Origin: Chlorophyllum brunneum
Lineage: Eukaryota > Basidiomycota > Agaricomycetes > Agaricales > Agaricaceae
Assembly (NCBI GenBank): GCA_963576785.1
Contig: OY756151.1
Coordinates: 1,054,001-1,118,000 of the forward strand
DNA length: 64,000 nucleotides
Reading direction: 5' to 3'
The notes below the pieces were generated by a model. That model did not search any database and was not told the DNA's origin. It saw only the letters and a list, made by a program, of their open reading frames with translations. The position numbers and the translations under genes are program-made. Positions 1-64,000 of this stretch are shown one piece after another. Positions within the stretch are counted from its first letter, which is position 1, and each line of letters opens with the position of its first letter.

Positions 1-96
1 ACTAGAGTACTTGTTTGTATTCCAGTCACAGGCTGTGTTTGAGTGCTGCATAATAAATTGGCCTTAGGCTATGATTCAAAAAAAAAAAAAAAAAAA
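1..96 (+). mobile_element. LINE-A 3' terminal fragment with poly(A)
   Basis: The last part of the LINE-A 3' untranslated region enters from the left edge of the window and ends in a poly(A) run at 78-96. The terminal palindrome, here GGCCTTAGGCT with one change, precedes the tail as in the other copies. The rest of the element lies outside the window. Confidence 0.85.
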
Positions 97-213
97 GATA
101 TCTCTGGAGACTGTAGACTAATGTTAGAGACTAGAGAATAACTATACATGACTCTACTCACTTGTGGACTTGTTAGACTAGAGAAGCCTCTGAGATATCC
201 ATAGGTATCTAAG
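97..213. other. Unassigned AT-rich sequence
   Basis: About 117 bases between a LINE-A poly(A) tail and an LTR fragment. It has no open frame of note and no match to other parts of the window that I can see. It may be internal sequence of the LTR element whose LTR starts at 214, or older target DNA. Confidence 0.4.
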
Positions 214-366
214 TGTTAGAGTTGACCAGCTATCTCATCTTATGTGAACTTATCTAGTATTACCTCATCTTATCTGGTTCATCTCATCTTATCCTAGATA
301 GCCTCAGATAGTTAGTCACATGATTTGGTAGTGCATAGACCACCCTCTGTACATATATAAGGAGTC
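214..366 (-). repeat. Truncated LTR of the TGTTA...TAACA family
   Basis: On the minus strand this matches the last half of the LTR at 55267-55577, including the repeated gataagatgagat motifs and the terminal tctaaca. In plus orientation the end reads tgttaga at 214. The other half of the LTR is missing where LINE-A sequence begins at about 368. Confidence 0.7.
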
Positions 367-367
367 T

Positions 368-3300
368 TGACCAGCCACATGTCTCATCTGGAAGACATGC
401 TGGCCTGACCAGTAAATATGGGCAGCAGAGACTGCCTGGAATTCCCCCTGCAGTGGTAGACTGGTGTCCATAGCTACAGCGAGAACCCAAGGATCGGCAT
501 TAGCATATTCCAAAGTGCTATTCAGATGCCTTATATGCACAGCCCTCTCATCACGAGAATGGGGAGAGTTGTGGAAGGAGATGGTGACCAGGTTGAGCTA
601 ATGCAGAGTAGGGGTCAAACTGTTCAGTAAGAGATGGAAGTACCGAAACGGCTTCCATAAGGGAACCCTTGACCTGCCTCACAAAATGTTCAGGCAGAAG
701 GGAGATGGAAAGAGGGTGTGGGGGGGCACCCTTGGTGTTCGGACAATTGAGGAGGGACCAGAGAGGGTGGGTATTGGAGAGGGTGGAGAGATGGTAGTTC
801 GCTCTTGAGGCCAACTTCTTCAGATGGAGGTGGATGGGGATGAGACCAGTGAGGGCTTCGGTGCTGCTAGAGGGGGAGGTGTGAAACACACCAGTGATCC
901 ACAATGCCGTGGTGAAGACGCTGATAGCCACACAAATGGTGCGGCCTATTACTCTGGCAAGGGTGACCGTGGGCGGGGGGATGACTCTTAGTAAGAAGAA
1001 CTTTGGGGCTAGTAGCTGGACCGGTAACTGGGGGTTTCCATTGCCAGGCATTTGCGGTAAATTAATACTTACTGACCGGGCCTAGTCTTCAGACTGGGTC
1101 GCTGGTTGGGGGACCTCCCTACCCACTTGCCTCCTCTGGCATCCACTCCTCTCGCCCTCCAGGCTTGGGAGTAGGGCACAATTCTGTCTACTGTTGGTCT
1201 TGGGCAACAGTACATCTGCTTGGTAGGGCATGTCCACCACTTCTCCATAGATACCTGCTAGTTTACTGTTTTGTATTCTGGCCGTGGGCTGTGTTCAAGC
1301 ACCACATAATAAATCAGCCTTAGGCCATGAAGGAAAAAAAAAAAAAAAAAAAAATGTGATCCACAACGCAGCCTTGTATTGCATCGTATTGAGGGATTTG
1401 AGGAGGCCCTTACACTGAGCCTTATCAAAATACCACAGACGGAAGCCATATGTTGCAATAGGTATGACACATGACCTGAAGAGGAGCTGCTTCTGCTTGG
1501 GGGTCAGACCACGGGAGGAGTTACCAAGCATCCCCATTGCTTTCATGGTGGAGAGAGCCTTGGTAGAGTAATGTCAAACGTACTCCTGAAAATTCAGGGT
1601 ACAATCAAAGTAAAAGCCCAGGTACCTCCAGTAGGTCTTAGGGCGGAGAGGAGTGTCACCCATGAACAGACTAAAGCCCAGGTCAAGGGGGGGATTGATG
1701 TCTCCAGGTTTCCTGGAGAAGTGGAAAAGCTTGGACTTGTCATGCTCCATGACAAGCGCAAATGCTACAAAAAGATTGAAGAGAACAATGTATGCCCCCT
1801 TGAGGGTGTCCAAGTTCTCGTCCCAGGTCCTAGCCTGGGTGACGATGGTACCGTCATCGACATATGACAACAGAGTACTCCCAGGGGAAGTAATCCATAA
1901 ATCGAAAACCTTTATAAGAGGCACGATATAGAGGCCAAAGAGAACAGGGAACATGGCAGAGCCCTGTCCAATGCCCACATCTGCACCCCAGGGGTCAGAG
2001 GAGAAGCCATTCCATGTATACACAGTGGAACGGCCCACCAAATACGAAGCAAAAAAGGTTTGCACATTAAGTGGGAACCCCTGCTTGGTGAGAATGGCCA
2101 TGAGCATCTCATGGTTCAGAGACGGGAAGAACTGAGTGATGTCGAAAGTGACCACACTTGTCTTGAGACCTTTAGCCCACCCAGTGCAAACCAGGTGGGT
2201 AAGGAACAACCCGGTATCCTTAGTGGAATGCTAGAAAATGCCTCCGAGTTGATGGTGGTGAAAAAGTTTTAAGGATGGTGGGCGGGGGTGGTGAGAAGCG
2301 AGGGAACATTTTCTCATGTCTAATGGCATCAAACTGGATTCAGTTGGAAAGTATTTTCTCAACCAGTTTACCAAGCATGTTCAGGAGGACAATAGGCCTG
2401 AATGCCTTGGGAGTAGAGTAGGAGGGCTTCCCCAGTTTCGGAATGATAACCGAGAGCGACTCCTTGAAACTGTGGGACCAGTGACCCACTATAAGGCAGG
2501 CATTGGCCAAGCACAGGAACACTGCCAAACAATCTTCATCGATGACAATGTACTTAAGGTGGGACTACGTAACATGGTCTGGTCCTGGAGAGGACGTATT
2601 AGAGCAGGAGGACAAAGCCTCCTTAAGTTCCAACGCCGAAAAGGGGGCCCACTCCCAGATTGGAAGGTCCGGGAGGGGGTCAAGAACAGACATGTCACAC
2701 CACCAATCAGCAGCGGAGTTGTACGTCGAGTGAAGGGCATCCCAGAGGGAGTCCATACCATGACAGGGCTGTCCATTAAACTGGATAGCCTCACAGGGAG
2801 GTAACTTGTGTGCCTTGACCCATTCCATAAGGTCCCAAGGCTGCTTGTTAGTAGAAGTGATCTCCTCAATCTTAGAATTGAAGAATCGTCGTTTGGCAGC
2901 TGTATGGGCTCGCCTAAAGTCCCCCCAGTCATCACAACTACGAGAGCCCTGATACCTGGAGAAGGAGGTAGAGCATGCCTCATCCCACCAGGGACAAGTG
3001 TGGCGAGTGATCCGGATCTCCTTCGAGTGGTGGGTCCACGCATCGGAGAAGGCTTCAGCCACAGCAAAAGCCAGGGCATCCAATTGTTCTGGGGATTCCA
3101 GAGAAGGACGATCATGAAGATCAGTCACCTCATCGATGACATGTCCCAAGAAGGCCTCCTCTTCATCGGAGCCCTTTGGTAGGACAGATTTGACAACCCC
3201 AATATCAATGGGAGTGATGGGAAGGGTAATGGCCAGTGGAACATGATCCGAAGTACCCTAAAGAGATATATCCCAATAAGGAAAGGTCCTTGATGCATTG

Positions 3301-3849
3301 GGAGATGAGATGAACACCAGATCAATCACGGATGGGCAAAGATCTGGATTGTGGGAAATAAATGTCGGACCCGGGTTGGTTGGCATAACCAAATCAAGAC
3401 CAAGATCGCAACTCATTTCCATAAGTCTATGAGCTGTCATTCGATGATGCAGAACCTCAGGGTCCCACTCCAAAGAATGACAGTTAAAGTCCCCACTCAT
3501 AAAGTCGAACGGGGGGAGGACATCAACCTTCCCATGAAGGAAGTTGATGGCAGTATGTTGATCATCTGAGTAGACGTTCAAGAAGTTGTATGCCTTCGCA
3601 TTGGTGAAGAGCGTTAGTGCAAGGATATTAGAGTGATCAATGAGGTCCCTTCTCATTGATGGCCTTAGATATTGCAGTTGAGTGTGAACATAAGCCATCA
3701 CTCAGGGCAGGGACCCCTGGGTAGGGGGACGCACCACCATGAGCCAGTCAGGGTGTAAGGTGCGCCGATAACGTCATCCTCTTCCATATCAGTGGTTGAG
3801 GGAGTGGAGTGGATGAACCTCCATGGAGGTTCTTGGAAAAAGAGAATGT
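368..3849 (-). pseudogene. LINE-A ORF2 fragment (endonuclease to RNase H), degraded
   Basis: Minus-strand LINE-A ORF2 running from the endonuclease motif FFQEPPWRF near 3830 down to the RNase H motif region near 370. Readable blocks include the endonuclease SDH region (about 3230-3250), the RT fingers block with KLGKPSYSTPKAFRPI (about 2420-2470), the palm block FDITQFFPSL (about 2110-2140) and YVDD (about 1850-1865). Several stops and frame changes break it. It is 5' truncated at 3849, where LINE-B sequence on the other strand begins. A LINE-A 3' UTR copy (908-1355) is inserted in the RT/RNase H linker. The 3' part is cut off by the LTR fragment at 214-366. Not functional. Confidence 0.85.
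908..1355 (+). mobile_element. LINE-A 3' UTR-only insertion with TSD
   Basis: A 448 bp insertion consisting only of the LINE-A 3' UTR, beginning gtggtgaagacgc and ending in poly(A) at 1334-1354. It is inserted into LINE-A ORF2 of the opposite strand. The target is duplicated: gtgatccacaatgc at 894-907 and gtgatccacaacgc at 1356-1369, differing by one C/T at a CpG. This is the footprint of target-primed reverse transcription with severe 5' truncation. It starts at nearly the same 3' UTR position as the LINE-A parts at 4552 and 6513. Confidence 0.85.
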
Positions 3850-4107
3850 GTCTATTTCTCATAGACCAAGGTTAGATTACTCCCTTAGGGGTCCATCAGA
3901 CCATGTTCCGCTAGTTCTGACACTTCCAGTCACACCCACAATAGTAGAGACTCACAAGAAAACCCTGCCACATAATGGTGGTGAAGAGGTAATGCTCTTC
4001 CTTACTGATGTCATCTGGGACCTCCGGGAGGTAGCTAGACTTCCGGAACCCACCACACCTAATGAGGTTGAAGCTGCGGTTCATGCCATAGCAGAGGCCT
4101 TTTCTAC

Positions 4108-5443
4108 TTTTTTTTTTTTTTGAATCATGGCCTAAGGCCAATTTATTATGCGGCACTCGAGCACAGCCCACGGCCGGAGTACAAAAGAGTAATCTAGCAG
4201 GTATCTACGGAGAAGTGGTGGACATGCCCCACCAAGCAGATGTACCATTGCCCGAAACCAATAGTAGACAGAATTGCATCCTACTCCTGAGCCCGAAGGG
4301 CAGAGGGAGTGGACGCCAGAGGAGGCAAGTGGGCAGGGAGGTCCCCCAACCAGCGACCCAGTCCAAAGACCAGGCCTGGTCAGTAAGTGTTAATTCACCG
4401 CAAATGCCCAGTATGGAAACCCCCAGTTACTGGTCCTGCTACTAGCCCCCGGAGTTCATCTTACTAGGTGCCATCCCCCCAGCCATGGTCACCCTTGCCA
4501 AAGTAATAGGCCGCACCATTTGTGTGGCTATTGGCATCTTCACCACACCTAGCCCATCTACGGAGCCCCTTGAGGGGTTTCTTACCACCAGCCTTAGCCA
4601 ATGGCGATATGGAATCAACTTGAGCTGGAACCTGGCTATTTTTCTTGTACCAGGCCAACCAATGTAGGATTTAGTCCTCTCGAGCCAGGTGAGCATTCTC
4701 TGATAACCGGTGGCTTTTTTCAGTATGCCCTAGTACATCACCTGCTACGGCCCACAACTTCACCCAGGTGCTACCCCGGAGTTGCTTCCCATTCCTCAGC
4801 AGCCAGTTTGGTATGCCTTACAGCCTGGATCTCCGTGTTTAACTGTTTGAGATCTACATCTTGCAGACACCACTACCAGATTGGTCCTGAGGTTATTTTA
4901 AGCCAACTTAGTCAGTATCCTCAATCTGGAGATTGGGTTATATCTACTAACTACCAGAACTATGCCGAAGTGGACCGGGAGGAGTATCCTATCTTGGCAG
5001 CTTTTTTCAGCATGCCCCAAGTCGGACTGTTATTACGACATTCCCCTTCTTATAATGCCCTATCTCCAGCAGTGGCTTAGGTAATCCTCCCAAGTTAGGC
5101 CCCAGCATTAGGGCACCACCGCCTTTGGCCAATATTGGACTTGGGCGATGCACACAGCTGGGTCACACCGTGACAGTGTGATGTCACTATGTGACTTGCT
5201 ATGTGGCTGGGTGTGACAACTCCCATGCTAGCCTGTGACAGCACCAAATAATGCCAAATAGGACCACACAACCTAATCCGGTGTCACCCAGAAATATTGC
5301 TAAGCAACCACGCTTCGCGCACTGGTACTTCCCACGGTTGAGAATAAATCCCCCCCCACAGGTTTCGAACCCAGGACCTTCTAGCCAAGTAGCCTGGTAG
5401 GAATTAAGCCTACACCCAAACCACTTGACCATTAGGCCGAACC
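4108..5443 (-). mobile_element. Chimera 1: head 1 fused to LINE-A 3' UTR
   Basis: Minus-strand composite element of about 1.33 kb. Its 5' part (5440 to 4553) is the 888 bp head 1 and its 3' part (4552 to 4108) is LINE-A 3' UTR with the GGCCTTAGGCC palindrome and a tail seen as poly(T) at about 4108-4121. The insertion splits LINE-B and is flanked by gaggccttttc at 4094-4104 and 5444-5454. Head and tail lie within one pair of duplications, so they moved as one RNA-derived unit. It has no coding capacity, so it would depend on a LINE protein, presumably LINE-A, whose 3' end it carries (inference). Confidence 0.85.
4553..5440 (-). repeat. Head 1 module, copy 1
   Basis: Complete 888 bp head. The tRNA-like start lies at 5440-5350, with the B box ggttcgaaac seen in reverse complement near 5358. 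The 3' hairpin CCCCTCAAGGGG is near 4568-4579 and the boundary with LINE-A is at 4553/4552. Confidence 0.85.
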
Positions 5444-6066
5444 GAGGCCTTTTCCACTACCTGGGACTGCCTGGGAATCCCATGCAGTGGACATCATAAT
5501 CACTTGATGTTCTAAACCCTGGTGGAACCAGGAGTGTCATGAGACCTTTGGTAGATATTGTGAGACCTGCTCTCACAATGATTACTCTATTTTCAGATGT
5601 GCCAAGAGGTGTGCTAAATACAACTTCGTTGATACTCACATCAAGGAGATTGCTTCTTCTAACAAGTAACTGTGGGACCTGATGGAATGGGTCCAGAAGC
5701 AGAAGCTCCCACCCTGCAAGGCTATCCAGTACAATGGAGAGCTATGTCACGTGCTCCCAGATCTCTGGGATACACTCCATAATACCTACAATTTAGCCTC
5801 TGGCTGAGCTGTAAATATTTCTGTTCTTGATCTGTTGCTGAGCCTTCTAGCTTGGGAGTGGGTCCATTTCTCAGCCTTAGAGCTGATGGATGCCCTGAGC
5901 ACCTGCTCAGGAGTGTCCACCCCAGGGCCAGACCACATAATGTGGACCCACCTCAAAGAGATCACCGAGGACCCCAATGTCCTTCAGCTATTCATTAGGA
6001 TAGCTAATGCCTGCATGCATATAGGTTATTGGCCATCCTACTTCAAGGAAAGCTTGTTGGTTATCA

Positions 6067-6513
6067 TTTTTTTTTTTTTTTTTTTGAATTGTGGCCTAAG
6101 GCCAATTTATTACATAGTGCTCGAACACAGCCCATGGCCAGGATACAAAAGAGTAAACTAGTGGGTATCTACAGAGAAAGAGTAGCTACACCCTACCAAG
6201 CAAAAGTACTGTTGCCCAAGACCAACAGTAGGAGGAATTGTGTCCTACTCCTGAGCCTGGAGGGCAAGGGGGATGCCAGAAGAGGCAAGTGGGTAGGGAG
6301 GTCCCCCAACCAGTGATCCAGTCTGAAGACCAGGCCTGGTCAGTAGGTGTTAATTTACTGTAAATGCCCTGTGGTGGTGACACCCAGATACTAGCCCAGC
6401 TACTAAGCACCCAATAACCTCTTACTTGGACCCAGCCCCCCGGCCACAGTCGCCCTTGCCAGAGCAATTGGCTGCACCATTTGAGTGGCTATCGGTGTCT
6501 TCACCACTTCTAG
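6067..6513 (-). mobile_element. LINE-A 3' UTR-only fragment
   Basis: Minus-strand LINE-A 3' UTR of about 445 bp with its tail seen as poly(T) at about 6068-6084 and its 5' limit at ctag (6510-6513). It interrupts LINE-B sequence on the left. On the right it abuts the plus-strand head 1 copy, so its own target duplication cannot be recognised. Confidence 0.75.
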
Positions 6514-6515
6514 TG

Positions 6516-6600
6516 TTGGCCTAATGGTCGAGTGGTTTGGGTGTAGGCTTAATTCCTACCAGGCTGCTTGGCTAGAAGGTCCTGGGTTCGAAACCTGTGG
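6516..6600 (+). promoter_or_regulatory. tRNA-like 5' domain of head 1 with A-box and B-box motifs
   Basis: The first ~85 bases of head 1 resemble a class II tRNA. An A-box-like segment atggtcgagtggttt is followed by a perfect 5-bp stem GTAGG/CCTAC enclosing the 7-base loop CTTAATT, which would give the anticodon TAA (Leu). A variable-arm-like stretch and the B box GGGTTCGAAACC come next. Such boxes form an internal RNA polymerase III promoter in tRNA-derived SINEs. The T-stem is imperfect and no acceptor stem is formed, so this is a derived tRNA-like region rather than a tRNA gene. The Leu assignment is inference. Confidence 0.65.
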
Positions 6601-6999
6601 GGGGGGATTTATTCTCAACCATGGGAAGTACCAGTGCGCGAAGCGTGGTTGCTTAGCAATATTTCTGGGTGACACCGGATTAGGTTGTGTGGTCCTATTT
6701 GGCATTATTTGGTGCTGTCACAGGCTAGCATGGGAGTTGTCACACCCAGCCACATAGCAAGTCACATAGTGACATCACACTGTCACGGTGTGACCCAGCT
6801 GTGTGCATCGCCCAAGTCCAATATTGGCCAAAGGTGGTGGTGTCCTAATACTGGGGCCTAACTTGGGAGGATTACCTAAGCCACTGCTGGAGATAGGGCA
6901 TTATAAGAAGGGGAATGTTGTGATAACAGTCTAACTCGGGGCATGCTGAAAAAAGCTGCCAAGATAGGATACCCCTCCTGGTCTGCTTTGGCATAGTTT
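6516..6999 (+). repeat. Head 1 module, copy 3, 5' part
   Basis: First 484 bp of head 1, up to the insertion point of chimera 2. It contains the tRNA-like domain, a central region with inverted CATAGCAAGTCACATAGTGAC-like and tgtcacggtgtga motifs, and the first gcatgctgaaaaaagctgcc motif (6941-6960). The sense strand has no run of four or more T. Confidence 0.85.
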
Positions 7000-7306
7000 T
7001 TTTTTATTTATTTATTTTTATTTTAATCAACATGTTTAAGATGGTGCGCGATCACAGTCCACCTGTATCTACTATGACATGTACATACAATAGAGGGTAC
7101 ACGAAGATAGGCTCTCCCCTGGCCAAACTAGACCGCCGACAGGTGGTCTGAGTGAATAGTCGTGGAAACACGCATGAATGTATGAATCCTAGACCAGATA
7201 TGCAAAGCAATCCCTAGCCTCCCCTCCCTAGGGAGAGTATGCATCAATTCACAATTAACTCCTATACACATTAGAGACGTGGGGAGCTAGCAGGGGTTGC
7301 GCTGCA

Positions 7307-10300
7307 TTATCCAACTCCCGCAAGTGGTGTGTTGGCCTTAAATGCAAATGCAGAAGGATTACACTTAAGAAAAGATACCAGCTGGTCAACAGAGACCGGC
7401 AGGCCACAACGTCTCTTGTACAGTGGACAAGAGCACAAGATATGAGTGTGGGTCTCCAGAGGAGCCCCACACTCGCAGGCAACAGGCTCAAGAGGATGGA
7501 ACTGGGAGCGATACTCACCGGTCGGTGCGTGCCCGAGAATGGCATGGTTTGCCCTCATCGCAACAGACAGAGAGGGAAAGGAAGGAAGCCAAGAATGCCC
7601 ATGGAGGTATGTTGGCTGTAGCAGTTTGTTTTTACTGTCCTTGAGAGCAAGGAAGTTAGAACCGCGATAAGAGGAGTCCTGGAAAGTGACTTTCCAGGCC
7701 TTCTGAACAGTTGCTACACTGAGTTTGCACAGCAAATCAATAGACATTGCTGGATGGCGTCCAGCAGCAACTCGTAGATCGGTGGCAAATACATGCACAC
7801 CGTGATGAATGGACCATTTCGCCAATGCCGGAATGGACCAGAAAGTGAGGGAGTGGTCAGGATGATCCCTGAACCACTCCAACAAGAGACGGCACACAGC
7901 CAGGGAATGTCCCTGGCCAGAATGTACGGACGGGTCAAGAGCTCGCTTGGCCGAACCAATTGAGTCCATAAGGACCGCGATATGTACCATCTCAGAGACT
8001 GCCACAGCAGTTCCCAAAGCCATACAAATGGCAAAAAGTTCAGTATCCGGGGCTGTAACCTTGCCAGCTGGATGACATGTTGCACGAAGCAAATGTGTCC
8101 CCCTATAAACATGGGCAGCAGAAACTGCCTGGAAGTCCCCAACCAGTGGCAGACTTGCATCCATCACTGCATAGACAACCTGTCTATCCTCACGATACTT
8201 ACGAAGGGTATCGTTGAGCAAATCCACCTGACGACCCGCGGGGTTTCCACTGAGCAAGGCATCATATGTTTTGTAAGTCACCTGAGCTGCGTAGCGGTCC
8301 AGGAGACAAGAACCTGGCAATGCTTCGAGCGCAAACGGCTCGAACATCTCCGTTAAGTCTGGCAAATGAGAGTTTGCCTCTGTGACTGGCCCCTTGACTC
8401 TGACCACCTGAGCGGGGGTCATGAGAGCGATCGATCTGGGGTGTGGAGCACATCCCCCAATGTACTGATGCCCTATAATGGAGCGAACAGGGTGATTCTC
8501 GGAAAGTGTGGCAACCCTGTGGACGGCATGAGTAGCCAGCTTCTTGAGATGAAGATGGACGGGGATGAGGCCAGCCAAGGCCTCAGCTCCTCCAGTAGGG
8601 CTGGTGTGGAACGCACCAGTGATCCACAATGCAGCCTTTCACTGCATAGTGTTAAGTTGTTTCAGAAGGGCCTTGTTGCGGGCACCTTCATAAAACTAGA
8701 GTCGAAACCCATACGTAGCGATGGGCACTACACATGAGCAGTAAAGAGTCCTCTTCTGAACAGGAAGAAGGCCTTGCGAAGAGTTACCAAGCATGCCCAT
8801 GGCCTTGACCGTGGACAGAGACTTGGTAGCATAATGTCAAACATGCTCTTTGAAGGTAAGAGCGCAATCGAAAAAGAAACCTAAGTACCTCCAATGGGTC
8901 TTAGGGCGAAGTGGAGTATCGCCGGTATGGGGAGCATACCCCAGATCCAACAGTGGGTTGTCATTTCCCCGTTTACGGGAGAAATGAAACACTTCAGACT
9001 TGTTGTGCTCGATGGCAAGCCCAAACGAAGTAGTCAGGCGATAAATAATCTGGTACGCCTGCTTGAGGCACACCAAATTAGGTTCCCAAGTTTTAGCTTG
9101 GGCAATGGCAAGGCCATCGTCGACATATGAGAGCAAGGTACTCCCAAGGGCAGTTGCCTCCCTATCATAAAGCTTCATGAAGGGGGCAAGATAGAGGCCG
9201 GAAAGGACAGGAGAGAGTGAAGAGCCCTGACCGACCCCAACGTCCGCCTGTCTGAGATCAGACTTATGGTCTCCCCACGCATACTGCGTAGAGCAGCCAA
9301 CTAAGTAAGAGGCAAAGAATCTCCCCATACAGGGGTCAAATCCTTGCTTCCGCAGAATAGCCAACAACATATTGTGGTTGAGCAAAGGAAAGAACTGAGC
9401 GATGTCAAAAGCGACAACACTAGTTTTGAGGCCCTTGGCCCACCCTGTGCAAACGATGTGGGTTAGGAGCATCCCAGCATCATCAGTGGACCTCTGACAG
9501 ATACCACCGAGCTGATTTGGATGAAAAACTCCATGTTTGACAGAGTCAAACTAGAGGCAATTCAAGATCATTTTCTCGATGAGTTTACCAAAGGTGTTCA
9601 GGAGCATGATGGGCCTGAACGCCTTGGGCGTTGAATAGGATGGCTTGCCCGACTTCGGTATGATAACTGACAAGCTTTCCTTGAAATGGGATGGCCAATG
9701 ACCCACATGCATGCAGGCATTAGCTATTCCAATGAATAGCCAAAGAATATCGGGGTCTTCGGTGATCTCTTTGAGGTGGGTCCACATTACGTGGTCTGGC
9801 CCTGGGGCGGACACACCTGAGCATGCACTGAGGGCGTCCATCAGCTCTAAGGCTGAAAAATGGACCCACTCCCTAGCCAGAAGGCTTGGCAGTGGATCAA
9901 GAATGTAAATATCCACAGCTCGGCCAGAAGCAGAGTTGTAGGTATTGTGGAGTGCGTCCCAGAGATCCAGGAGTGCATGACATGGCTCTCCATTGTACTG
10001 GATAGCCTCGCAGGGTAGAAGCTTCCGCTTTTGGACCTATTCCATAAGGTCCCACAGTTGCTTGTTAGTAGAAGCAATCTCCTCAATGCAAGCATCAAAG
10101 AAGTTGCATTTAGCGTGCTTCTTAGCACACCTAAAATTAGAGTAGTCATCATAAGAACGAGTCTCACAATATCTCCTGAAGGTTTTGTGGCATTCCTGGT
10201 TCCACCAGGATTTAGAGCGGCAAGTGATCATGATGTCCACTGCATGGGCTTCCCATGCAGTGGAAAAGGCCTCTGCCATGGCATGGACCACAGCTTCAAC

Positions 10301-11179
10301 CTCATCAGTAGTAGTAGGTTCCGGAAGTTTAGCTACTTCCCGGAGGTCCTGGATAACATCAGTGAGGAAGAGCGCTACCTCCTCACCACTATCATGTGGC
10401 AGGGTTCTCCTGTGAGTCTCCACTAACATGGGAGTGACTGGAAGCATCAAGACCAGTGGAATGTGGTCCGACGGACCCCTAAGGGAGTAATCCAACCTAG
10501 GCCTATGGGAGATAGACAGGTCTGATGGAACAAATGACAGATCAATGACCAAAGGTCGAAGATCCTCATTGTGTGGAATATAAGTAGGCCCAGGCTCGAC
10601 TGGAAGGGCAAGGTCTAGACCAATGTCTGTCCCGATGGAGATCAGAGACTGCAAATTACCTGAGTGGGAGCCATAATTAGGGTCCCACAACTCAGAATGG
10701 CAATTAAAATCGCCGCCCATGTAGATATGCTTGGGCAAAGTAGCAGCCCGGTCTGAAAGGAACCGAATCGCAGTGTGCTCCGAATCGGAGTAGACGTTCA
10801 TGAGATTCAGGGTCTTGCCCCCCAAAAAGAGGGAGAGAACCATGATGTCATGGTGATTGATGAGATCTGTCTGATAGGACAGTCTCAGAGAAGCCAACCA
10901 GTTATGGACAAATGTCATAACCCGTGGGTCAGAGCCAGGCTCCGGGGCCCAAACCATGCACAGCCACTCGGGGTGCTTGGGGGTGCCAACAATGTCGTTT
11001 CCCTTGACAGAAGTTGTGGAGGGAGCGGATCTAATGAACCACCAGGGAGGTTCCTGAATAAAGAGAACATCAAAGTGATCTTTGAGGTCCTCAAGTAATG
11101 TGTCCAATAAATCATAATTTTTGTTAAGATTCTGTTGGTACAATTGGATGCTATGTAGTTCTAGAGGTCACCTATTCAT
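7307..11179 (-). pseudogene. LINE-B ORF2 (endonuclease-RT-RNase H), degraded
   Basis: Full-span LINE-B ORF2, 3873 bases, the same length as the intact copy at 25973-29845, so there is no net length change. The start ATG at 11179 overlaps the ORF1 stop (ATGAATAG). The third codon after it is a stop: ATG AAT AGG TGA, where a sister copy has CGA. A 368-codon block (10037-11143) covers the endonuclease with FIQEPPW, GGDFNCH and GPSDH. RT blocks with FDIAQFFPLL and YVDD follow at 8837-9472. The block 7307-8629 encodes RNase H and the C-terminal CECGAP...HILCSCPLY motif. Nonsense codons and small frame changes separate the blocks. Confidence 0.85.
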
Positions 11180-12093
11180 TGGCAAGCTGTAGAGTACGAG
11201 GGTTGGTGAGGGGAGATCACTGTCGAAGACGGTTGTTACTCACCTCACGATAGAATTTCTTGATTTTCTTGGGTTCAAACCAAGCATCAAAGAATTTACA
11301 CTTCTTCGAGGTTGTATGGTGGGGACCTCGGCAGTTGAGACAATGCGGCGTATGAGGACAAGGCTCATCTGCCAGTGTAGGAGGGATGGGGGGCTGCACG
11401 CTGGAGTTACCCTTGCAGCACCCACAGAGAGTCCAGTGATGTTCCTCATGATGAGGACTACCACAGGTTGGGCATTTCAAGGCCTGCGCCTTGCAGAATT
11501 GAATGGGGTGGCCCCAGTAGAAGCAACGCTTGCACAGAGACACCCCCGGAGAGGCTGCAGATGGCCTGATAGGACAGGCATATCCACCGATATGGAGTGA
11601 CTTCCTGAGGAGGAGGTTCGCCCACTGACCCTTCTGAGAGTCATGAATATTGAAGTACACCGTGGCGGTATCAGATACCTCGGAGTTCCTCGAAATACAG
11701 GAGGTCCCATTAACGTGAAGAGATCAGAAAACGCTGTGTGCTTCATGATCTGTTCAATCTTGAAAGAGGACCAGCAAGTCTCGCCGATCCTGAAGTAGGG
11801 GACGTCGATGACCTTGAGATAGGACTTTGACTGGGGGAGGCCAACTGTAAACACAGTTCCCTGAGGGACAGCCTTTGAAATCCATATCTTGGCGATCTCC
11901 AGGTCGGCAGGAGTGGGGACGGCATTGGTACGCAGAGCAAAACCCCCATACTCGGCAGAGGTAGACTCTACTTGGATATGAAGGCATGAGTCCATGAAAC
12001 CATGGTTAACCATGGTCTCGAGGTGGAAAGAGAAGACTTCGGGGGTAGCCTCGAAGTCAACGATTAACTGGTGCTGTGAGGGGCCAGCGGTGG
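11172..12093 (-). pseudogene. LINE-B ORF1, 5' truncated at the head junction, frameshifted
   Basis: C-terminal half of the LINE-B ORF1 protein. It contains the region with FTVGLPQSKSYLKVIDVPYF and, downstream, three Cys/His knuckles, the first being CKRCFYWGHPIQFC (CX2CX4HX4C), expected to bind RNA in the ribonucleoprotein. A one-base loss near 11690-11705 shifts the frame between the central region and the knuckles. The 5' end is replaced by head 1 at 12093/12094; the head supplies about 35 open codons in frame (MAWYRKNSQ...) that run into ORF1. Stop TAG at 11172-11174 overlaps the ORF2 start. Confidence 0.8.
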
Positions 12094-12981
12094 CCCGTCT
12101 ATGGAGCCCCTTCAGGGGTCTCTTACCACCAGCCTTAGCCAATGGCAACGTGGAATCAACTTGAGCTGGAACCTGGCTATTTTTCCTGTACCAGGCCAAC
12201 CAATGTAGAATTTAGTCCTCTCGAGCCAGGTGAGCATTCTCTGATAACCGGCAGCTTTTTTCAGCACGCCCCGGTACATCACCTGCTACGGCCCACAACT
12301 TCACCCAGGTGCTACCCCGGAGTTGCTTCCCGTTCCTCAGCAGCTGGTTCAGTATGCCTTATAGCCCGGATCCCCATGCTTAACTGTCTGAGATCTACAC
12401 CTTGCAGACACCGCTACCAGATTGGTCCTGAGGTTATTTTAAGCCAACTTAGTCAGCATCCTCAATCTGGAGATTGGGTTATGTCTACTAACTACCGGAA
12501 CTATGCCGAAGTGGACCAGGAGGGGTATCCTATCTCAGTAGCTTTTTTCAGCACGCCTCAAGTCAGACTATTATCACAACATTCCCCTTCTTATAATGCC
12601 CTATCTCCAGCAGTAGCTTAGGTAATCCTCCCAAGTTAGGCCCCAGCATTAGGGCACCACCGCCTTTGGCCAATATTGGACTTGGGCGATGCACACAGCT
12701 GGGTCACACCGTGACAGTGTGATGTCACTATGTGACTTGCTATGTGGCTGGGTGTGACAACTCCCACGCTAGCCTATGACAGCACCAAATAATGCCAAAC
12801 AGGACCACATAACCTAATCTGGTGTCACCTGGGAATATTGCTAAGCAACCACACCTCATGTACTGGTACTTCCCACAGTTGAGAATAAATCCCCCCCCAC
12901 AGGTTTCGAACCCAGAACCTTCTAGCCAAGCAGCCTGGTAGGAATTAAACCTATACCCAAACCACCCGACCATTAGGCCAA
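12094..12981 (-). repeat. Head 1 module, copy 2
   Basis: Complete 888 bp head, 5' end at 12981 and 3' boundary at 12094 (ctccatagacggg on the minus strand). The B box ggttcgaaac is preserved. Its length equals that of copy 1 to the base, supporting a defined RNA with fixed ends. Confidence 0.85.
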
Positions 12982-12983
12982 CC

Positions 12984-13403
12984 TACTTTAGCATAGTTTC
13001 GGTAGTTAGTAGACATAACCCAATCTCCAGATTGAGGATGCTGACTAAGTTGGCTTAAAATAACCTCAGGACCAATCTGGTAGCGGTGTCTGCAAGGTGT
13101 AGATCTCAGACAGTTAAGCACGGAGATCCGGGCTGTAAGGCATACCAAACCAGCTGCTGAGGAATGGGAAGCAACTCCGGGATAGTGCCTGGGTGAAGTT
13201 GTGGGCCATAGCAGGTGATGTACCGGGGCGTGCTGAAAAAAGCTGCCAGTTATCAGAGAATGCTCACCTGGCTTGAGAGGACTAAATCCTACATTGGTTG
13301 GCCTGGTACAGGAAAAATAGCCAGGTTCCAGCTCAAGTTGATTCCACGTTGCCATTGGCTAAGGCTGGTAGTAAAAGACCCCTCAAGGGGCTCCATAGAT
13401 GGG
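12984..13403 (+). repeat. Head 1 module, copy 3, 3' part
   Basis: Continuation of the head split by chimera 2. It holds the second copy of the internal motif, gcgtgctgaaaaaagctgcc (13228-13247), the conserved core shared with head 2, and the terminal CCCCTCAAGGGG hairpin (13379-13390). The head ends at 13403. Confidence 0.85.
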
Positions 13404-14335
13404 ATGCCAAGGGTGCCCCCCCGCACCCCCTCTCCATCTCCCTCCTATCTGACCATCTCATCAGGCAAGTCAAAGGTTCTCTTATGGAAGCCGTCTCCGT
13501 GCTCCCATCCCTCACTGAACAGTTTGACCCCTGCTCTGCAGTGGCTCAACCTGGTCACCGTCTCCTGGACCACTTTGCAGCCCAAGTTTCCTTCCATAAC
13601 TCTCCTCATTCACGTGATGAGAGGGCTGTGCATATAAGGCATCTGAATAGCACTTTGGAACATGCTAATGCCAATCCTCAGGTTCTCACTGTGGCCATGG
13701 ATGCCAGTCTACCACTGTGGGGGGAATTCCAGGCAGTTTCCGCTGCCCATATATACTGGTCAGGCCAGCATGTCTTCCAGACAAGACATGCGGCAGGTTG
13801 AGTGACAGCTCCTGATGCTGAGCTGTATGCTATCCGGATCGCAATAGGAAAGGCCACCAGCCTTCCTGATTGTGACTCCATTGTTTTGTTCACTGACTCC
13901 CTTGGCTTGGCCAAGAGAGCAGTGGACCCCTCCATTCACTCGGGTCAGGCTCATTTGCTTGCCATGTGCAACGCTCTCATGGAGTGGTTCAAGGGTCACC
14001 CCAAATGCTCCATTCACATCTGGCACACCTACTCTTCGGAGAAGTGGGCCGTTCATGGTACCGTACATCAGTACTGTACTGAGCTACAGGTTGCTGCGGG
14101 CTCCTGTCCATGAACCTCCCTTGACTCCCTTCGTCAGAAGATTGTCAAATCCTGCCAGGATGCCTGGATCACTCGATTCCAGGATCCTACTTACTTGGGT
14201 AGCCAATTTATGACTTTCGAAGGACGTAACGGTAAGCCCCTCCAGCCCACTTACCTCCATGGAGGTTCGTGGCTGCCTTCCACTGCAGCGGAGTCTAACT
14301 CGCTGTCTGCCCGCATGTGTAGAGTTATTCTCAAC
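13404..14335 (+). pseudogene. LINE-A RNase H region, 5' and 3' truncated
   Basis: LINE-A ORF2 from DAKGAPPHPLSISLL through the RNase H motifs MDASLPL, DAELYAI and LFTDSLG to the region before the C-terminal Cys/His motif. A stop lies at 13799-13801 (TGAGTGACA; a sister copy reads CGAGTGACA) and another near 14111. The frame is open across the head/LINE junction. The copy stops at CRVILNH where the repeat at 14336 begins. Confidence 0.8.
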
Positions 14336-14752
14336 CATCGCTCCTTGACTTGTTACCACCACCACCACTTTTTCCACTTTCTTTCCCCATTGTACTATTC
14401 GTCTCCTGGGCTCTCTCTCATGGGCCTGGGTCTTTTCTGAGCCTTTGCTGGCTGTAGGGGGGTGGTCTGTGTGGCAACGTTACTTGGTCAATGGGCGGCA
14501 TGCCCTTGGTAAAGGCAATTAAAGGTGGGTATATCCCCACTGTTCATCTGACTGACGCCTATACGCACAGATCGACAGGGCGGCCCCTTGGTAAGGGGCC
14601 TTAAAGGCTGGAGTACTGGCCACCTTGCTCGCTTGCGCTCGCTGGGTTGCCAGTGGTGGCAGCCCTTCTATCAATCCAATGGAGTTGCAGTCCCGTACAG
14701 GGTTTGCATGGTGGTTTTAACCCCTGCTGCAGCTCAAGTCTGGCTAGCGTTT
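14336..14752 (+). repeat. Repeat X, left arm, with LINE-like 5' terminus
   Basis: About 415 bp, also present in reverse orientation at 19240-19640. It begins catcgctccttgacttg, close to the 5' end of LINE-B (cgcatcgcttcttgatttg), so X may be the 5' UTR of a third LINE-like element (inference). Inside are two imperfect direct copies of a unit containing CCCTTGGTAA...TTAAAGG (about 14502-14524 and 14584-14607). It ends at ctggctagcg, where the tail of the LINE-A copy starts. No coding potential seen. Confidence 0.65.
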
Positions 14753-17700
14753 TTTTTTTTTTTTTTTTTTTGAATCATGGCCTAAGGCCGATTTATTACG
14801 CGGCGCTCGAACACAGCCCATGGCCGGAATACAAATGAGTACTCTAGCGGGTATCTACGGAGAAATGGTAACTATGCCCTACCAAGCAAAAGTACCGTTG
14901 CCCAAAACCAACGGTAGGAGGAATTGCGTCCTACTCCCAAGCCGGAAGGGCGAGGGGAGTGGATGCCAGAGGAGGCAGGTGGGCAGGGAGGTCCCCCAAC
15001 CAGCGACCCAGTCCAAAGACCAGGCCCGGTCAGTAGGTGTCAATTTACTGTAAATGCCCGGCGGTGGAGATGTACCCAGTTACTAGCCCAGCTAGGCCCC
15101 AACTCCCTTTTACTAAGACCCAGTCCCCCAGCCACGGTCACCCTTGCCAGAGTAATTGACCGCACCATTTGTGTGGCTATCGGCATCTTCACCACACCTA
15201 GTCGCTGTAGGGTCCAGGTCTATTCATCGGTCATCGAAACGGTCGCCAAGTCTTCGCCGGGGGCCACCGGTGCCAGACAATAACCCACCTACCCTGAGCC
15301 AGTTATCCAATTCCCTGGGGAACGGATGGGAAAGCGAATGCCTGAGGGTTCGCTTTCAAGAACTTGACAAGGGCACCCAGTGTAGCAGAGTACCCCTGAG
15401 AGGTGTCGAACCGACTACAGTTGGTAAGAATATGCACGCGAGACTCAAAAGGAGCCCCGCATGGACACCAGAATGGTTCATCCTGGAAGAATCGAGACCT
15501 ATAGGCCCCGATAGGCACATGGTTGAGAATAACCCTACACATGCGAACGGACAGCGAGTTGGACTCTGCTGCGGGGGAAGGCAGCCACGAACCTCCATGG
15601 AGGTAAGTGGGCTGGAGGGGCTTACCGTTACGCCCTTCGAGAGCCATGAACTGGCTACCCGAGTAAGTAGGATCCTGGAATCGAGTGATCCAGGCATCCT
15701 GGCAGGATTTGACAGCCCTCTGATGAAGGGAGTCGAGGGAGATCTGCGGACAGGAACCCACGGCGACCTGAAGTTTGGTGCAGTATTGGTGTACGGTACC
15801 GTGAATGGCCCACTTCTCTGAAGAGTAGGTGTGCCAGATGTGAATGGAGCATTCGGGGTGACCCTCGAACCACTCCATAAGAGCGTTACACACGGCAAGC
15901 GAGTGAGCCTGACCTGAGTGAACGGAAGGGTCCACCGCTCTCCTGGCCAAGCCAAGTGAGTCAGTGAACAAGACAATGGAGTCGCAATCAGGGAGGCTGA
16001 CGGCCTTTCCAATTGCGATCCGGATAGCGTACAGCTCAGCATCAGGAGCCGTCACTCGACCTGCCGCATGTCTTGTCTGAAAGACACGCCGGCCCGACCG
16101 GTAGATATGGGCAGCAGAGACTGCCTGGAATTCCCCCCGCAGCGGTAGACTAGCATCTGTGGCCACAGTGAGAACCCGAGGGTTGGCATTGGCATGGTCC
16201 AGGGTGCTGTTCAGATGCCTTATATGCACAGCTCTCTTGTTACGTGAGCAAGGAGAGTCGTGGAAGGAGACCTGGGCCGCAAAGCAGTCCAGGAGATGGT
16301 GACCAGGTTGAGCCACTGTAGAGCAGGGGTCAAACTGTTCAGTAAGGGATGGGAGCACGGAGACAGCTTCCATAAGGGAACCCTTGACCCAACCGACAAG
16401 ACGGTCAGACAAGAGGGAGATGGAGAGAGGGTGCGGGGGGGCACCCTTGGCGTTCGGACGATCGAGGAGGGATTGAAGAGGGTAGGTATCGGAGAGGGTG
16501 GAAAGACGGTAGTTCGCTCTTGAGGCCAGCTTCTTCAGATGGAGGTGGATGGGGATGAGGCCAGCAAGGGCCTCGGTGCCGCCAGATGGGGAGGTGCGGA
16601 ACGCGCCAGTGATCCACAACGCAGCCTTGCGTTGTATAGTGTTTAGGGATTTGATGAGGCCCTTACACCGAGCCTTATCAAAATACCACAGACGGAAGCC
16701 ATATGTCGCAATAGGCACAACACATGACCTGAAGAGGAGCCGCTTCTGCCTGGGGGTCAGACCGTGGGAGGAGTTACCCAGCATCCCCATTGCTTTCACG
16801 GTGGAGAGGGCTTTGGTAGAATAATGTCGAACATGTTCCTGAAAATTCAGGGCATGATCGAAGTAGAAGCCCAGGTACCTCCAATAGGTCTTAGGGTGAA
16901 GAGGAGTGTCCCCTGTGAATGGACCAAAGCCCAGGTCAAGGGGGGGATTGACGTCTCCAGGCTTCCTAGAGAAGTGGAAGAGCTCGGACTTGTCATGCTC
17001 CATGACAAGTGCGAACGCTACAAAAAGATTGAAGAGAACGATGTACGCCCCCTTGAGGGTATCCAAGTTCTCGTCCCAGGTCTTAGCCTGGGCAACGACG
17101 GTACCGTCATCGACATACGACAGCAGAGTACTCCCAGGGGAGGTGATCCGCAGGTCGAAAACCTTCATGAGGGGTGCAATATAGAGGCCAGAGAGGACGG
17201 GGGACATGGCAGAGCCCTGCCCAACGCCCACATCTGCACCTCGGGGGTCAGAGGAGAAGCCGTTCCATGTGTAGACAGTGGAACGGCCCACCAAATACGA
17301 AGCAAAGAAGGTTTGCATGTTAAGTGGGAACCCCTGCTTGGAAAGAATAGCCATGAGCATCTCATGGTTAAGAGAGGGAAAGAACTGAGCGATGTCGAAA
17401 GCAACCACACTCGTCTTGAGACCTTTAGCCCACCCAGCACGAACTAGGTGGGTAAGGAACAAGCCAGCGTCCTCAGTGGAACATTGGCGAATGCCTCCAA
17501 GTTGGTGGGAATGAAAGATGTCATGTTTAATGGCATCAAACTGGATGCGGTTGGAAAGCATTTTCTCAACCAGTTTACCAAGTGTGTTCAGGAGGACAAT
17601 TGGCCTGAACACCTTGGGGGTAGAGTAGGAGGGCTTCCCCGGCTTCGGAATGATAACCGAGAGCGACTCCTTAAAGCTGCGTGGCCAATGCCCCACCGAG

Positions 17701-18673
17701 AGGCAGGCGTTGGCCAAACGCAGGAACACCATCAAGCAATCTTCATCGATGACAATGTACTTCAGATGGGACCACGTAACATGGTCCGGACCTGGAGAGG
17801 ACATATTAGAACAAGAGGACAGAGCCTCCTTGAGTTCCAACGCCGAGAAGGGGGCCCACTCCCGGACTGGAAGGTCGGGGAGGGGGTCGAGGACAGACGC
17901 ATCACACCGCCGATCAGCAGCGGAGTTGTACGTTGAGTGGAGGGCATCCCAGAGAGAGTCCATAGTATGACAAGGCCGTCTGTTAAACTGGATAGCCTCG
18001 CAGGGAGGTAACTTGCGTGCCTTGACCCATTCCATAAGGTCCCATGGCCGCTTGTTAGTGGAAGCGATTTCCTCAATCTTAGAGTCGAAGAATCGGCACT
18101 TGGCAGCTGCACGAGCTCACCTAAAGTCCCCCCAGTCACCCCGACTACGAGAGTCCTGGTACCTGGAGAAGGAAGTAGCACATGCCTTGTCCCACCAGGG
18201 ACGAGTGCGGCACGTAATCCGGATCTCCTTCAAGTGGTGTGTCCACGCGTTGGAGAAGGCATCAGCCACGGCCGAAGCCAAGGCATCCACTTGATCCGGG
18301 GATTCTGGAGAGGGATGACCAAGAAGATCAGTCACCTCATCGATGATGTGTCCCAAAAAGGCCTCCTCTTCGTCAGAGCCCCTCGGTAGGACAGACTTGA
18401 CAACCCCGACATCAACGGGGGTGATGGGAAGGGAGACAGTCAGTGGAACATGATCCGAAGTACCCTGCAGAGATATGTCCCGATAAGGAAAGGTCCTTGA
18501 TGCATCGGGAGATGAGACAAACACCAGATCGATCACCAATGGGCGAAGATCTGGGTTGTGGGAAATAAATGTCGGACCCGGGTTGGTTGGCATAACCAAA
18601 TTGAGGCCCAGGTCGCAGCTCATTTCCATGAGCCTATGAGCTGTCGTTCGAGGATGCAGAACCTCAGGGTCCC
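14753..18673 (-). mobile_element. LINE-A copy, 5' truncated in the endonuclease, joined to head 2
   Basis: Minus-strand LINE-A from gggaccctgagg in the endonuclease region (18673) to its tail, seen as poly(T) at about 14750-14771. The 3' UTR occupies roughly 14772-15302 and carries the terminal palindrome. Upstream at 18674 the sequence changes to the head 2 module. Flanking duplications could not be established because inverted copies of repeat X lie on both sides. Confidence 0.8.
15303..18673 (-). pseudogene. LINE-A ORF2, nearly intact (RT and RNase H open, endonuclease partial)
   Basis: A single open block of 910 codons (15303-18035) carries RT and RNase H. Visible motifs are KPGKPSYSTPKVFRPI, the palm FDIAQFFPSL, GVGQGSAMSPVLSGLY, the catalytic YVDD (about 17106-17117), RNase H ATDASLPL, DAELYAI and FTDSLG, and the C-terminal CPCGAPFESRVHILTNC. 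Upstream (18120-18673) the end of the endonuclease is open, with VIDLVF and GTSDHVPL. The two parts are separated by one TGA after DFR (18117-18119); another LINE-A copy has CGA there. The first ~165 codons are missing. This is the best preserved LINE-A catalytic region in the window. Confidence 0.85.
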
Positions 18674-19239
18674 GCTACGGTCCACTAGTTGGGCAGGCAG
18701 AGGCCACAAAGGCGTACCTCCAAGGCGCGACCCCTGGACTAGCTTCCCGTTCCCCCGCAGCCGCTTTCGCTATGCCCTACCCTCAGAGGAGGCGACTTGT
18801 CTTTGGGCGCGGATCCACGTGCTAATACTGGCGGGGATCTCCGTCTCGCAGGGGGCACTACCAGGGTGGTGTTCACATTGGATCACATAAGCAACCCGCG
18901 GAACGGGTTACTAAGCAATCCACGGGACGAGCGCCAATCAACCCGAGTTTCCCCGTGTCAATCCGCACCCGCCCAGTGTCCTGGAGTTTGGCGTATCCCT
19001 ACTAACGACCAGGCACTACCCCCAGAGGGGTTTCCGAAGGCATGGCGACACTGGTGGGGGGTGGCCTGTCCTTTCGGTCGGCTTGTTTTCACCTCCATAC
19101 CCCCTATTACCGTCCCTTATCCTTTCAGTCCCTTTTGGGTGCGACGGGGCGGCTTTTTTCAGCATGCTCCCCACCGACGTGCAAGCACGATTAGGGGTAG
19201 GCCCGGACGTCCGTCGTCAGCCAGGATAACCCAGCCTCG
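18674..19239 (-). other. Head 2 module fused to LINE-A
   Basis: GC-rich noncoding sequence directly 5' of the LINE-A part on the same strand. It shares an ordered series of blocks with head 1: gcatgctgaaaaaagccgcc (19148-19167 on the minus strand), gttagtaggga near 19000, ctggtagtgcc and gatcc near 18815-18870, and aacgggaagc near 18745. It ends at accgtagcggg. I read it as a diverged relative of head 1. Whether repeat X' (19240-19640) belongs to the same module is unclear. Confidence 0.6.
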
Positions 19240-19640
19240 AGATGCTAGCCGGACTTGAGCTGCAGCAGGGGTTAAAACCGCCATGCAAACCCTATATGGG
19301 ACTGCAACTCCATTGGATTAATAGAAGGGCCGCCACCACTGGCGACCCAGCGAGTGCAAGCAAGCGAGGTGGCCAGTTACCAAGGGGCTGCCTTGTCAAT
19401 CTGTGCGTATAGGCGTCAGTCAGATGAACGGTGGGGATATACCCACCTTTAATCGCCTTTACCAAGGGCGCGCCGGCACGCCCATCGACCAAGTAACGTT
19501 GCCACACGGACCGCCCCCCTACAGCCAGCGAAGGCTCAGAAAAGACCCAGGCCCATGAGAGAGAGCCCAGGAGATGAAAGGTGCGATGGGGAAAGGAAGT
19601 GGAAAAAGTGATGGTGGTGGTAACAAGTCAAGGAGCGATG
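19240..19640 (-). repeat. Repeat X, right arm (inverted)
   Basis: Reverse-complement copy of 14336-14752, about nine bases in ten identical by eye, with a deletion of about 24 bases in the second internal repeat unit. Its 5' end (cgatg at 19636-19640) abuts LINE-B sequence of the opposite strand. Many differences between the arms are C/T or G/A changes. No coding potential seen. Confidence 0.7.
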
Positions 19641-20285
19641 GCTCTCAAGGACAGTGAGAACAAACTGTTACAGCCAACGTACCTCCATGGGGGTTTTTGG
19701 CTTCCTTCCTTTCCCTCTCAGTCTGTTGCGATGAGGGCGAACCGTGCTATTCTCGGGCACACACCGACCGGCGAGTATTGCTCCCAGTTCCATCCTCTAG
19801 AGCCTATTGGCTGCAAGTGTGGGGCTCCTTTGGAGACCCACACTCATATCTTGTGCTCTTGTCCACTGTACAAGAGACGTCATGGCCTGCCGGTCTCTAT
19901 TGACCAGCTGGTATCTTTCCTTAGATGCAATCCTTCAGCGTTTGCATTTAAGTCCAACACACCACTTGCGGGAGTTGGATAACGCAGCGCAACCCCTGCT
20001 AGCTCCCCACGTCTCTGATGTGTGTAGGAGTTAATTGTGAATTGACGCATACTCTCCCTAGGGAGGGGAGGCTGGGGGTCGCTCATTTTTCTGGTCTAGG
20101 ATTCGCGCATCTGTGCATGTTTCCGCGACCGTTCACCCAGACTGCCTGTCAGCGGTCTAGTTTGGCCAGGGGAGAGCCCATCTTTGTGTACCCTCTATTG
20201 TATGTACATGTCATAGTAGATACAGGTGGACTGCAATCACGCACCACCTTAAACATGTTGATTTAAAAAAAAAAAAAAAAAAAAA
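19641..20285 (+). mobile_element. LINE-B 3' fragment with poly(A)
   Basis: Plus-strand LINE-B from ALKDSENKLLQPTYLHGG in ORF2 through the C-terminal motif CKCGAPLETHTHILCSCPLY, the stop near 19980 and the 3' UTR, ending in poly(A) at 20265-20285. The coding part is open from 19581 or earlier. It is 5' truncated where repeat X' begins. Confidence 0.8.
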
Positions 20286-20287
20286 GA

Positions 20288-20726
20288 GTAGTAGCCCAGT
20301 CTGAAAGGAACCGAATCACAGTGTGCTCCAAATCGGAGTAGATGTTCATGAAATTCAGGGTCTCGCCCCCCAAAAAGAGGGAGAGACCATGATGTCACAG
20401 TGATTGATGAGATCTGTCTGATAGGATAGTCTCAGAGAAGCCAACTGGTTATGGACAAATGTCATAACCCGTGGGTAGGAGCCAGGCTCCGGGGCCCGAA
20501 CCATGCACAGCCACTCGGGGTGCTTGGGGGTGCCAACAATGTCGTCTCCCTCGACAGAAGTTGTGGAGGGAGCGGATCTAATGAACTGCTAGGGAGGTTC
20601 CTGAATAAAGAGAATATCAAAGTGATCTTTGAGGTCCTTAAGTAATGTGTCCAATAAATCATAATTTTTGTTAAGATTCTGTTGGTACAATCGGATGCTA
20701 TGTAGTTCTAGAGGTTGCCTATTCAT
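20288..20726 (-). pseudogene. LINE-B ORF2 N-terminal part (inverted segment)
   Basis: First ~145 codons of LINE-B ORF2 on the minus strand, start ATG at 20726 overlapping the ORF1 stop (ATGAATAG). It covers the first endonuclease motifs up to the codons before TLPKHIYMGGDF, where the inversion breakpoint lies. Frame changes are present. The continuation is on the plus strand from 22812. Confidence 0.7.
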
Positions 20727-22683
20727 TGGCAAGCTGTAGAGTACGAGGGTTGGTGAGGGGAGATCGCCATCGAAGACGGTTGTTACTCACCTCGCAATAG
20801 AATTTCTTGATTTTCTTGGGTTCAAACCAAGCATCAAAGAATTTACACTTCTTCAAGGTTGTATGGTGGGGACCTCGGCAGTTGAGACAATGCAGCGTAT
20901 GAGGACAAGGCTCATCTGCCGGTGTAGGAGGGATGGGGGGCTGCATGCTGGAGTTACCCTTGCAGCGCCCACAGAGAGTATGGTGATGTTCCTCGCAATG
21001 AGGACCACCACAGGTCGGGCATTTCAAGGCCTGCGCCTTGCAGAATTGAATGGGGTGGCCCCAGTGGAAGCAACGCTTGCACAGAGACACCCCTGGAGAG
21101 GCTGCGGATGGCCTGATAGGACAGGCGTATCCACCAATATGGAGCAATTTCCTGAGAAGGAGGTTCGCCCATTGGCCCTTTTGAGAGTCGTGAATATTGA
21201 AGTACACCGTGGCAATATCAGACGCCTCGGAGTTCCTCGAAATACGGGGGGGTCCCGTTAACGTGAAGAGATCAGAAAACGCTGTGTGCTTCATGATCTG
21301 TTCGATCTTGAACGAGGACCAGCGAGTCTCGCCGATCCTGAAGAAGGGGACGTCGATGACCTTGAGATAGGACTTTGACTGGGGGAGGCCAACTGTAAAC
21401 ACAGTTCCCTGAGGGACGGCCTTCGAGATCCACGTCCTAGCGACCTCAAGGTCAGCAGGGGTGGGGACAGCGTTGGTACACAGAGCAAAACCCCCATACT
21501 CGGCAGAGGTAGACTCTACTCGGATGTGAAGGCATGAATCCACAAAACCACGGTTAACCATGGTCTCGAGGTGGAAAGAGGAGACTTCGGGGGTAGCCTC
21601 AAAGTCAACGATCAACTGGCACCGTGAGGGGCCAGCAGTGGTCATCCTGGGCCTCTTCTCAGTGGCTTTGGACTTGGGAGGAGAGGCTTGCTTGCCCATG
21701 GTGAGAATCCTGTCTGGAGGAAGTGAAGGGAACATTTGTGCAAGCTGCACAACAGTCCCCGACACCATAGTTGCCTTCCCCTTCCCTTTTGGTTGGGGGA
21801 CAGGCTCCTTAGCCACCGCAGAGAATGTTCTCTTGTTCCCTGGTTTGGTGGCCAGAGTAGAAGGAGCAGGAGGAGCTACCGGCTTGCGCTGGTAGGTCCC
21901 CTTGCCTGCAAGAGGAGAGGGTCCAATTCCAACAGGGCGAGGACCACTCAGAGCACCCTCTGGACCAGGCATCGGAACATCTGGGTCCTGGGGGGGAGGC
22001 CCAGCCGGGGGAGGCCGGGGGACAGCTTGAGCCCTTGGTACTGGAGGAGTATGAGGGGCAGGAGGAGGGGGAGCAGGAGCGGTAGGGGCCAGTCCCATAG
22101 ATGCACTCAGGATGGTACCAATGGTAGGCATCCCAAAGCCAAGCTTGACAGTGGACCATCCACTGTCATCGATAGCCTTGCACAGCCGAATAATCGACCG
22201 TGCAAGGGGGTACACAGACTTACCCGGGAGGGTAGTCCAGTCGATATTCTCCACCGTCTTGTTAAGGAAGGTGGAGATGAGGTCCAGCAAGTCCGAGGCC
22301 GCTTCAAGGTCCCCTGCAACACTTTCGACAGTGTTCAGAAGATGACAGGAGTATGGGGACAAGGAGCTGGAGAAGGAGGGTGCAGGGCTAGGTGCGCTGG
22401 GGGTAGGGCCCCGAGGGGGAGTCATGGGATCTTCGTCAAACCCTCCTAACTTGCCAAAATCCTCCACAGTGGGCCCAGGCAATGGCAAGGTTGCGCATGA
22501 AGGGTTGCATGAACCCCTCCTACCGGTGGGAGTTTGAAGAATGTCGGGCGGTCCTCTAGTATGACTAGATTTGCGCTGACGACGGATGGGTCCTGTTGAG
22601 GACCTGTGGATGGTGTCGAGGGTGTTGGGGGACTCGGGGACTTGGCGCCCGGTCCCCCTGCCAAATGGGGGTTGCAATGACAT
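20719..22683 (-). CDS. LINE-B ORF1 protein, full length (RNA-binding, CCHC knuckles)
   Basis: An uninterrupted frame of 654 codons from ATG at 22683 to TAG at 20719-20721. I chose this start because an ATG at the matching position precedes LQPPFG in the other 5'-complete copy; the frame stays open 16 codons further. The N-terminal half is rich in Pro, Ser and Gly and probably disordered. A central region with FTVGLPQSKSYLKVIDVPFF is followed by three Cys/His knuckles, starting with CKRCFHWGHPIQFC (CX2CX4HX4C) and ending with CLNCRGPHHTT. In this class ORF1 proteins coat the element RNA. The stop overlaps the ORF2 ATG by ATGAATAG. It is the only complete, unbroken ORF1 in the window, but its ORF2 is inverted at a breakpoint and broken. 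Confidence 0.8.
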   Translation of the reverse strand: MSLQPPFGRGTGRQVPESPNTLDTIHRSSTGPIRRQRKSSHTRGPPDILQTPTGRRGSCNPSCATLPLPGPTVEDFGKLGGFDEDPMTPPRGPTPSAPSPAPSFSSSLSPYSCHLLNTVESVAGDLEAASDLLDLISTFLNKTVENIDWTTLPGKSVYPLARSIIRLCKAIDDSGWSTVKLGFGMPTIGTILSASMGLAPTAPAPPPPAPHTPPVPRAQAVPRPPPAGPPPQDPDVPMPGPEGALSGPRPVGIGPSPLAGKGTYQRKPVAPPAPSTLATKPGNKRTFSAVAKEPVPQPKGKGKATMVSGTVVQLAQMFPSLPPDRILTMGKQASPPKSKATEKRPRMTTAGPSRCQLIVDFEATPEVSSFHLETMVNRGFVDSCLHIRVESTSAEYGGFALCTNAVPTPADLEVARTWISKAVPQGTVFTVGLPQSKSYLKVIDVPFFRIGETRWSSFKIEQIMKHTAFSDLFTLTGPPRISRNSEASDIATVYFNIHDSQKGQWANLLLRKLLHIGGYACPIRPSAASPGVSLCKRCFHWGHPIQFCKAQALKCPTCGGPHCEEHHHTLCGRCKGNSSMQPPIPPTPADEPCPHTLHCLNCRGPHHTTLKKCKFFDAWFEPKKIKKFYCEVSNNRLRWRSPLTNPRTLQLANE

Positions 22684-22810
22684 GCAGAATGGCCGCGGGC
22701 ATGTTCCTAGGGAGCTAGGACACCAGAGCAAGCGAGTACAATGATAGAGACAATGAGCAACTTTGTTTACACTTGTTTACTGGTGAAAGTGCCGGATAAA
22801 GAAGTACGCC
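22684..22810 (-). promoter_or_regulatory. LINE-B 5' UTR of the inverted segment
   Basis: About 125 bases upstream of ORF1 that align with 51702-51830. The 5' limit reads cttctttatccggcac here against cttcttgatttggtac in the other copy, so the element is complete, or lacks only a few terminal bases. Fungal LINEs of this type normally carry an internal promoter here; no clear promoter element is visible. Confidence 0.5.
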
Positions 22811-22811
22811 C

Positions 22812-23029
22812 GGGCCGCTACTCTGCCCAAGCATATCTACATGGGCGGCAATTTTAATTGCCATGCCGAGTTGTGGGACCCTAATTATGGCTCCCACTCA
22901 GGCACCTCGCAGTCTCTGATCTCCATCGGGACAGACATCGGTCTAGACCTCGCCCTTCCGGTCGAGCCTGGGCCTACTCATATTCCACACAATGAGGATC
23001 TTCGACCTTCGGTCATTGATCTGTCATTT
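22812..23029 (+). pseudogene. LINE-B ORF2 endonuclease segment before the LINE-A insertion
   Basis: Plus-strand endonuclease block with MGGNFNCHAELWDPNYG (the other copies have GGDFNCH, so a catalytic Asp reads Asn here), SIGTDIGLDLALPVEPGP and VIDLSF. It stops at the insertion site of the full-length LINE-A. The last 15 bases, attgatctgtcattt (23015-23029), are repeated at 38448-38462. Confidence 0.8.
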
Positions 23030-23797
23030 CGCATCGCTTCTTTTCCCGGAACTCGCACCTGTCAATCACGTGATCACCCCTTCATCGACACTCTTAACGT
23101 CCTACACGTCCATGACAGTGAGCGCTCTTAGTGCGGATTTCCGTATGGGCCCCTAGCCCCCATGCCTACTCGCAGTTCGAGGAGGAGGACGAGCGCCCAT
23201 CGCGAGGCCTCCTCAGACAACGACGACATGGCCACTGCCTTCTTTTTTTTTTTTTTTTTTTTAATTGTGGCCTAAGGCCAATTTATTACGCGGTGCTCGA
23301 ACACAGCCCGCGGCCAGCATACAAACAAGTATACTAGCGGATATCTACGGAGAAAGCAGTAACTACACCCTACCAAGCAAAAGTACCATTGCCCAAAACC
23401 AACAGTAGGAGGAATTGCGTCCTACTCCCAAGCCCAGAGGGCGAGGGGAGTGGACGCCAGAGGAGGTGAGTGGGCAGGGAGGTCCCCCAACCAGCGACCC
23501 AGTCTGAAGACCAGGCCCGGTCAGTAGGTGTTAATTCACTGTAAATGCCCAGCAGAGGAAACGCCCCAGTTACCGGTCTGGTTACTAGCCTCCAGAGTTC
23601 CTCTTACTGAGAGTTGACCCCCCGGCCATGGTCACCCTTGCCAGAGTACTAGGCCGCACCATTTGTGTGGCTATCGGCATCTTCACCACACCTAGTCGCC
23701 GAAGGGGACAACTCCGTTCATAAAACTCCGACGGTCTTCACTGGACTTTTACCGGAGTTCTCCGGTGCCGGACAATAACCCACCTACCCTGAGCCAG

Positions 23798-25297
23798 TTA
23801 TCCAATTCCCTGAGGAATGGATGGGAAAGTGAACGCCTGAGGGTTCGCTTTCAAGAACTTGACAAGGGCACCCGGCATGGCAGGGTACCCCCGAGAGGTG
23901 TCAAACCGACTGCAGTTGGTAAGAATATGCATACGAGACTCGAAGGGAGCCCTGCATGGACACCAGAATGGCTCATCTTGGAAGAACCGAGACCTATAGG
24001 CCCCGATAGGCACATGGTTGAGTATAACCCTACACATGTGGGCAGACAGCAAGTTGGACTCTGCTGCGGCAGAAGGCAGCCACGAACCTCCATGGAGGTA
24101 AGTGGGCTGGAGGGGCTTACCGTTGCGCCCTTCGAGAGCCATGAACTGGCTACCCAAGTAAGTAGGATCCTGGAATCAAGTGATCCAGGCATCCTGGCAG
24201 GATTTGACAACCCTCTGACGAAGGGAGTCAAGGGAGGTTTGTGGACGGGAACCCGCAGCAACCTGAAGTTTGGTGCAGTACTGGTGTATGGTACCATGAA
24301 TGGCCCACTTCTCCGACGAGTAGGTGTGCCAGATGTGAATGGAGCGTTCGGGGTGACCCTCGAACCACTCCATAAGGGCGCTACACACGGCAAGCAAATG
24401 AGCCTGACCCGAGTGAACGGAGGGTCTACCGCTCTCTTGGCAGAACCAAGGGAGTCGGTGAACAAGACAATGGAATCGCAGTCAGGAAGGCCACCGGCCT
24501 TCCTGATCGCGATCCGGATAGCATACAGCTCTGCATCCGGAGCCGTCACCCAACCCACTGCATGTCTTGTCTAGAAGACATGCAGGCCTGACCGGTAGAT
24601 ATGGGCAGCGGAGACTGCCTGGAATTCCCCCCGCAGCGGTAGACTGGCGTCCATGGCCACAGTGAGAACTCGAGGATCAGCATTGGCATGTTCCAAGGTG
24701 CCATTCAGATGCCTTATATGCACAGCCCTCTCGTCACGAGAACAAGGAGAGTCGTGGAAGAAGACCTGGGCCGCAAAGCGGTCCAGGAGACGGTGACCAG
24801 GCTGAGCCGCTGCAGCGCAGGGGTCAAACTGCTCAGTAAGAGATGGGAGCATGGAGACGTAGGAGGGCTTTCCTGGCTTTGGAATGATAACCAAAAGCGA
24901 CTCCTTAAAACTGTGCGGCCAATGCCCCACTGTGAGGCAGGCGTTGGCCAAGCACAGGAACACTGTCAGACAATCTTCATCGATGACAATGTACTTAAGG
25001 TGGGACCACGTAACATGGTCCGGACCCAGAGAGGACGTGTTAGAACAGGAGGACAGGGCCTCCTTGAGTTCCAGCACCAAGAAAGAGGCCCACTCCCGGA
25101 CTGGAAGGTCCGGGAGGAGGTCAAGAACAGACGTATCACACCGCTGATCAGCAGCGGAGTTGTACGTTGAGTGGAGGGCATCCCAGAGGGAGTCCATGCC
25201 ATGACAAGGCCGTCCATTATACTGGATAGCCTCGCAGGGAGGTAACTTGCGAGCCTTAACCCATTCCATAAGGTCCTATGGCCACTTGTTAGTGGAA
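23798..25297 (-). pseudogene. LINE-A ORF2 remnant lacking the RT palm
   Basis: Starts in STNKW...MEWVKARKLPPCEAIQYN and reads to KPGKPSY, then jumps directly to SMLPSLTEQFDPC (junction near 24857). The jump deletes about 410 codons that include the catalytic FDIAQFF and YVDD motifs; the reading frame is kept. Downstream are RNase H blocks (MDASLPL, DAELYAI, LFTDSLG) and the C-terminal CPCRAPFESRMHILTNC motif, with a stop after GWV... and a small frame change near 24410. The stop codon of ORF2 is at about 23798. Confidence 0.8.
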
Positions 25298-25667
25298 CCC
25301 GTCTACGGAGCCCCTTGAGGGGTCTCTTACCACCAGCCTTAGCCAATGGCAACGTGGAATCAACTTGAGCTGGAACCTGGCTATTTTTCCTGTACCAGGC
25401 CAACAAATGTAGGATTTAGTCCTCTCGAGCCAGGTGAGCATTCTCTGATAACCAGCGGCTTTTTTCAGCATGCCCTGGTACATCACCTGCTACGGCCCAC
25501 AACTTCACCCAGGCGCTACCCCGGAGTTGCTTCCTGTTCCTCAGCAGCCGGTTTGGTATGCCTTACGGCCTGGATCCCCGTGCTTAACTGTCTGAGATCT
25601 ACACCTTGCAGACACCACTACCAGATTGGTCCTGAGGTTATTTTAAGCCAACTTAGTCAGCATCCTC
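25298..25667 (-). repeat. Head 1 module, copy 4, 3' part
   Basis: Last 370 bp of head 1 on the minus strand, including the hairpin and the boundary ctccgtagacggg at 25298. Its outer edge, acttagtcagcatcctc (25651-25667), is the target duplicated by the LINE-B insertion. Confidence 0.85.
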
Positions 25668-25972
25668 TTTTTTTTTTCATTTTTTTTAAATCATCATGTT
25701 TAAGGTGGTGCTCGACCGCAGTCCACCTGTATCTACTGTGACATGTAGGCTACAATGTGAAGGTATACGAAGATAGGCTCTCCCCTGGCCGAACTAGACC
25801 GCCGACAGGCGGTCTGGGTGAACGGTCGCGGAAACACGCACGGACGTGTGAGTCCTAGACCAGATATGTAGAGCGACCCCTCGCCTCCCCTCCCTAAGGA
25901 GAGTATGCGTCAATTCGCAATTAACTTCTACACACATCAGAGACGTGAGAAGCTAGCAGGGGTCGCGCTGCG

Positions 25973-28900
25973 TTATCCAACTCCCACAAGCAGTATGTTG
26001 GCTTTAAACGCGAACGCAGAAGGATTGCACTTAAGAAAATTAACCAGCTGGTCGAGAGAGACCGGCAGGCCATAACACCTCTTGTACAATGGACAAGAGC
26101 ACAAGATATGGGTGCGGGTCTCAAGAGGAGCCCCACACTCGCAGCCGACAGGCCCTAGAGGATGGAACCGGGAGCAGTACTCGCCGGTTGGAGCGTGCCC
26201 GAGGATAGCACGGTTCGCTCTCGTCGCAATAGACTGAGAGGGAAAAGAAGGAAGCCAAGAACCCCCATGAAGGTACGTTGGCTGTAAAACTTTGTTCCTA
26301 CTATCCTTGAGGGCAAGGAAGTTAGAACCGTGGTAAGCGGAGCCCTGGAAAGTGACTTTCCAGGCCTTTTGAATGGTTGCTACATTGGTTTTACGCAGCG
26401 AGTCAATAGATGTCGCTGGACTACGTCCAGCAGCAACCTGTAGATTGGTGGCAAATACATGCACATCCTGATGAATAGACCATTTCGCCGATGACGGAAC
26501 AGACCAGAAAGTGAGGGAGCGGTCGGGACGATTCCTGAACCACTCCAACAAGAGACGACACACAGCCAGGGAGTGTCCCTGGCCAGAGTGCACGGACGGG
26601 TCAAGAGCTCGCTTGGCGGAACCAATTGAGTCCGTAAAGACCGCAATGTGTACAGCCTCAGAGACTGCCGCAGCAGTCCCCAAGGCCATACGAATGGCGA
26701 AAAGTTCAGCATCTGGGGCTGTAACCTTGCCAGCTGGGTGACGCATTGCTCGAAGCAACCGTGTCCCCCTATAAATGTGGGCAGCAGACACTGCCTGGAA
26801 GTCCCCAACCAGTGGCAGACTTGCATCCGTCGCTGCGTAGACAACCTGTCTATCTTCACGATACCCACAAAGGGTATCGTTGAGCAAATCCACCTGACAA
26901 CCCGCAGGGTTTCCTCCAAGCGAGGCGTCATACATTTTATAAGTCACCTGGGCCGCGAAGTGGTCCATGAGACGAAAACCTGGTGACGCCTCAAGCGCAA
27001 ACGGCTCGAACGTCTCCGTTAGGTCCAGCAAGCGAGAGTTTGCCTCCATGACTGGCCTCTTGACCTTACCCGCCTGAGTGGGGGTCATGAGAGCAATCGA
27101 CCTGGGGTATGGAACACAGCCCCCTATATACTGCTGCCCCATAACGGAACGAACAGGGTGGTTCTCAGAAAGTGTAGCAACCCTGTGGACGGCACGGGCA
27201 GCCAACTTCTTGAGATGAAGGTGGATGGAAATGAGGCCAGCCAAGGCTTCAGCTCCTCCGGTAGGGCTGGTGCGAAATGCACCAGTGATCCACAATGCAG
27301 CTTTACACTGCATAGTGTTAAGTTGTTTCAGAAGGGCCTTGTTACGGGCACCTTCATAAAACCAGAGTCGAAACCCATACGTAGCGATGGGCACTACACA
27401 TGAGCGGTAAAGAGTCCTCTTCTGAACAGGAAGAAGGCCTTGCGAAGAGTTACCAAGCATGCCCATGGCCTTGACTGTGGACAGGGACTTAGTAGCGTAA
27501 TGCCGAACGTGTTCTTTAAACGTCAGAGCACAATCAAAAAAGAAGCCTAAGTACCTCCAATGGGTCTTAGGGCAAAGGGGAGTATCGCCGGTATGGGGAG
27601 CATACCCCAAATCCAGTGGTGGGTTGTCGTCTCCCCGTTTACGGGAGAAATGAAACACTTCGGACTTGTCGTGCTCGACAGCAAGCCCAAATGAAGTAGT
27701 CAGGCGATAAATAATCTGGTACGCCTGCTTGAGGCACACCAAATTAGGTTCCCAAGTCCTAGCTTGGGCGATGGCAAGGCCATCGTCGACATATGAAAGC
27801 AAGGTGCTCCCAAGAGCGATTGCCTCCCTATCATAAAGTTTCATGAAGGGAGCAAGATAGAGGCCGGAGAGGACAGGAGAGAGCGAAGAGCCCTGACCGA
27901 CCCCAACGTCCGTCTGCCTGAGATCAGACTTGTGGTCCCCCCACGCATATTGCGTAGAGCGGCCAACCAAATAAGAGGCAAAGAATCTACCCACACAGGG
28001 GTCAAATCCTTGCTTCCGTAAAATCGCCAACAACATAGAGTGGTTGAGCGAAGGAAAGAACTGAGCAATGTCAAAAGCGACAATGCTAGTCTTGAGGCCC
28101 TTGGCCCACCCCGCACGAACAATGTGGGTTAGGAGCATCCCAGCATCATCAGTGGACCTCTGACGGATGCCACCGAGCTGATTTGGATGAAAAACTCCAT
28201 GTTTGACAGAGTCAAACTGGAGGCGGTTCGAGATCATCTTCTTGATGAGCTTACCGAAGGTGTTCAGGAGCACAATGGGTCTGAACGCCTTGGGTGTTGA
28301 ATAGGATGGCTTGCCCGGCTTCGGTATGATAACCGACAAGCTTTCCTTGAAATGGGACGGCCAATGACCCACACTCATGCAGGCATTGGCTATCCCAATG
28401 AATAGCCAAAGGACATCAGGGTCCTCGGTGATCTCCTTGAGGTGGGTCCACGTTACATGGTCCGGCCCCGGGGCAGACACACCCGAGCATGTGCTAAGGG
28501 TGTCCATCAGCTCTAAGGCTGAAAAGTGGACCCACTCCCGAGCCGTGAGGCTGGGCAGCAGATCAAGAACAGAAATATCCACAGCTTGGCCAGAGGCTGA
28601 GTTGTAGGTATTGTGGAGTGCGTCCCAGAGATCCGGGAGTGCATGACATGGCTCTCCATTGTACTGGATAGCCTTGCAGGGTGGAAGCTTCCGCTTTTGG
28701 ACCCATTCCATAAGGTCCCACGGTCGCTTGTTTGTAGAAGCAATTTCCTCGATGCAAGCATCAAAGAAGTTGCGCTTGGCGCGCTTCTTAGCATGTCTAA
28801 AGTTAGAGTAGTCATTGTGGGAACGAGTTTCACGATATCTCCCGAAAGTTTCGCGGCATTCCTGGTTCCACCAGAGTTTAGAGTGGCGAGTGATCATGAT

Positions 28901-29845
28901 GTCTACTGCATGGGCTTCCCATGCAGTGGAGAAGGCCTCTGCCATGGCAAGAACCGCAGCTTCAACCTCATCAGTAGTGGTAGGTTCCGGAAGTCTAGCT
29001 ACTTCACGGAGGTCCCGAATAATATCAGTGAGGAAGAGCACTACCTCCTCGCCACCATCATGTGACAGGGCTTTCCTGTGAGTCTCCACTATCGTGGGAA
29101 TGACTGGAAGCGTCAGAACCAGTGGAACGTGGTCTGACGGACCCCTAAGGGAGTAATCCAACCTGGGTCTATGGGAAATAGACAGGTCTGATGGAACAAA
29201 TACAAGATCAATGACCGACGGTCGAAGATCCTCATTGTGCGGAATGTGAGTAGGCCCAGGCTCGACCGGAAGGGCGAGGTCTAGACCAATGTCTGTCCCG
29301 ATGGAGATCAGAGACTGCGAGGTGCCTGAGTGGGAGCCATAATTCGGGTCCCAAAGCTCAGAATGGCAATTGAAGTCGCCGCCCATATAGACATGCTTGG
29401 GCAATGTAGCAGCCTGGTCCACCAGGAACCGAATTGCCATATGCTCCGAATCAGAGTAGACGTTCATGAGATTCAGGGTCTCACCCCCCAAAAATAGGGA
29501 GAGAACCATGATGTCACGGTGATAGATGAGATCCATCCAATAGGACGGTCTCAGAGAAGACAACCGGTTATGGACAAATGTCATAACCCGTGGGTCAGAG
29601 CTAGGCTCCGGGGCCTGAACCATGCACAGCCACTCGGGGTGCTTGGGGGCACCAATAATGTCGTCCCCCCCAACAGAAGTTGTGGAGGGGGCGGATCTGA
29701 TGAACTGCCAGGGAGGTTCTTGAAAGAAGAGGATGTCAAAGTGATCTTTGAGATCCTCAAGTAGAGTATCGACTAAATCATAATTTTTATTACAATTCTG
29801 CTGATATACACGGATATTTCGTAGTTCTAAAGGTTGCCTATTCAT
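25973..29845 (-). CDS. LINE-B ORF2 polyprotein: AP endonuclease, reverse transcriptase, RNase H (intact)
   Basis: 1290 codons from ATG at 29845 to the stop at 25973, without interruption. The endonuclease (about residues 10-245) keeps N19, E43 in FFQEPPW, D157/N159 in MGGDFNCH, D213 and S237-D238-H239. It nicks target DNA to prime cDNA synthesis. The RT has KPGKPSYSTPKAFRPI, palm FDIAQFF with Asp near 592, GVGQGSSLSPVLSGLY and YVDD near 685-688. RNase H has TDAS with Asp near 1007, DAELFAI and FTDSIG. The C terminus carries CECGAPLETRTHILCSCPLY, a Cys/His motif typical of these LINEs. The ATG overlaps the ORF1 stop as ATGAATAG. Everything needed for activity seems present, although ORF1 of this copy is truncated. 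Confidence 0.92.
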   Translation of the reverse strand: MNRQPLELRNIRVYQQNCNKNYDLVDTLLEDLKDHFDILFFQEPPWQFIRSAPSTTSVGGDDIIGAPKHPEWLCMVQAPEPSSDPRVMTFVHNRLSSLRPSYWMDLIYHRDIMVLSLFLGGETLNLMNVYSDSEHMAIRFLVDQAATLPKHVYMGGDFNCHSELWDPNYGSHSGTSQSLISIGTDIGLDLALPVEPGPTHIPHNEDLRPSVIDLVFVPSDLSISHRPRLDYSLRGPSDHVPLVLTLPVIPTIVETHRKALSHDGGEEVVLFLTDIIRDLREVARLPEPTTTDEVEAAVLAMAEAFSTAWEAHAVDIMITRHSKLWWNQECRETFGRYRETRSHNDYSNFRHAKKRAKRNFFDACIEEIASTNKRPWDLMEWVQKRKLPPCKAIQYNGEPCHALPDLWDALHNTYNSASGQAVDISVLDLLPSLTAREWVHFSALELMDTLSTCSGVSAPGPDHVTWTHLKEITEDPDVLWLFIGIANACMSVGHWPSHFKESLSVIIPKPGKPSYSTPKAFRPIVLLNTFGKLIKKMISNRLQFDSVKHGVFHPNQLGGIRQRSTDDAGMLLTHIVRAGWAKGLKTSIVAFDIAQFFPSLNHSMLLAILRKQGFDPCVGRFFASYLVGRSTQYAWGDHKSDLRQTDVGVGQGSSLSPVLSGLYLAPFMKLYDREAIALGSTLLSYVDDGLAIAQARTWEPNLVCLKQAYQIIYRLTTSFGLAVEHDKSEVFHFSRKRGDDNPPLDLGYAPHTGDTPLCPKTHWRYLGFFFDCALTFKEHVRHYATKSLSTVKAMGMLGNSSQGLLPVQKRTLYRSCVVPIATYGFRLWFYEGARNKALLKQLNTMQCKAALWITGAFRTSPTGGAEALAGLISIHLHLKKLAARAVHRVATLSENHPVRSVMGQQYIGGCVPYPRSIALMTPTQAGKVKRPVMEANSRLLDLTETFEPFALEASPGFRLMDHFAAQVTYKMYDASLGGNPAGCQVDLLNDTLCGYREDRQVVYAATDASLPLVGDFQAVSAAHIYRGTRLLRAMRHPAGKVTAPDAELFAIRMALGTAAAVSEAVHIAVFTDSIGSAKRALDPSVHSGQGHSLAVCRLLLEWFRNRPDRSLTFWSVPSSAKWSIHQDVHVFATNLQVAAGRSPATSIDSLRKTNVATIQKAWKVTFQGSAYHGSNFLALKDSRNKVLQPTYLHGGSWLPSFPSQSIATRANRAILGHAPTGEYCSRFHPLGPVGCECGAPLETRTHILCSCPLYKRCYGLPVSLDQLVNFLKCNPSAFAFKANILLVGVG

Positions 29846-31584
29846 TGGCAAGCTGTAGAGTATGAGGGTTAATGAGGGGAGATCGCCGCCAAAGACGGTT
29901 GTTACTCACCTCGCGATAGAACTTCTTGATTTTCTCGGGTTCAAACCGAGCATCAAAAAATTTGCACTTCTTCGAGGTCGTATGGTGGGGACCCCGGCAG
30001 TTGAGACAATGCAGCGTATGAGGACAGGGCTCATCCGCCGGTGTGGGAGGGATGGGGGGCTGCATGCTGGAATTACCCTTGCAGCGCCCACAGAGAGTTC
30101 GGTGATGTTTCTTGCAATGAGGACCACCACAGGTTGGGCATTTCAAGGCCTGCGCCTTGCAGAATTGAATGGGGTGGCCCCAGTGGAAGCAACGCTTGCA
30201 CAGAGACACCCCTGGAGAGGCTGCGGACGGCCTAATAGGACAGGCGTATCCACCGATATGGAGCAATTTCCTGAGAAGGAGGTTCGCCCATTGACCCTTT
30301 TGAGAGTCGTGAATATTGAAGTACACCGTGGCAATATCAGACGCCTCGGAGTTCCTCGAAATACGGGGGGGTCCCGTTAACGTGAAGAGATCAGAAAACG
30401 CTGTGTGCTTCATGATCTGTTCGATCTTGAACGAGGACCAGCGAGTCTCGCCGATCCTGAAGAAGGGGACGTCGATGACCTTGAGATAGGACTTTGACTG
30501 GGGGAGGCCAACTGTAAACACAGTTCCCTGAGGGACGGCCTTCGAGATCCACGTCCTAGCGACCTCAAGGTCAGCAGGGGTGGGGACAGCGTTGGTACAC
30601 AGAGCAAAACCCCCATACTCGGCAGAGGTAGACTCTACTCGGATGTGAAGGCATGAATCCACAAAACCACGGTTAACCATGGTCTCGAGGTGGAAAGAGG
30701 AGACTTCGGGGGTAACCTCGAAGTCAACGATCAACTGGCACCGTGAGGGGCCAGCGGTGGTCATCCTGGGCCTCTTCTTAGAAGCTTTGGACTTAGGGGG
30801 AGAGGCTTGCTTGCCCATGGCGAGAATCCTGTCCAGAGGAAGCGAAGGGAACATTTGTGCAAGCTGCACAACAGTACCCGATGCCGTAGTAGCCTTCCCC
30901 TTCCCTTTCGGTTGGGGGACAGGCTCCTTAGCCACCGCGGAGAACGTTCTCTTGTTCCCCGATTTGGTGGCTGGAGTAGCAGGAGTAGGAGGAGCCACCG
31001 GCTTGCGCTGGTAGGTCCCTTTGCCCGCGAGAGGAGACGGTCCAACCCCTATAGGGCGAGAACCACTCAGAGCACCCTCTGGACCAGGCATCGGAACGTC
31101 TGGATCCTGGGGGGGAGGTCCAGCCTGGGGAGGCTGGGGAGTAACTCGAGCCCTTGGTACTGGAGGAGTACGAGGAGCAGGAGGCAGGGGAGCGGGAGCG
31201 GCGGGGGCCAGGCCCATAGATGCATTCAGGACGGTACCAATAGTAGGCATCCCAAAGCCCAGCTCGACAGTGGACCATCCACTGTCATCGATAGCCTTGC
31301 ACAGCTGAATAATCGACTGCGCAAGGGGGTACACAGACTTACCTGGGAGGGTAGTCCAGTCGATATTCTCCACCGTCTTGTTAAGGAAGGTGGAGATGAG
31401 GTCCAGCGAGTCCGAGGCCGCTTCGAGGTCTCCTGCAACACTTTCAGCAGTGTTCAGAAGATGACAGGAGTACGGGGACGAAGAGCTGGAGGAGGATGGC
31501 GCAGGGCTGGGTGCGCTGGGGGTAGGGCCCTGAGGGGGAGTCATGGGATCTTCGTCAAACCCTCCTAACTCGCCAAAATCCTCC
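29838..31584 (-). CDS. LINE-B ORF1, 5' truncated but open
   Basis: About 582 codons on the minus strand, ending with TAG at 29838-29840. The first codons of ORF1 are missing because the insertion starts at 31584 (VEDFGELGGFDEDPMT in other copies). The rest keeps the Pro-rich half, the FTVGLPQSKSYLKVIDVPFF region and the knuckles CKRCFHWGHPIQFC, CPTCGGPHCKKHH and CLNCRGPHHTTSKKC. Without its own start the frame would need an internal Met, so translation is doubtful. Confidence 0.8.
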
Positions 31585-31601
31585 ACTTAGTCAGCATCCT
31601 C

Positions 31602-32118
31602 AATCTGGAGATTGGGTTATGTCTACTAACTACCGGAACTATGCCAAAGCGGACCAGGAGGGGTATCCTATCTCGGTGGCTTTTTTCAGCACGCCCCGAG
31701 TCGGACTGTTATCACGACATTCCCCTTCTTATAATGCCCTATCTCCAGCAGTGGCTTAGGTAATCCTCCCAAGTTAGGCCCCGGCATTAGGGCACCACTA
31801 CCTTTGGCCAATATTGGACTTGGGCAATGCACACAGCTGGGTCACACCATGACAGTATAATGTCACTATGTGACTTGCTATGTGGCTGGGTGTGACAACT
31901 CCCATACTAGTCTGTGACAGTACCAAACAATGCCAAACAGGACCACACAACCTAATCCAGTGTCACCCGGGAATATTGCTAAGCAACCACGCCTCGCACA
32001 CTGGTACTTCCCACGGTTGAGAATAAATCCCCCCCACAGGTTTCGAACCCAGGACCTTCTAGCCAAGCAGCCTGGTAAGAATTAAGCCTACACCCAAACC
32101 ACTTGACCATTAGGCCGA
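31602..32118 (-). repeat. Head 1 module, copy 4, 5' part
   Basis: First 517 bp of head 1 on the minus strand. It includes the tRNA-like domain (B box ggttcgaaac complement near 32038-32049) and the first ctgaaaaaagc motif near 31680-31692. It joins the other half across the LINE-B insertion. Confidence 0.85.
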
Positions 32119-34025
32119 CATGGCCACTGCCTTCGAGGCAGCAGCCGGTCCCCCCTCCAGGTCCACCCCAGGCCCTTACTCTCTGGGTATCCCCCCCTAT
32201 GGTAGTAGTGCCAGGGATACCTATGCCCCCGCAGTTCCCCTTCAGCAGAGGGGACACACTCCGTCGCAACATGGGTCCCCAACCCCCTCTTGACCTATCC
32301 CAGCTCCTGGTGCAGAAGCCAGGGCTTCGTCCCTCCCCCCGTCTTCCCCTCCTCCTGCCTCTCCAGAGGACATGGAACAGGACGACCAGGAGGAGCCTAC
32401 CGCCGCCCCCCTCTCTATCCTGGGCATTAATATTAGTGCCAAAGAGGACGCCGATGCAATCCAATGGTCACTCGAAATTGTTGCCGACTTTATGAAGACG
32501 GCACATCTCATTCCTCAGGAGGACACTCCGTCCTTCCATCCCATCGCCTCTTGACTATCTGAGATAGTCCAGATGGTCGCATCCTCCCCCATGTGGCATG
32601 AAACCTACACAGGGGCGAGTGACTCTCTCTCCCTGAGGGACTCAATCGCTTCGGCGTTTCCTGTTCCCCCAGTGGCAACTTATAGGCCCCCGGCTACCCC
32701 CCCCAGGGTACCAGGACCTTCTACCCTCAGCCCCCCCCAGCGCAGAGCCCCTGTGCAGGAGGAGGACGATCTTATGGACCCGGAGAAGACTCCAGTCAAA
32801 CGCCCGCACACAGACCCCAAGGGAAAGGCGCCTGTCCGACCTGTTAAGGCCCCTACAAAGCCTCAGGTCCCCTATGAGAGGCCCTCTGGACCTCCTCCCT
32901 CTATTATCACTTCGAAGCCCAAGCCAGGACAGAAGGCTTACTTGGCTGCAGCGAAACAACCAGCGTCGTCCAAACCTGGGGTAGAACCGCTTTCTGCATT
33001 GAAAGCGGCCTTCCCCCACCTCTCTGCAGAGCAGCTCATCAGTCTTCATTCACAAGCTGAGGCTGCAAAGCAATCTCCCTCGTCAAATGCTCGCCCTAAG
33101 AAGCCAGCATTCATGATTCCTGGGCCATTGTGAAAGCAGGTCCTAGTTTCCTATGAAGACAAGTCAAATGCCTTGGCTGGTCTCCATACTCTTACCCAGC
33201 AGGCCTGTAAGGCATTGAAGGCTGGGAGAAGCTCTCTGATTGTGGAAGGTGCCACGCTCGTGTACGATGGCTATTCCATGGCCACCAACAAACTCGCCAC
33301 AACCAAGGATATTGAGATCCTTAGGGCATTGGTTGAACGTCTGTCCCCTCCAGGAGCCCCCTTCTGGATTGGACTTCCATCTTCGGTGTTGTACCTCCGT
33401 GTGGTTGATGTCCCATATCTTAAGAACTCCACCTCTGGAGTTCAGTGTACCCCAGCAGACGTCGAGGAGGTCCTCACCTCGTCGGTGCATGCTCCCCTTA
33501 TCAGCCTGAAGGGTCCCCCTAGGCTGGTGCGCAACTCCAAGACGTCTGACTCATGTATGGCGTTCTTCGACATCTGGGACTCCATGAGGGGTACCTGAGC
33601 CCTTGGTCTTCTGAATAAGAAGATCATGTTTGGGAACAAGCAGTGCGTTATACTCTCTGCTAACCCTCGCCGCAACGAGTTGTTGTGCACCCGCTGCTAC
33701 AAGTGGGGCCATGCCTCCTCCTGGTGCAAGGCCGATGGCCCTGCATGTCCCGACTGTGGTGGGGCGCACTCTCATGCTAACCACCGCACCTTTGCACTGT
33801 GTTGTAAGGGGCAACCGAAGGCTACGCCTCCGGTTCCTGCTACCTCTTCTGGTCAACCGTGCCCCCATCCTCCTCATTGTCGTAACTGCAAGAAGGAGCA
33901 TCCTGCTGATTCCAGGAAGTGTGCTTTCTGGAACCACAAACATGACCGGGCCTGGCTGACAGCCCGTTATCGAGAGGTGCGTGACAGACGTCGTCGCTCT
34001 CCTATCCCCCCTCATAACCCCCCTT

Positions 34026-37000
34026 ATGTCTAGGAACAACCTGGACCATCTGGAGGGCATTAGGGTATTTTTGTTTAACGTCACTAAATCTTATGTCTAC
34101 GTTGACACTCTGCTCGAGAAGTTGAAAGATGACTTTGACATTCTCTTTTTCCAAGAACCTCCGTGGAGGTTTATCCGCACCGCTCCCTCAACCACTGACG
34201 TGGAAGGGGATGACGTTACTGGCGCACCTAAGCACCCTGACTGGCTCATGGTGGTGCATCCCCCTACCCAGGGGTCCCTGCCCCGAGTGATAGCGTATGT
34301 ACACACTTGGCTGCAATGTCTAAGGCCATCAATGAGGAGGGACCTCGTGGATCACCCTGACATCTTGGCGCTGACACTCTTCACTGATGCGAAGGCCCTT
34401 AATTTCCTGAACGTCTACTCAGATGATCAGCATACCGCCATCAACTTCCTTCATGGGAGGGTTGATGCTCTTCCTCCATTCAACTTTATGAGTGGGGACT
34501 TTAACTGTCATTCTTCGGAGTGGGACCCTGAGGTTCTGCATCATCGAACGACAGCTCATAGACTCATGGAAATGAGTTGCAATCTTGGCCTCGATTTGGT
34601 TATGTCAACCAACCCGGGTCCGACATTTATTTCCCACAACCCAGATCTCCGCCCATCGGTGATCGATCTGGTGTTCGTCTCATCTCCCAATGCATCAAGG
34701 ACTTTTCCTTATTGGGATACATTTCTGCAGGGCACTTCGGATCACATTCCACTGACCATCACCCTTCCTATCACCCCTGTTGACATTGGGGTTGTCAAGT
34801 CCGTCCTGCCGAAGGGCTCCGATGAAGAAGAGGCCTTTCTGGGACATGTCATTGATGAGGTGACTGATCTTTCTGGTTGTCCCTCTCCGGAATCCCCAGA
34901 TCAAGTGGATGCCCTGGCCTCAGCCATGGCGGAAGCCTTCTCCAACACGTGGACCCTCCACTCAAAGGAGATCCAGATTACTAGCCGCACTCGTCCCTGG
35001 TGGGACAAGGCATGCTCTACCTCCTTCTCCAGGTACCAAGACTCTTGTAGTCATGGTGACTGGGGGGACTTTAGGTGAGCTCGTACAGCCGCCAAACGAC
35101 GGTTCTTTGATTCTAAAATTGAGGAAATTGCTTCCACTAACAAGCGGCCATGGGACCTTATGGAATGGGTTAAGGCTCGCAAGTTACCTCCCTGCGAGGC
35201 TATCCAGTATAATGGACGGCCTTGTCATGGCATGGACTCCCTCTGGGATGCCCTCCACTCAACGTACAACTCCGCTGCTGATCGGCGGTGTGATACGTCT
35301 GTTCTTGACCTCCTCCCGGACCTTCCAGTCCGGGAGTGGGCCTCTTTCTCAGCGCTGGAACTCAAGGAGGCCCTGTCCTCCTGTTCTAATATGTCCTCTC
35401 CGGGTCCGGACTATGTTACGTGGTCCCACCTTAAGTACATCGTCATTGATGAAGATTGTCTGACGGTGTTCCTGCCCTTGGCCAACGCCTGCCTCATGGT
35501 GGGGCATTGGCCACGCAGTTTTAAGGAATTGCTCTTGGTCATCATTCCAAAACTGGGGAAGTCTTCCTACTGTACTCCCAAGGCATTCAGGCCAATTGTC
35601 CTCCTGAACATGCTTGGTAAGCTGGTTGAGAAAATGATTTCCAACCACATCCAGTTTGATGCCATTAAACATGACATCTTTCATCCCCATCAACTTGGAG
35701 GCATTTGCCAGCGGTCCACTGAGGACGCCGGGTTGTTCCTTATCCACCTGGTTTGTGCTGGGTGGGCTAAAGGTCTCAAGACAAGTGTGGTCACCTTTGA
35801 CATTGCTCAGTTCTTTCCCTCTCTGAACTATAAGATGCTCATGGCCATTCTTGCCAAGCAGGGGTTCCCACTTAATGTGCGAACCTTTTTTGCTTCATAC
35901 CTGGTAGGCCGTTCCACTGTTTACACATGGAACGGCTTCTCCTCTGATCCCCGGGGCGCAGATGTGGGCATCGGACAGGGCTCTGCCATGTCCCCCGTCC
36001 TCTCTGGCCTCTATATTGCATCTCTCATGAAGGTTTTCGACTTGCGGATCACTTCCCCTGGGAGTACTCTGCTGTCGTACGTCGATGACGGTACCGTCGT
36101 TGCCCAGGCTAAGACCTGGGACGAGAACTTGGATACCCTCAAGGGGGCGTACATTGTTCTCTTCAATCTTTTCATAGCGTTCGCACTTGTCATGGAGCAT
36201 GACAAGTCCGAGCTCTTCCACTTCTCCAGAAAGCCTGGAAATGTCAATCCCCCCCTTGACTTGGGCTTCGGCCCATTCACAGGGGACAGCCCCCTTCACC
36301 CTAAGACCTATTGGAGGTACCTGGGCTTCTACTTTGATTGTGCCCTGAATTTTCAGGAGCATGTTCGACATTATTCTACCAAGGCCCTCTCCACCGTGAA
36401 AGCAATGGGGATGCTGGGTAACTCCTCCCATGGTCTGACCCCCAAGCAGAAGCGGCTCCTCTTCAGGTCATGTGTCATGCCTATTGCGACGTATGGCTTT
36501 CGTCTGTGGTATTTTGATAAGGCTCAGTGTAAGGGCCTCCTCAAATCCCTGAACACTATGCAACGCAAGGCTGCATTGTGGATCACCGGTGCGTTCCACA
36601 CCTCTCCCTCTGGTGGCACCAAAGCCCTCGCTGGTCTCATCCCCGTCCACCTCCATCTGAAGAAGTTGGCCTCAAGAGCAAACTACTACCTCTCCACCCT
36701 CTCCGATACTCATCCTCTTCGATCCCTCCTCGATCGTCCGAACGCCAAGGGTGCCCCCCCACACCCTCTCTCCATCTTCCTCCTGTCTGACCATCTTGCC
36801 AGACAGGTCAAAGGTTCCCTTATGGAAGCCGTCTCTGTGCTCCCATCTCTTACTGAGCAGTTTGACCCCTGCGCTGCAGTGGCTCAGCCTGGTCACCGTC
36901 TCCTGGACTGCTTTGCAGCCCAGGTCTTCTTCCATGACTCTTCTCACTCTCGCAACAAGAGGGCTGTACATATAAGGCATCTGAATGGCACCTTGGAACA

Positions 37001-37892
37001 TGCCAATGCTGATCCTGGGGTTCTCACTGTGGCCACGGACGCCAGTCTACCGCTGCGGGGGGAATTCCAGGCAGTTTCTGCTGCCCATATCTACCAGTCG
37101 GGCCTGCGTGTCTTCCAGATGAGACATGCGGCGGGTCGGGTGACGGCTCTGGATGCGGAGCTGTACGCTATCTGGATCGCAATTGGAAAGGCCACCGGCC
37201 TTCCTGACTGCGATTCCATTGTCTTGTTCACCGACTCCCTTGGTTCTGCCAAGAGAGCGGTGGACCCCTCCATTCACTCGGGTTAGGCTCATTCACTTGC
37301 CATGTGTAGCGCCCTTATGGAGTGGTTCGAGGGTCACCCCGAACGCTCCATTCACATCTGGCACACCTACTCATCGGAGAAGTGGGCCATTCATGGTACC
37401 ATACACCAGTACTGCACCAAACTTCAGGTTGCTGTGGGTTCCCGTCCGCAAACCTCCCTTGACTCCCTTCATCAGAGGGTTGTCAAATCCTGCCAGGATG
37501 CCTGGATCACTCGATTCCAGGATCCTACTTACTCGGGCAGCCAGTTTATGGCTCTTGAAGGGTGTAACGGTAAGCCCCTCCAGCCCACTTACCTCCATGG
37601 AGGTTCGTGGCTGCCTTCTGCCACAGCAGAGTCCAACTCACTGTCCGCCCACATGTGTAGGGCTATACTCAACCATGCACCTATCGGGGCCTATAGGTCT
37701 CGGTTCTTCCAAGATGAACCATTCTGGTGTCCATGCGGGGCTCCTTTCGAGTCTCGTATGCATATTCTTACCAACTGCAGTCGGTTTGACACCTCTCAGG
37801 GGTACCCTGCCATGCCGGGTGCCCTTGTCAAGTTCTTGAAAGCAAACCCTCAGGCGTTCGCTTTCCCATCCGTTCCTCAGGGAATTGGATAA
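34026..37892 (+). pseudogene. LINE-A ORF2, full length with two nonsense codons
   Basis: ATG at 34026 overlaps the ORF1 stop as ATGTCTAG; the frame runs 1288 codons to TAA at 37890-37892. The endonuclease has E44 in FFQEPPW, MSGDFNCHSSEWD, VIDLVF and GTSDHIPL. RT has FDIAQFFPSL, GIGQGSAMSPVLSGLY and YVDD at residue 685, the same position as in LINE-B. RNase H has ATDASLPL, DAELYAI and LFTDSLG; the C terminus is CPCGAPFESRMHILTNC. Two in-frame stops interrupt it: TGA at 35076-35078 (after DFR; another copy has CGA) and TAG at 37284-37286 (CAG elsewhere). There are no frameshifts, so the copy is young but inactive. Confidence 0.9.
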
Positions 37893-38408
37893 CTGGCTCA
37901 GGGTAGGTGGGTTATTGTCCAGCGCCGGAGAACTCTGTTGGAAGTCCGGTGAAGACTCTCAGGATTCTATGAACGGAGTTGTTCCCTTCGGCGACTAGGT
38001 GTGGTGAAGATGCCAATAGCCACACAAATGGTGCGGCCGATTACTCTGGCAAGAGTGACCGTGGCCGGGGGGATGACTCTCAGTAAGAAGGACTTTGGGG
38101 GCTAGTAGCTAGACTGGTAACTGGGGGTTTCCAGTACCGGGCATTTGCAGTGAACTGACACTTACTGACCAGGCCTGGTCTCCGGACTAGGCTGCTGGTT
38201 GGGGGACCTCCCTGCCCACTTGCCTCCTCTGGTGTCCACTCCCCTCGCCCTCCAGGCTTGGGAGTAGGACGCAATTCCTCCTACCGTTGGTCTTGGGCAA
38301 CGGTACTTATACTTGGTAGGGCGTAGCTACTCTTTCTCCGTAGATACCCGCTAGAGTACTTGTTTGTATTCCGGCCGCGGGCTGTGTTTGAGCGCCACGT
38401 AATAAATC

Positions 38409-38419
38409 GGCCTTAGGCC
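38409..38419 (+). promoter_or_regulatory. LINE-A 3' terminal palindrome GGCCTTAGGCC
   Basis: A perfect 4-bp stem with a 3-base loop located about ten bases before the poly(A) tail. It is kept in every LINE-A 3' end in the window, including the 3' UTR-only insertions and the chimeras. In LINEs with specific 3' ends such hairpins can be the site recognised by the RT; that role here is inference. Confidence 0.55.
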
Positions 38420-38462
38420 ATGATACAAAAAAAAAAAAAAAAAAAAAATTGATCTGTCATTT

Positions 38463-41400
38463 GTTCCATCAGACCTGTCTATCTCCCATAGGCCCAGGTT
38501 GGATTACTCCCTTAGGGGTCCGTCAGACCACATTCCACTGGTCTTGATACTTCCAGTCACTCCCACATTAGTGGAGACTCACAGAAGAACCCTGCTGCAT
38601 GATGGTGGTGAGGAGGTAGCACTCTTCCTCACTGATGTTATCCGGGACCTCCGTGAAGTAGCTAGACTTCCAGAACCTACTACTACTGATGAGGTCAAAG
38701 CCACGGTTCATGCTGTGGTGGAGGCCTTTTCCACTGCATGGGAAGCCCATACAGTGGACATCATGATCACTCGCCGCTCTAAACCCTGGTGGAACCAGGA
38801 ATGCCACAAAACCTTCGGGAGATATTGTGAGACTCATTCTTATGATGACTACTCTAATTTTAGATGTGCTAAGAAGCACGCCAAGCGCAACTTCTTTGAT
38901 GCTCGCATTGAGGAGATTGCTTCTACTAACAAGCAACCATGAGACCTTATGGAATGGGTCCAAAAGCGGAAGCTTCCACCCTGCGAGGCTATCCAGTACA
39001 ATGGAGAGCCATGTCATGCGCTCCCGGATCTCTGGGACACACTCCACAATACCTACAACTCAGCTTCCAGCCAAGCTGTGGATATTTCTGTTCTTGATCC
39101 ACTGCCAAGCCTTCCGGCTAGGGAGTGGGTCCATTTTTCAGCCTTAGAGCTGATGGATGCCCTCAGCGCATGCTCGGGTGTGTCCGCCCCGGGGCCGGAC
39201 CATGTAACGTGGACCCACCTCAAAGAGATCGCCGAAGACCCTGATGTCCTTCGGCTATTCATTGGAATAGCTAATGCCTGCATGCGTGTGGGTCATTGGC
39301 CATCCCATTTCAAGGAAAGCTTGTCGGTTATCATACCGAAGCTGGGCAAGCCGTCCTATTCAATGCCCAAGGCGTTCAGGCCCATCATACTCCTGAACAC
39401 CTTTGGTAAACTCATCGAGAAAATGATCTCGAATCATCTTCAGTTTGACTCTGTCAACATGGAGTTTTTCATCCAAATCAGCTTGGTGGTATCCATCAGA
39501 GGTCCACTGATGATGCTGGGATGCTCCTAACCCACATCGTTTGTGTGGGGTGGGCCAAGGGCCTCAAGACTAGTGTTGTCGCTTTTGACATCGCTCAGTT
39601 CTTTCCTTCACTCAACCACAATATGTTGTTGGCTATTCTGCAGAAGCAAGGATTCAACCCCTGTGTGGGGAGATTCTTTGCCTCTCACTTAGTTGGCTGC
39701 TCTATGCAGTATGCGTGGGGAGACCATAAGTCTGATCTCAGACAGGCAGATGTTGGGGTAGGTCAGGGCTCTTTGCTCTCTCCTGTCCTCTCCGGCCTCT
39801 ATCTTGCCCCCTTCATGAAGCTTTATGACAGGGAGGCGACCGCCCTTGGGAGTACCCTGCTCTCATATATCGATGATGGCCTTGCCATCGCCCAAGCTAA
39901 AACCTAATTTGGTGTGCCTCAAGCAGGCATACCAAATTATATATCGCTTGACTATTTCATTTGGGCTTGCCGTCGAGCACGACAAGTCCGAAGTGTTTCA
40001 TTTCTCCCATAAACGGGGAGACGACAACCCACCGCTGGATTTGGGGTATGCTCCCCATACCAGCGACACTCCGCTATGCCCTAAGACCCACTGGAGGTAC
40101 TTGGGTTTTTTCTTCAATCATGCTCTTACCTTCAAAGAGCACGTTCGGCATTACACTACCAAGTCTCTGTCCATGGTTAAGGCCATGGGCATACTCAGTA
40201 ACTCTTCTCGAGGCCTTCTTCCTTCTCAGAAGAGGACTCTTTATCACTCTTGTGTAGTTCCTATCGCTACGTATGGGTTCCGACTCTGGTTTTATGAAGG
40301 TGCCCACAACAAGGCCCTTCTGAAACAACTTAACACTATGCAGCAAAAGGCTGCGTTGTGGATCACTGGTGCATTCCGCACCAGCCCTACCGGAGGAGCT
40401 GAGGCCTTGGCTGGCCTGATCCCCGTCCATCTTCATCTCAAGAAGCTAGCTACCCATGCCATCCACAGGGTTGCCACTCTTTCTGAGAATCACCCTGTTT
40501 GCTCCGTTATGGGGTGTCAGTATATTGGGGGATGTGTTCCACACCCCAGATCGATCGCTCTCATGACCCCTGCTCAGGCGGTCAAGGTCAAGGGGCCAGT
40601 CACAGAGGCAAACTCTCGTTTGCCAGACTTAACGGAGACGTTTGAGCTCTTTGCGCTCGAAGCGTCGCCAGGTTCTCGTCTCCTGGACCGCTATACAGCT
40701 CAGGTGACTTACAAAACATATGACGCCTCGCTCGGTGGAAACCCCGTGGGTTGTCAGGTGGATTTGCTCAACAATACCCTTTGTGGGTATTGTGAGGATA
40801 GACAGGTTGTCTATGTGGCAACGGATGCAAGTCTGCCACTGCTGGGGGACTTTCAGGCAGTTTCTGCTGCCCATGTTTATAGGGGGACATGTTTGCTTTG
40901 TGCAATGCGTCACCTAGCTGGCAACGTTACAGCCCCGGATGCTGAACTTTTTGCCATTCATATGGCTTTAGGAACTGCTGCGGCAGTCTCTGAGGCTGTA
41001 CATATCGTGGTCTTTACAGACTTGATTGGTTCTGCCAAGCGAGCTCTTGATCTGTCCATACATTTTGGCCAGGGACATTCCCTGGCTGTGTGTCATCTCT
41101 CATTGGAGTGGTTCAGGGATCGTCCTGACTGCTCCCTCACTTTCTGGTCCGTTCCGTCATCGGCGAAATGGTCCATTCATCGTGGTGTGCATGCATTTGC
41201 CACCGACCTACAAGTTGCCACTAGACGACGTCCAGTGACGTCTATTGATTCGCTGCGCAAACTCAGTGTAGCAACTGCTCAGAAGGCCTGGAAAGTCACT
41301 TTCCAGGACTCCTCCTATCGCGGTTCTAACTTCCTTGCTCTCAGGGACAGTAAGAACAAACTTCTACAGCCAACGTACCTTCATGGGGGTTCCTGGCTTC

Positions 41401-41475
41401 CTTCCTTTCTTCCTTAGATGCAATCCTTCAGCATTTGTATTTAAGTCCAACACACTGCTTGTGGGAGTTGGATAA
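38463..41475 (+). pseudogene. LINE-B ORF2, 3' part of the host copy, degraded
   Basis: Continues the endonuclease after the LINE-A insertion (FVPSDLSISHRPRL-like, GPSDHIPL), then RT with FDIAQFFPSL, GVGQGSLLSPVLSGLY and YIDD (YVDD elsewhere) near 39868, then RNase H (ATDASLPL, DAELFAI, VFTDLIG). Breaks include a TGA near 38940 (a Trp codon elsewhere), a frame change near 39465 and another near 39905. About 190 bases of the C-terminal region are deleted at about 41410, removing the Cys/His motif. The 3' UTR and poly(A) follow to 41780. Confidence 0.85.
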
Positions 41476-42450
41476 CGTGGCGCAACCCTGGCTAGCTCCC
41501 CACGTCTCTGATGTGTGTAGGAGTTAATTGCAAATTGACGCATACTCTCCCTAGGGAGGGGAGGCTAGGGGTCACTTTGCATATCTGGTCTAGGATTCAT
41601 GCATTCGTGTGTGTTTCCGCAACCTTTCACCCAGACCCCCTGTTGGCGGTCTAGTTCAGCCAGGGGAGAGCCCATCTTCGTGTAACCTCTATCGTATGTA
41701 CATGTCATAGTAGATACAGGTGGACTGCGATTGCGCACCACCTTAAACATGATGAAGGAAAAAAAAAAAAAAAAAAAAAAGAGAGAGCTGTGCATATGAG
41801 GCATCTGAGCAGCACTTTGGAATGTGCTAATGCCAATCCTTAGGTTCTCACTGTGGCAACGGATGCAAGTCTGCCACTGCAGGGGGAATTCCAGGCAGTT
41901 TCTGCTGCCCAGATCTACCAGTCAGGCTGGTATGTCTTTCAGACAAGACATGCAGCGGGCCGAGTGACAGCTCCTTCAAGGGTCACCCTGAATGCTCTCT
42001 TCACATCTGGCACACCTTCTCATCCAAGAAGTGGGCCATTCATGGTACCATACACCAGTATGTACCAAACTTCAGGTCGCTGGGGGTTCCTGTCCACAAA
42101 CCTCCCTTGACTCCCTTCATCAGAAGGTCATCAAATCCTGCCAGGATACCTGGATCACTCGATTCCAGGATCCTACTTACTCGGGAAGCCAATTCATGGC
42201 TCTCAAGGGGCACAACGGTAAGCCCCTCCAGCCCACTTACCTCAATGGAGGTTCATGGCTGCCCTCTGCTGCAGCCAAGTCCAACTCACTGTCTGCCTGC
42301 TTGTGTAGAGTTATACTCAACCATGTGCCTATCGGGGCATACAGGTCTCGGTTCTTCTAGGATGAACTATTCTGGTGTCCATGCAGGGCTCCCTTCAAGT
42401 CTCGCATGCATATTGTTACCAACTGTAGTCGGTTCGACTCCTCTAGAGGG

Positions 42451-42487
<37 letters not shown>

Positions 42488-43011
42488 ACATGTTTAAGGT
42501 GGTGCGCAATCGCAGTCCACCTGTATCTACTGTGACATGTGGGGTACAATGTAAAGATATACGAAGATAGGCTCTCCTCTGGCCGAACTAGACCGCCGAC
42601 AGGCAGTCTGGGTGAATGGCCGCGGAATCATGCACGGATGCACGAATCCTAGACCAGAAAAATGAGTGACCCCTAGCCTCCCCTCCCTAGGGAAAGTATG
42701 CATCAATTTGCAATTAACTCCTGCATACGTCGAAGACGTGGGGAGCTAGCAGGGGCTGCATTGTGTTATCCAGATTAGGTTCCCAAGTTTTTGCTTGGGC
42801 AATGGCCAGGCCATTGTCGACATATGAGAGCAAGGTACTCCCAAGAGTGATCGCCTCCCTATCATAAAGCTTCATGAAGGGGGCAAGATAGAGGCCGGAG
42901 AGGACAGGAGAGAGCAAAGAGCCCTGACCTACCCCAACATCCGCCTGTCTGAGATCAGACTTATGGTCTCCCCACACATACTGCGTAGAGCGGCCAACTA
43001 GATAAGAGGCA

Positions 43012-43688
43012 CAGTTGGCCTCCCTCAGTCGAAGTCCTATCTCAAGGTCATCGACGTTCCCTTCTTCAGGATCGGCGAGACTCGCTGGTCCTCGTTCGAG
43101 ATCGAACAGATCATGAAGCGCACGGCATTTTCTGATCTCTTCACATTAACGGGACCCCCCCGTATTTCGAGGAACTCCGAGGCATCTGATACCGCCACAG
43201 TGTACTTCAATATTCACGACTCTCAAAAGGGTCAATGGGCGAACCTCCTTCTCAGGAAATTGCTCCATATCGGTGGATACGCCTGTCCTATTAGGCCGTC
43301 CACAGCCTCTCCAGGGGTGTCTCTGTGCAAGCGTTGCTTCCACTGGGGCCACCCCATTCAATTCTGCAAGGCGCAGGCCTTGAAATGCCCAACCTGTGGT
43401 GGTCCTCATTGCAAGGAACATCACCGAACTCTCTGTGGGCGCTGCAAGGGTAATTCCAGCATGCAGCCCCCCATCCCTCCCACACCGGCGGATGAGCCCT
43501 GTCCTCATACGCTGCATTGTCTCAACTGCCGGGGTCCCCACCATACGACCTCGAAGAAGTGCAAATTTTTTGATGCTCGGTTTGAACCCGAGAAAATCAA
43601 GAAGTTCTATCGCGAGGTGAGTAACAACCGTCTTTGGCGGCGATCTCCCCTCATTAACCCTCATACTCTACAGCTTGCCAATGAATAG
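43012..43688 (+). pseudogene. LINE-B ORF1 C-terminal part, open
   Basis: About 225 codons from VGLPQSKSYLKVIDVPFF to LQLANE with the three knuckles CKRCFHWGHPIQFC, CPTCGGPHCKEHH and CLNCRGPHHTTSKKC. There is no stop before TAG at 43686-43688, which overlaps the ORF2 ATG at 43681. The N-terminal two thirds are missing through 5' truncation, so it is a remnant although its frame is clean. Confidence 0.75.
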
Positions 43689-46600
43689 GCAACCTTTAGA
43701 ACTACGAAATATCCGTGTATATCAGCAGAATTGTAATAAAAATTATGATTTAGTCGATACTCTACTTGAGGATCTCAAAGATCACTTTGACATCCTCTTC
43801 TTTCAAGAACCTCCCTGGCAGTTCATCAGATCCGCCCCCTCCACAACTTCTGTTGGGGGGGACGACATTATTGGTGCCCCCAAGCACCCCGAGTGGCTGT
43901 GCATGGTTCAGGCCCCGGAGCCTAGCTCTGACCCACGGGTTATGACATTTGTCCATAACCGGTTGTCTTCTCTGAGACCGTCCTATTGGATGGATCTCAT
44001 CTATCACCGTGACATCATGGTTCTCTCCCTATTTTTGGGGGGTGAGACCCTGAATCTCATGAACGTCTACTCTGATTCGGAGCATATGGCAATTCGGTTC
44101 CTGGTGGACCAGGCTGCTACATTGCCCAAGCATGTCTATATGGGCGGCGACTTCAATTGCCATTCTGAGCTTTGGGACCCGAATTATGGCTCCCACTCAG
44201 GCACCTCGCAGTCTCTGATCTCCATCGGGACAGACATTGGTCTAGACCTCGCCCTTCCAGTCGAGCCTGGGCCTACTCACATTCCGCACAATGAGGATCT
44301 TCGACCGTCGGTCATTGATCTTGTATTTGTTCCATCAGACCTGTCTATTTCCCATAGACCCAGGTTGGATTACTCCCTTAGGGGTCCGTCAGACCACGTT
44401 CCACTTGTTCTGATGCTTCCAGTCATTCCCACAATAGTGGAGACTCACAGGAAAACCCTGCCGCATGATGGTGGCGAAGAGGTAGCGCTCTTCCTCACTG
44501 ATATTATTCGGGACCTCCGTGAAGTAGCTAGACTTCCAGAACCTACCACTACTGATGAGGTTGAAGCTGCGGTTCATGCCGTGGCAGAGGCCTTTTCCAC
44601 CACTTGGGAAGCCCATGCAGTAGACATCATGATCACTCGCCGCTCTAAACCCTGGTGGAACCAGGAATGCCGCGAAACTTTCGGGAGATATCGTGAGACT
44701 CGTTCCCACGATGACTACTCTAACTTTAGATGTGCTAAGAAGCACGCCAAGCGCAACTTCTTTGATGCTCGCATCGAGGAAATTGCTTCTACGAACAAGC
44801 GACCGTAGGACCTTATGGAATGGGTCCAAAAGCGGAAGCTTCCACCCTGCAAGGCTATCCAGTACAATGGAGAGCCATGTCACGCACTCCCGGATCTCTG
44901 GGATGCACTCCACAATACCTACAACTCGGCTTCTGGCCGAGCTGTGGATATTTCTGTTCTTGATCTGCTGCCCAGCCTTACGGCCCGGGAGTGGGTCCAC
45001 TTTTCAGCCTTAGAGCTAATGGACGCCCTTAGCGTATGCTCGGGTGTGTCCGCCCCGGGGCTGGACCATGTAATGTGGACCCACCTCAAGGAGATCACCA
45101 AGGACCCCAATGTCCTTTGGCTATTCATTGGGATAGCCAATGCCTGCATGAGTGTGGGTCATTGGCCATCCCATTTCAAGGAAAGCTTGTCGGTTATCAT
45201 ACCAAAACCGGGCAAGCCGTCCTACTCAACACCCAAGGCGTTCAGACCCATTGTGCTCCTGAACACCTTCGGTAAGCTCATCAAGAAGATGATCTCGAAC
45301 CGCCTCCAGTTTGACTCCGTCAAGCATGGAGTTTTTCATCCAAATCAGCTTGGTGGTATCCGTCAGAGGTCCACTGATGATGCTGGGATGCTCCTAACCC
45401 ACATTGTTTGCGCGGGGTGGGCCAAGGGCCTCAAGACTAGCATTGTCGCTTTTGACATTGCTCAGTTCTTTCCTTCGCTCAACCACTCTATGTTGTTGGC
45501 GATTTTACGGAAGCAAGGATTTGACCCCTGTGTGGGTAGATTCTTTGCCTCTTATTTGGTTGGCTGCTCTATGCAGTATGCATGGGGGGACCACAAGTCT
45601 GATCTCAGGCAGGCGGACGTTGGGGTCGGTCAGGGCTCTTCGCTCTCTCCTGTCCTCTCCGGCCTCTATCTTGCTCCCTTCATGAAGCTTTATGACAGGG
45701 AGGCAATCTCTCTTGGGAGCACCTTGCTCTCATACGTCGACAATGGCCTTGCCATCGCCCAAGCTAAAACTTGGGAACCTAATTTGGTGTGCCTTAAGTA
45801 GGCGTACCAGATTATTTATCGCCTGACTACTTCGTTTGGGCTTGCTGTCGAGCACGACAAGTCCGAAGTGTTTCATTTCTCCCGTAAACGGGGAGACGAC
45901 AACCCACCACTGGATTTGGGGTATGCTCCCCATACCGGCGATACTCCCCTTTGCCCTAAGACCCATTGGAGGTACTTAGGCTTCTTTTTCGATTGTGCTC
46001 TGACGTTTAAAGAACACGTTCGGCATTACGCTACTAAGTCCCTGTCCACAGTCAAGGCCATGGGCATGCTTGGTAACTCTTCGCGAGGTCTTCTTCCTGT
46101 TCAGAAGAGGACTCTTTACTGCTCATGTGTGGTACCCATTGCTACGTATGGGTTTTGACTCTGGTTTTATGAAGGTGCCCGCAACAAGGCCCTTCTGAAA
46201 CAACTTAACACTATGCAGCGTAAGGCTGCATTGTGGATCACTGGTGCATTTCGCACTAGCCCTACCGGAGGAGCTGAGGCCTTGGCTGGCCTCATCCCCA
46301 TCCATCTTCATCTCAAGAAGTTGGCTGCCCGTGCCGTCCACAGGGTTGCTACACTTTCTGAGAATCACCCTGTTCGTTCCGTTATGGGGCGTCAGTATAT
46401 AGGGGGCTGTGTTCCACACCCCAGATCGATTGCTCTCATGACCCCTGCTCAGGCGGATAAGGTCAAGGGGCCAGTCACGGAGGCAAACTCTCGCTTGCCG
46501 GACCTAACAGAGACGTTCGAGCCGTTTGCACTCGAGGCGTCACCAGGTTCTCGTCTCATGGACCGCTTCGCGGCCCAGGTGACTTATAAAACGTATGACG

Positions 46601-47553
46601 CCTCGCTTGGGGGAAACCCTGCGGGTCATCAAGTGGATTTGCTCAATGATACCCTTTGTGGGTATCATGAGAATATACAGGTGGTCTACGCAGTGACGGA
46701 CGCAAGTCTGCCACTGGTTGGGGACTTCCAGGCAGTTTCTGCTGCCCACGTTTATAGGGGGACACGGTTGCTTCGAGCAACGCGTCACCCAGCTGGCAAG
46801 GTTACAGCCCCAGATGCTGAACTTTTTGCCATTCGTATGGCCTTGGGGACTGCTGCGGCAGTCTCTGAGGCTGTACACATTGCGGTCTTTACGGACTCAA
46901 TTGGTTCCGCCAAGCGAGCTCTTGACCCGTCCGTGCACTCTGGCCAGGGACACTCCCTGGCTGTGTGTCGTCTCTTGGTGGAGTGGTTCAGGGATCGTCC
47001 CGACCACTCCCTCACTTTCTGGTCCGTTCCGTCATCAGCGAAATGGTCCATTCATCGGGATGTGCATGTATTTGCCACTGATCTACAGGTTGCCGCTGGG
47101 CGTCGTCCAGCGACATCTATTGATTCGCTACGTAAAACCAACGTTGCAACCATTCAGAAGGCCTGGAAAGTTGCTTTCCAGGACTCCTCTTATCGCGGTT
47201 CTAACTTCCTTGCTCTCAAGGACAGTAAGAACAAAGTTCTACAGCCAACGTACCTCCATGGGGGTTCTTGGCTTCCTTTTTTTCCCTCTCAGTCTATTGC
47301 GACGAGAGCGAACCGTGCCATCCTCGGGCACGCTCCAACTGGCGAGTACTGCTCCTGGTTCCATCCTCTAGAGCCTGTCGGCTGCAAGTGTGGGGCTCCT
47401 CTTGAGACCCGCACCCATATCTTGTGCTCTTGTCCATTGTACAAGAGGCGTCATGGCCTGCCAGTCTCTCTCGACCAGCTGGTTAATTTTCTTAAGTGCA
47501 ATCCTTTTGCATTCGCGTTTAAGGCCAACATACTGCTTGCGGGAGTTGGGTAA
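43681..47553 (+). pseudogene. LINE-B ORF2, full length with three nonsense codons
   Basis: Same length as the intact copy (1291 codons including the stop) and no frameshift. Endonuclease, RT and RNase H motifs are present: FFQEPPWQF, MGGDFNCHSELWD, GPSDHVPL, FDIAQFFPSL, VTDASLPL, DAELFAI, FTDSIG, and the C-terminal CKCGAPLETRTHILCSCPLY. The RT box reads YVDN (near 45739) instead of YVDD, as in the host copy. Stops are TAG at 44806 (Trp elsewhere), TAG at 45799 (CAG elsewhere) and TGA at 46156 (CGA elsewhere). All fit G:C to A:T changes. Confidence 0.88.
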
Positions 47554-47834
47554 CACAGCGCGACCCCTGCTAACTTCCCACGTCTTTGACGTGTGTAGAA
47601 GTTAATTGCGAATTGACGCATACTCTCCTTAGGGAGGGGAGGCAAGGGGTCGCTCTACGTATCTGGTCTAGGACTCGCGCGTCCGTGCGTGTTTCCGCGA
47701 CCGTTCACCCAGACCGCCTGTCGGTGGTCTAGTTCGGCCAGGGGAGAGCCTATCTTCGTATACCTTCACATTGTAGACTACATGTCACAGTAGATACAGG
47801 TGGACTGCGATCGAGCACCACCTTAAACATGACG

Positions 47835-47870
<36 letters not shown>

Positions 47871-49739
47871 AGATAAGAGGCAAAGAATTTACCCACACAG
47901 GGGTCGAATCCTTGCTTCCGTAAAATAGCCAACAACATACTGTGGTTGAGCGAAGGAAAGAACTGAGTGATGTCAAATGCGACAACACTAGTCTTGAGGC
48001 CCTTGGCCCACCCCATGTAAATGATGTGGGTTAGGAGCATCCCAGCATCATCAGTGGACCTCTGACGGATGCCACCGAGCTGATTTGGATGAAAAACTCC
48101 ATGTTTGACAGAGTCAAACTGGAGGCAATTCAAGATCATTTTCTCAATGAGTTTACCAAAGGTGTTCAGGAGCATAATGGGCCTGAACGCCTTGGGCGTT
48201 GAATAGGACAGCTTGCCCGGTTTCGGTATGATAACTGACAAGCTTTCCTTGAAATGGGATGGCCAATAACCCACACGCATGCAGGCATTCACTATCCCAA
48301 TGAATAGCCAAAGGACATCGGGGTCCTTGGTGATCTCCTTGAGGTGGGTCCACGTTACGTGGTCCGGCCCCAGGGCGGACACACCCGAGCATGCGCTAAG
48401 GGCGTCCATCAGCTCTAAGGCTGAAAAATGGACCCACTCCCTAGCCGGAAGGCTTGGCAGTGGATCAAGAACAGAAATATCCACAGCTCGGCCAGAAGCT
48501 GAGTTGTAGGTATTGTGGAGTGTGTCCCAGAGATCCGGGAGCGCATGACATGGCTCTCCATTGTACTGGATAGCCTTGCAGGGTAGAAGCTTCCGCTTTT
48601 GGACCCACTCCATAAGGTCCCACGGTCGCTTGTTCGTAGAAGCAATCTCCTCGATGCGAGCATCAAAGAAGTTGCATTTGGCGTGCTTCTTAGCATGCCT
48701 AAAATCAGAGTAGTCATTGTGAGAACGAGTCTCACGATATCTCCCGAAGGTTTCGCGGCATTTCTGGTTCCACCAGGGTTTAGAGCGGCGAGTGATCATG
48801 ATGTCCACTGCATGGGCTTCCCACGCCGTGGAGAAGGCCTCTGCCACAGCATGAACTGCAGCTTCAACCTCATCAGTGGTGGTAGGTTCCGGAAGTCTAG
48901 CTACTTCACGGAGGTCCCGGATAACATCAGTGAGGAAGAGCGCTACCTCTTCACCACCATCATGCGGCAGGGTTTTCCTGTGAGTCTCCACTATTGTGGG
49001 AATGACTGGAAGCGTCAGGACCAGTGGAACGTGGTCTGACGGACCCCTAAGGGAGTAATCCAACCTAGGCCTATGGGAAATAGATAGGTCCGATGGAACA
49101 AATGCGAGATCAATGACCAAAGGCTGAAGATCCTCATTGTATGGAATATGAGTAGGCCCAGGCTCGACCGGAAGGGCAAGGTCTAGACCGATGTCTGTCC
49201 CGATGGAGATCAGAGACTGCGAGGTGCCTGAGTGGGAGCCATAATTAGGGTCCCACAGCTCAGAATGGCAATTAAAATCACTGCCCATGTAGATATGCTT
49301 GGGCAAAGTAGCGGACCAGTCCGAAAGGAACCGAATCGCAGTGTGCTCTGAGTTGGAGTAGACATTCATGAGATTCAGGGTCTCGCCCCCTAAAAAGAGG
49401 GAGAGGACCATGATGTCATGGTGATTAATGAGATCCATCTGATAGGATAGTCTCAAAGAAGCCAACCGGTTATGGACAAATGTCATAACCCATGGGTCAG
49501 AGCCAGGCTCCGGGGCCCGAACCATGCACAGCCACTCAGGGTGCTTGGGGGCACCAGTAACATCGTCCCCCTCGACAGAAGTTGTGGAGGGGGCGGATCT
49601 GATGAACTGCCAGGGAGGTTCTTGAATAAAGAGAATATCAAAGAGATCTTTGAGATCCTCAAGTAGAGTGTCCAATAAATCATAATTCTTGTTAAGATTC
49701 TGTTGGTACAAATGAATACTATGTAGTTCTAAAGGTCGC

Positions 49740-51701
49740 CTATTCATTGGCAAGCTGTAGAGTATGAGGGTGGGTGAGGGGAGATCGCCGTCAAAGATGG
49801 TTATTACTCACCTCACGATAGAATTTCTTGATCTTCTCGGGTTCAAACCAAGCATCAAAAAATTTACACTTCTTCGAGGTCGTGTGGTGGGGACCTTGGC
49901 AGTTGAGACAATGCAGCATATGAGGACAAGGCTCATCTGCCGGTGTAGGAGGGATAGGAGGCTGCATGCTGGAGTTACCCTTGCAGCGCCCACAGAGAGT
50001 TCGGTGATGTTCCTCGCAATGAGGACCACCACAGGTTGGGCATTTCAAGGCCTGCGCCTTGCAGAATTGAATGGGGTGGCCCCAGTAGAAGCAACGCTTG
50101 CACAGAGACACCCCTGGAAAGGCTGCGGATGGCCTAATAGGACAGGTGTATCTACCGATATGGAGCGACTTCCTCAGGAGGAGGTTTGCCCGCTGACCCT
50201 TCTGAGAGTCATGAATGTTGAAGTACACCATGGTGGTATCAGACGCCTTGGAGTTCCTCGAAATCCAGGGGGGTCCCATTAAAGTGAAGAGATCAGAAGA
50301 CGCTGTACGCTTCATGATCTGTTCGATCTCAAAAGAGGACCAGTGAGTCTTGCCGATCCTGAAGTAGGGGACGTCGATGACCTTGAGATAGGACTTCGAC
50401 TGAGGAAGGCCAACTGTAAACACAGTTCCCTGAGGGACGGCCTTCGAGATCCACGTCCTGGCAACCTCCAGGTCGGCAGGAGTGGGGACGGCATTGGTAC
50501 GCAGAGCAAAACCCCCATACTCGGCAGAGGTAGACTCTACTCAAATATGAAGGCGTGAGTCCACGAAGCCACAGTTGACCATGGTCTCGAGGTGGAAAGA
50601 GGAGACTTCGGGGGTAGCCTCGAAGTCAACGATCAACTGGCGCCGTGAGGGGCCAGCGGTGGTCATCCTAGGCCTCTTTGTGGCTTTGGACTTGGGAGGA
50701 GAGGCTTGCTCACCCATGGTGAGAATCCTGTCCGGAGGAAGTGAAGGGAACATTTGTGCAAGTTGCACAACAGTCCCCGACGCCGTAGTCGCCTTCCCCT
50801 TCCCTTTCGGTCAGGGGACAGGCTCCTTAGCCACCGCAGAGAACGTTCTCTTGTTCCCTGGTTTGGCGGCTGGAGCAGAAGGAGCAGGAGGAGCCACCGG
50901 CTTGCGCTGGTAGGTCCCCTTGCCTGCAAGAGGAGATGGCCCAACCCCTACAGGGCGAGGACCGCTCAGAGCACCCTCTGGCCCAGGCATCAGAACGTCT
51001 GGGCCCTGGGGAGGAGGCCCAGCCGGGGGAGGCTGGGGGACAGCTCGAGCCCTTGGTACTGGAGGAGTACGAGGGGCAGGAGGAGGAGGAGCAGGAGCAG
51101 CGGGGGCCAGTCCCATAGATGCTGCCAGGATGGTACCAATGGTAGGCATCCCGAAGCCAAGCTTAACAGTGGACCATCCACTGTCGTCGATAGCCTTGCA
51201 CAATCGAATAATCAATCGCGCAAGGGGGTACACTGAATTACCCAGGAGGGTAGTCCAGTCGATATTCTCCACCATCTTGTTAAGGAAGGTGGAAATTAGG
51301 TCCAGCGAGTCCGAGGCCACTACGAGGTCCCCTGCAACACTTTTGACAGTGTTTAGAAGATGACAGGAGTACGGGGACAAGGAGCTGGAGGAGGAGGGCA
51401 CAAGACTAGGTGCGCTGGGGGTGGGGCCCCGAGGGGGAGTCATGGGATCTTCGTCGAACCCTCCTAACTCACCAAAATCCTCCACAGCAGGCCCAGGCGA
51501 TGGCAAGATTGCACGTGAAGGGTTGCGTGAACCTCTCCTACTGGTGGGAGTTCGAAGAATGTCGGGCGGTCCTCTAGTACAACTAGACTTGCGCTGACGA
51601 CAGATAGGTCCTGTTGAGAACCCGCGGATGGTGTCGAGGGTGTCGGGGGACTCAGGGACTTGGCACCTGGTCCCCCCGCCGAATGGGGGTTGCAATAACA
51701 T
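49740..51701 (-). pseudogene. LINE-B ORF1, full span, frameshifted
   Basis: ATG at 51701 (LLQPPFGGGTRCQVPESP) to TAG at 49740-49742. The first ~296 codons, the Pro/Ser/Ala-rich half, are open. Around 50690-50810 and 50530 the frame changes or stops, after which the C-terminal block from FTVGLPQSKSYLKVIDVPYF through the knuckles (CKRCFYWGHPIQFC, CPTCGGPHCEEHH, CLNCQGPHHTTSKKC) is open again. The overall length is close to the intact 655-codon ORF1. Confidence 0.8.
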
Positions 51702-51830
51702 GCGGAATGGCCGCAGGTGTATTCCTAGTAGGCTAGGACACCGAAACAAGCAAGTACAACGGTTAAGATGATGAGGACAATTTGTTTACACTTGTTTACT
51801 GGTGGAAGTACCAAATCAAGAAGCGATGCG
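51702..51830 (-). promoter_or_regulatory. LINE-B 5' UTR, complete
   Basis: 129 bases from the exact insertion boundary to the ORF1 ATG. It starts cgcatcgcttcttgatttg, nearly the start of repeat X and with the first 13 bases identical to LINE-A. This shared 5' end may be a transcription start or promoter element (inference). Confidence 0.55.
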
Positions 51831-52485
51831 CCTCTAGGAGGTACCCTGCCATGCTGGGTGCACTTGTCAAGTTCTTGAAAGCGAACCCTCAGGCATTTGC
51901 TTTCCCATCCATTCCTCAGGGAATTGGATAACTGGCTCAGGGTAGGTGGGTTATTGTCCAGCACTAGAGAACTCCGGTGAAAGTCTGGCAGAGACCTTTG
52001 GAGTTTTATGAATAGAGTTGTCCCCTTTGGTGACTAGGTATGGTGAAGATGCCGATAGCCACACAAATGGTGTGGCCTATTACTCTGGCAAGGGTGACCA
52101 TGGCCAGGGGGATGACTCCTAGTAAGAAGAACTCTGGGGTTAGTAGCAGGACCAGTAACTGGAGGTCTCTGGAGTTGGGCATTTATAGTGAACTAACACT
52201 TACTGACTAGGCACTGGTCTTCGGACTGGATTGCTGGTTGGGGGACCTCCCTACCTGCTTGCCTCCTCTGGCATCCACTCCCCTCACCCTTTGGGCTCAG
52301 GAGTAGGATACAGTTCCTTCTACCATTGGTCTTGGGCAATGGTACTTATACTTAGTAGGGCGTAGTTACCACTTTCTCCATAGATACCCACTAGTTTACT
52401 CGTTTGTATTCCGGCCATGGGCTGTGTTCAAGCACCGCATAATAAATTGGCCTTAGGCCATGATTCAAAAAAAAAACAAAAAAAA

Positions 52486-53497
52486 CATGTCCCCTTATAA
52501 ATGTGGGCAGCTGAAATCACCTGGTAGTCTCCAATCAGTGGCAGACTTGCATCCGTCACTGCATAGACAACCTATCTGTCCTCACAATACTCACAGTATT
52601 ATTGAGCAAATCCACTTGATGACCCACAGGGTTTCCACTGAGTGAGGTGTCATACATTTTGTAAGTCACCTAGGCCACATAGTAGTCTAGGAGACAAGAA
52701 CCTGGGGATGCTTCGAGTGCAAACAGCTCAAATGTCTCTGTTAAGTCTGAAACAAGAGTTTGCCTCTGTGACTGGCCCCTTGACCTTGACTGCCTGAGCG
52801 GGGGTCATGAGGGTAATCAACCTAGGGTGTGGAACACAGCCCACTGTATACTGATACCCCATAACGGAATGAACAGGGTGATCCTCAGAAAGTGTGGCTA
52901 CCCTGTGGATGGCATGGGTAGCCAGTTTCTTGAGATGGAGGTGGATGGAGATGAGGCCAGCTAAGGCTTTAGCTTCTCCAGTAGGGCTAGTGCGGAACAC
53001 ACCAGTAATCCACAATACAGCTTTATGCTACATAGTGTTAAGTTGCTTTGAAAGGGCTTTGTTATGGGCCCCTTCATAAAACCAGAGTCAAAACCCATAT
53101 GTAGTGATAGGTACTACACACGAGCGGTAAAAAGTCCTCTTCTGAGCAGGAAGAAGGCCTTGTGATAAGTTACCAAGCATGCCCATGGTCTTGACCATGG
53201 ACAGTGACTTAGTAGCATAATGTCAAATGTGCTCTTTATAAGTAAGAGCCTGATCAAAGAAAAAACCCAAGTACCTCCAATGGGTCTTAGGGCGTAAAGG
53301 AGTGTCACTGGTATGGGGGGCATATTCCAAATCCAGCAGTGGGTTGTCATCTCCCTGTTTATGGGAGAAATGAAATACTTCAGACTTGTCATGCTCAATG
53401 GCAAGTCCAAATGAGGTGGTCAGGCAATGAATAATCTGGTATGCCTGCTTGAGGCACACCAAATTAGGTTTCCAGGTTTTAGCCTGGGCAATGGCCT
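52486..53497 (-). pseudogene. Old LINE-B fragment (RT end to RNase H), CpG-poor
   Basis: Minus-strand LINE-B from AIAQAKTWKPNLVCLK after the RT catalytic box to the RNase H region. There are many stops, and CpG sites have almost vanished: the block ttcggacttgtcgtgctcg of the intact copy reads ttcagacttgtcatgctca here. At 53497 it joins LINE-A ORF2 sequence of the same strand in an open frame (NSAADW-type LINE-A followed by AIAQAKTW of LINE-B). Confidence 0.75.
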
Positions 53498-53836
53498 GCC
53501 AATCAGCAGCAGAGCTGTATGTTAAGTGGAGGGTATTCCAAAGGGAGTCCATACTGTGATAAGGCCATCTATTAAACTAGATAGCTTTACAGGGGGGTAA
53601 CTTGGAAGCCCTAACCCACTCCATTAGGTTCCAAGGTCACTTGTTAGTGGAAGTGATCTCTTCAATCTTGGAATTGAAGAATTGACATTTGGCTGCTGTA
53701 TGAGCGTGCCTGAAGTCTCCCCAGTTACCATGACTCCAAGAGTCTTGGTACCTAGAGAAAGAGGTGGTACATGCCTCATCCCACCAAGGACAAGTACAGT
53801 GAGTGATCTGGATCTCTTTTGAGTAGTAGGTCCATA

Positions 53837-55020
53837 TTGGCCTAATAGTCAAGTGGTTTGGATGTAAGCTTAATTCTTACCAGACTGCTTGGCTAAGAGG
53901 TTCTGGGTTTGAAATCTGTGGGAGGGATTTATTCTCAACTATGGGAAGTACTAGTGCACAAGGCATGGTTGCTTAGCAATATTCCTGGATGACACTGGAT
54001 TAGGTTGTGTGGTCCTGTTTGGAATTATTTGGTGCTATCACAGGCTAGTGTGGGAGTTGTCACACCTAGCCATATAGCAAGTCACATAGTGATGTCACAC
54101 TGTCATGGTGTGACCCAGCTGTGTGCATTACCCAAGTCCAATATTGGCCAAAGGTAATGGTGCCCTAATGCCAAGGCCTAACTTGGGAGAATTACCTAAG
54201 CCACTGCTGGAGATAGGGCATTATAAGAAGGGGAATGTTATGATAATAGTCCAACTCGGAGTATGCTGAAAAAAGCTACCAAGATAGAATACCCCTTCCA
54301 GTCCACTTTGGCATAGTTCTGGTAGTTAGTAGACATAACCCAATCTCCAGATTGAGGATGCTGACTAAGTTGGCTTAAAATAACCTCAGGACCAATCTGG
54401 TAGTGGTATCTGCAAGGTGTAGATCTCAGATAGTTAAGTATGGGGATCTGGGCTATAAGGTATACTGAACTGGCTGCTGAGGAATGGAAAGCAACTCTAG
54501 AGTAGTACCTGGGTAAAGTTGTGGGCCATAGCAGGTGATGTACTGGGACATGCTAAAAAAAGCTGCTGGTTATCAGAGAATGCTCACTTGGCTCAAGAGG
54601 ACTAAATCCTACACTAGTTGGCCTGATACAGGAAAAATAGCCAGGTTCCAGCTCAAGTTGATTCCACATCACCATTGGCTAAGACTGGTGGTAAAAGACC
54701 CCTCAAGGGGCTCTGTAGATAGAATCAACACCTACTGACCAGGCCTAGTCTTTGGACTAGGTTGCTGGTTGGAGGACCTTCCTGCCCACTCACCTTCTCT
54801 GGTATCCACTCCCCTTGCCCTTTGGACTCAGAAGTAGGATGCAATTCTGTCTACTGTTGGTTTCAGGAAATAGTACATTTGCTTGGTGGAGTATGTCCAC
54901 CACTTCTCTATAAATACCTGCTAGTTTATGCTCCTGTATTCTGGCCACAGGCTGTGTTTGAGCATTGTATAATAAATTGGCCTTAGACCATGATTCAAAA
55001 TAAAAAATAAAAAATAAAAA
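53837..55020 (+). mobile_element. Chimera 5: head 1 fused to the LINE-A 3' UTR (CpG-poor)
   Basis: Plus-strand composite element of 1184 bp: head 1 (53837-54722, 886 bp), then LINE-A 3' UTR from aatcaacacctactgacc to a tail of repeated taaaaaa (about 54997-55020). The junction point in the 3' UTR differs from that of chimera 1. The target duplication is agtagtaggtccata (53822-53836) versus agtagtgggttcaca (55021-55035), three mismatches. It is an old copy: CpGs of the young heads are mostly TG or CA here, for instance gtgcgcgaagcgtgg became gtgcacaaggcatgg. Confidence 0.85.
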
Positions 55021-55266
55021 AGTAGTGGGTTCACATGTTAGAGAAGGCTTCAGCCACAGCCTGGGCCAGGACATCCACCTGTTCCAGAGAATCCAGAGAG
55101 GGACAATCACAAAGATCAGTCACCTTGTTAATGATGTGTTCTAAGAAGGCCTCCTCTTTATCGGAACCTCTCAGAAGGACAAGTTTAGTGATCCCAATGT
55201 CAACAGGAGTGATGGGAAGGGTGACAGTCAATGGAATGTGATCTGATGTGCCCTGAAGGGACAGAA

Positions 55267-55577
55267 TGTTAAAGGTGGAAACACAGAAGAGGGTAGAAAA
55301 GGGTAGAGGCAAGATAAAAGAGGATGTAAAGAGAGTAGAAAGTAGACACTCAGACACTGACACTAATACTAACACTAATACTAACATATAATGGGTAAAG
55401 GATTTATATTTGGGAGAGCTGGGGTACTTCTTATATATGTACAGAGGGTGGTCTGTGTACTACCAAATCATGTGACTAACTATCTAAGGCTATCTAGGAT
55501 AAGATGAGATAGACTAGATAAGATGAGATAATACTAGATAAGCTCTGATAAGATGAGATAGCTGGTCAACTCTAACA
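55267..55577 (+). repeat. Solo LTR, TGTTA...TAACA family, 311 bp
   Basis: Inverted terminal pentamers TGTTA and TAACA, no internal coding region on either side, and a shared family with 61696-61875 and 214-366. Internal features are short repeats of actaatactaac and gataagatgagat and a TATA-like cttatatatg. The flanks cagaa and caggt match at only three of five positions, so the duplication is eroded or doubtful. A solo LTR forms by recombination between the two LTRs of an element. Confidence 0.7.
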
Positions 55578-55851
55578 CAGGTCCCAATAAGGAAAGGTTT
55601 TTGATGCATCGGGAGAAGAGATGAACACCAGATCAATCACCAATGGGCAAAGATCTGGGTTATGGGAGATAAACATCAGACTTGGGTTGATTGGCATAAC
55701 CAAATCAAGGCCAAGATTGCAACTCATTTCCATGAGCTTATGTACTGTCATTTGATGATGAAGAACCTCAGGGTCCCACTCTGAAGAATGACAGTTGAAG
55801 TTTCTACTCATGAAGTTAAATGGGGGAAGAACATCAACTTTCCCATGAAGG

Positions 55852-56431
55852 TATTGAAGTTTTGGACATATTCTAGAAATAGACTATGAAGTCATTATGA
55901 TAATAATAGACTGATCCATTACTTTCCAGTAACTTCAATCTGTAGTAACTTCTTATGAGTTGCTCTGTATACAATGAGAGTCATAATGTCAATTGGTACT
56001 TGATAGATTATTCTACATAGTTCCAATGACTGGTATAATATGTTCCACAGTACTCCGCAGGTACTACACCACAGTTAATAAGAGTCATAAGAAACATTCT
56101 ATGTATTCCTAGTATTTTATGTAGTATGACTTGTCTATATTCTTACATATATATAAACCCCATGTAGTAGACCATGTTCTGCATCTTGTTCAATCAAACA
56201 ACTTCTTCATCATTGCTTATCTCCTTGAGTGCAACACAAGTCTTGATCTCCTTGACTTTAACCTCTATACCTCTGACACCAACTGCTTCATTAATAAAAT
56301 CTGTCTATCCAAATTACCTTTCTACAGGTATCAGATAGAAGCTTATTATCTTGGTGAGTAGACCCTATGTTCTCTCCCACTGTGTTTACTGCTGCCTCAG
56401 CAAACAACTCATTATGGTCTTTTCCTTAACA
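55852..56431 (+). repeat. Copia 5' LTR
   Basis: Starts tattgaagttttggac (the 3' LTR has tgttgaag, so the terminal TG is mutated) and ends ccttaaca. A TATA-like acatatatataaacccc lies near 56143-56160. The sequence after the LTR, ggttatgggccctgg, is where a primer binding site is expected, but I cannot assign the tRNA. Confidence 0.85.
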
Positions 56432-56590
56432 GGTTATGGGCCCTGGTAGCCTTACCAATGGTTAAACCATTATCATCCCCTCTAACTGAGATAGGATAAT
56501 AGGGCTTTACCTGACAGAGTTATTCTTGCATTTGATTATTGCTGATATGAGGTTTTTCTTCTAGAAAGAAATTCACTCGACAAAGATATT

Positions 56591-57163
56591 ATGACTACTA
56601 ATAATATTATCTCTGGTTTGCCTAAGCTCAATGGGCCTAAGAACTATTCATTCTGGTCTAGAAGGCTTCAGGATACCTTGACCCTCATTACTGTCACTGG
56701 CTCTGACTAGTCAGGATAGACTGTGACAGAACAGGATCTCTCCCCCAAAAATTCTCAAGCCTTAACAGAAGAGGATAGAAGGAGAGATCAACTGAGAGGT
56801 CAGGCATTTGCTGTTATGAATGGCACTTTACCTAATTCCTTGTTACTCCATGGACATGACCAACCTGGTTTTCTATGGACTGACTTGAAAACCCACTTTG
56901 GGACACCTTCTCCTGCTATGGTATATTTAATTCTGCAAAGAATGTTGCAAAAGTGCATCTCTGGGAATCAAGATCCAGTAATAGATCTAGCTAAATTGAG
57001 AACATTAGCTTCTCAATTAGAAACAGCTAAAGTAAAGTTGCCAGAAGTTCTAGGCACAATGATCACTTTGAATGCATTACTACCTGATTGGAATGCTGTG
57101 GCACAAACAACATTGGCAAATAATAACAATGTTGTAGATATGACCTGGGAGGTAGTTCAGTAA
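56591..57163 (+). pseudogene. Copia Gag-like region, broken
   Basis: Starts at ATG 56591 with GLPKLNGPKNYSFWSRRL, a typical copia Gag opening, but stops occur near 56709. A 146-codon block (56723-57163) continues in Gag style (AFAVMNGTLPNSLLLHG, LKTHFGTPSPAMVYL). A region rich in Pro, Gln and Lys to about 57580 may be the end of Gag; no clear CCHC knuckle remains. Confidence 0.7.
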
Positions 57164-57799
57164 GCTATAAATGCTGAATGGTCAAGATGTGAAGGATCCA
57201 GACCCTCTATGTCTAACTAATAAGCATCCTATGCTACCACTGCCAACTACCAAAATTGCCTTCAGGGCAATTTCCCCAGGACTTGCCCTGGACCACCCTG
57301 GAACTGCTTCCATCCTAGAGGTAATACCAGGGCCCAGCCTGTAAGAGGACCTCGCCACCCTGCCAATCCAAGTGGGCAGCCCCCTCAGCCTTCTCCGCCT
57401 ACTCCTACCTAGATTAACATCCAGAAGAAGAAGAAGAAGCCCAAGAAGGGCAGAGGTAAACTGCAGGCCCACATAGTGGAAGCCATGGTGGGCTTTGCTG
57501 CTGCCATGGAACTGGCAGTCCATCCCTTCACTGGTCCAGGGATGACCCCCTTTGACCTGATGAGGCACATGGACATGCCTTGACCCACTCCTGCTCCTGC
57601 TCCACCAACCACTCGTGTCTTAGTGAGTGAGAGACCAAAACCTGTGACTTGGGTTAATCCCAAGAAGGTCCAGCAGGCATGCAAAAATGCTCATGCTGAG
57701 CTCAAAAGAAAGGTGCATGCTGAAGCATGAAACTTATGTTTCACTGCCTTACTTGAGAACTCATTGTGGATTCAACAGGTGATCACCTGGTGTGACTGA

Positions 57800-60476
57800 G
57801 GCATTATACTTGTATTCCTGACAGTTGGTGGGAGTTTTCTATAGATCATGCAATACATATCTATAATAAAACACCAGTATCATGGCTCATGTGGAAAATA
57901 CCTTATGAAGTGTTGAATCAGAAGATTCCAGACATCTCCAAAGAGAGAGTCTTTGGCTGTAGTACTTATGTCTTTCTCCCAAAGGAGATAAGAGACAATA
58001 AACTGACAGTGAAGTCAGAACTCATGATTTTCCTTGGTTGGACATCAGACAGGAAAAACTATCATTTCATGAGGTACCTAAATGGAAATGTGATCTATAC
58101 ATCTCCAACAGCCATATTCAGTGAAGAACATTTCCCTAAATAAAGCGAAAAAAACGAATGAACCAACCATCATCTTCTACTTCTCAAAGTATACCTTCAG
58201 AAGTAATTGTCTTCCATGCTCCAGATCTATCTACTGGTTTACCTTTTAATAGACCACCCAGTCCTATACCCTGAACTTCTCACAAGGGTTCTCTGGAATA
58301 TAGATCTGTTCATGGATGTATTCCAACTCCTTTCCCTGAACCTAAAAAGAATAAAGGAAAGGGAAAAGCACTAAATATTGATACAGATGTTTAGGAGGAG
58401 TGGGATGGTATTGTACAAAACATTTTCTTTCCACCAAGAGAAACACAAATACCAGAAGATGATGACAGTGATGGATTATCATATGCTGATCCACCTAATT
58501 ACCCTGAAGGTCTGAACCATCTGCCTTCTCAAAGAGATGATCCAGATGTACAACCATTCATATCCTATACCCCTGTTGAAGATGATAGGGATGCTGGTCC
58601 TTCTGTACCACGAGGTCACTTGGATCAAATACGAGTTCCTGAAATACCTCAGAGACTACAAAGAACTAGAAAAGTACCTGAACGTCCAGGAAACTTCTAT
58701 GGTTCTACAAAACATCCAACCAAAATTCTTTAGGACTATGAGATGTTCCAACCTCCTAAGTCAAAATTAACAAGTTCTACTAGTAGACTTGTTAGACAAA
58801 TTTGATCAGAGGCTTCTAAACCTGGAATAATCAATAGACATTCTCTGCACAAAGCTTTTATAATAGAAGACTTATGCAGAGAAGGAGGAGTAGGGATGAT
58901 TGATTACTTGTGTGCTCAAAAAGTCAAATCACCATTAGTTTCTATTACTTTCAAGGATCTAGATCAACTACCATCAGAAGAGAAATCTAAATGGTGGAAA
59001 GCGTGCTTAGAAGAGTTAAATTCACTCAAGAAAAGACATGTTTATGACTTAGCTAAACTTCCGCCTAGAAGAAAAGCTGTCAAAAATAGATGGGTCTTCA
59101 CACCTAAATCAGACAGTCAATACCGTGCTCGACTAGTAGCAAAAGGATTCTCTCAGATAGAGGGAATCGATTACGATAAACTATTTTCACCAGTAGTCTG
59201 TTATGAGACAGCATGACTTATATTTGCAGTCACTGCCCTCAACAATTGGGAGATGCTCAGTTTAGATGTTAAAACTGCTTATCTCTATGGAAAACTGGAT
59301 GAAGAACTCTATATGGAACTTCCAGAAGGTTTCAATACAGGTTGTGGTAATATGGTTTGGAAATTAAACCAAGCCATTTATGAACTAAAGCAATCTGGAC
59401 AACAATGGTGGAAGGAATTGACTAAGTCAATGACCAACCTAGGATTTGTCCGATCCAAACTAGATGCTGGAGTCTATTATTACTATGACCCTGAAACCAA
59501 AGAGCTTATTATAGCTCTAGTCTATGTAGATGACTCAATGTTTGTTGGAATCAGAGGCTCTAGGCTTCTTCTACATGAGAAGTGAGCACTTTTTATGAAG
59601 AAATGGGAATGCTGAGACCTTGGTCCAACCAAAGAGTTTCTTGGCATGAAAATTTTGCGAAATCCTATAAACCGATCAATTACTCTAGACCAAATGGATT
59701 ATTTAGGAAAAGTTCTTGATCAATTTAAAGTAATTGGAAAAGAAGAAATCCCATTACCAAATGGATTTATCTTTGAATCCAATACAGGACAAGCAACACC
59801 TGACTTCATAAAGAAGTATCAACAGTTAGTAGGATCAGTTATGTATCTGATGATAGGCAGTCGGCCTGATATAGCTTTTGCCACTGTCAAGTTATCACAA
59901 TATATGACCAATCCTACCAAAGCACATTATAATGCAGGCTTACATTTGCTGAAGTATCTTAATACTACTTGCAAATATAGAATTACCTATAATGGAAGTT
60001 CTATGCAAGGCCTTAATGCTTTTTCTGATTCTGATTGGGCTGGTGATCCAATTAGTCGTAAATCTGTAACTGGATATTTCTGTTTATTAGCTAGCAGAGC
60101 TATTGCTTGGTTAAGTAGAAAACAGAAAACCATTGCATTATCTTCCACTGAAGCTGAATATATGGCTTTGTCAGATTGCAGTCAACAACTTGTTTGGACT
60201 GTCAATTTGTTGGAAGAAATTGGAATCCAATCATTAGCCTCTTATCTCTTTAGTGATAATGAGGGTTCAATATTTTGGGCCAAAAATCCAGTAACAGAAA
60301 AACAATCAAAACATGTCGATGTCAAATACCATTACATTCGTGATTTGGTAGAAGAAGAAAAGATTGAAATATTCTCTGTGAAAGGCACTGAAAATCCTGC
60401 CAATATTTTCACAAAGAATTTAGACAAAATAAAATTCAATCTATTCCGACCTCGCCTTGGCTTGACATTTGAGTGA
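57800..60476 (+). pseudogene. Copia Pol remnant: integrase end, RT, RNase H
   Basis: Begins in the C-terminal integrase region (DSWWEFSIDHAIHIYNKTP and VFGCSTYVFLPKE); the DDE core and protease are absent. After a poorly conserved linker, RT reads from WWKACLEELNSL and RWVFTPKSD through LDVKTAYLYGKLDEELYM to the catalytic YVDD at 59522-59533. RNase H follows with AFSDSDWAGD and LSSTEAEYMALSD. From 58896 to 60476 the frame is constant and broken only by stops at 59214 and near 59583-59610. A purine-rich tract, gagcaaggaggag (about 60499-60511), precedes the 3' LTR and is a candidate polypurine tract. Confidence 0.85.
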
Positions 60477-60511
60477 TTAAAAACTCTACATCAATACAGA
60501 GCAAGGAGGAG

Positions 60512-61082
60512 TGTTGAAGTTTTGGACATATTCTAGAAATAGACTATAAAGTCATTATGATAATAATAGACTGATCCATTACTTTCCAGTAACTTCATTC
60601 CGTAGTAACTTCCTATGAGTTGCTCTGTATACAATGAGAGTCATAAGTACTTGATAGATTATTCTACATAGTTCCAATGACTAGATACTATGTTCTGCAG
60701 TACTCCGCAGGCACTACGCTGCAGTTAAAAGGAGTCATAAGGAACAATCCATACAATGCTAGTATTTTATGTAGTATGACTTGCCTATGTTACAATATGT
60801 ATATAAACCCCATGTAGCAGACCTAGTTCTGTATCTTGTTCAATCGAACAACCTCTTCATCATTGCCTATCTCTTTGAGTACAACACCTCCATCAATTTA
60901 ATTGACTTTGACCTCTACTCCTCTGACATCAACCATTTTATCAATAATATCTGTCAATCCGAATTACCTTTCTACAGGTATCAGATAGAAGCTTATTATT
61001 TCAGTGAGTAGACCCTACATTCTCTCCCACTGCATTTACTGCTGCCTCCAGCAAACAACTCGTTACGGTTGTTTTCTCAACA
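60512..61082 (+). repeat. Copia 3' LTR
   Basis: 571 bp, starts tgttgaag and ends tctcaaca. It aligns over its whole length with the 5' LTR, with scattered substitutions and small indels, for example a missing stretch near 60647 relative to 55987-56000. Confidence 0.85.
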
Positions 61083-61115
61083 AGAACTGCTAGAACAATA
61101 CCATATGGATGACTC

Positions 61116-62938
61116 TTTTTTTTTTAAAAAATCATCATGTTTAAGGTGGTGTGCAAACATAGTCCACCTGTATCTACTATGACATGTACATACAAAGAGG
61201 GTACTTGAAGATGGGCTCTCCCCTGGCCAAACTAGACTACCAACAGGTGGTCTGGGTAGACAGTCATGGAAATATACATGGACATGTGAATTCTAGACCA
61301 GAACAATGGGCAACCCCTAGTCTCCCCTCTCTAAGGAGAGTATGTGTCAATTTGCAATTAACTTTTACACACATTGGAGATGTGGGAAGCTAGCAGGGGC
61401 TGCCACATGTTATCCAACTCCCACAAGTGGTGTGTTGGACTTGAATGCAAATGCAGAGGGGTTACACTCAAGGAAATCTACTAGCTGGCTTAAATAAACC
61501 AGCTGGCCATGTTTTCTCTTATAGAGCCTACAAGAGCAAAGAATATGAATGCAGGACTTAAAACAAGCCCCACATATGCAGCTATAAGGCTTGTGAGGAT
61601 GGAACCAGAAACAGTACTTACCAGTTGGAGCATGCCCAAGAATGGCACAATTTGCTCTCATTGCAATAGACTGAGAGGAAAAAGAACCTGTATGGTGTTA
61701 AGGGAGAAGAATGGAGAGAGGACTCAAACACTGACACAAATACAGATACAGATACAGACACAAAAGTGGGTAAAAACCTTATATTTGAGGGACCTGGAAC
61801 ACTCCTTATATACCAAAACTACATGGTCTGTGCACTCTAGATCATGTGACTATGTAAACAGGTCATCTGCTAACACATGGAGGTAGGTTGGCTATATAAC
61901 TTTGTTCACTTTATCCTTGAGTTCAAGGAAATGCAAACTATGATAAGAGGAGTTCTGGAAAGTAACTCTTCAGGCCTTCTGAATGGCTGCCACATTGAGT
62001 TTATGCAGCAAATCAAGAGAAGTTGCTGGACAATGTCCAGCAGCAACTTGAAGGTCAGTAACATACTCATGTACTGTCTGATGAATGGACCATTTTGCTG
62101 AAGATGGAATGGACCAGAAAGTGAGGGAGCAGTTAGGACAGTCCCTAAACCACTCCAACAAGAGACAACAAACAGCCAGGAAATGTCCCTGGCCAGAATG
62201 TACAGATGGGTCAAGAGCTTGCTTGGCAGAACCAATCAAGTCCATAAAGACCACAATATGTACAGCCTTAGAAACCACAGATGCAGTTCCCAAGGCTATA
62301 TGAATGGCAAAAAGTTCAGCATCAGAGGCTATAACTTTGCCAGCTGGATGACATGTCATATAAAGCAAGTGTGTTCCCCTATAAACATGGGCAGCTGAAA
62401 CTGCCTAGTAATCTCCAATCAATGGCAAACTTGTGTCCATTACTGCATAGACTACCCATCTGTCCTTACAAATACTCACAAAGAGTATTATTGAGCAAAT
62501 CCACTTGACAACCTGCTGGGTTTCCACCAAGCAAGGTGTTATACAGCTTGAAAGTCACCTGGGCTATATAATGGTCCAGGAGACAAGAACCTGGGGACAC
62601 TTCGAGTGCAAAAGGCTTGAATGTCTCCATTAACTTTGGCAAATGAGAGTTTGTCTCTGTGACTGGCCCCTTGATCTTGACCATCTGAGTGGGGGTCATG
62701 AGAGTGATTAATCTAGGATATGGAATACACCCGGTGGTATACTGATATCCCATAATAGAACAAACAGGGTGATTCTCAGAAAGCATGGCTATCCTATGGA
62801 TAGCATGGGTAGCCAGTTTCTTGAGATGGAGATGGACAGGGATGAGGCCAGCTAAGGCCTCTGCCCCTCTGGTAGGGCTTATGTAGAATGCACCAGTGAT
62901 CTACAAAGCAGCTTTACACTCTATGGTGTTAAGTTGCA
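61116..62938 (-). mobile_element. Old LINE-B 3' part, CpG-poor, 5' truncated
   Basis: Minus-strand LINE-B from LNT in the RT/RNase H linker (62938) to the 3' UTR, with its tail seen as poly(T) at 61116-61124. RNase H motifs are recognisable (SDAELFAIHIAL, VFMDLIGSAKQAL), as is the C-terminal CICGACFKSCIHILCSCRLY. Many stops are present and CpGs are nearly absent. A solo LTR is inserted at 61696-61875. To the right a copia element on the same strand begins; no clear target duplication was found. Confidence 0.8.
61696..61875 (+). repeat. Solo LTR, TGTTA...TAACA family, 180 bp, with 5-bp TSD
   Basis: Begins tgttaagggag and ends gctaaca. It is flanked by tatgg (61691-61695) and catgg (61876-61880), a 5-base duplication with one C/T difference. 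Removing it and one flank restores the LINE-B reading. It is a shorter version of the LTR at 55267-55577, with repeats of acagatacagata and a TATA-like ccttatatac. Confidence 0.8.
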
Positions 62939-64000
62939 TCCTGGAATGGGTATGGGAGCCCAGTCATCAGCATATGGATTAGGCACAGATGCAGCCTTCT
63001 CAACATCATTCTCAACCTTAACTCCTCCTGGAGGCCAAGACAGCATAGGTGAAGAGAGAGGTGGAGTCAGATCCTTGTAGGATAATCCTGGAGAAGGTCC
63101 TCTAGAAGAGAAAGAAGGCAAAGGCAATGGAGTCTGCTCTCTGGGACTAGGAGTAGGAGTTTGTGGACAAGGAGGTGGTGGCAGTGGTCCAGTATGTGGT
63201 ACACTCGGACCAGGTAGTCTTGGAACAAATCCATCTCCAGAAGGGGAAGGATTTAATCTCTTGTTCGAATTGCTTTCTGTAGGTGGCAATACACCTTGTC
63301 ATTTAGACTGTGATGGACATCTGGGGAAATAGAGTTCATCAAAGACAGTATGGGAGAAGATGAAAATAGAATTGTTCTGCTGATAGCACATAAACTTGAA
63401 GTTGCTGCCATTACCTGCATAACCAATGAAGATCATCAATTCCAATTTGGGCACAAGTTTGTCTTGCTGCACCTCATCAGGGAGGTACATGTAGGCCCCA
63501 CAGCCAAACACTTGGAGATGAAAAATATTAGGTTTCCTTCTGAACTACATCTCATAGGGGGTGACCTATTTTAGGCACTTCATAGGTGTCCTGTTATAAA
63601 TATGAGCAGCTATATTGAATGCAAACTCCTAGTAGCCAGCCAGAAGGCATACTTCAAGTCGCATGGATTGTGCCTTTTCTAAAAGTGTTTGATTAAGATG
63701 TTTAGCATGCCCATTCTGTTGGTGAATGTGTGGTACACTTGTTTCATGAAGAATTTCTTTCTCAGCAAAGTAGTCCTTGAGTTCCTGAGACATATATTCT
63801 CCTCCATTATCAGAATACACTTGCTTGATGCATTTGCCTGTTTGGTTTGTCACCAATTCAGCATATGCCTTGAAGGTATGTGCAGCATCTGATTTATTGC
63901 ACAAAAAGGAAATGTACACAGAGAAAGAGTAGTTATCAAGGAATGTCATAACCCATTTGAACTTATGGTAAGAAACAATGGGGAGTTCTGGAAGATCCGA
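62939..64000 (-). pseudogene. Second copia element: integrase and linker, partial
   Basis: Minus-strand Pol segment entering from the right edge. The integrase core shows MTFLDNYS and VYSDNGGEY (two catalytic Asp), but the third position, usually Glu in an NGxAER motif, reads NGHAKH. The C-terminal part has VFGCGAYMYLPDEV; then comes a Pro/Ser-rich linker (62921-63289). Stops occur near 63627 and 63572, and the frame changes near 63295. The sequence differs clearly from the copia at 55852-61082, so it is another family. Gag and LTR lie outside the window. Confidence 0.8.

Follow-up and report, generated by a model that had tools for sequence, protein, structure and literature searches.

The window, a 64,000-nucleotide stretch of a Chlorophyllum brunneum contig, carries five copies of a module that we call head 1, each joined at its 3' end to part of a LINE. 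It also holds a piece of a second head, a LINE-B inserted in one of the head copies and a LINE-A reference copy (Table 1). The five copies had been listed in a preliminary description of this DNA, and BLAST with the 888-bp head recovered all of them at the places given there. Later insertions have split two of the five. The BLAST matches span 12094-12979 for copy 2, 6518-6998 plus 12985-13403 for copy 3 and 53839-54720 for copy 5. For the 5' piece of copy 4, the BLAST match reaches 31585, and the resulting 17-bp overlap between the two pieces is apparently a target duplication made when the LINE-B went in.

Table 1. Heads, LINE parts and related features in the window
Feature	Positions	Strand	Basis and remarks
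LINE-A 3' UTR piece joined to copy 1, with poly-A end	4108..4552	-	Target duplication passes control
Head 1 copy 1	4553..5440	-	888 bp; BLAST with 888-bp head; 3' end GCTCCGTAGATGGG at 4553
tRNA-Leu(TAA)-like 5' unit of copy 1, first 91 nt	5350..5440	-	ARAGORN on L001 (copy 1) and on head consensus
Head 1 copy 3, 5' piece	6516..6999	+	BLAST; copy 3 split by copy 2 chimera
LINE-B, ORF1 to poly-A, joined to copy 2	7001..12093	-	Target duplication passes control
Head 1 copy 2	12094..12981	-	BLAST
Head 1 copy 3, 3' piece	12984..13403	+	BLAST
LINE-A ORF2 part joined to copy 3	13404..14345	+	
Head 2 copy, 5' piece	18671..19640	-	Head positions 1-985
LINE-A ORF2 part joined to copy 4	24859..25297	-	
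Head 1 copy 4, 3' piece	25298..25667	-	BLAST
LINE-B inserted in copy 4	25668..31584	-	ORF1 29838-31586; ORF2 25973-29851 (EN and RT)
Head 1 copy 4, 5' piece	31602..32118	-	BLAST; copy 4 split by LINE-B
LINE-A reference copy	32119..38448	+	EN and RT
Head 1 copy 5	53837..54722	+	BLAST
LINE-A 3' UTR piece joined to copy 5	54723..55018	+	Target duplication by eye

The LINE base that follows the head differs from copy to copy. It lies in the LINE-A 3' UTR in copies 1 and 5 (reference positions 5877 and 6036), in LINE-B ORF1 in copy 2 (1162), in LINE-A ORF2 after the reverse transcriptase (RT) domain in copy 3 (4624) and in LINE-A ORF2 before RT in copy 4 (3014). These places agree with the preliminary description, except that its label "before RNase H" was not upheld, Pfam having identified EN and RT alone in the LINE ORFs scanned. 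Its claim of target duplications (TSDs) around head plus LINE holds under a cross-locus control for the copies at 4553 and 12094; the copy at 53837 has a 15-bp repeat with 3 mismatches, judged by eye.

Heads and their junctions across the genome

Genome-wide, head 1 gave 43 matches, 39 of them nearly full length, and 40 candidates were scored. In the genome-wide junction set, it is a full-length, non-LINE 5' module with a fixed 3' base, and its 71 junctions combine this one head end with varied LINE points. The preliminary description had considered that all copies might share a single LINE junction; this was not the case, since head-1 copies join different LINE points. It had also considered heads with other 3' ends; none was recognized among the 137 junctions read, nor was any independent head insertion with its own 3' tail, a few junctions being too short to classify. 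ARAGORN placed a tRNA-Leu(UAA)-like unit at the 5' end of head 1 in 3 of 7 copies and in the consensus, a start that is new here.

Also new here is a second head of 1.43 kb with two subfamilies (2a and 2b), which has its 3' end and inner blocks in common with head 1. Its first ~30 nt resemble the LINE-B 5' end, and no tRNA-like unit was found in the 14 head-2 loci examined. The exact 3' end of the heads is ..UCCG-UNNN-CGGG, with a terminal GGG; a 19-nt pattern of this common end has 132 exact matches in the genome, and the reversed pattern has none. A fold based on 2b was accompanied by 5 compensatory changes where 0.68 were expected (P = 0.001); the converse test gave a weak result, with 1 compensatory change (0.47 expected, P = 0.37) and 7 broken pairs (13.1 expected, P = 0.033). 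No known RNA family or ribozyme, and no group I or II intron catalytic core, was matched in Rfam scans of the window at the gathering score or of two loci (L001, which is head-1 copy 1, and L056) at E values up to 1. An H/ACA-type reading of the 3' end (ANA plus 3 nt) was dropped: the loop is AGA, AYG or RTA depending on the head, and CpG decay accounts for much of its variation. Head copies differ from each other almost solely by transitions.

On the LINE side, 106 of 118 junctions could be placed in LINE-A or LINE-B, at many positions, as in 5'-truncated LINEs, and head 1 also joins at least one further LINE family. The joints are precise: of 129 junctions aligned to LINE-A or LINE-B, 83 show LINE similarity from the base directly following the head, and 108 show it by the fourth base. 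Three head-1 junctions lack a LINE protein match; two of them (L074 and L090) have only ~140 nt, and in the third (L046) a match to the LINE-A 3' UTR begins 26 nt on. TSDs of 14 to 17 bp were present in 12 of the 14 head-plus-LINE copies with both ends readable and exceeded all 182 mismatched controls. Because they enclose both parts, head and LINE represent one insertion.

LINE bases left out at the join

The LINE trinucleotide immediately 5' of the join, which is missing from the chimera, tracks the head: it is CGN with head 1, CTY with 2a and mostly CCT or CCA with 2b. Distinct sites rather than copies served as the sample, since junctions at the same site may be copies of one chimera. Head copies at the same site were slightly closer to each other (5 pairs versus 373, P = 0.0018), and some of them may be chimeras that moved again, as an alternative to hot spots. 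Across 102 pooled distinct sites, the base at -3 was C in 81 (P = 5e-25). The base at +1 was almost never G (1 of 102, P = 1.6e-11), a rule that may in part reflect the register set by the GGG at the end of the head. Among LINE-B partners alone, the -2 base was G at 15 of 18 distinct sites for head 1, T at 21 of 21 for 2a and C at 15 of 20 for 2b. With CpG correction, applied to head 1 only, -2 was G at 23 of 26 LINE-A and 17 of 18 LINE-B sites; the copy 2 junction in the window, for example, leaves out TGA, which we read as a decayed CGA. Before correction, 12 of 54 head-1 and 5 of 21 head-2b distinct sites carried another base at -2. Headless LINE boundaries (n = 58, a mixed set) showed no such motif. 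This dependence of the left-out trinucleotide on the head is new here, and searches of the open-license PMC literature gave no report of head-specific join sites, as judged by titles and the starts of abstracts. The dependence on the head points to a guided join, not a chance one.

Two sources of the motif were rejected. Ribosome-linked cutting at CGN, CTY or CCN codons does not fit, as no clear reading-frame preference was seen and sites also lie in 3' UTRs. An RT pause motif set by the LINE family is contradicted by the LINE-B partners, in which the -2 base varies with the head. A guide within the heads was also sought. Comparison of 2a with 2b revealed no three-base switch at a homologous place that matched their codes; a Watson-Crick guide of this kind would entail a GAG-to-AGG switch, which is absent, and the only triplets that fit were GGG, which pairs with both codes, and one GGG-to-AGG place. 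Longer pairing between LINE flanks and heads gave no z score above the 95% null maximum except in one 2b window (4.07 versus 4.04, among 15 tests), which we take as chance.

How heads and LINEs could be joined

We favor, at a probability of roughly 55%, a choice of site guided by the head, either at the RNA level or in the RT complex, with the joined molecule inserted as a unit. The C-X-N code (X being G for head 1, T for 2a and C for 2b) and its absence from headless boundaries argue for this, as do the precise joints, the common 3' end pattern, the TSDs and the compensatory changes in the 2b-based fold; the unsuccessful search for a guide, the lack of a match to known ribozyme families, the weak converse structure test and the sites off the code argue against it. 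The heads would be a small family of structured noncoding RNAs that become linked, through their exact 3' end, to the 3' portion of LINE RNAs. For head 1, the tRNA-Leu-like promoter would probably direct transcription by RNA polymerase III. Because the left-out bases are absent from the product, something that differs between heads would have recognized them on the LINE RNA no later than the join itself, and the simplest such reader would be the head RNA. By the most likely route, the head would mark or cut the LINE RNA on the 3' side of C-X-N, and the GGG at the 3' end of the head would be connected there, whether chemically (in a splicing-like or cut-and-ligate reaction) or by an RT jump at that cut or stop. 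LINE target-primed reverse transcription (TPRT) would then insert the joined molecule.

Template switching without guidance is a possible but less likely explanation. Here, the LINE RT would pause on the LINE RNA during TPRT, jump to the 3' GGG of an abundant head RNA and copy that RNA to its 5' end, so that the trinucleotides would be RT pause sites; untemplated C added to the cDNA might assist the jump, as it does with template-switch oligonucleotides. The GGG ends, the TSDs and the architecture all fit, the last resembling the MINE chimeras of Magnaporthe, where a GCC*A/U preference is explained by RT pausing (PMC2104539). However, a pause site should track the RT or the LINE, whereas within LINE-B the code changes with the head and head 1 shows the same code on LINE-A and LINE-B; headless boundaries also lack the motif, although that set is mixed. 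The plain template switching proposed in the preliminary description thus fails to explain the head-dependent trinucleotide. That a host nuclease cuts LINE RNA and an RNA ligase then joins the head to the 3' fragment before TPRT, with no part for the head in site choice, is improbable: the joints are precise, and U6/L1 chimeras have been given two possible routes, RNA ligation among them (PMC13174262), but a host nuclease predicts a single code for all heads, and three are observed. It is very improbable that the heads represent the 5' UTRs of complete LINEs, with internal splicing or deletion of LINE RNA giving rise to the chimeras, since, despite the LINE-B-like start of head 2, three LINE-B 5' ends lack a head, one head joins several LINE families and the left-out bases (CGN, CTY, CCT/CCA) do not end in a splice-acceptor AG.

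A bolder form of head guidance, which we consider doubtful, is that heads are mobile catalytic or guide RNAs that would recognize C-X-N in a LINE RNA and link themselves to it there in trans by their 3' end, in a reverse-splicing-like manner within a eukaryotic nucleus, before riding the LINE machinery; other heads, perhaps including Magnaporthe WEIRD, would have other codes.

Relation to known chimeras

The preliminary description had read the locus as a MINE-like system. Given the fixed head end, the varied LINE points genome-wide and the TSDs around both parts, this is right but incomplete: a fixed 5' module, a 5'-truncated LINE and more than one LINE family stand, while the tRNA-Leu-like 5' end, the second head with its two subfamilies and the involvement of more than two LINE families had escaped it. 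MINEs are WEIRD-MGL chimeras, of which 31 were described, and the authors attribute their GCC*A/U site preference to RT pausing (PMC2104539). Both systems have a full-length noncoding 5' module with fixed ends, LINEs 5' truncated at many points, TSDs around both parts, no solo module found and a preferred trinucleotide immediately 5' of the join; the likeness drawn here between heads and WEIRD is one of architecture. The present system differs in having two head families (three types), a tRNA-Leu-like 5' unit in one of them, partners from more than two LINE families, a sample of 137 junctions against 31 MINEs and a trinucleotide that depends on the head. The head code may link the published GCC preference to a wider rule.

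In mammals, U6/L1 and other snRNA/LINE chimeras likewise carry a complete RNA 5' of a truncated LINE, in the sense orientation and with TSDs; the 5' RNA is a small one, and either template switching or RNA ligation has been proposed as their origin (PMC4476161, PMC13174262). There, the 5' part is a host RNA, whereas here it is a 0.9- to 1.4-kb repeat known solely from chimeras, with a head-specific code. The first step of group I or II intron reverse splicing offers an analogy, in that it would leave the intron 3' end joined to the downstream part of the target, with recognition of bases upstream of the cut; here, the Rfam scans gave no group I or II match, and three-base codes are seen but no guide was found.

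LINE chimeras are usually ascribed to chance RT jumps. More than 100 natural joints here indicate that the LINE site depends on the added RNA, which makes the mechanism directly testable. The head code also bears on how SINE-like RNAs acquire LINE sequence. With tRNA-derived SINEs, the heads share a tRNA-like 5' unit, seen in head 1, insertion by LINE machinery and inner blocks common to several families; they differ in that no solo copies with their own 3' tail were seen and what follows the head is LINE sequence of whatever length.

Junctions of head 1 with its LINE partners

The searched genome comprises 38.9 Mb in 14 contigs. Head 1, an 888-bp noncoding 5' module with fixed ends, gave 43 matches genome-wide (40 candidates scored), 39 of the matches being nearly full length; the five copies that the preliminary description had placed in the window lie where it put them. 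Its central claim, a constant head end joined to variable LINE points, held in a larger table of 137 junctions (71 from head 1, and 36 and 30 from subfamilies 2a and 2b of a longer second head, head 2). The head 1 partners are widely spread, with join points spanning reference positions 152 to 6036 in LINE-A and 1162 to 5960 in LINE-B, the two families described from the window. With both heads pooled and read against these families, the last head base was G (..YRGGG) in 68 of 71 junctions. Placement in LINE-A or LINE-B was obtained for 106 of 118 junctions, and among the 129 aligned to these families, LINE similarity starts at the first base past the head in 83 and within the first four bases in 108.

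Eleven head 1 junctions without a LINE-A or LINE-B match near the join were compared with LINE proteins. Six of them (L002, L013, L014, L076, L079, and L129) have a match in the reading direction, at 54 to 55% identity in L014 and L079 and over only 15 residues in L076. The match is on the opposite strand in L028 and starts 493 nt on in L051. No LINE protein match was found for L046, L074, or L090; the sequence past the join amounts to only ~140 nt in the latter two, as it does in L076 and L079. Both L046 and L051 match the LINE-A 3' untranslated region from ~25 nt past the join. In L002, L013, and L129 (the last at the same place as L025), the ORF2 ends joined to head 1 are only 31 to 35% identical to the nearest LINE proteins, which on sequence comparison indicates that the genome holds one or more LINE families besides LINE-A and LINE-B. 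The earlier proposal that two LINE families accept the head thus stands for LINE-A and LINE-B but not for these two alone. Sources of the closest named LINE proteins include Cyclocybe, Candolleomyces, and Psilocybe (Agaricales). Together with a CCT-eta frame (see below), these matches place the mushroom close to the Agaricaceae.

Target duplications were sought in chimeras (head plus LINE) with a placeable head start and end. Of 39 with a readable 5' flank, the 14 with a poly(A) tail within the fetched stretch were tested, and the other 25 were dropped for lack of a tail in hand. Duplications of 14 to 17 bp with 0 to 2 mismatches enclose head plus LINE in 12 of the 14, each outscoring all 182 control flank pairs taken from different copies, while L006 and L019 showed no duplication above this control. 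The head and its LINE entered the genome as a single insertion, as module and LINE do in MINE. These data confirm and extend the initial observation: the system is a MINE-like chimeric retroelement.

Head-specific join sites

The new and surprising part is that site choice is specific to the head. The LINE bases left out just before the join were read from LINE copies running through each junction point and were available for 67 head 1, 36 head 2a, and 30 head 2b junctions. After CpG correction, the left-out triplets were CGA (28), CGG (14), CGT (10), and CGC (3) for head 1; CTC (22) and CTT (6) for head 2a; and CCT (14), CCA (5), and CCC (3) for head 2b. Because CpG correction favors C and G, tests were made on uncorrected majority bases, with each LINE site counted once. 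At distinct sites, the -2 base was G in 42/54 for head 1, T in 27/27 for head 2a, and C in 16/21 for head 2b, leaving 12 head 1 and 5 head 2b sites off code. With heads pooled, -3 was C in 81 and +1 (the first LINE base after the head) was G in 1 of 102 distinct sites. Among 58 headless LINE 5' boundaries, -3 was C in 10 and +1 was G in 21, with no dominant triplet; because some of these boundaries are true truncations and others arose when a later insertion cut the copy, they serve as a background and not as a clean truncation set.

If a reverse transcriptase (RT) pause motif set the join site, the motif should track the LINE, but the observed motif tracks the head. Among LINE-B partners alone, -2 was G in 15/18 (head 1), T in 21/21 (head 2a), and C in 15/20 (head 2b). 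That the left-out motif follows the head and not the LINE favors a role for the head RNA, by itself or together with protein, in site choice. Because the bases that carry this information do not occur in the product, they cannot be explained by pairing between cDNA and head and must have been read on the LINE RNA. The join may form at the RNA level or through RT at a stop that the head imposes. A search of the heads for a guide for site choice found none. By our own count of the 18 rows of representative MINE sites printed in Table 3 of PMC2104539, G-Y-Y precedes the join in 17 and G follows it in 1, so that this printed table is open to the same reading, and WEIRD, the MINE module, may be a further head carrying its own code.

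The second head and the common 3' end

Head 2 came up through the 3'-end pattern of the heads. It is 1,433 bp long, both of its ends are fixed, and it gave 41 matches genome-wide, with 40 candidates scored. The pattern AAGGGRCTCYRTNNNYRGG has 132 exact matches genome-wide (reversed pattern, 0). Heads 1 and 2 have in common blocks of 93 nt (76%) and 61 nt (77%) and are identical over 18 nt at the 3' end. In the 100 pattern matches listed, head 1 has AGA (once AAA) as NNN, head 2a has ACG, ACA, or ATG, and head 2b has GTA or ATA; a single TCA match, L150, lies outside the clusters and was not recognized as a head in the 137-junction reading. UCCG-UNNN-CGGG can form at the extreme 3' end of every head type. 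The first nucleotides of head 2 resemble LINE-B 5' ends, and its start may therefore have been taken from a LINE.

LINE-B 5' ends compared with the start of head 2
Feature	Sequence	Position	Strand	Remark
LINE-B 5' end	window	22804	-	first nucleotides like head 2 start
LINE-B 5' end	window	51823	-	first nucleotides like head 2 start
LINE-B 5' end	L009	2657	+	first nucleotides like head 2 start

The differences between subfamilies 2a and 2b are scattered, and they are clear near the 3' end. Against 2,000 random placements of the same 2a/2b substitutions, the 2b consensus fold gave 2a five two-sided pair changes (0.68 expected; P = 0.001) and 20 broken pairs (23.5 expected; P = 0.21). The 2a fold, which has fewer confident pairs, gave one two-sided change (0.47 expected; P = 0.37) and fewer broken pairs than expected (7 versus 13.1; P = 0.033). 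A predicted RNA structure in head 2 is thus supported, unequally by the two tests.

Head 1 features and genomic distribution

ARAGORN called a tRNA-Leu(TAA) within the first 91 nt for 3 of 7 head 1 loci tested and also for the CpG-corrected consensus; it found no tRNA in head 2 across 14 loci. An Rfam search matched no family, whether over the window at gathering score or for L001 and L056 at E values up to 1. The 888-nt corrected head 1 consensus lacks TTTT, which is compatible with polymerase III transcription but could be chance. Immediately 5' of the first head 1 base, G occurs in 15 of 16 forward-read copies (among L001 to L030), either the head's own base or an added one. Across 35 aligned head 1 copies, there were 1,411 transitions and 39 transversions, and C-to-T change reached 30% at CpG places versus 1 to 7% in other contexts, as expected of strong CpG-directed, methylation- or RIP-like repeat decay.

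Among matches listed, contigs C1 to C11 and C13 each carry most of their head copies in one stretch, while copies on C12 are more scattered. The presence of one head-rich stretch per contig suggests that these are centromeres. The stretches, mostly one per contig, are LINE-rich; outlying copies among the matches listed are few (C6, 43 kb; C8, 126 to 141 kb; C9, 1.95 Mb; C1, 4.57 Mb). In the window, G+C drops to 37 to 44% at 54000 to 64000, and an open reading frame at 59646 to 60476 has no Pfam match. The CCT-eta frame is 94% identical to that of Agaricus bisporus var. burnettii, with 82% of the query covered.
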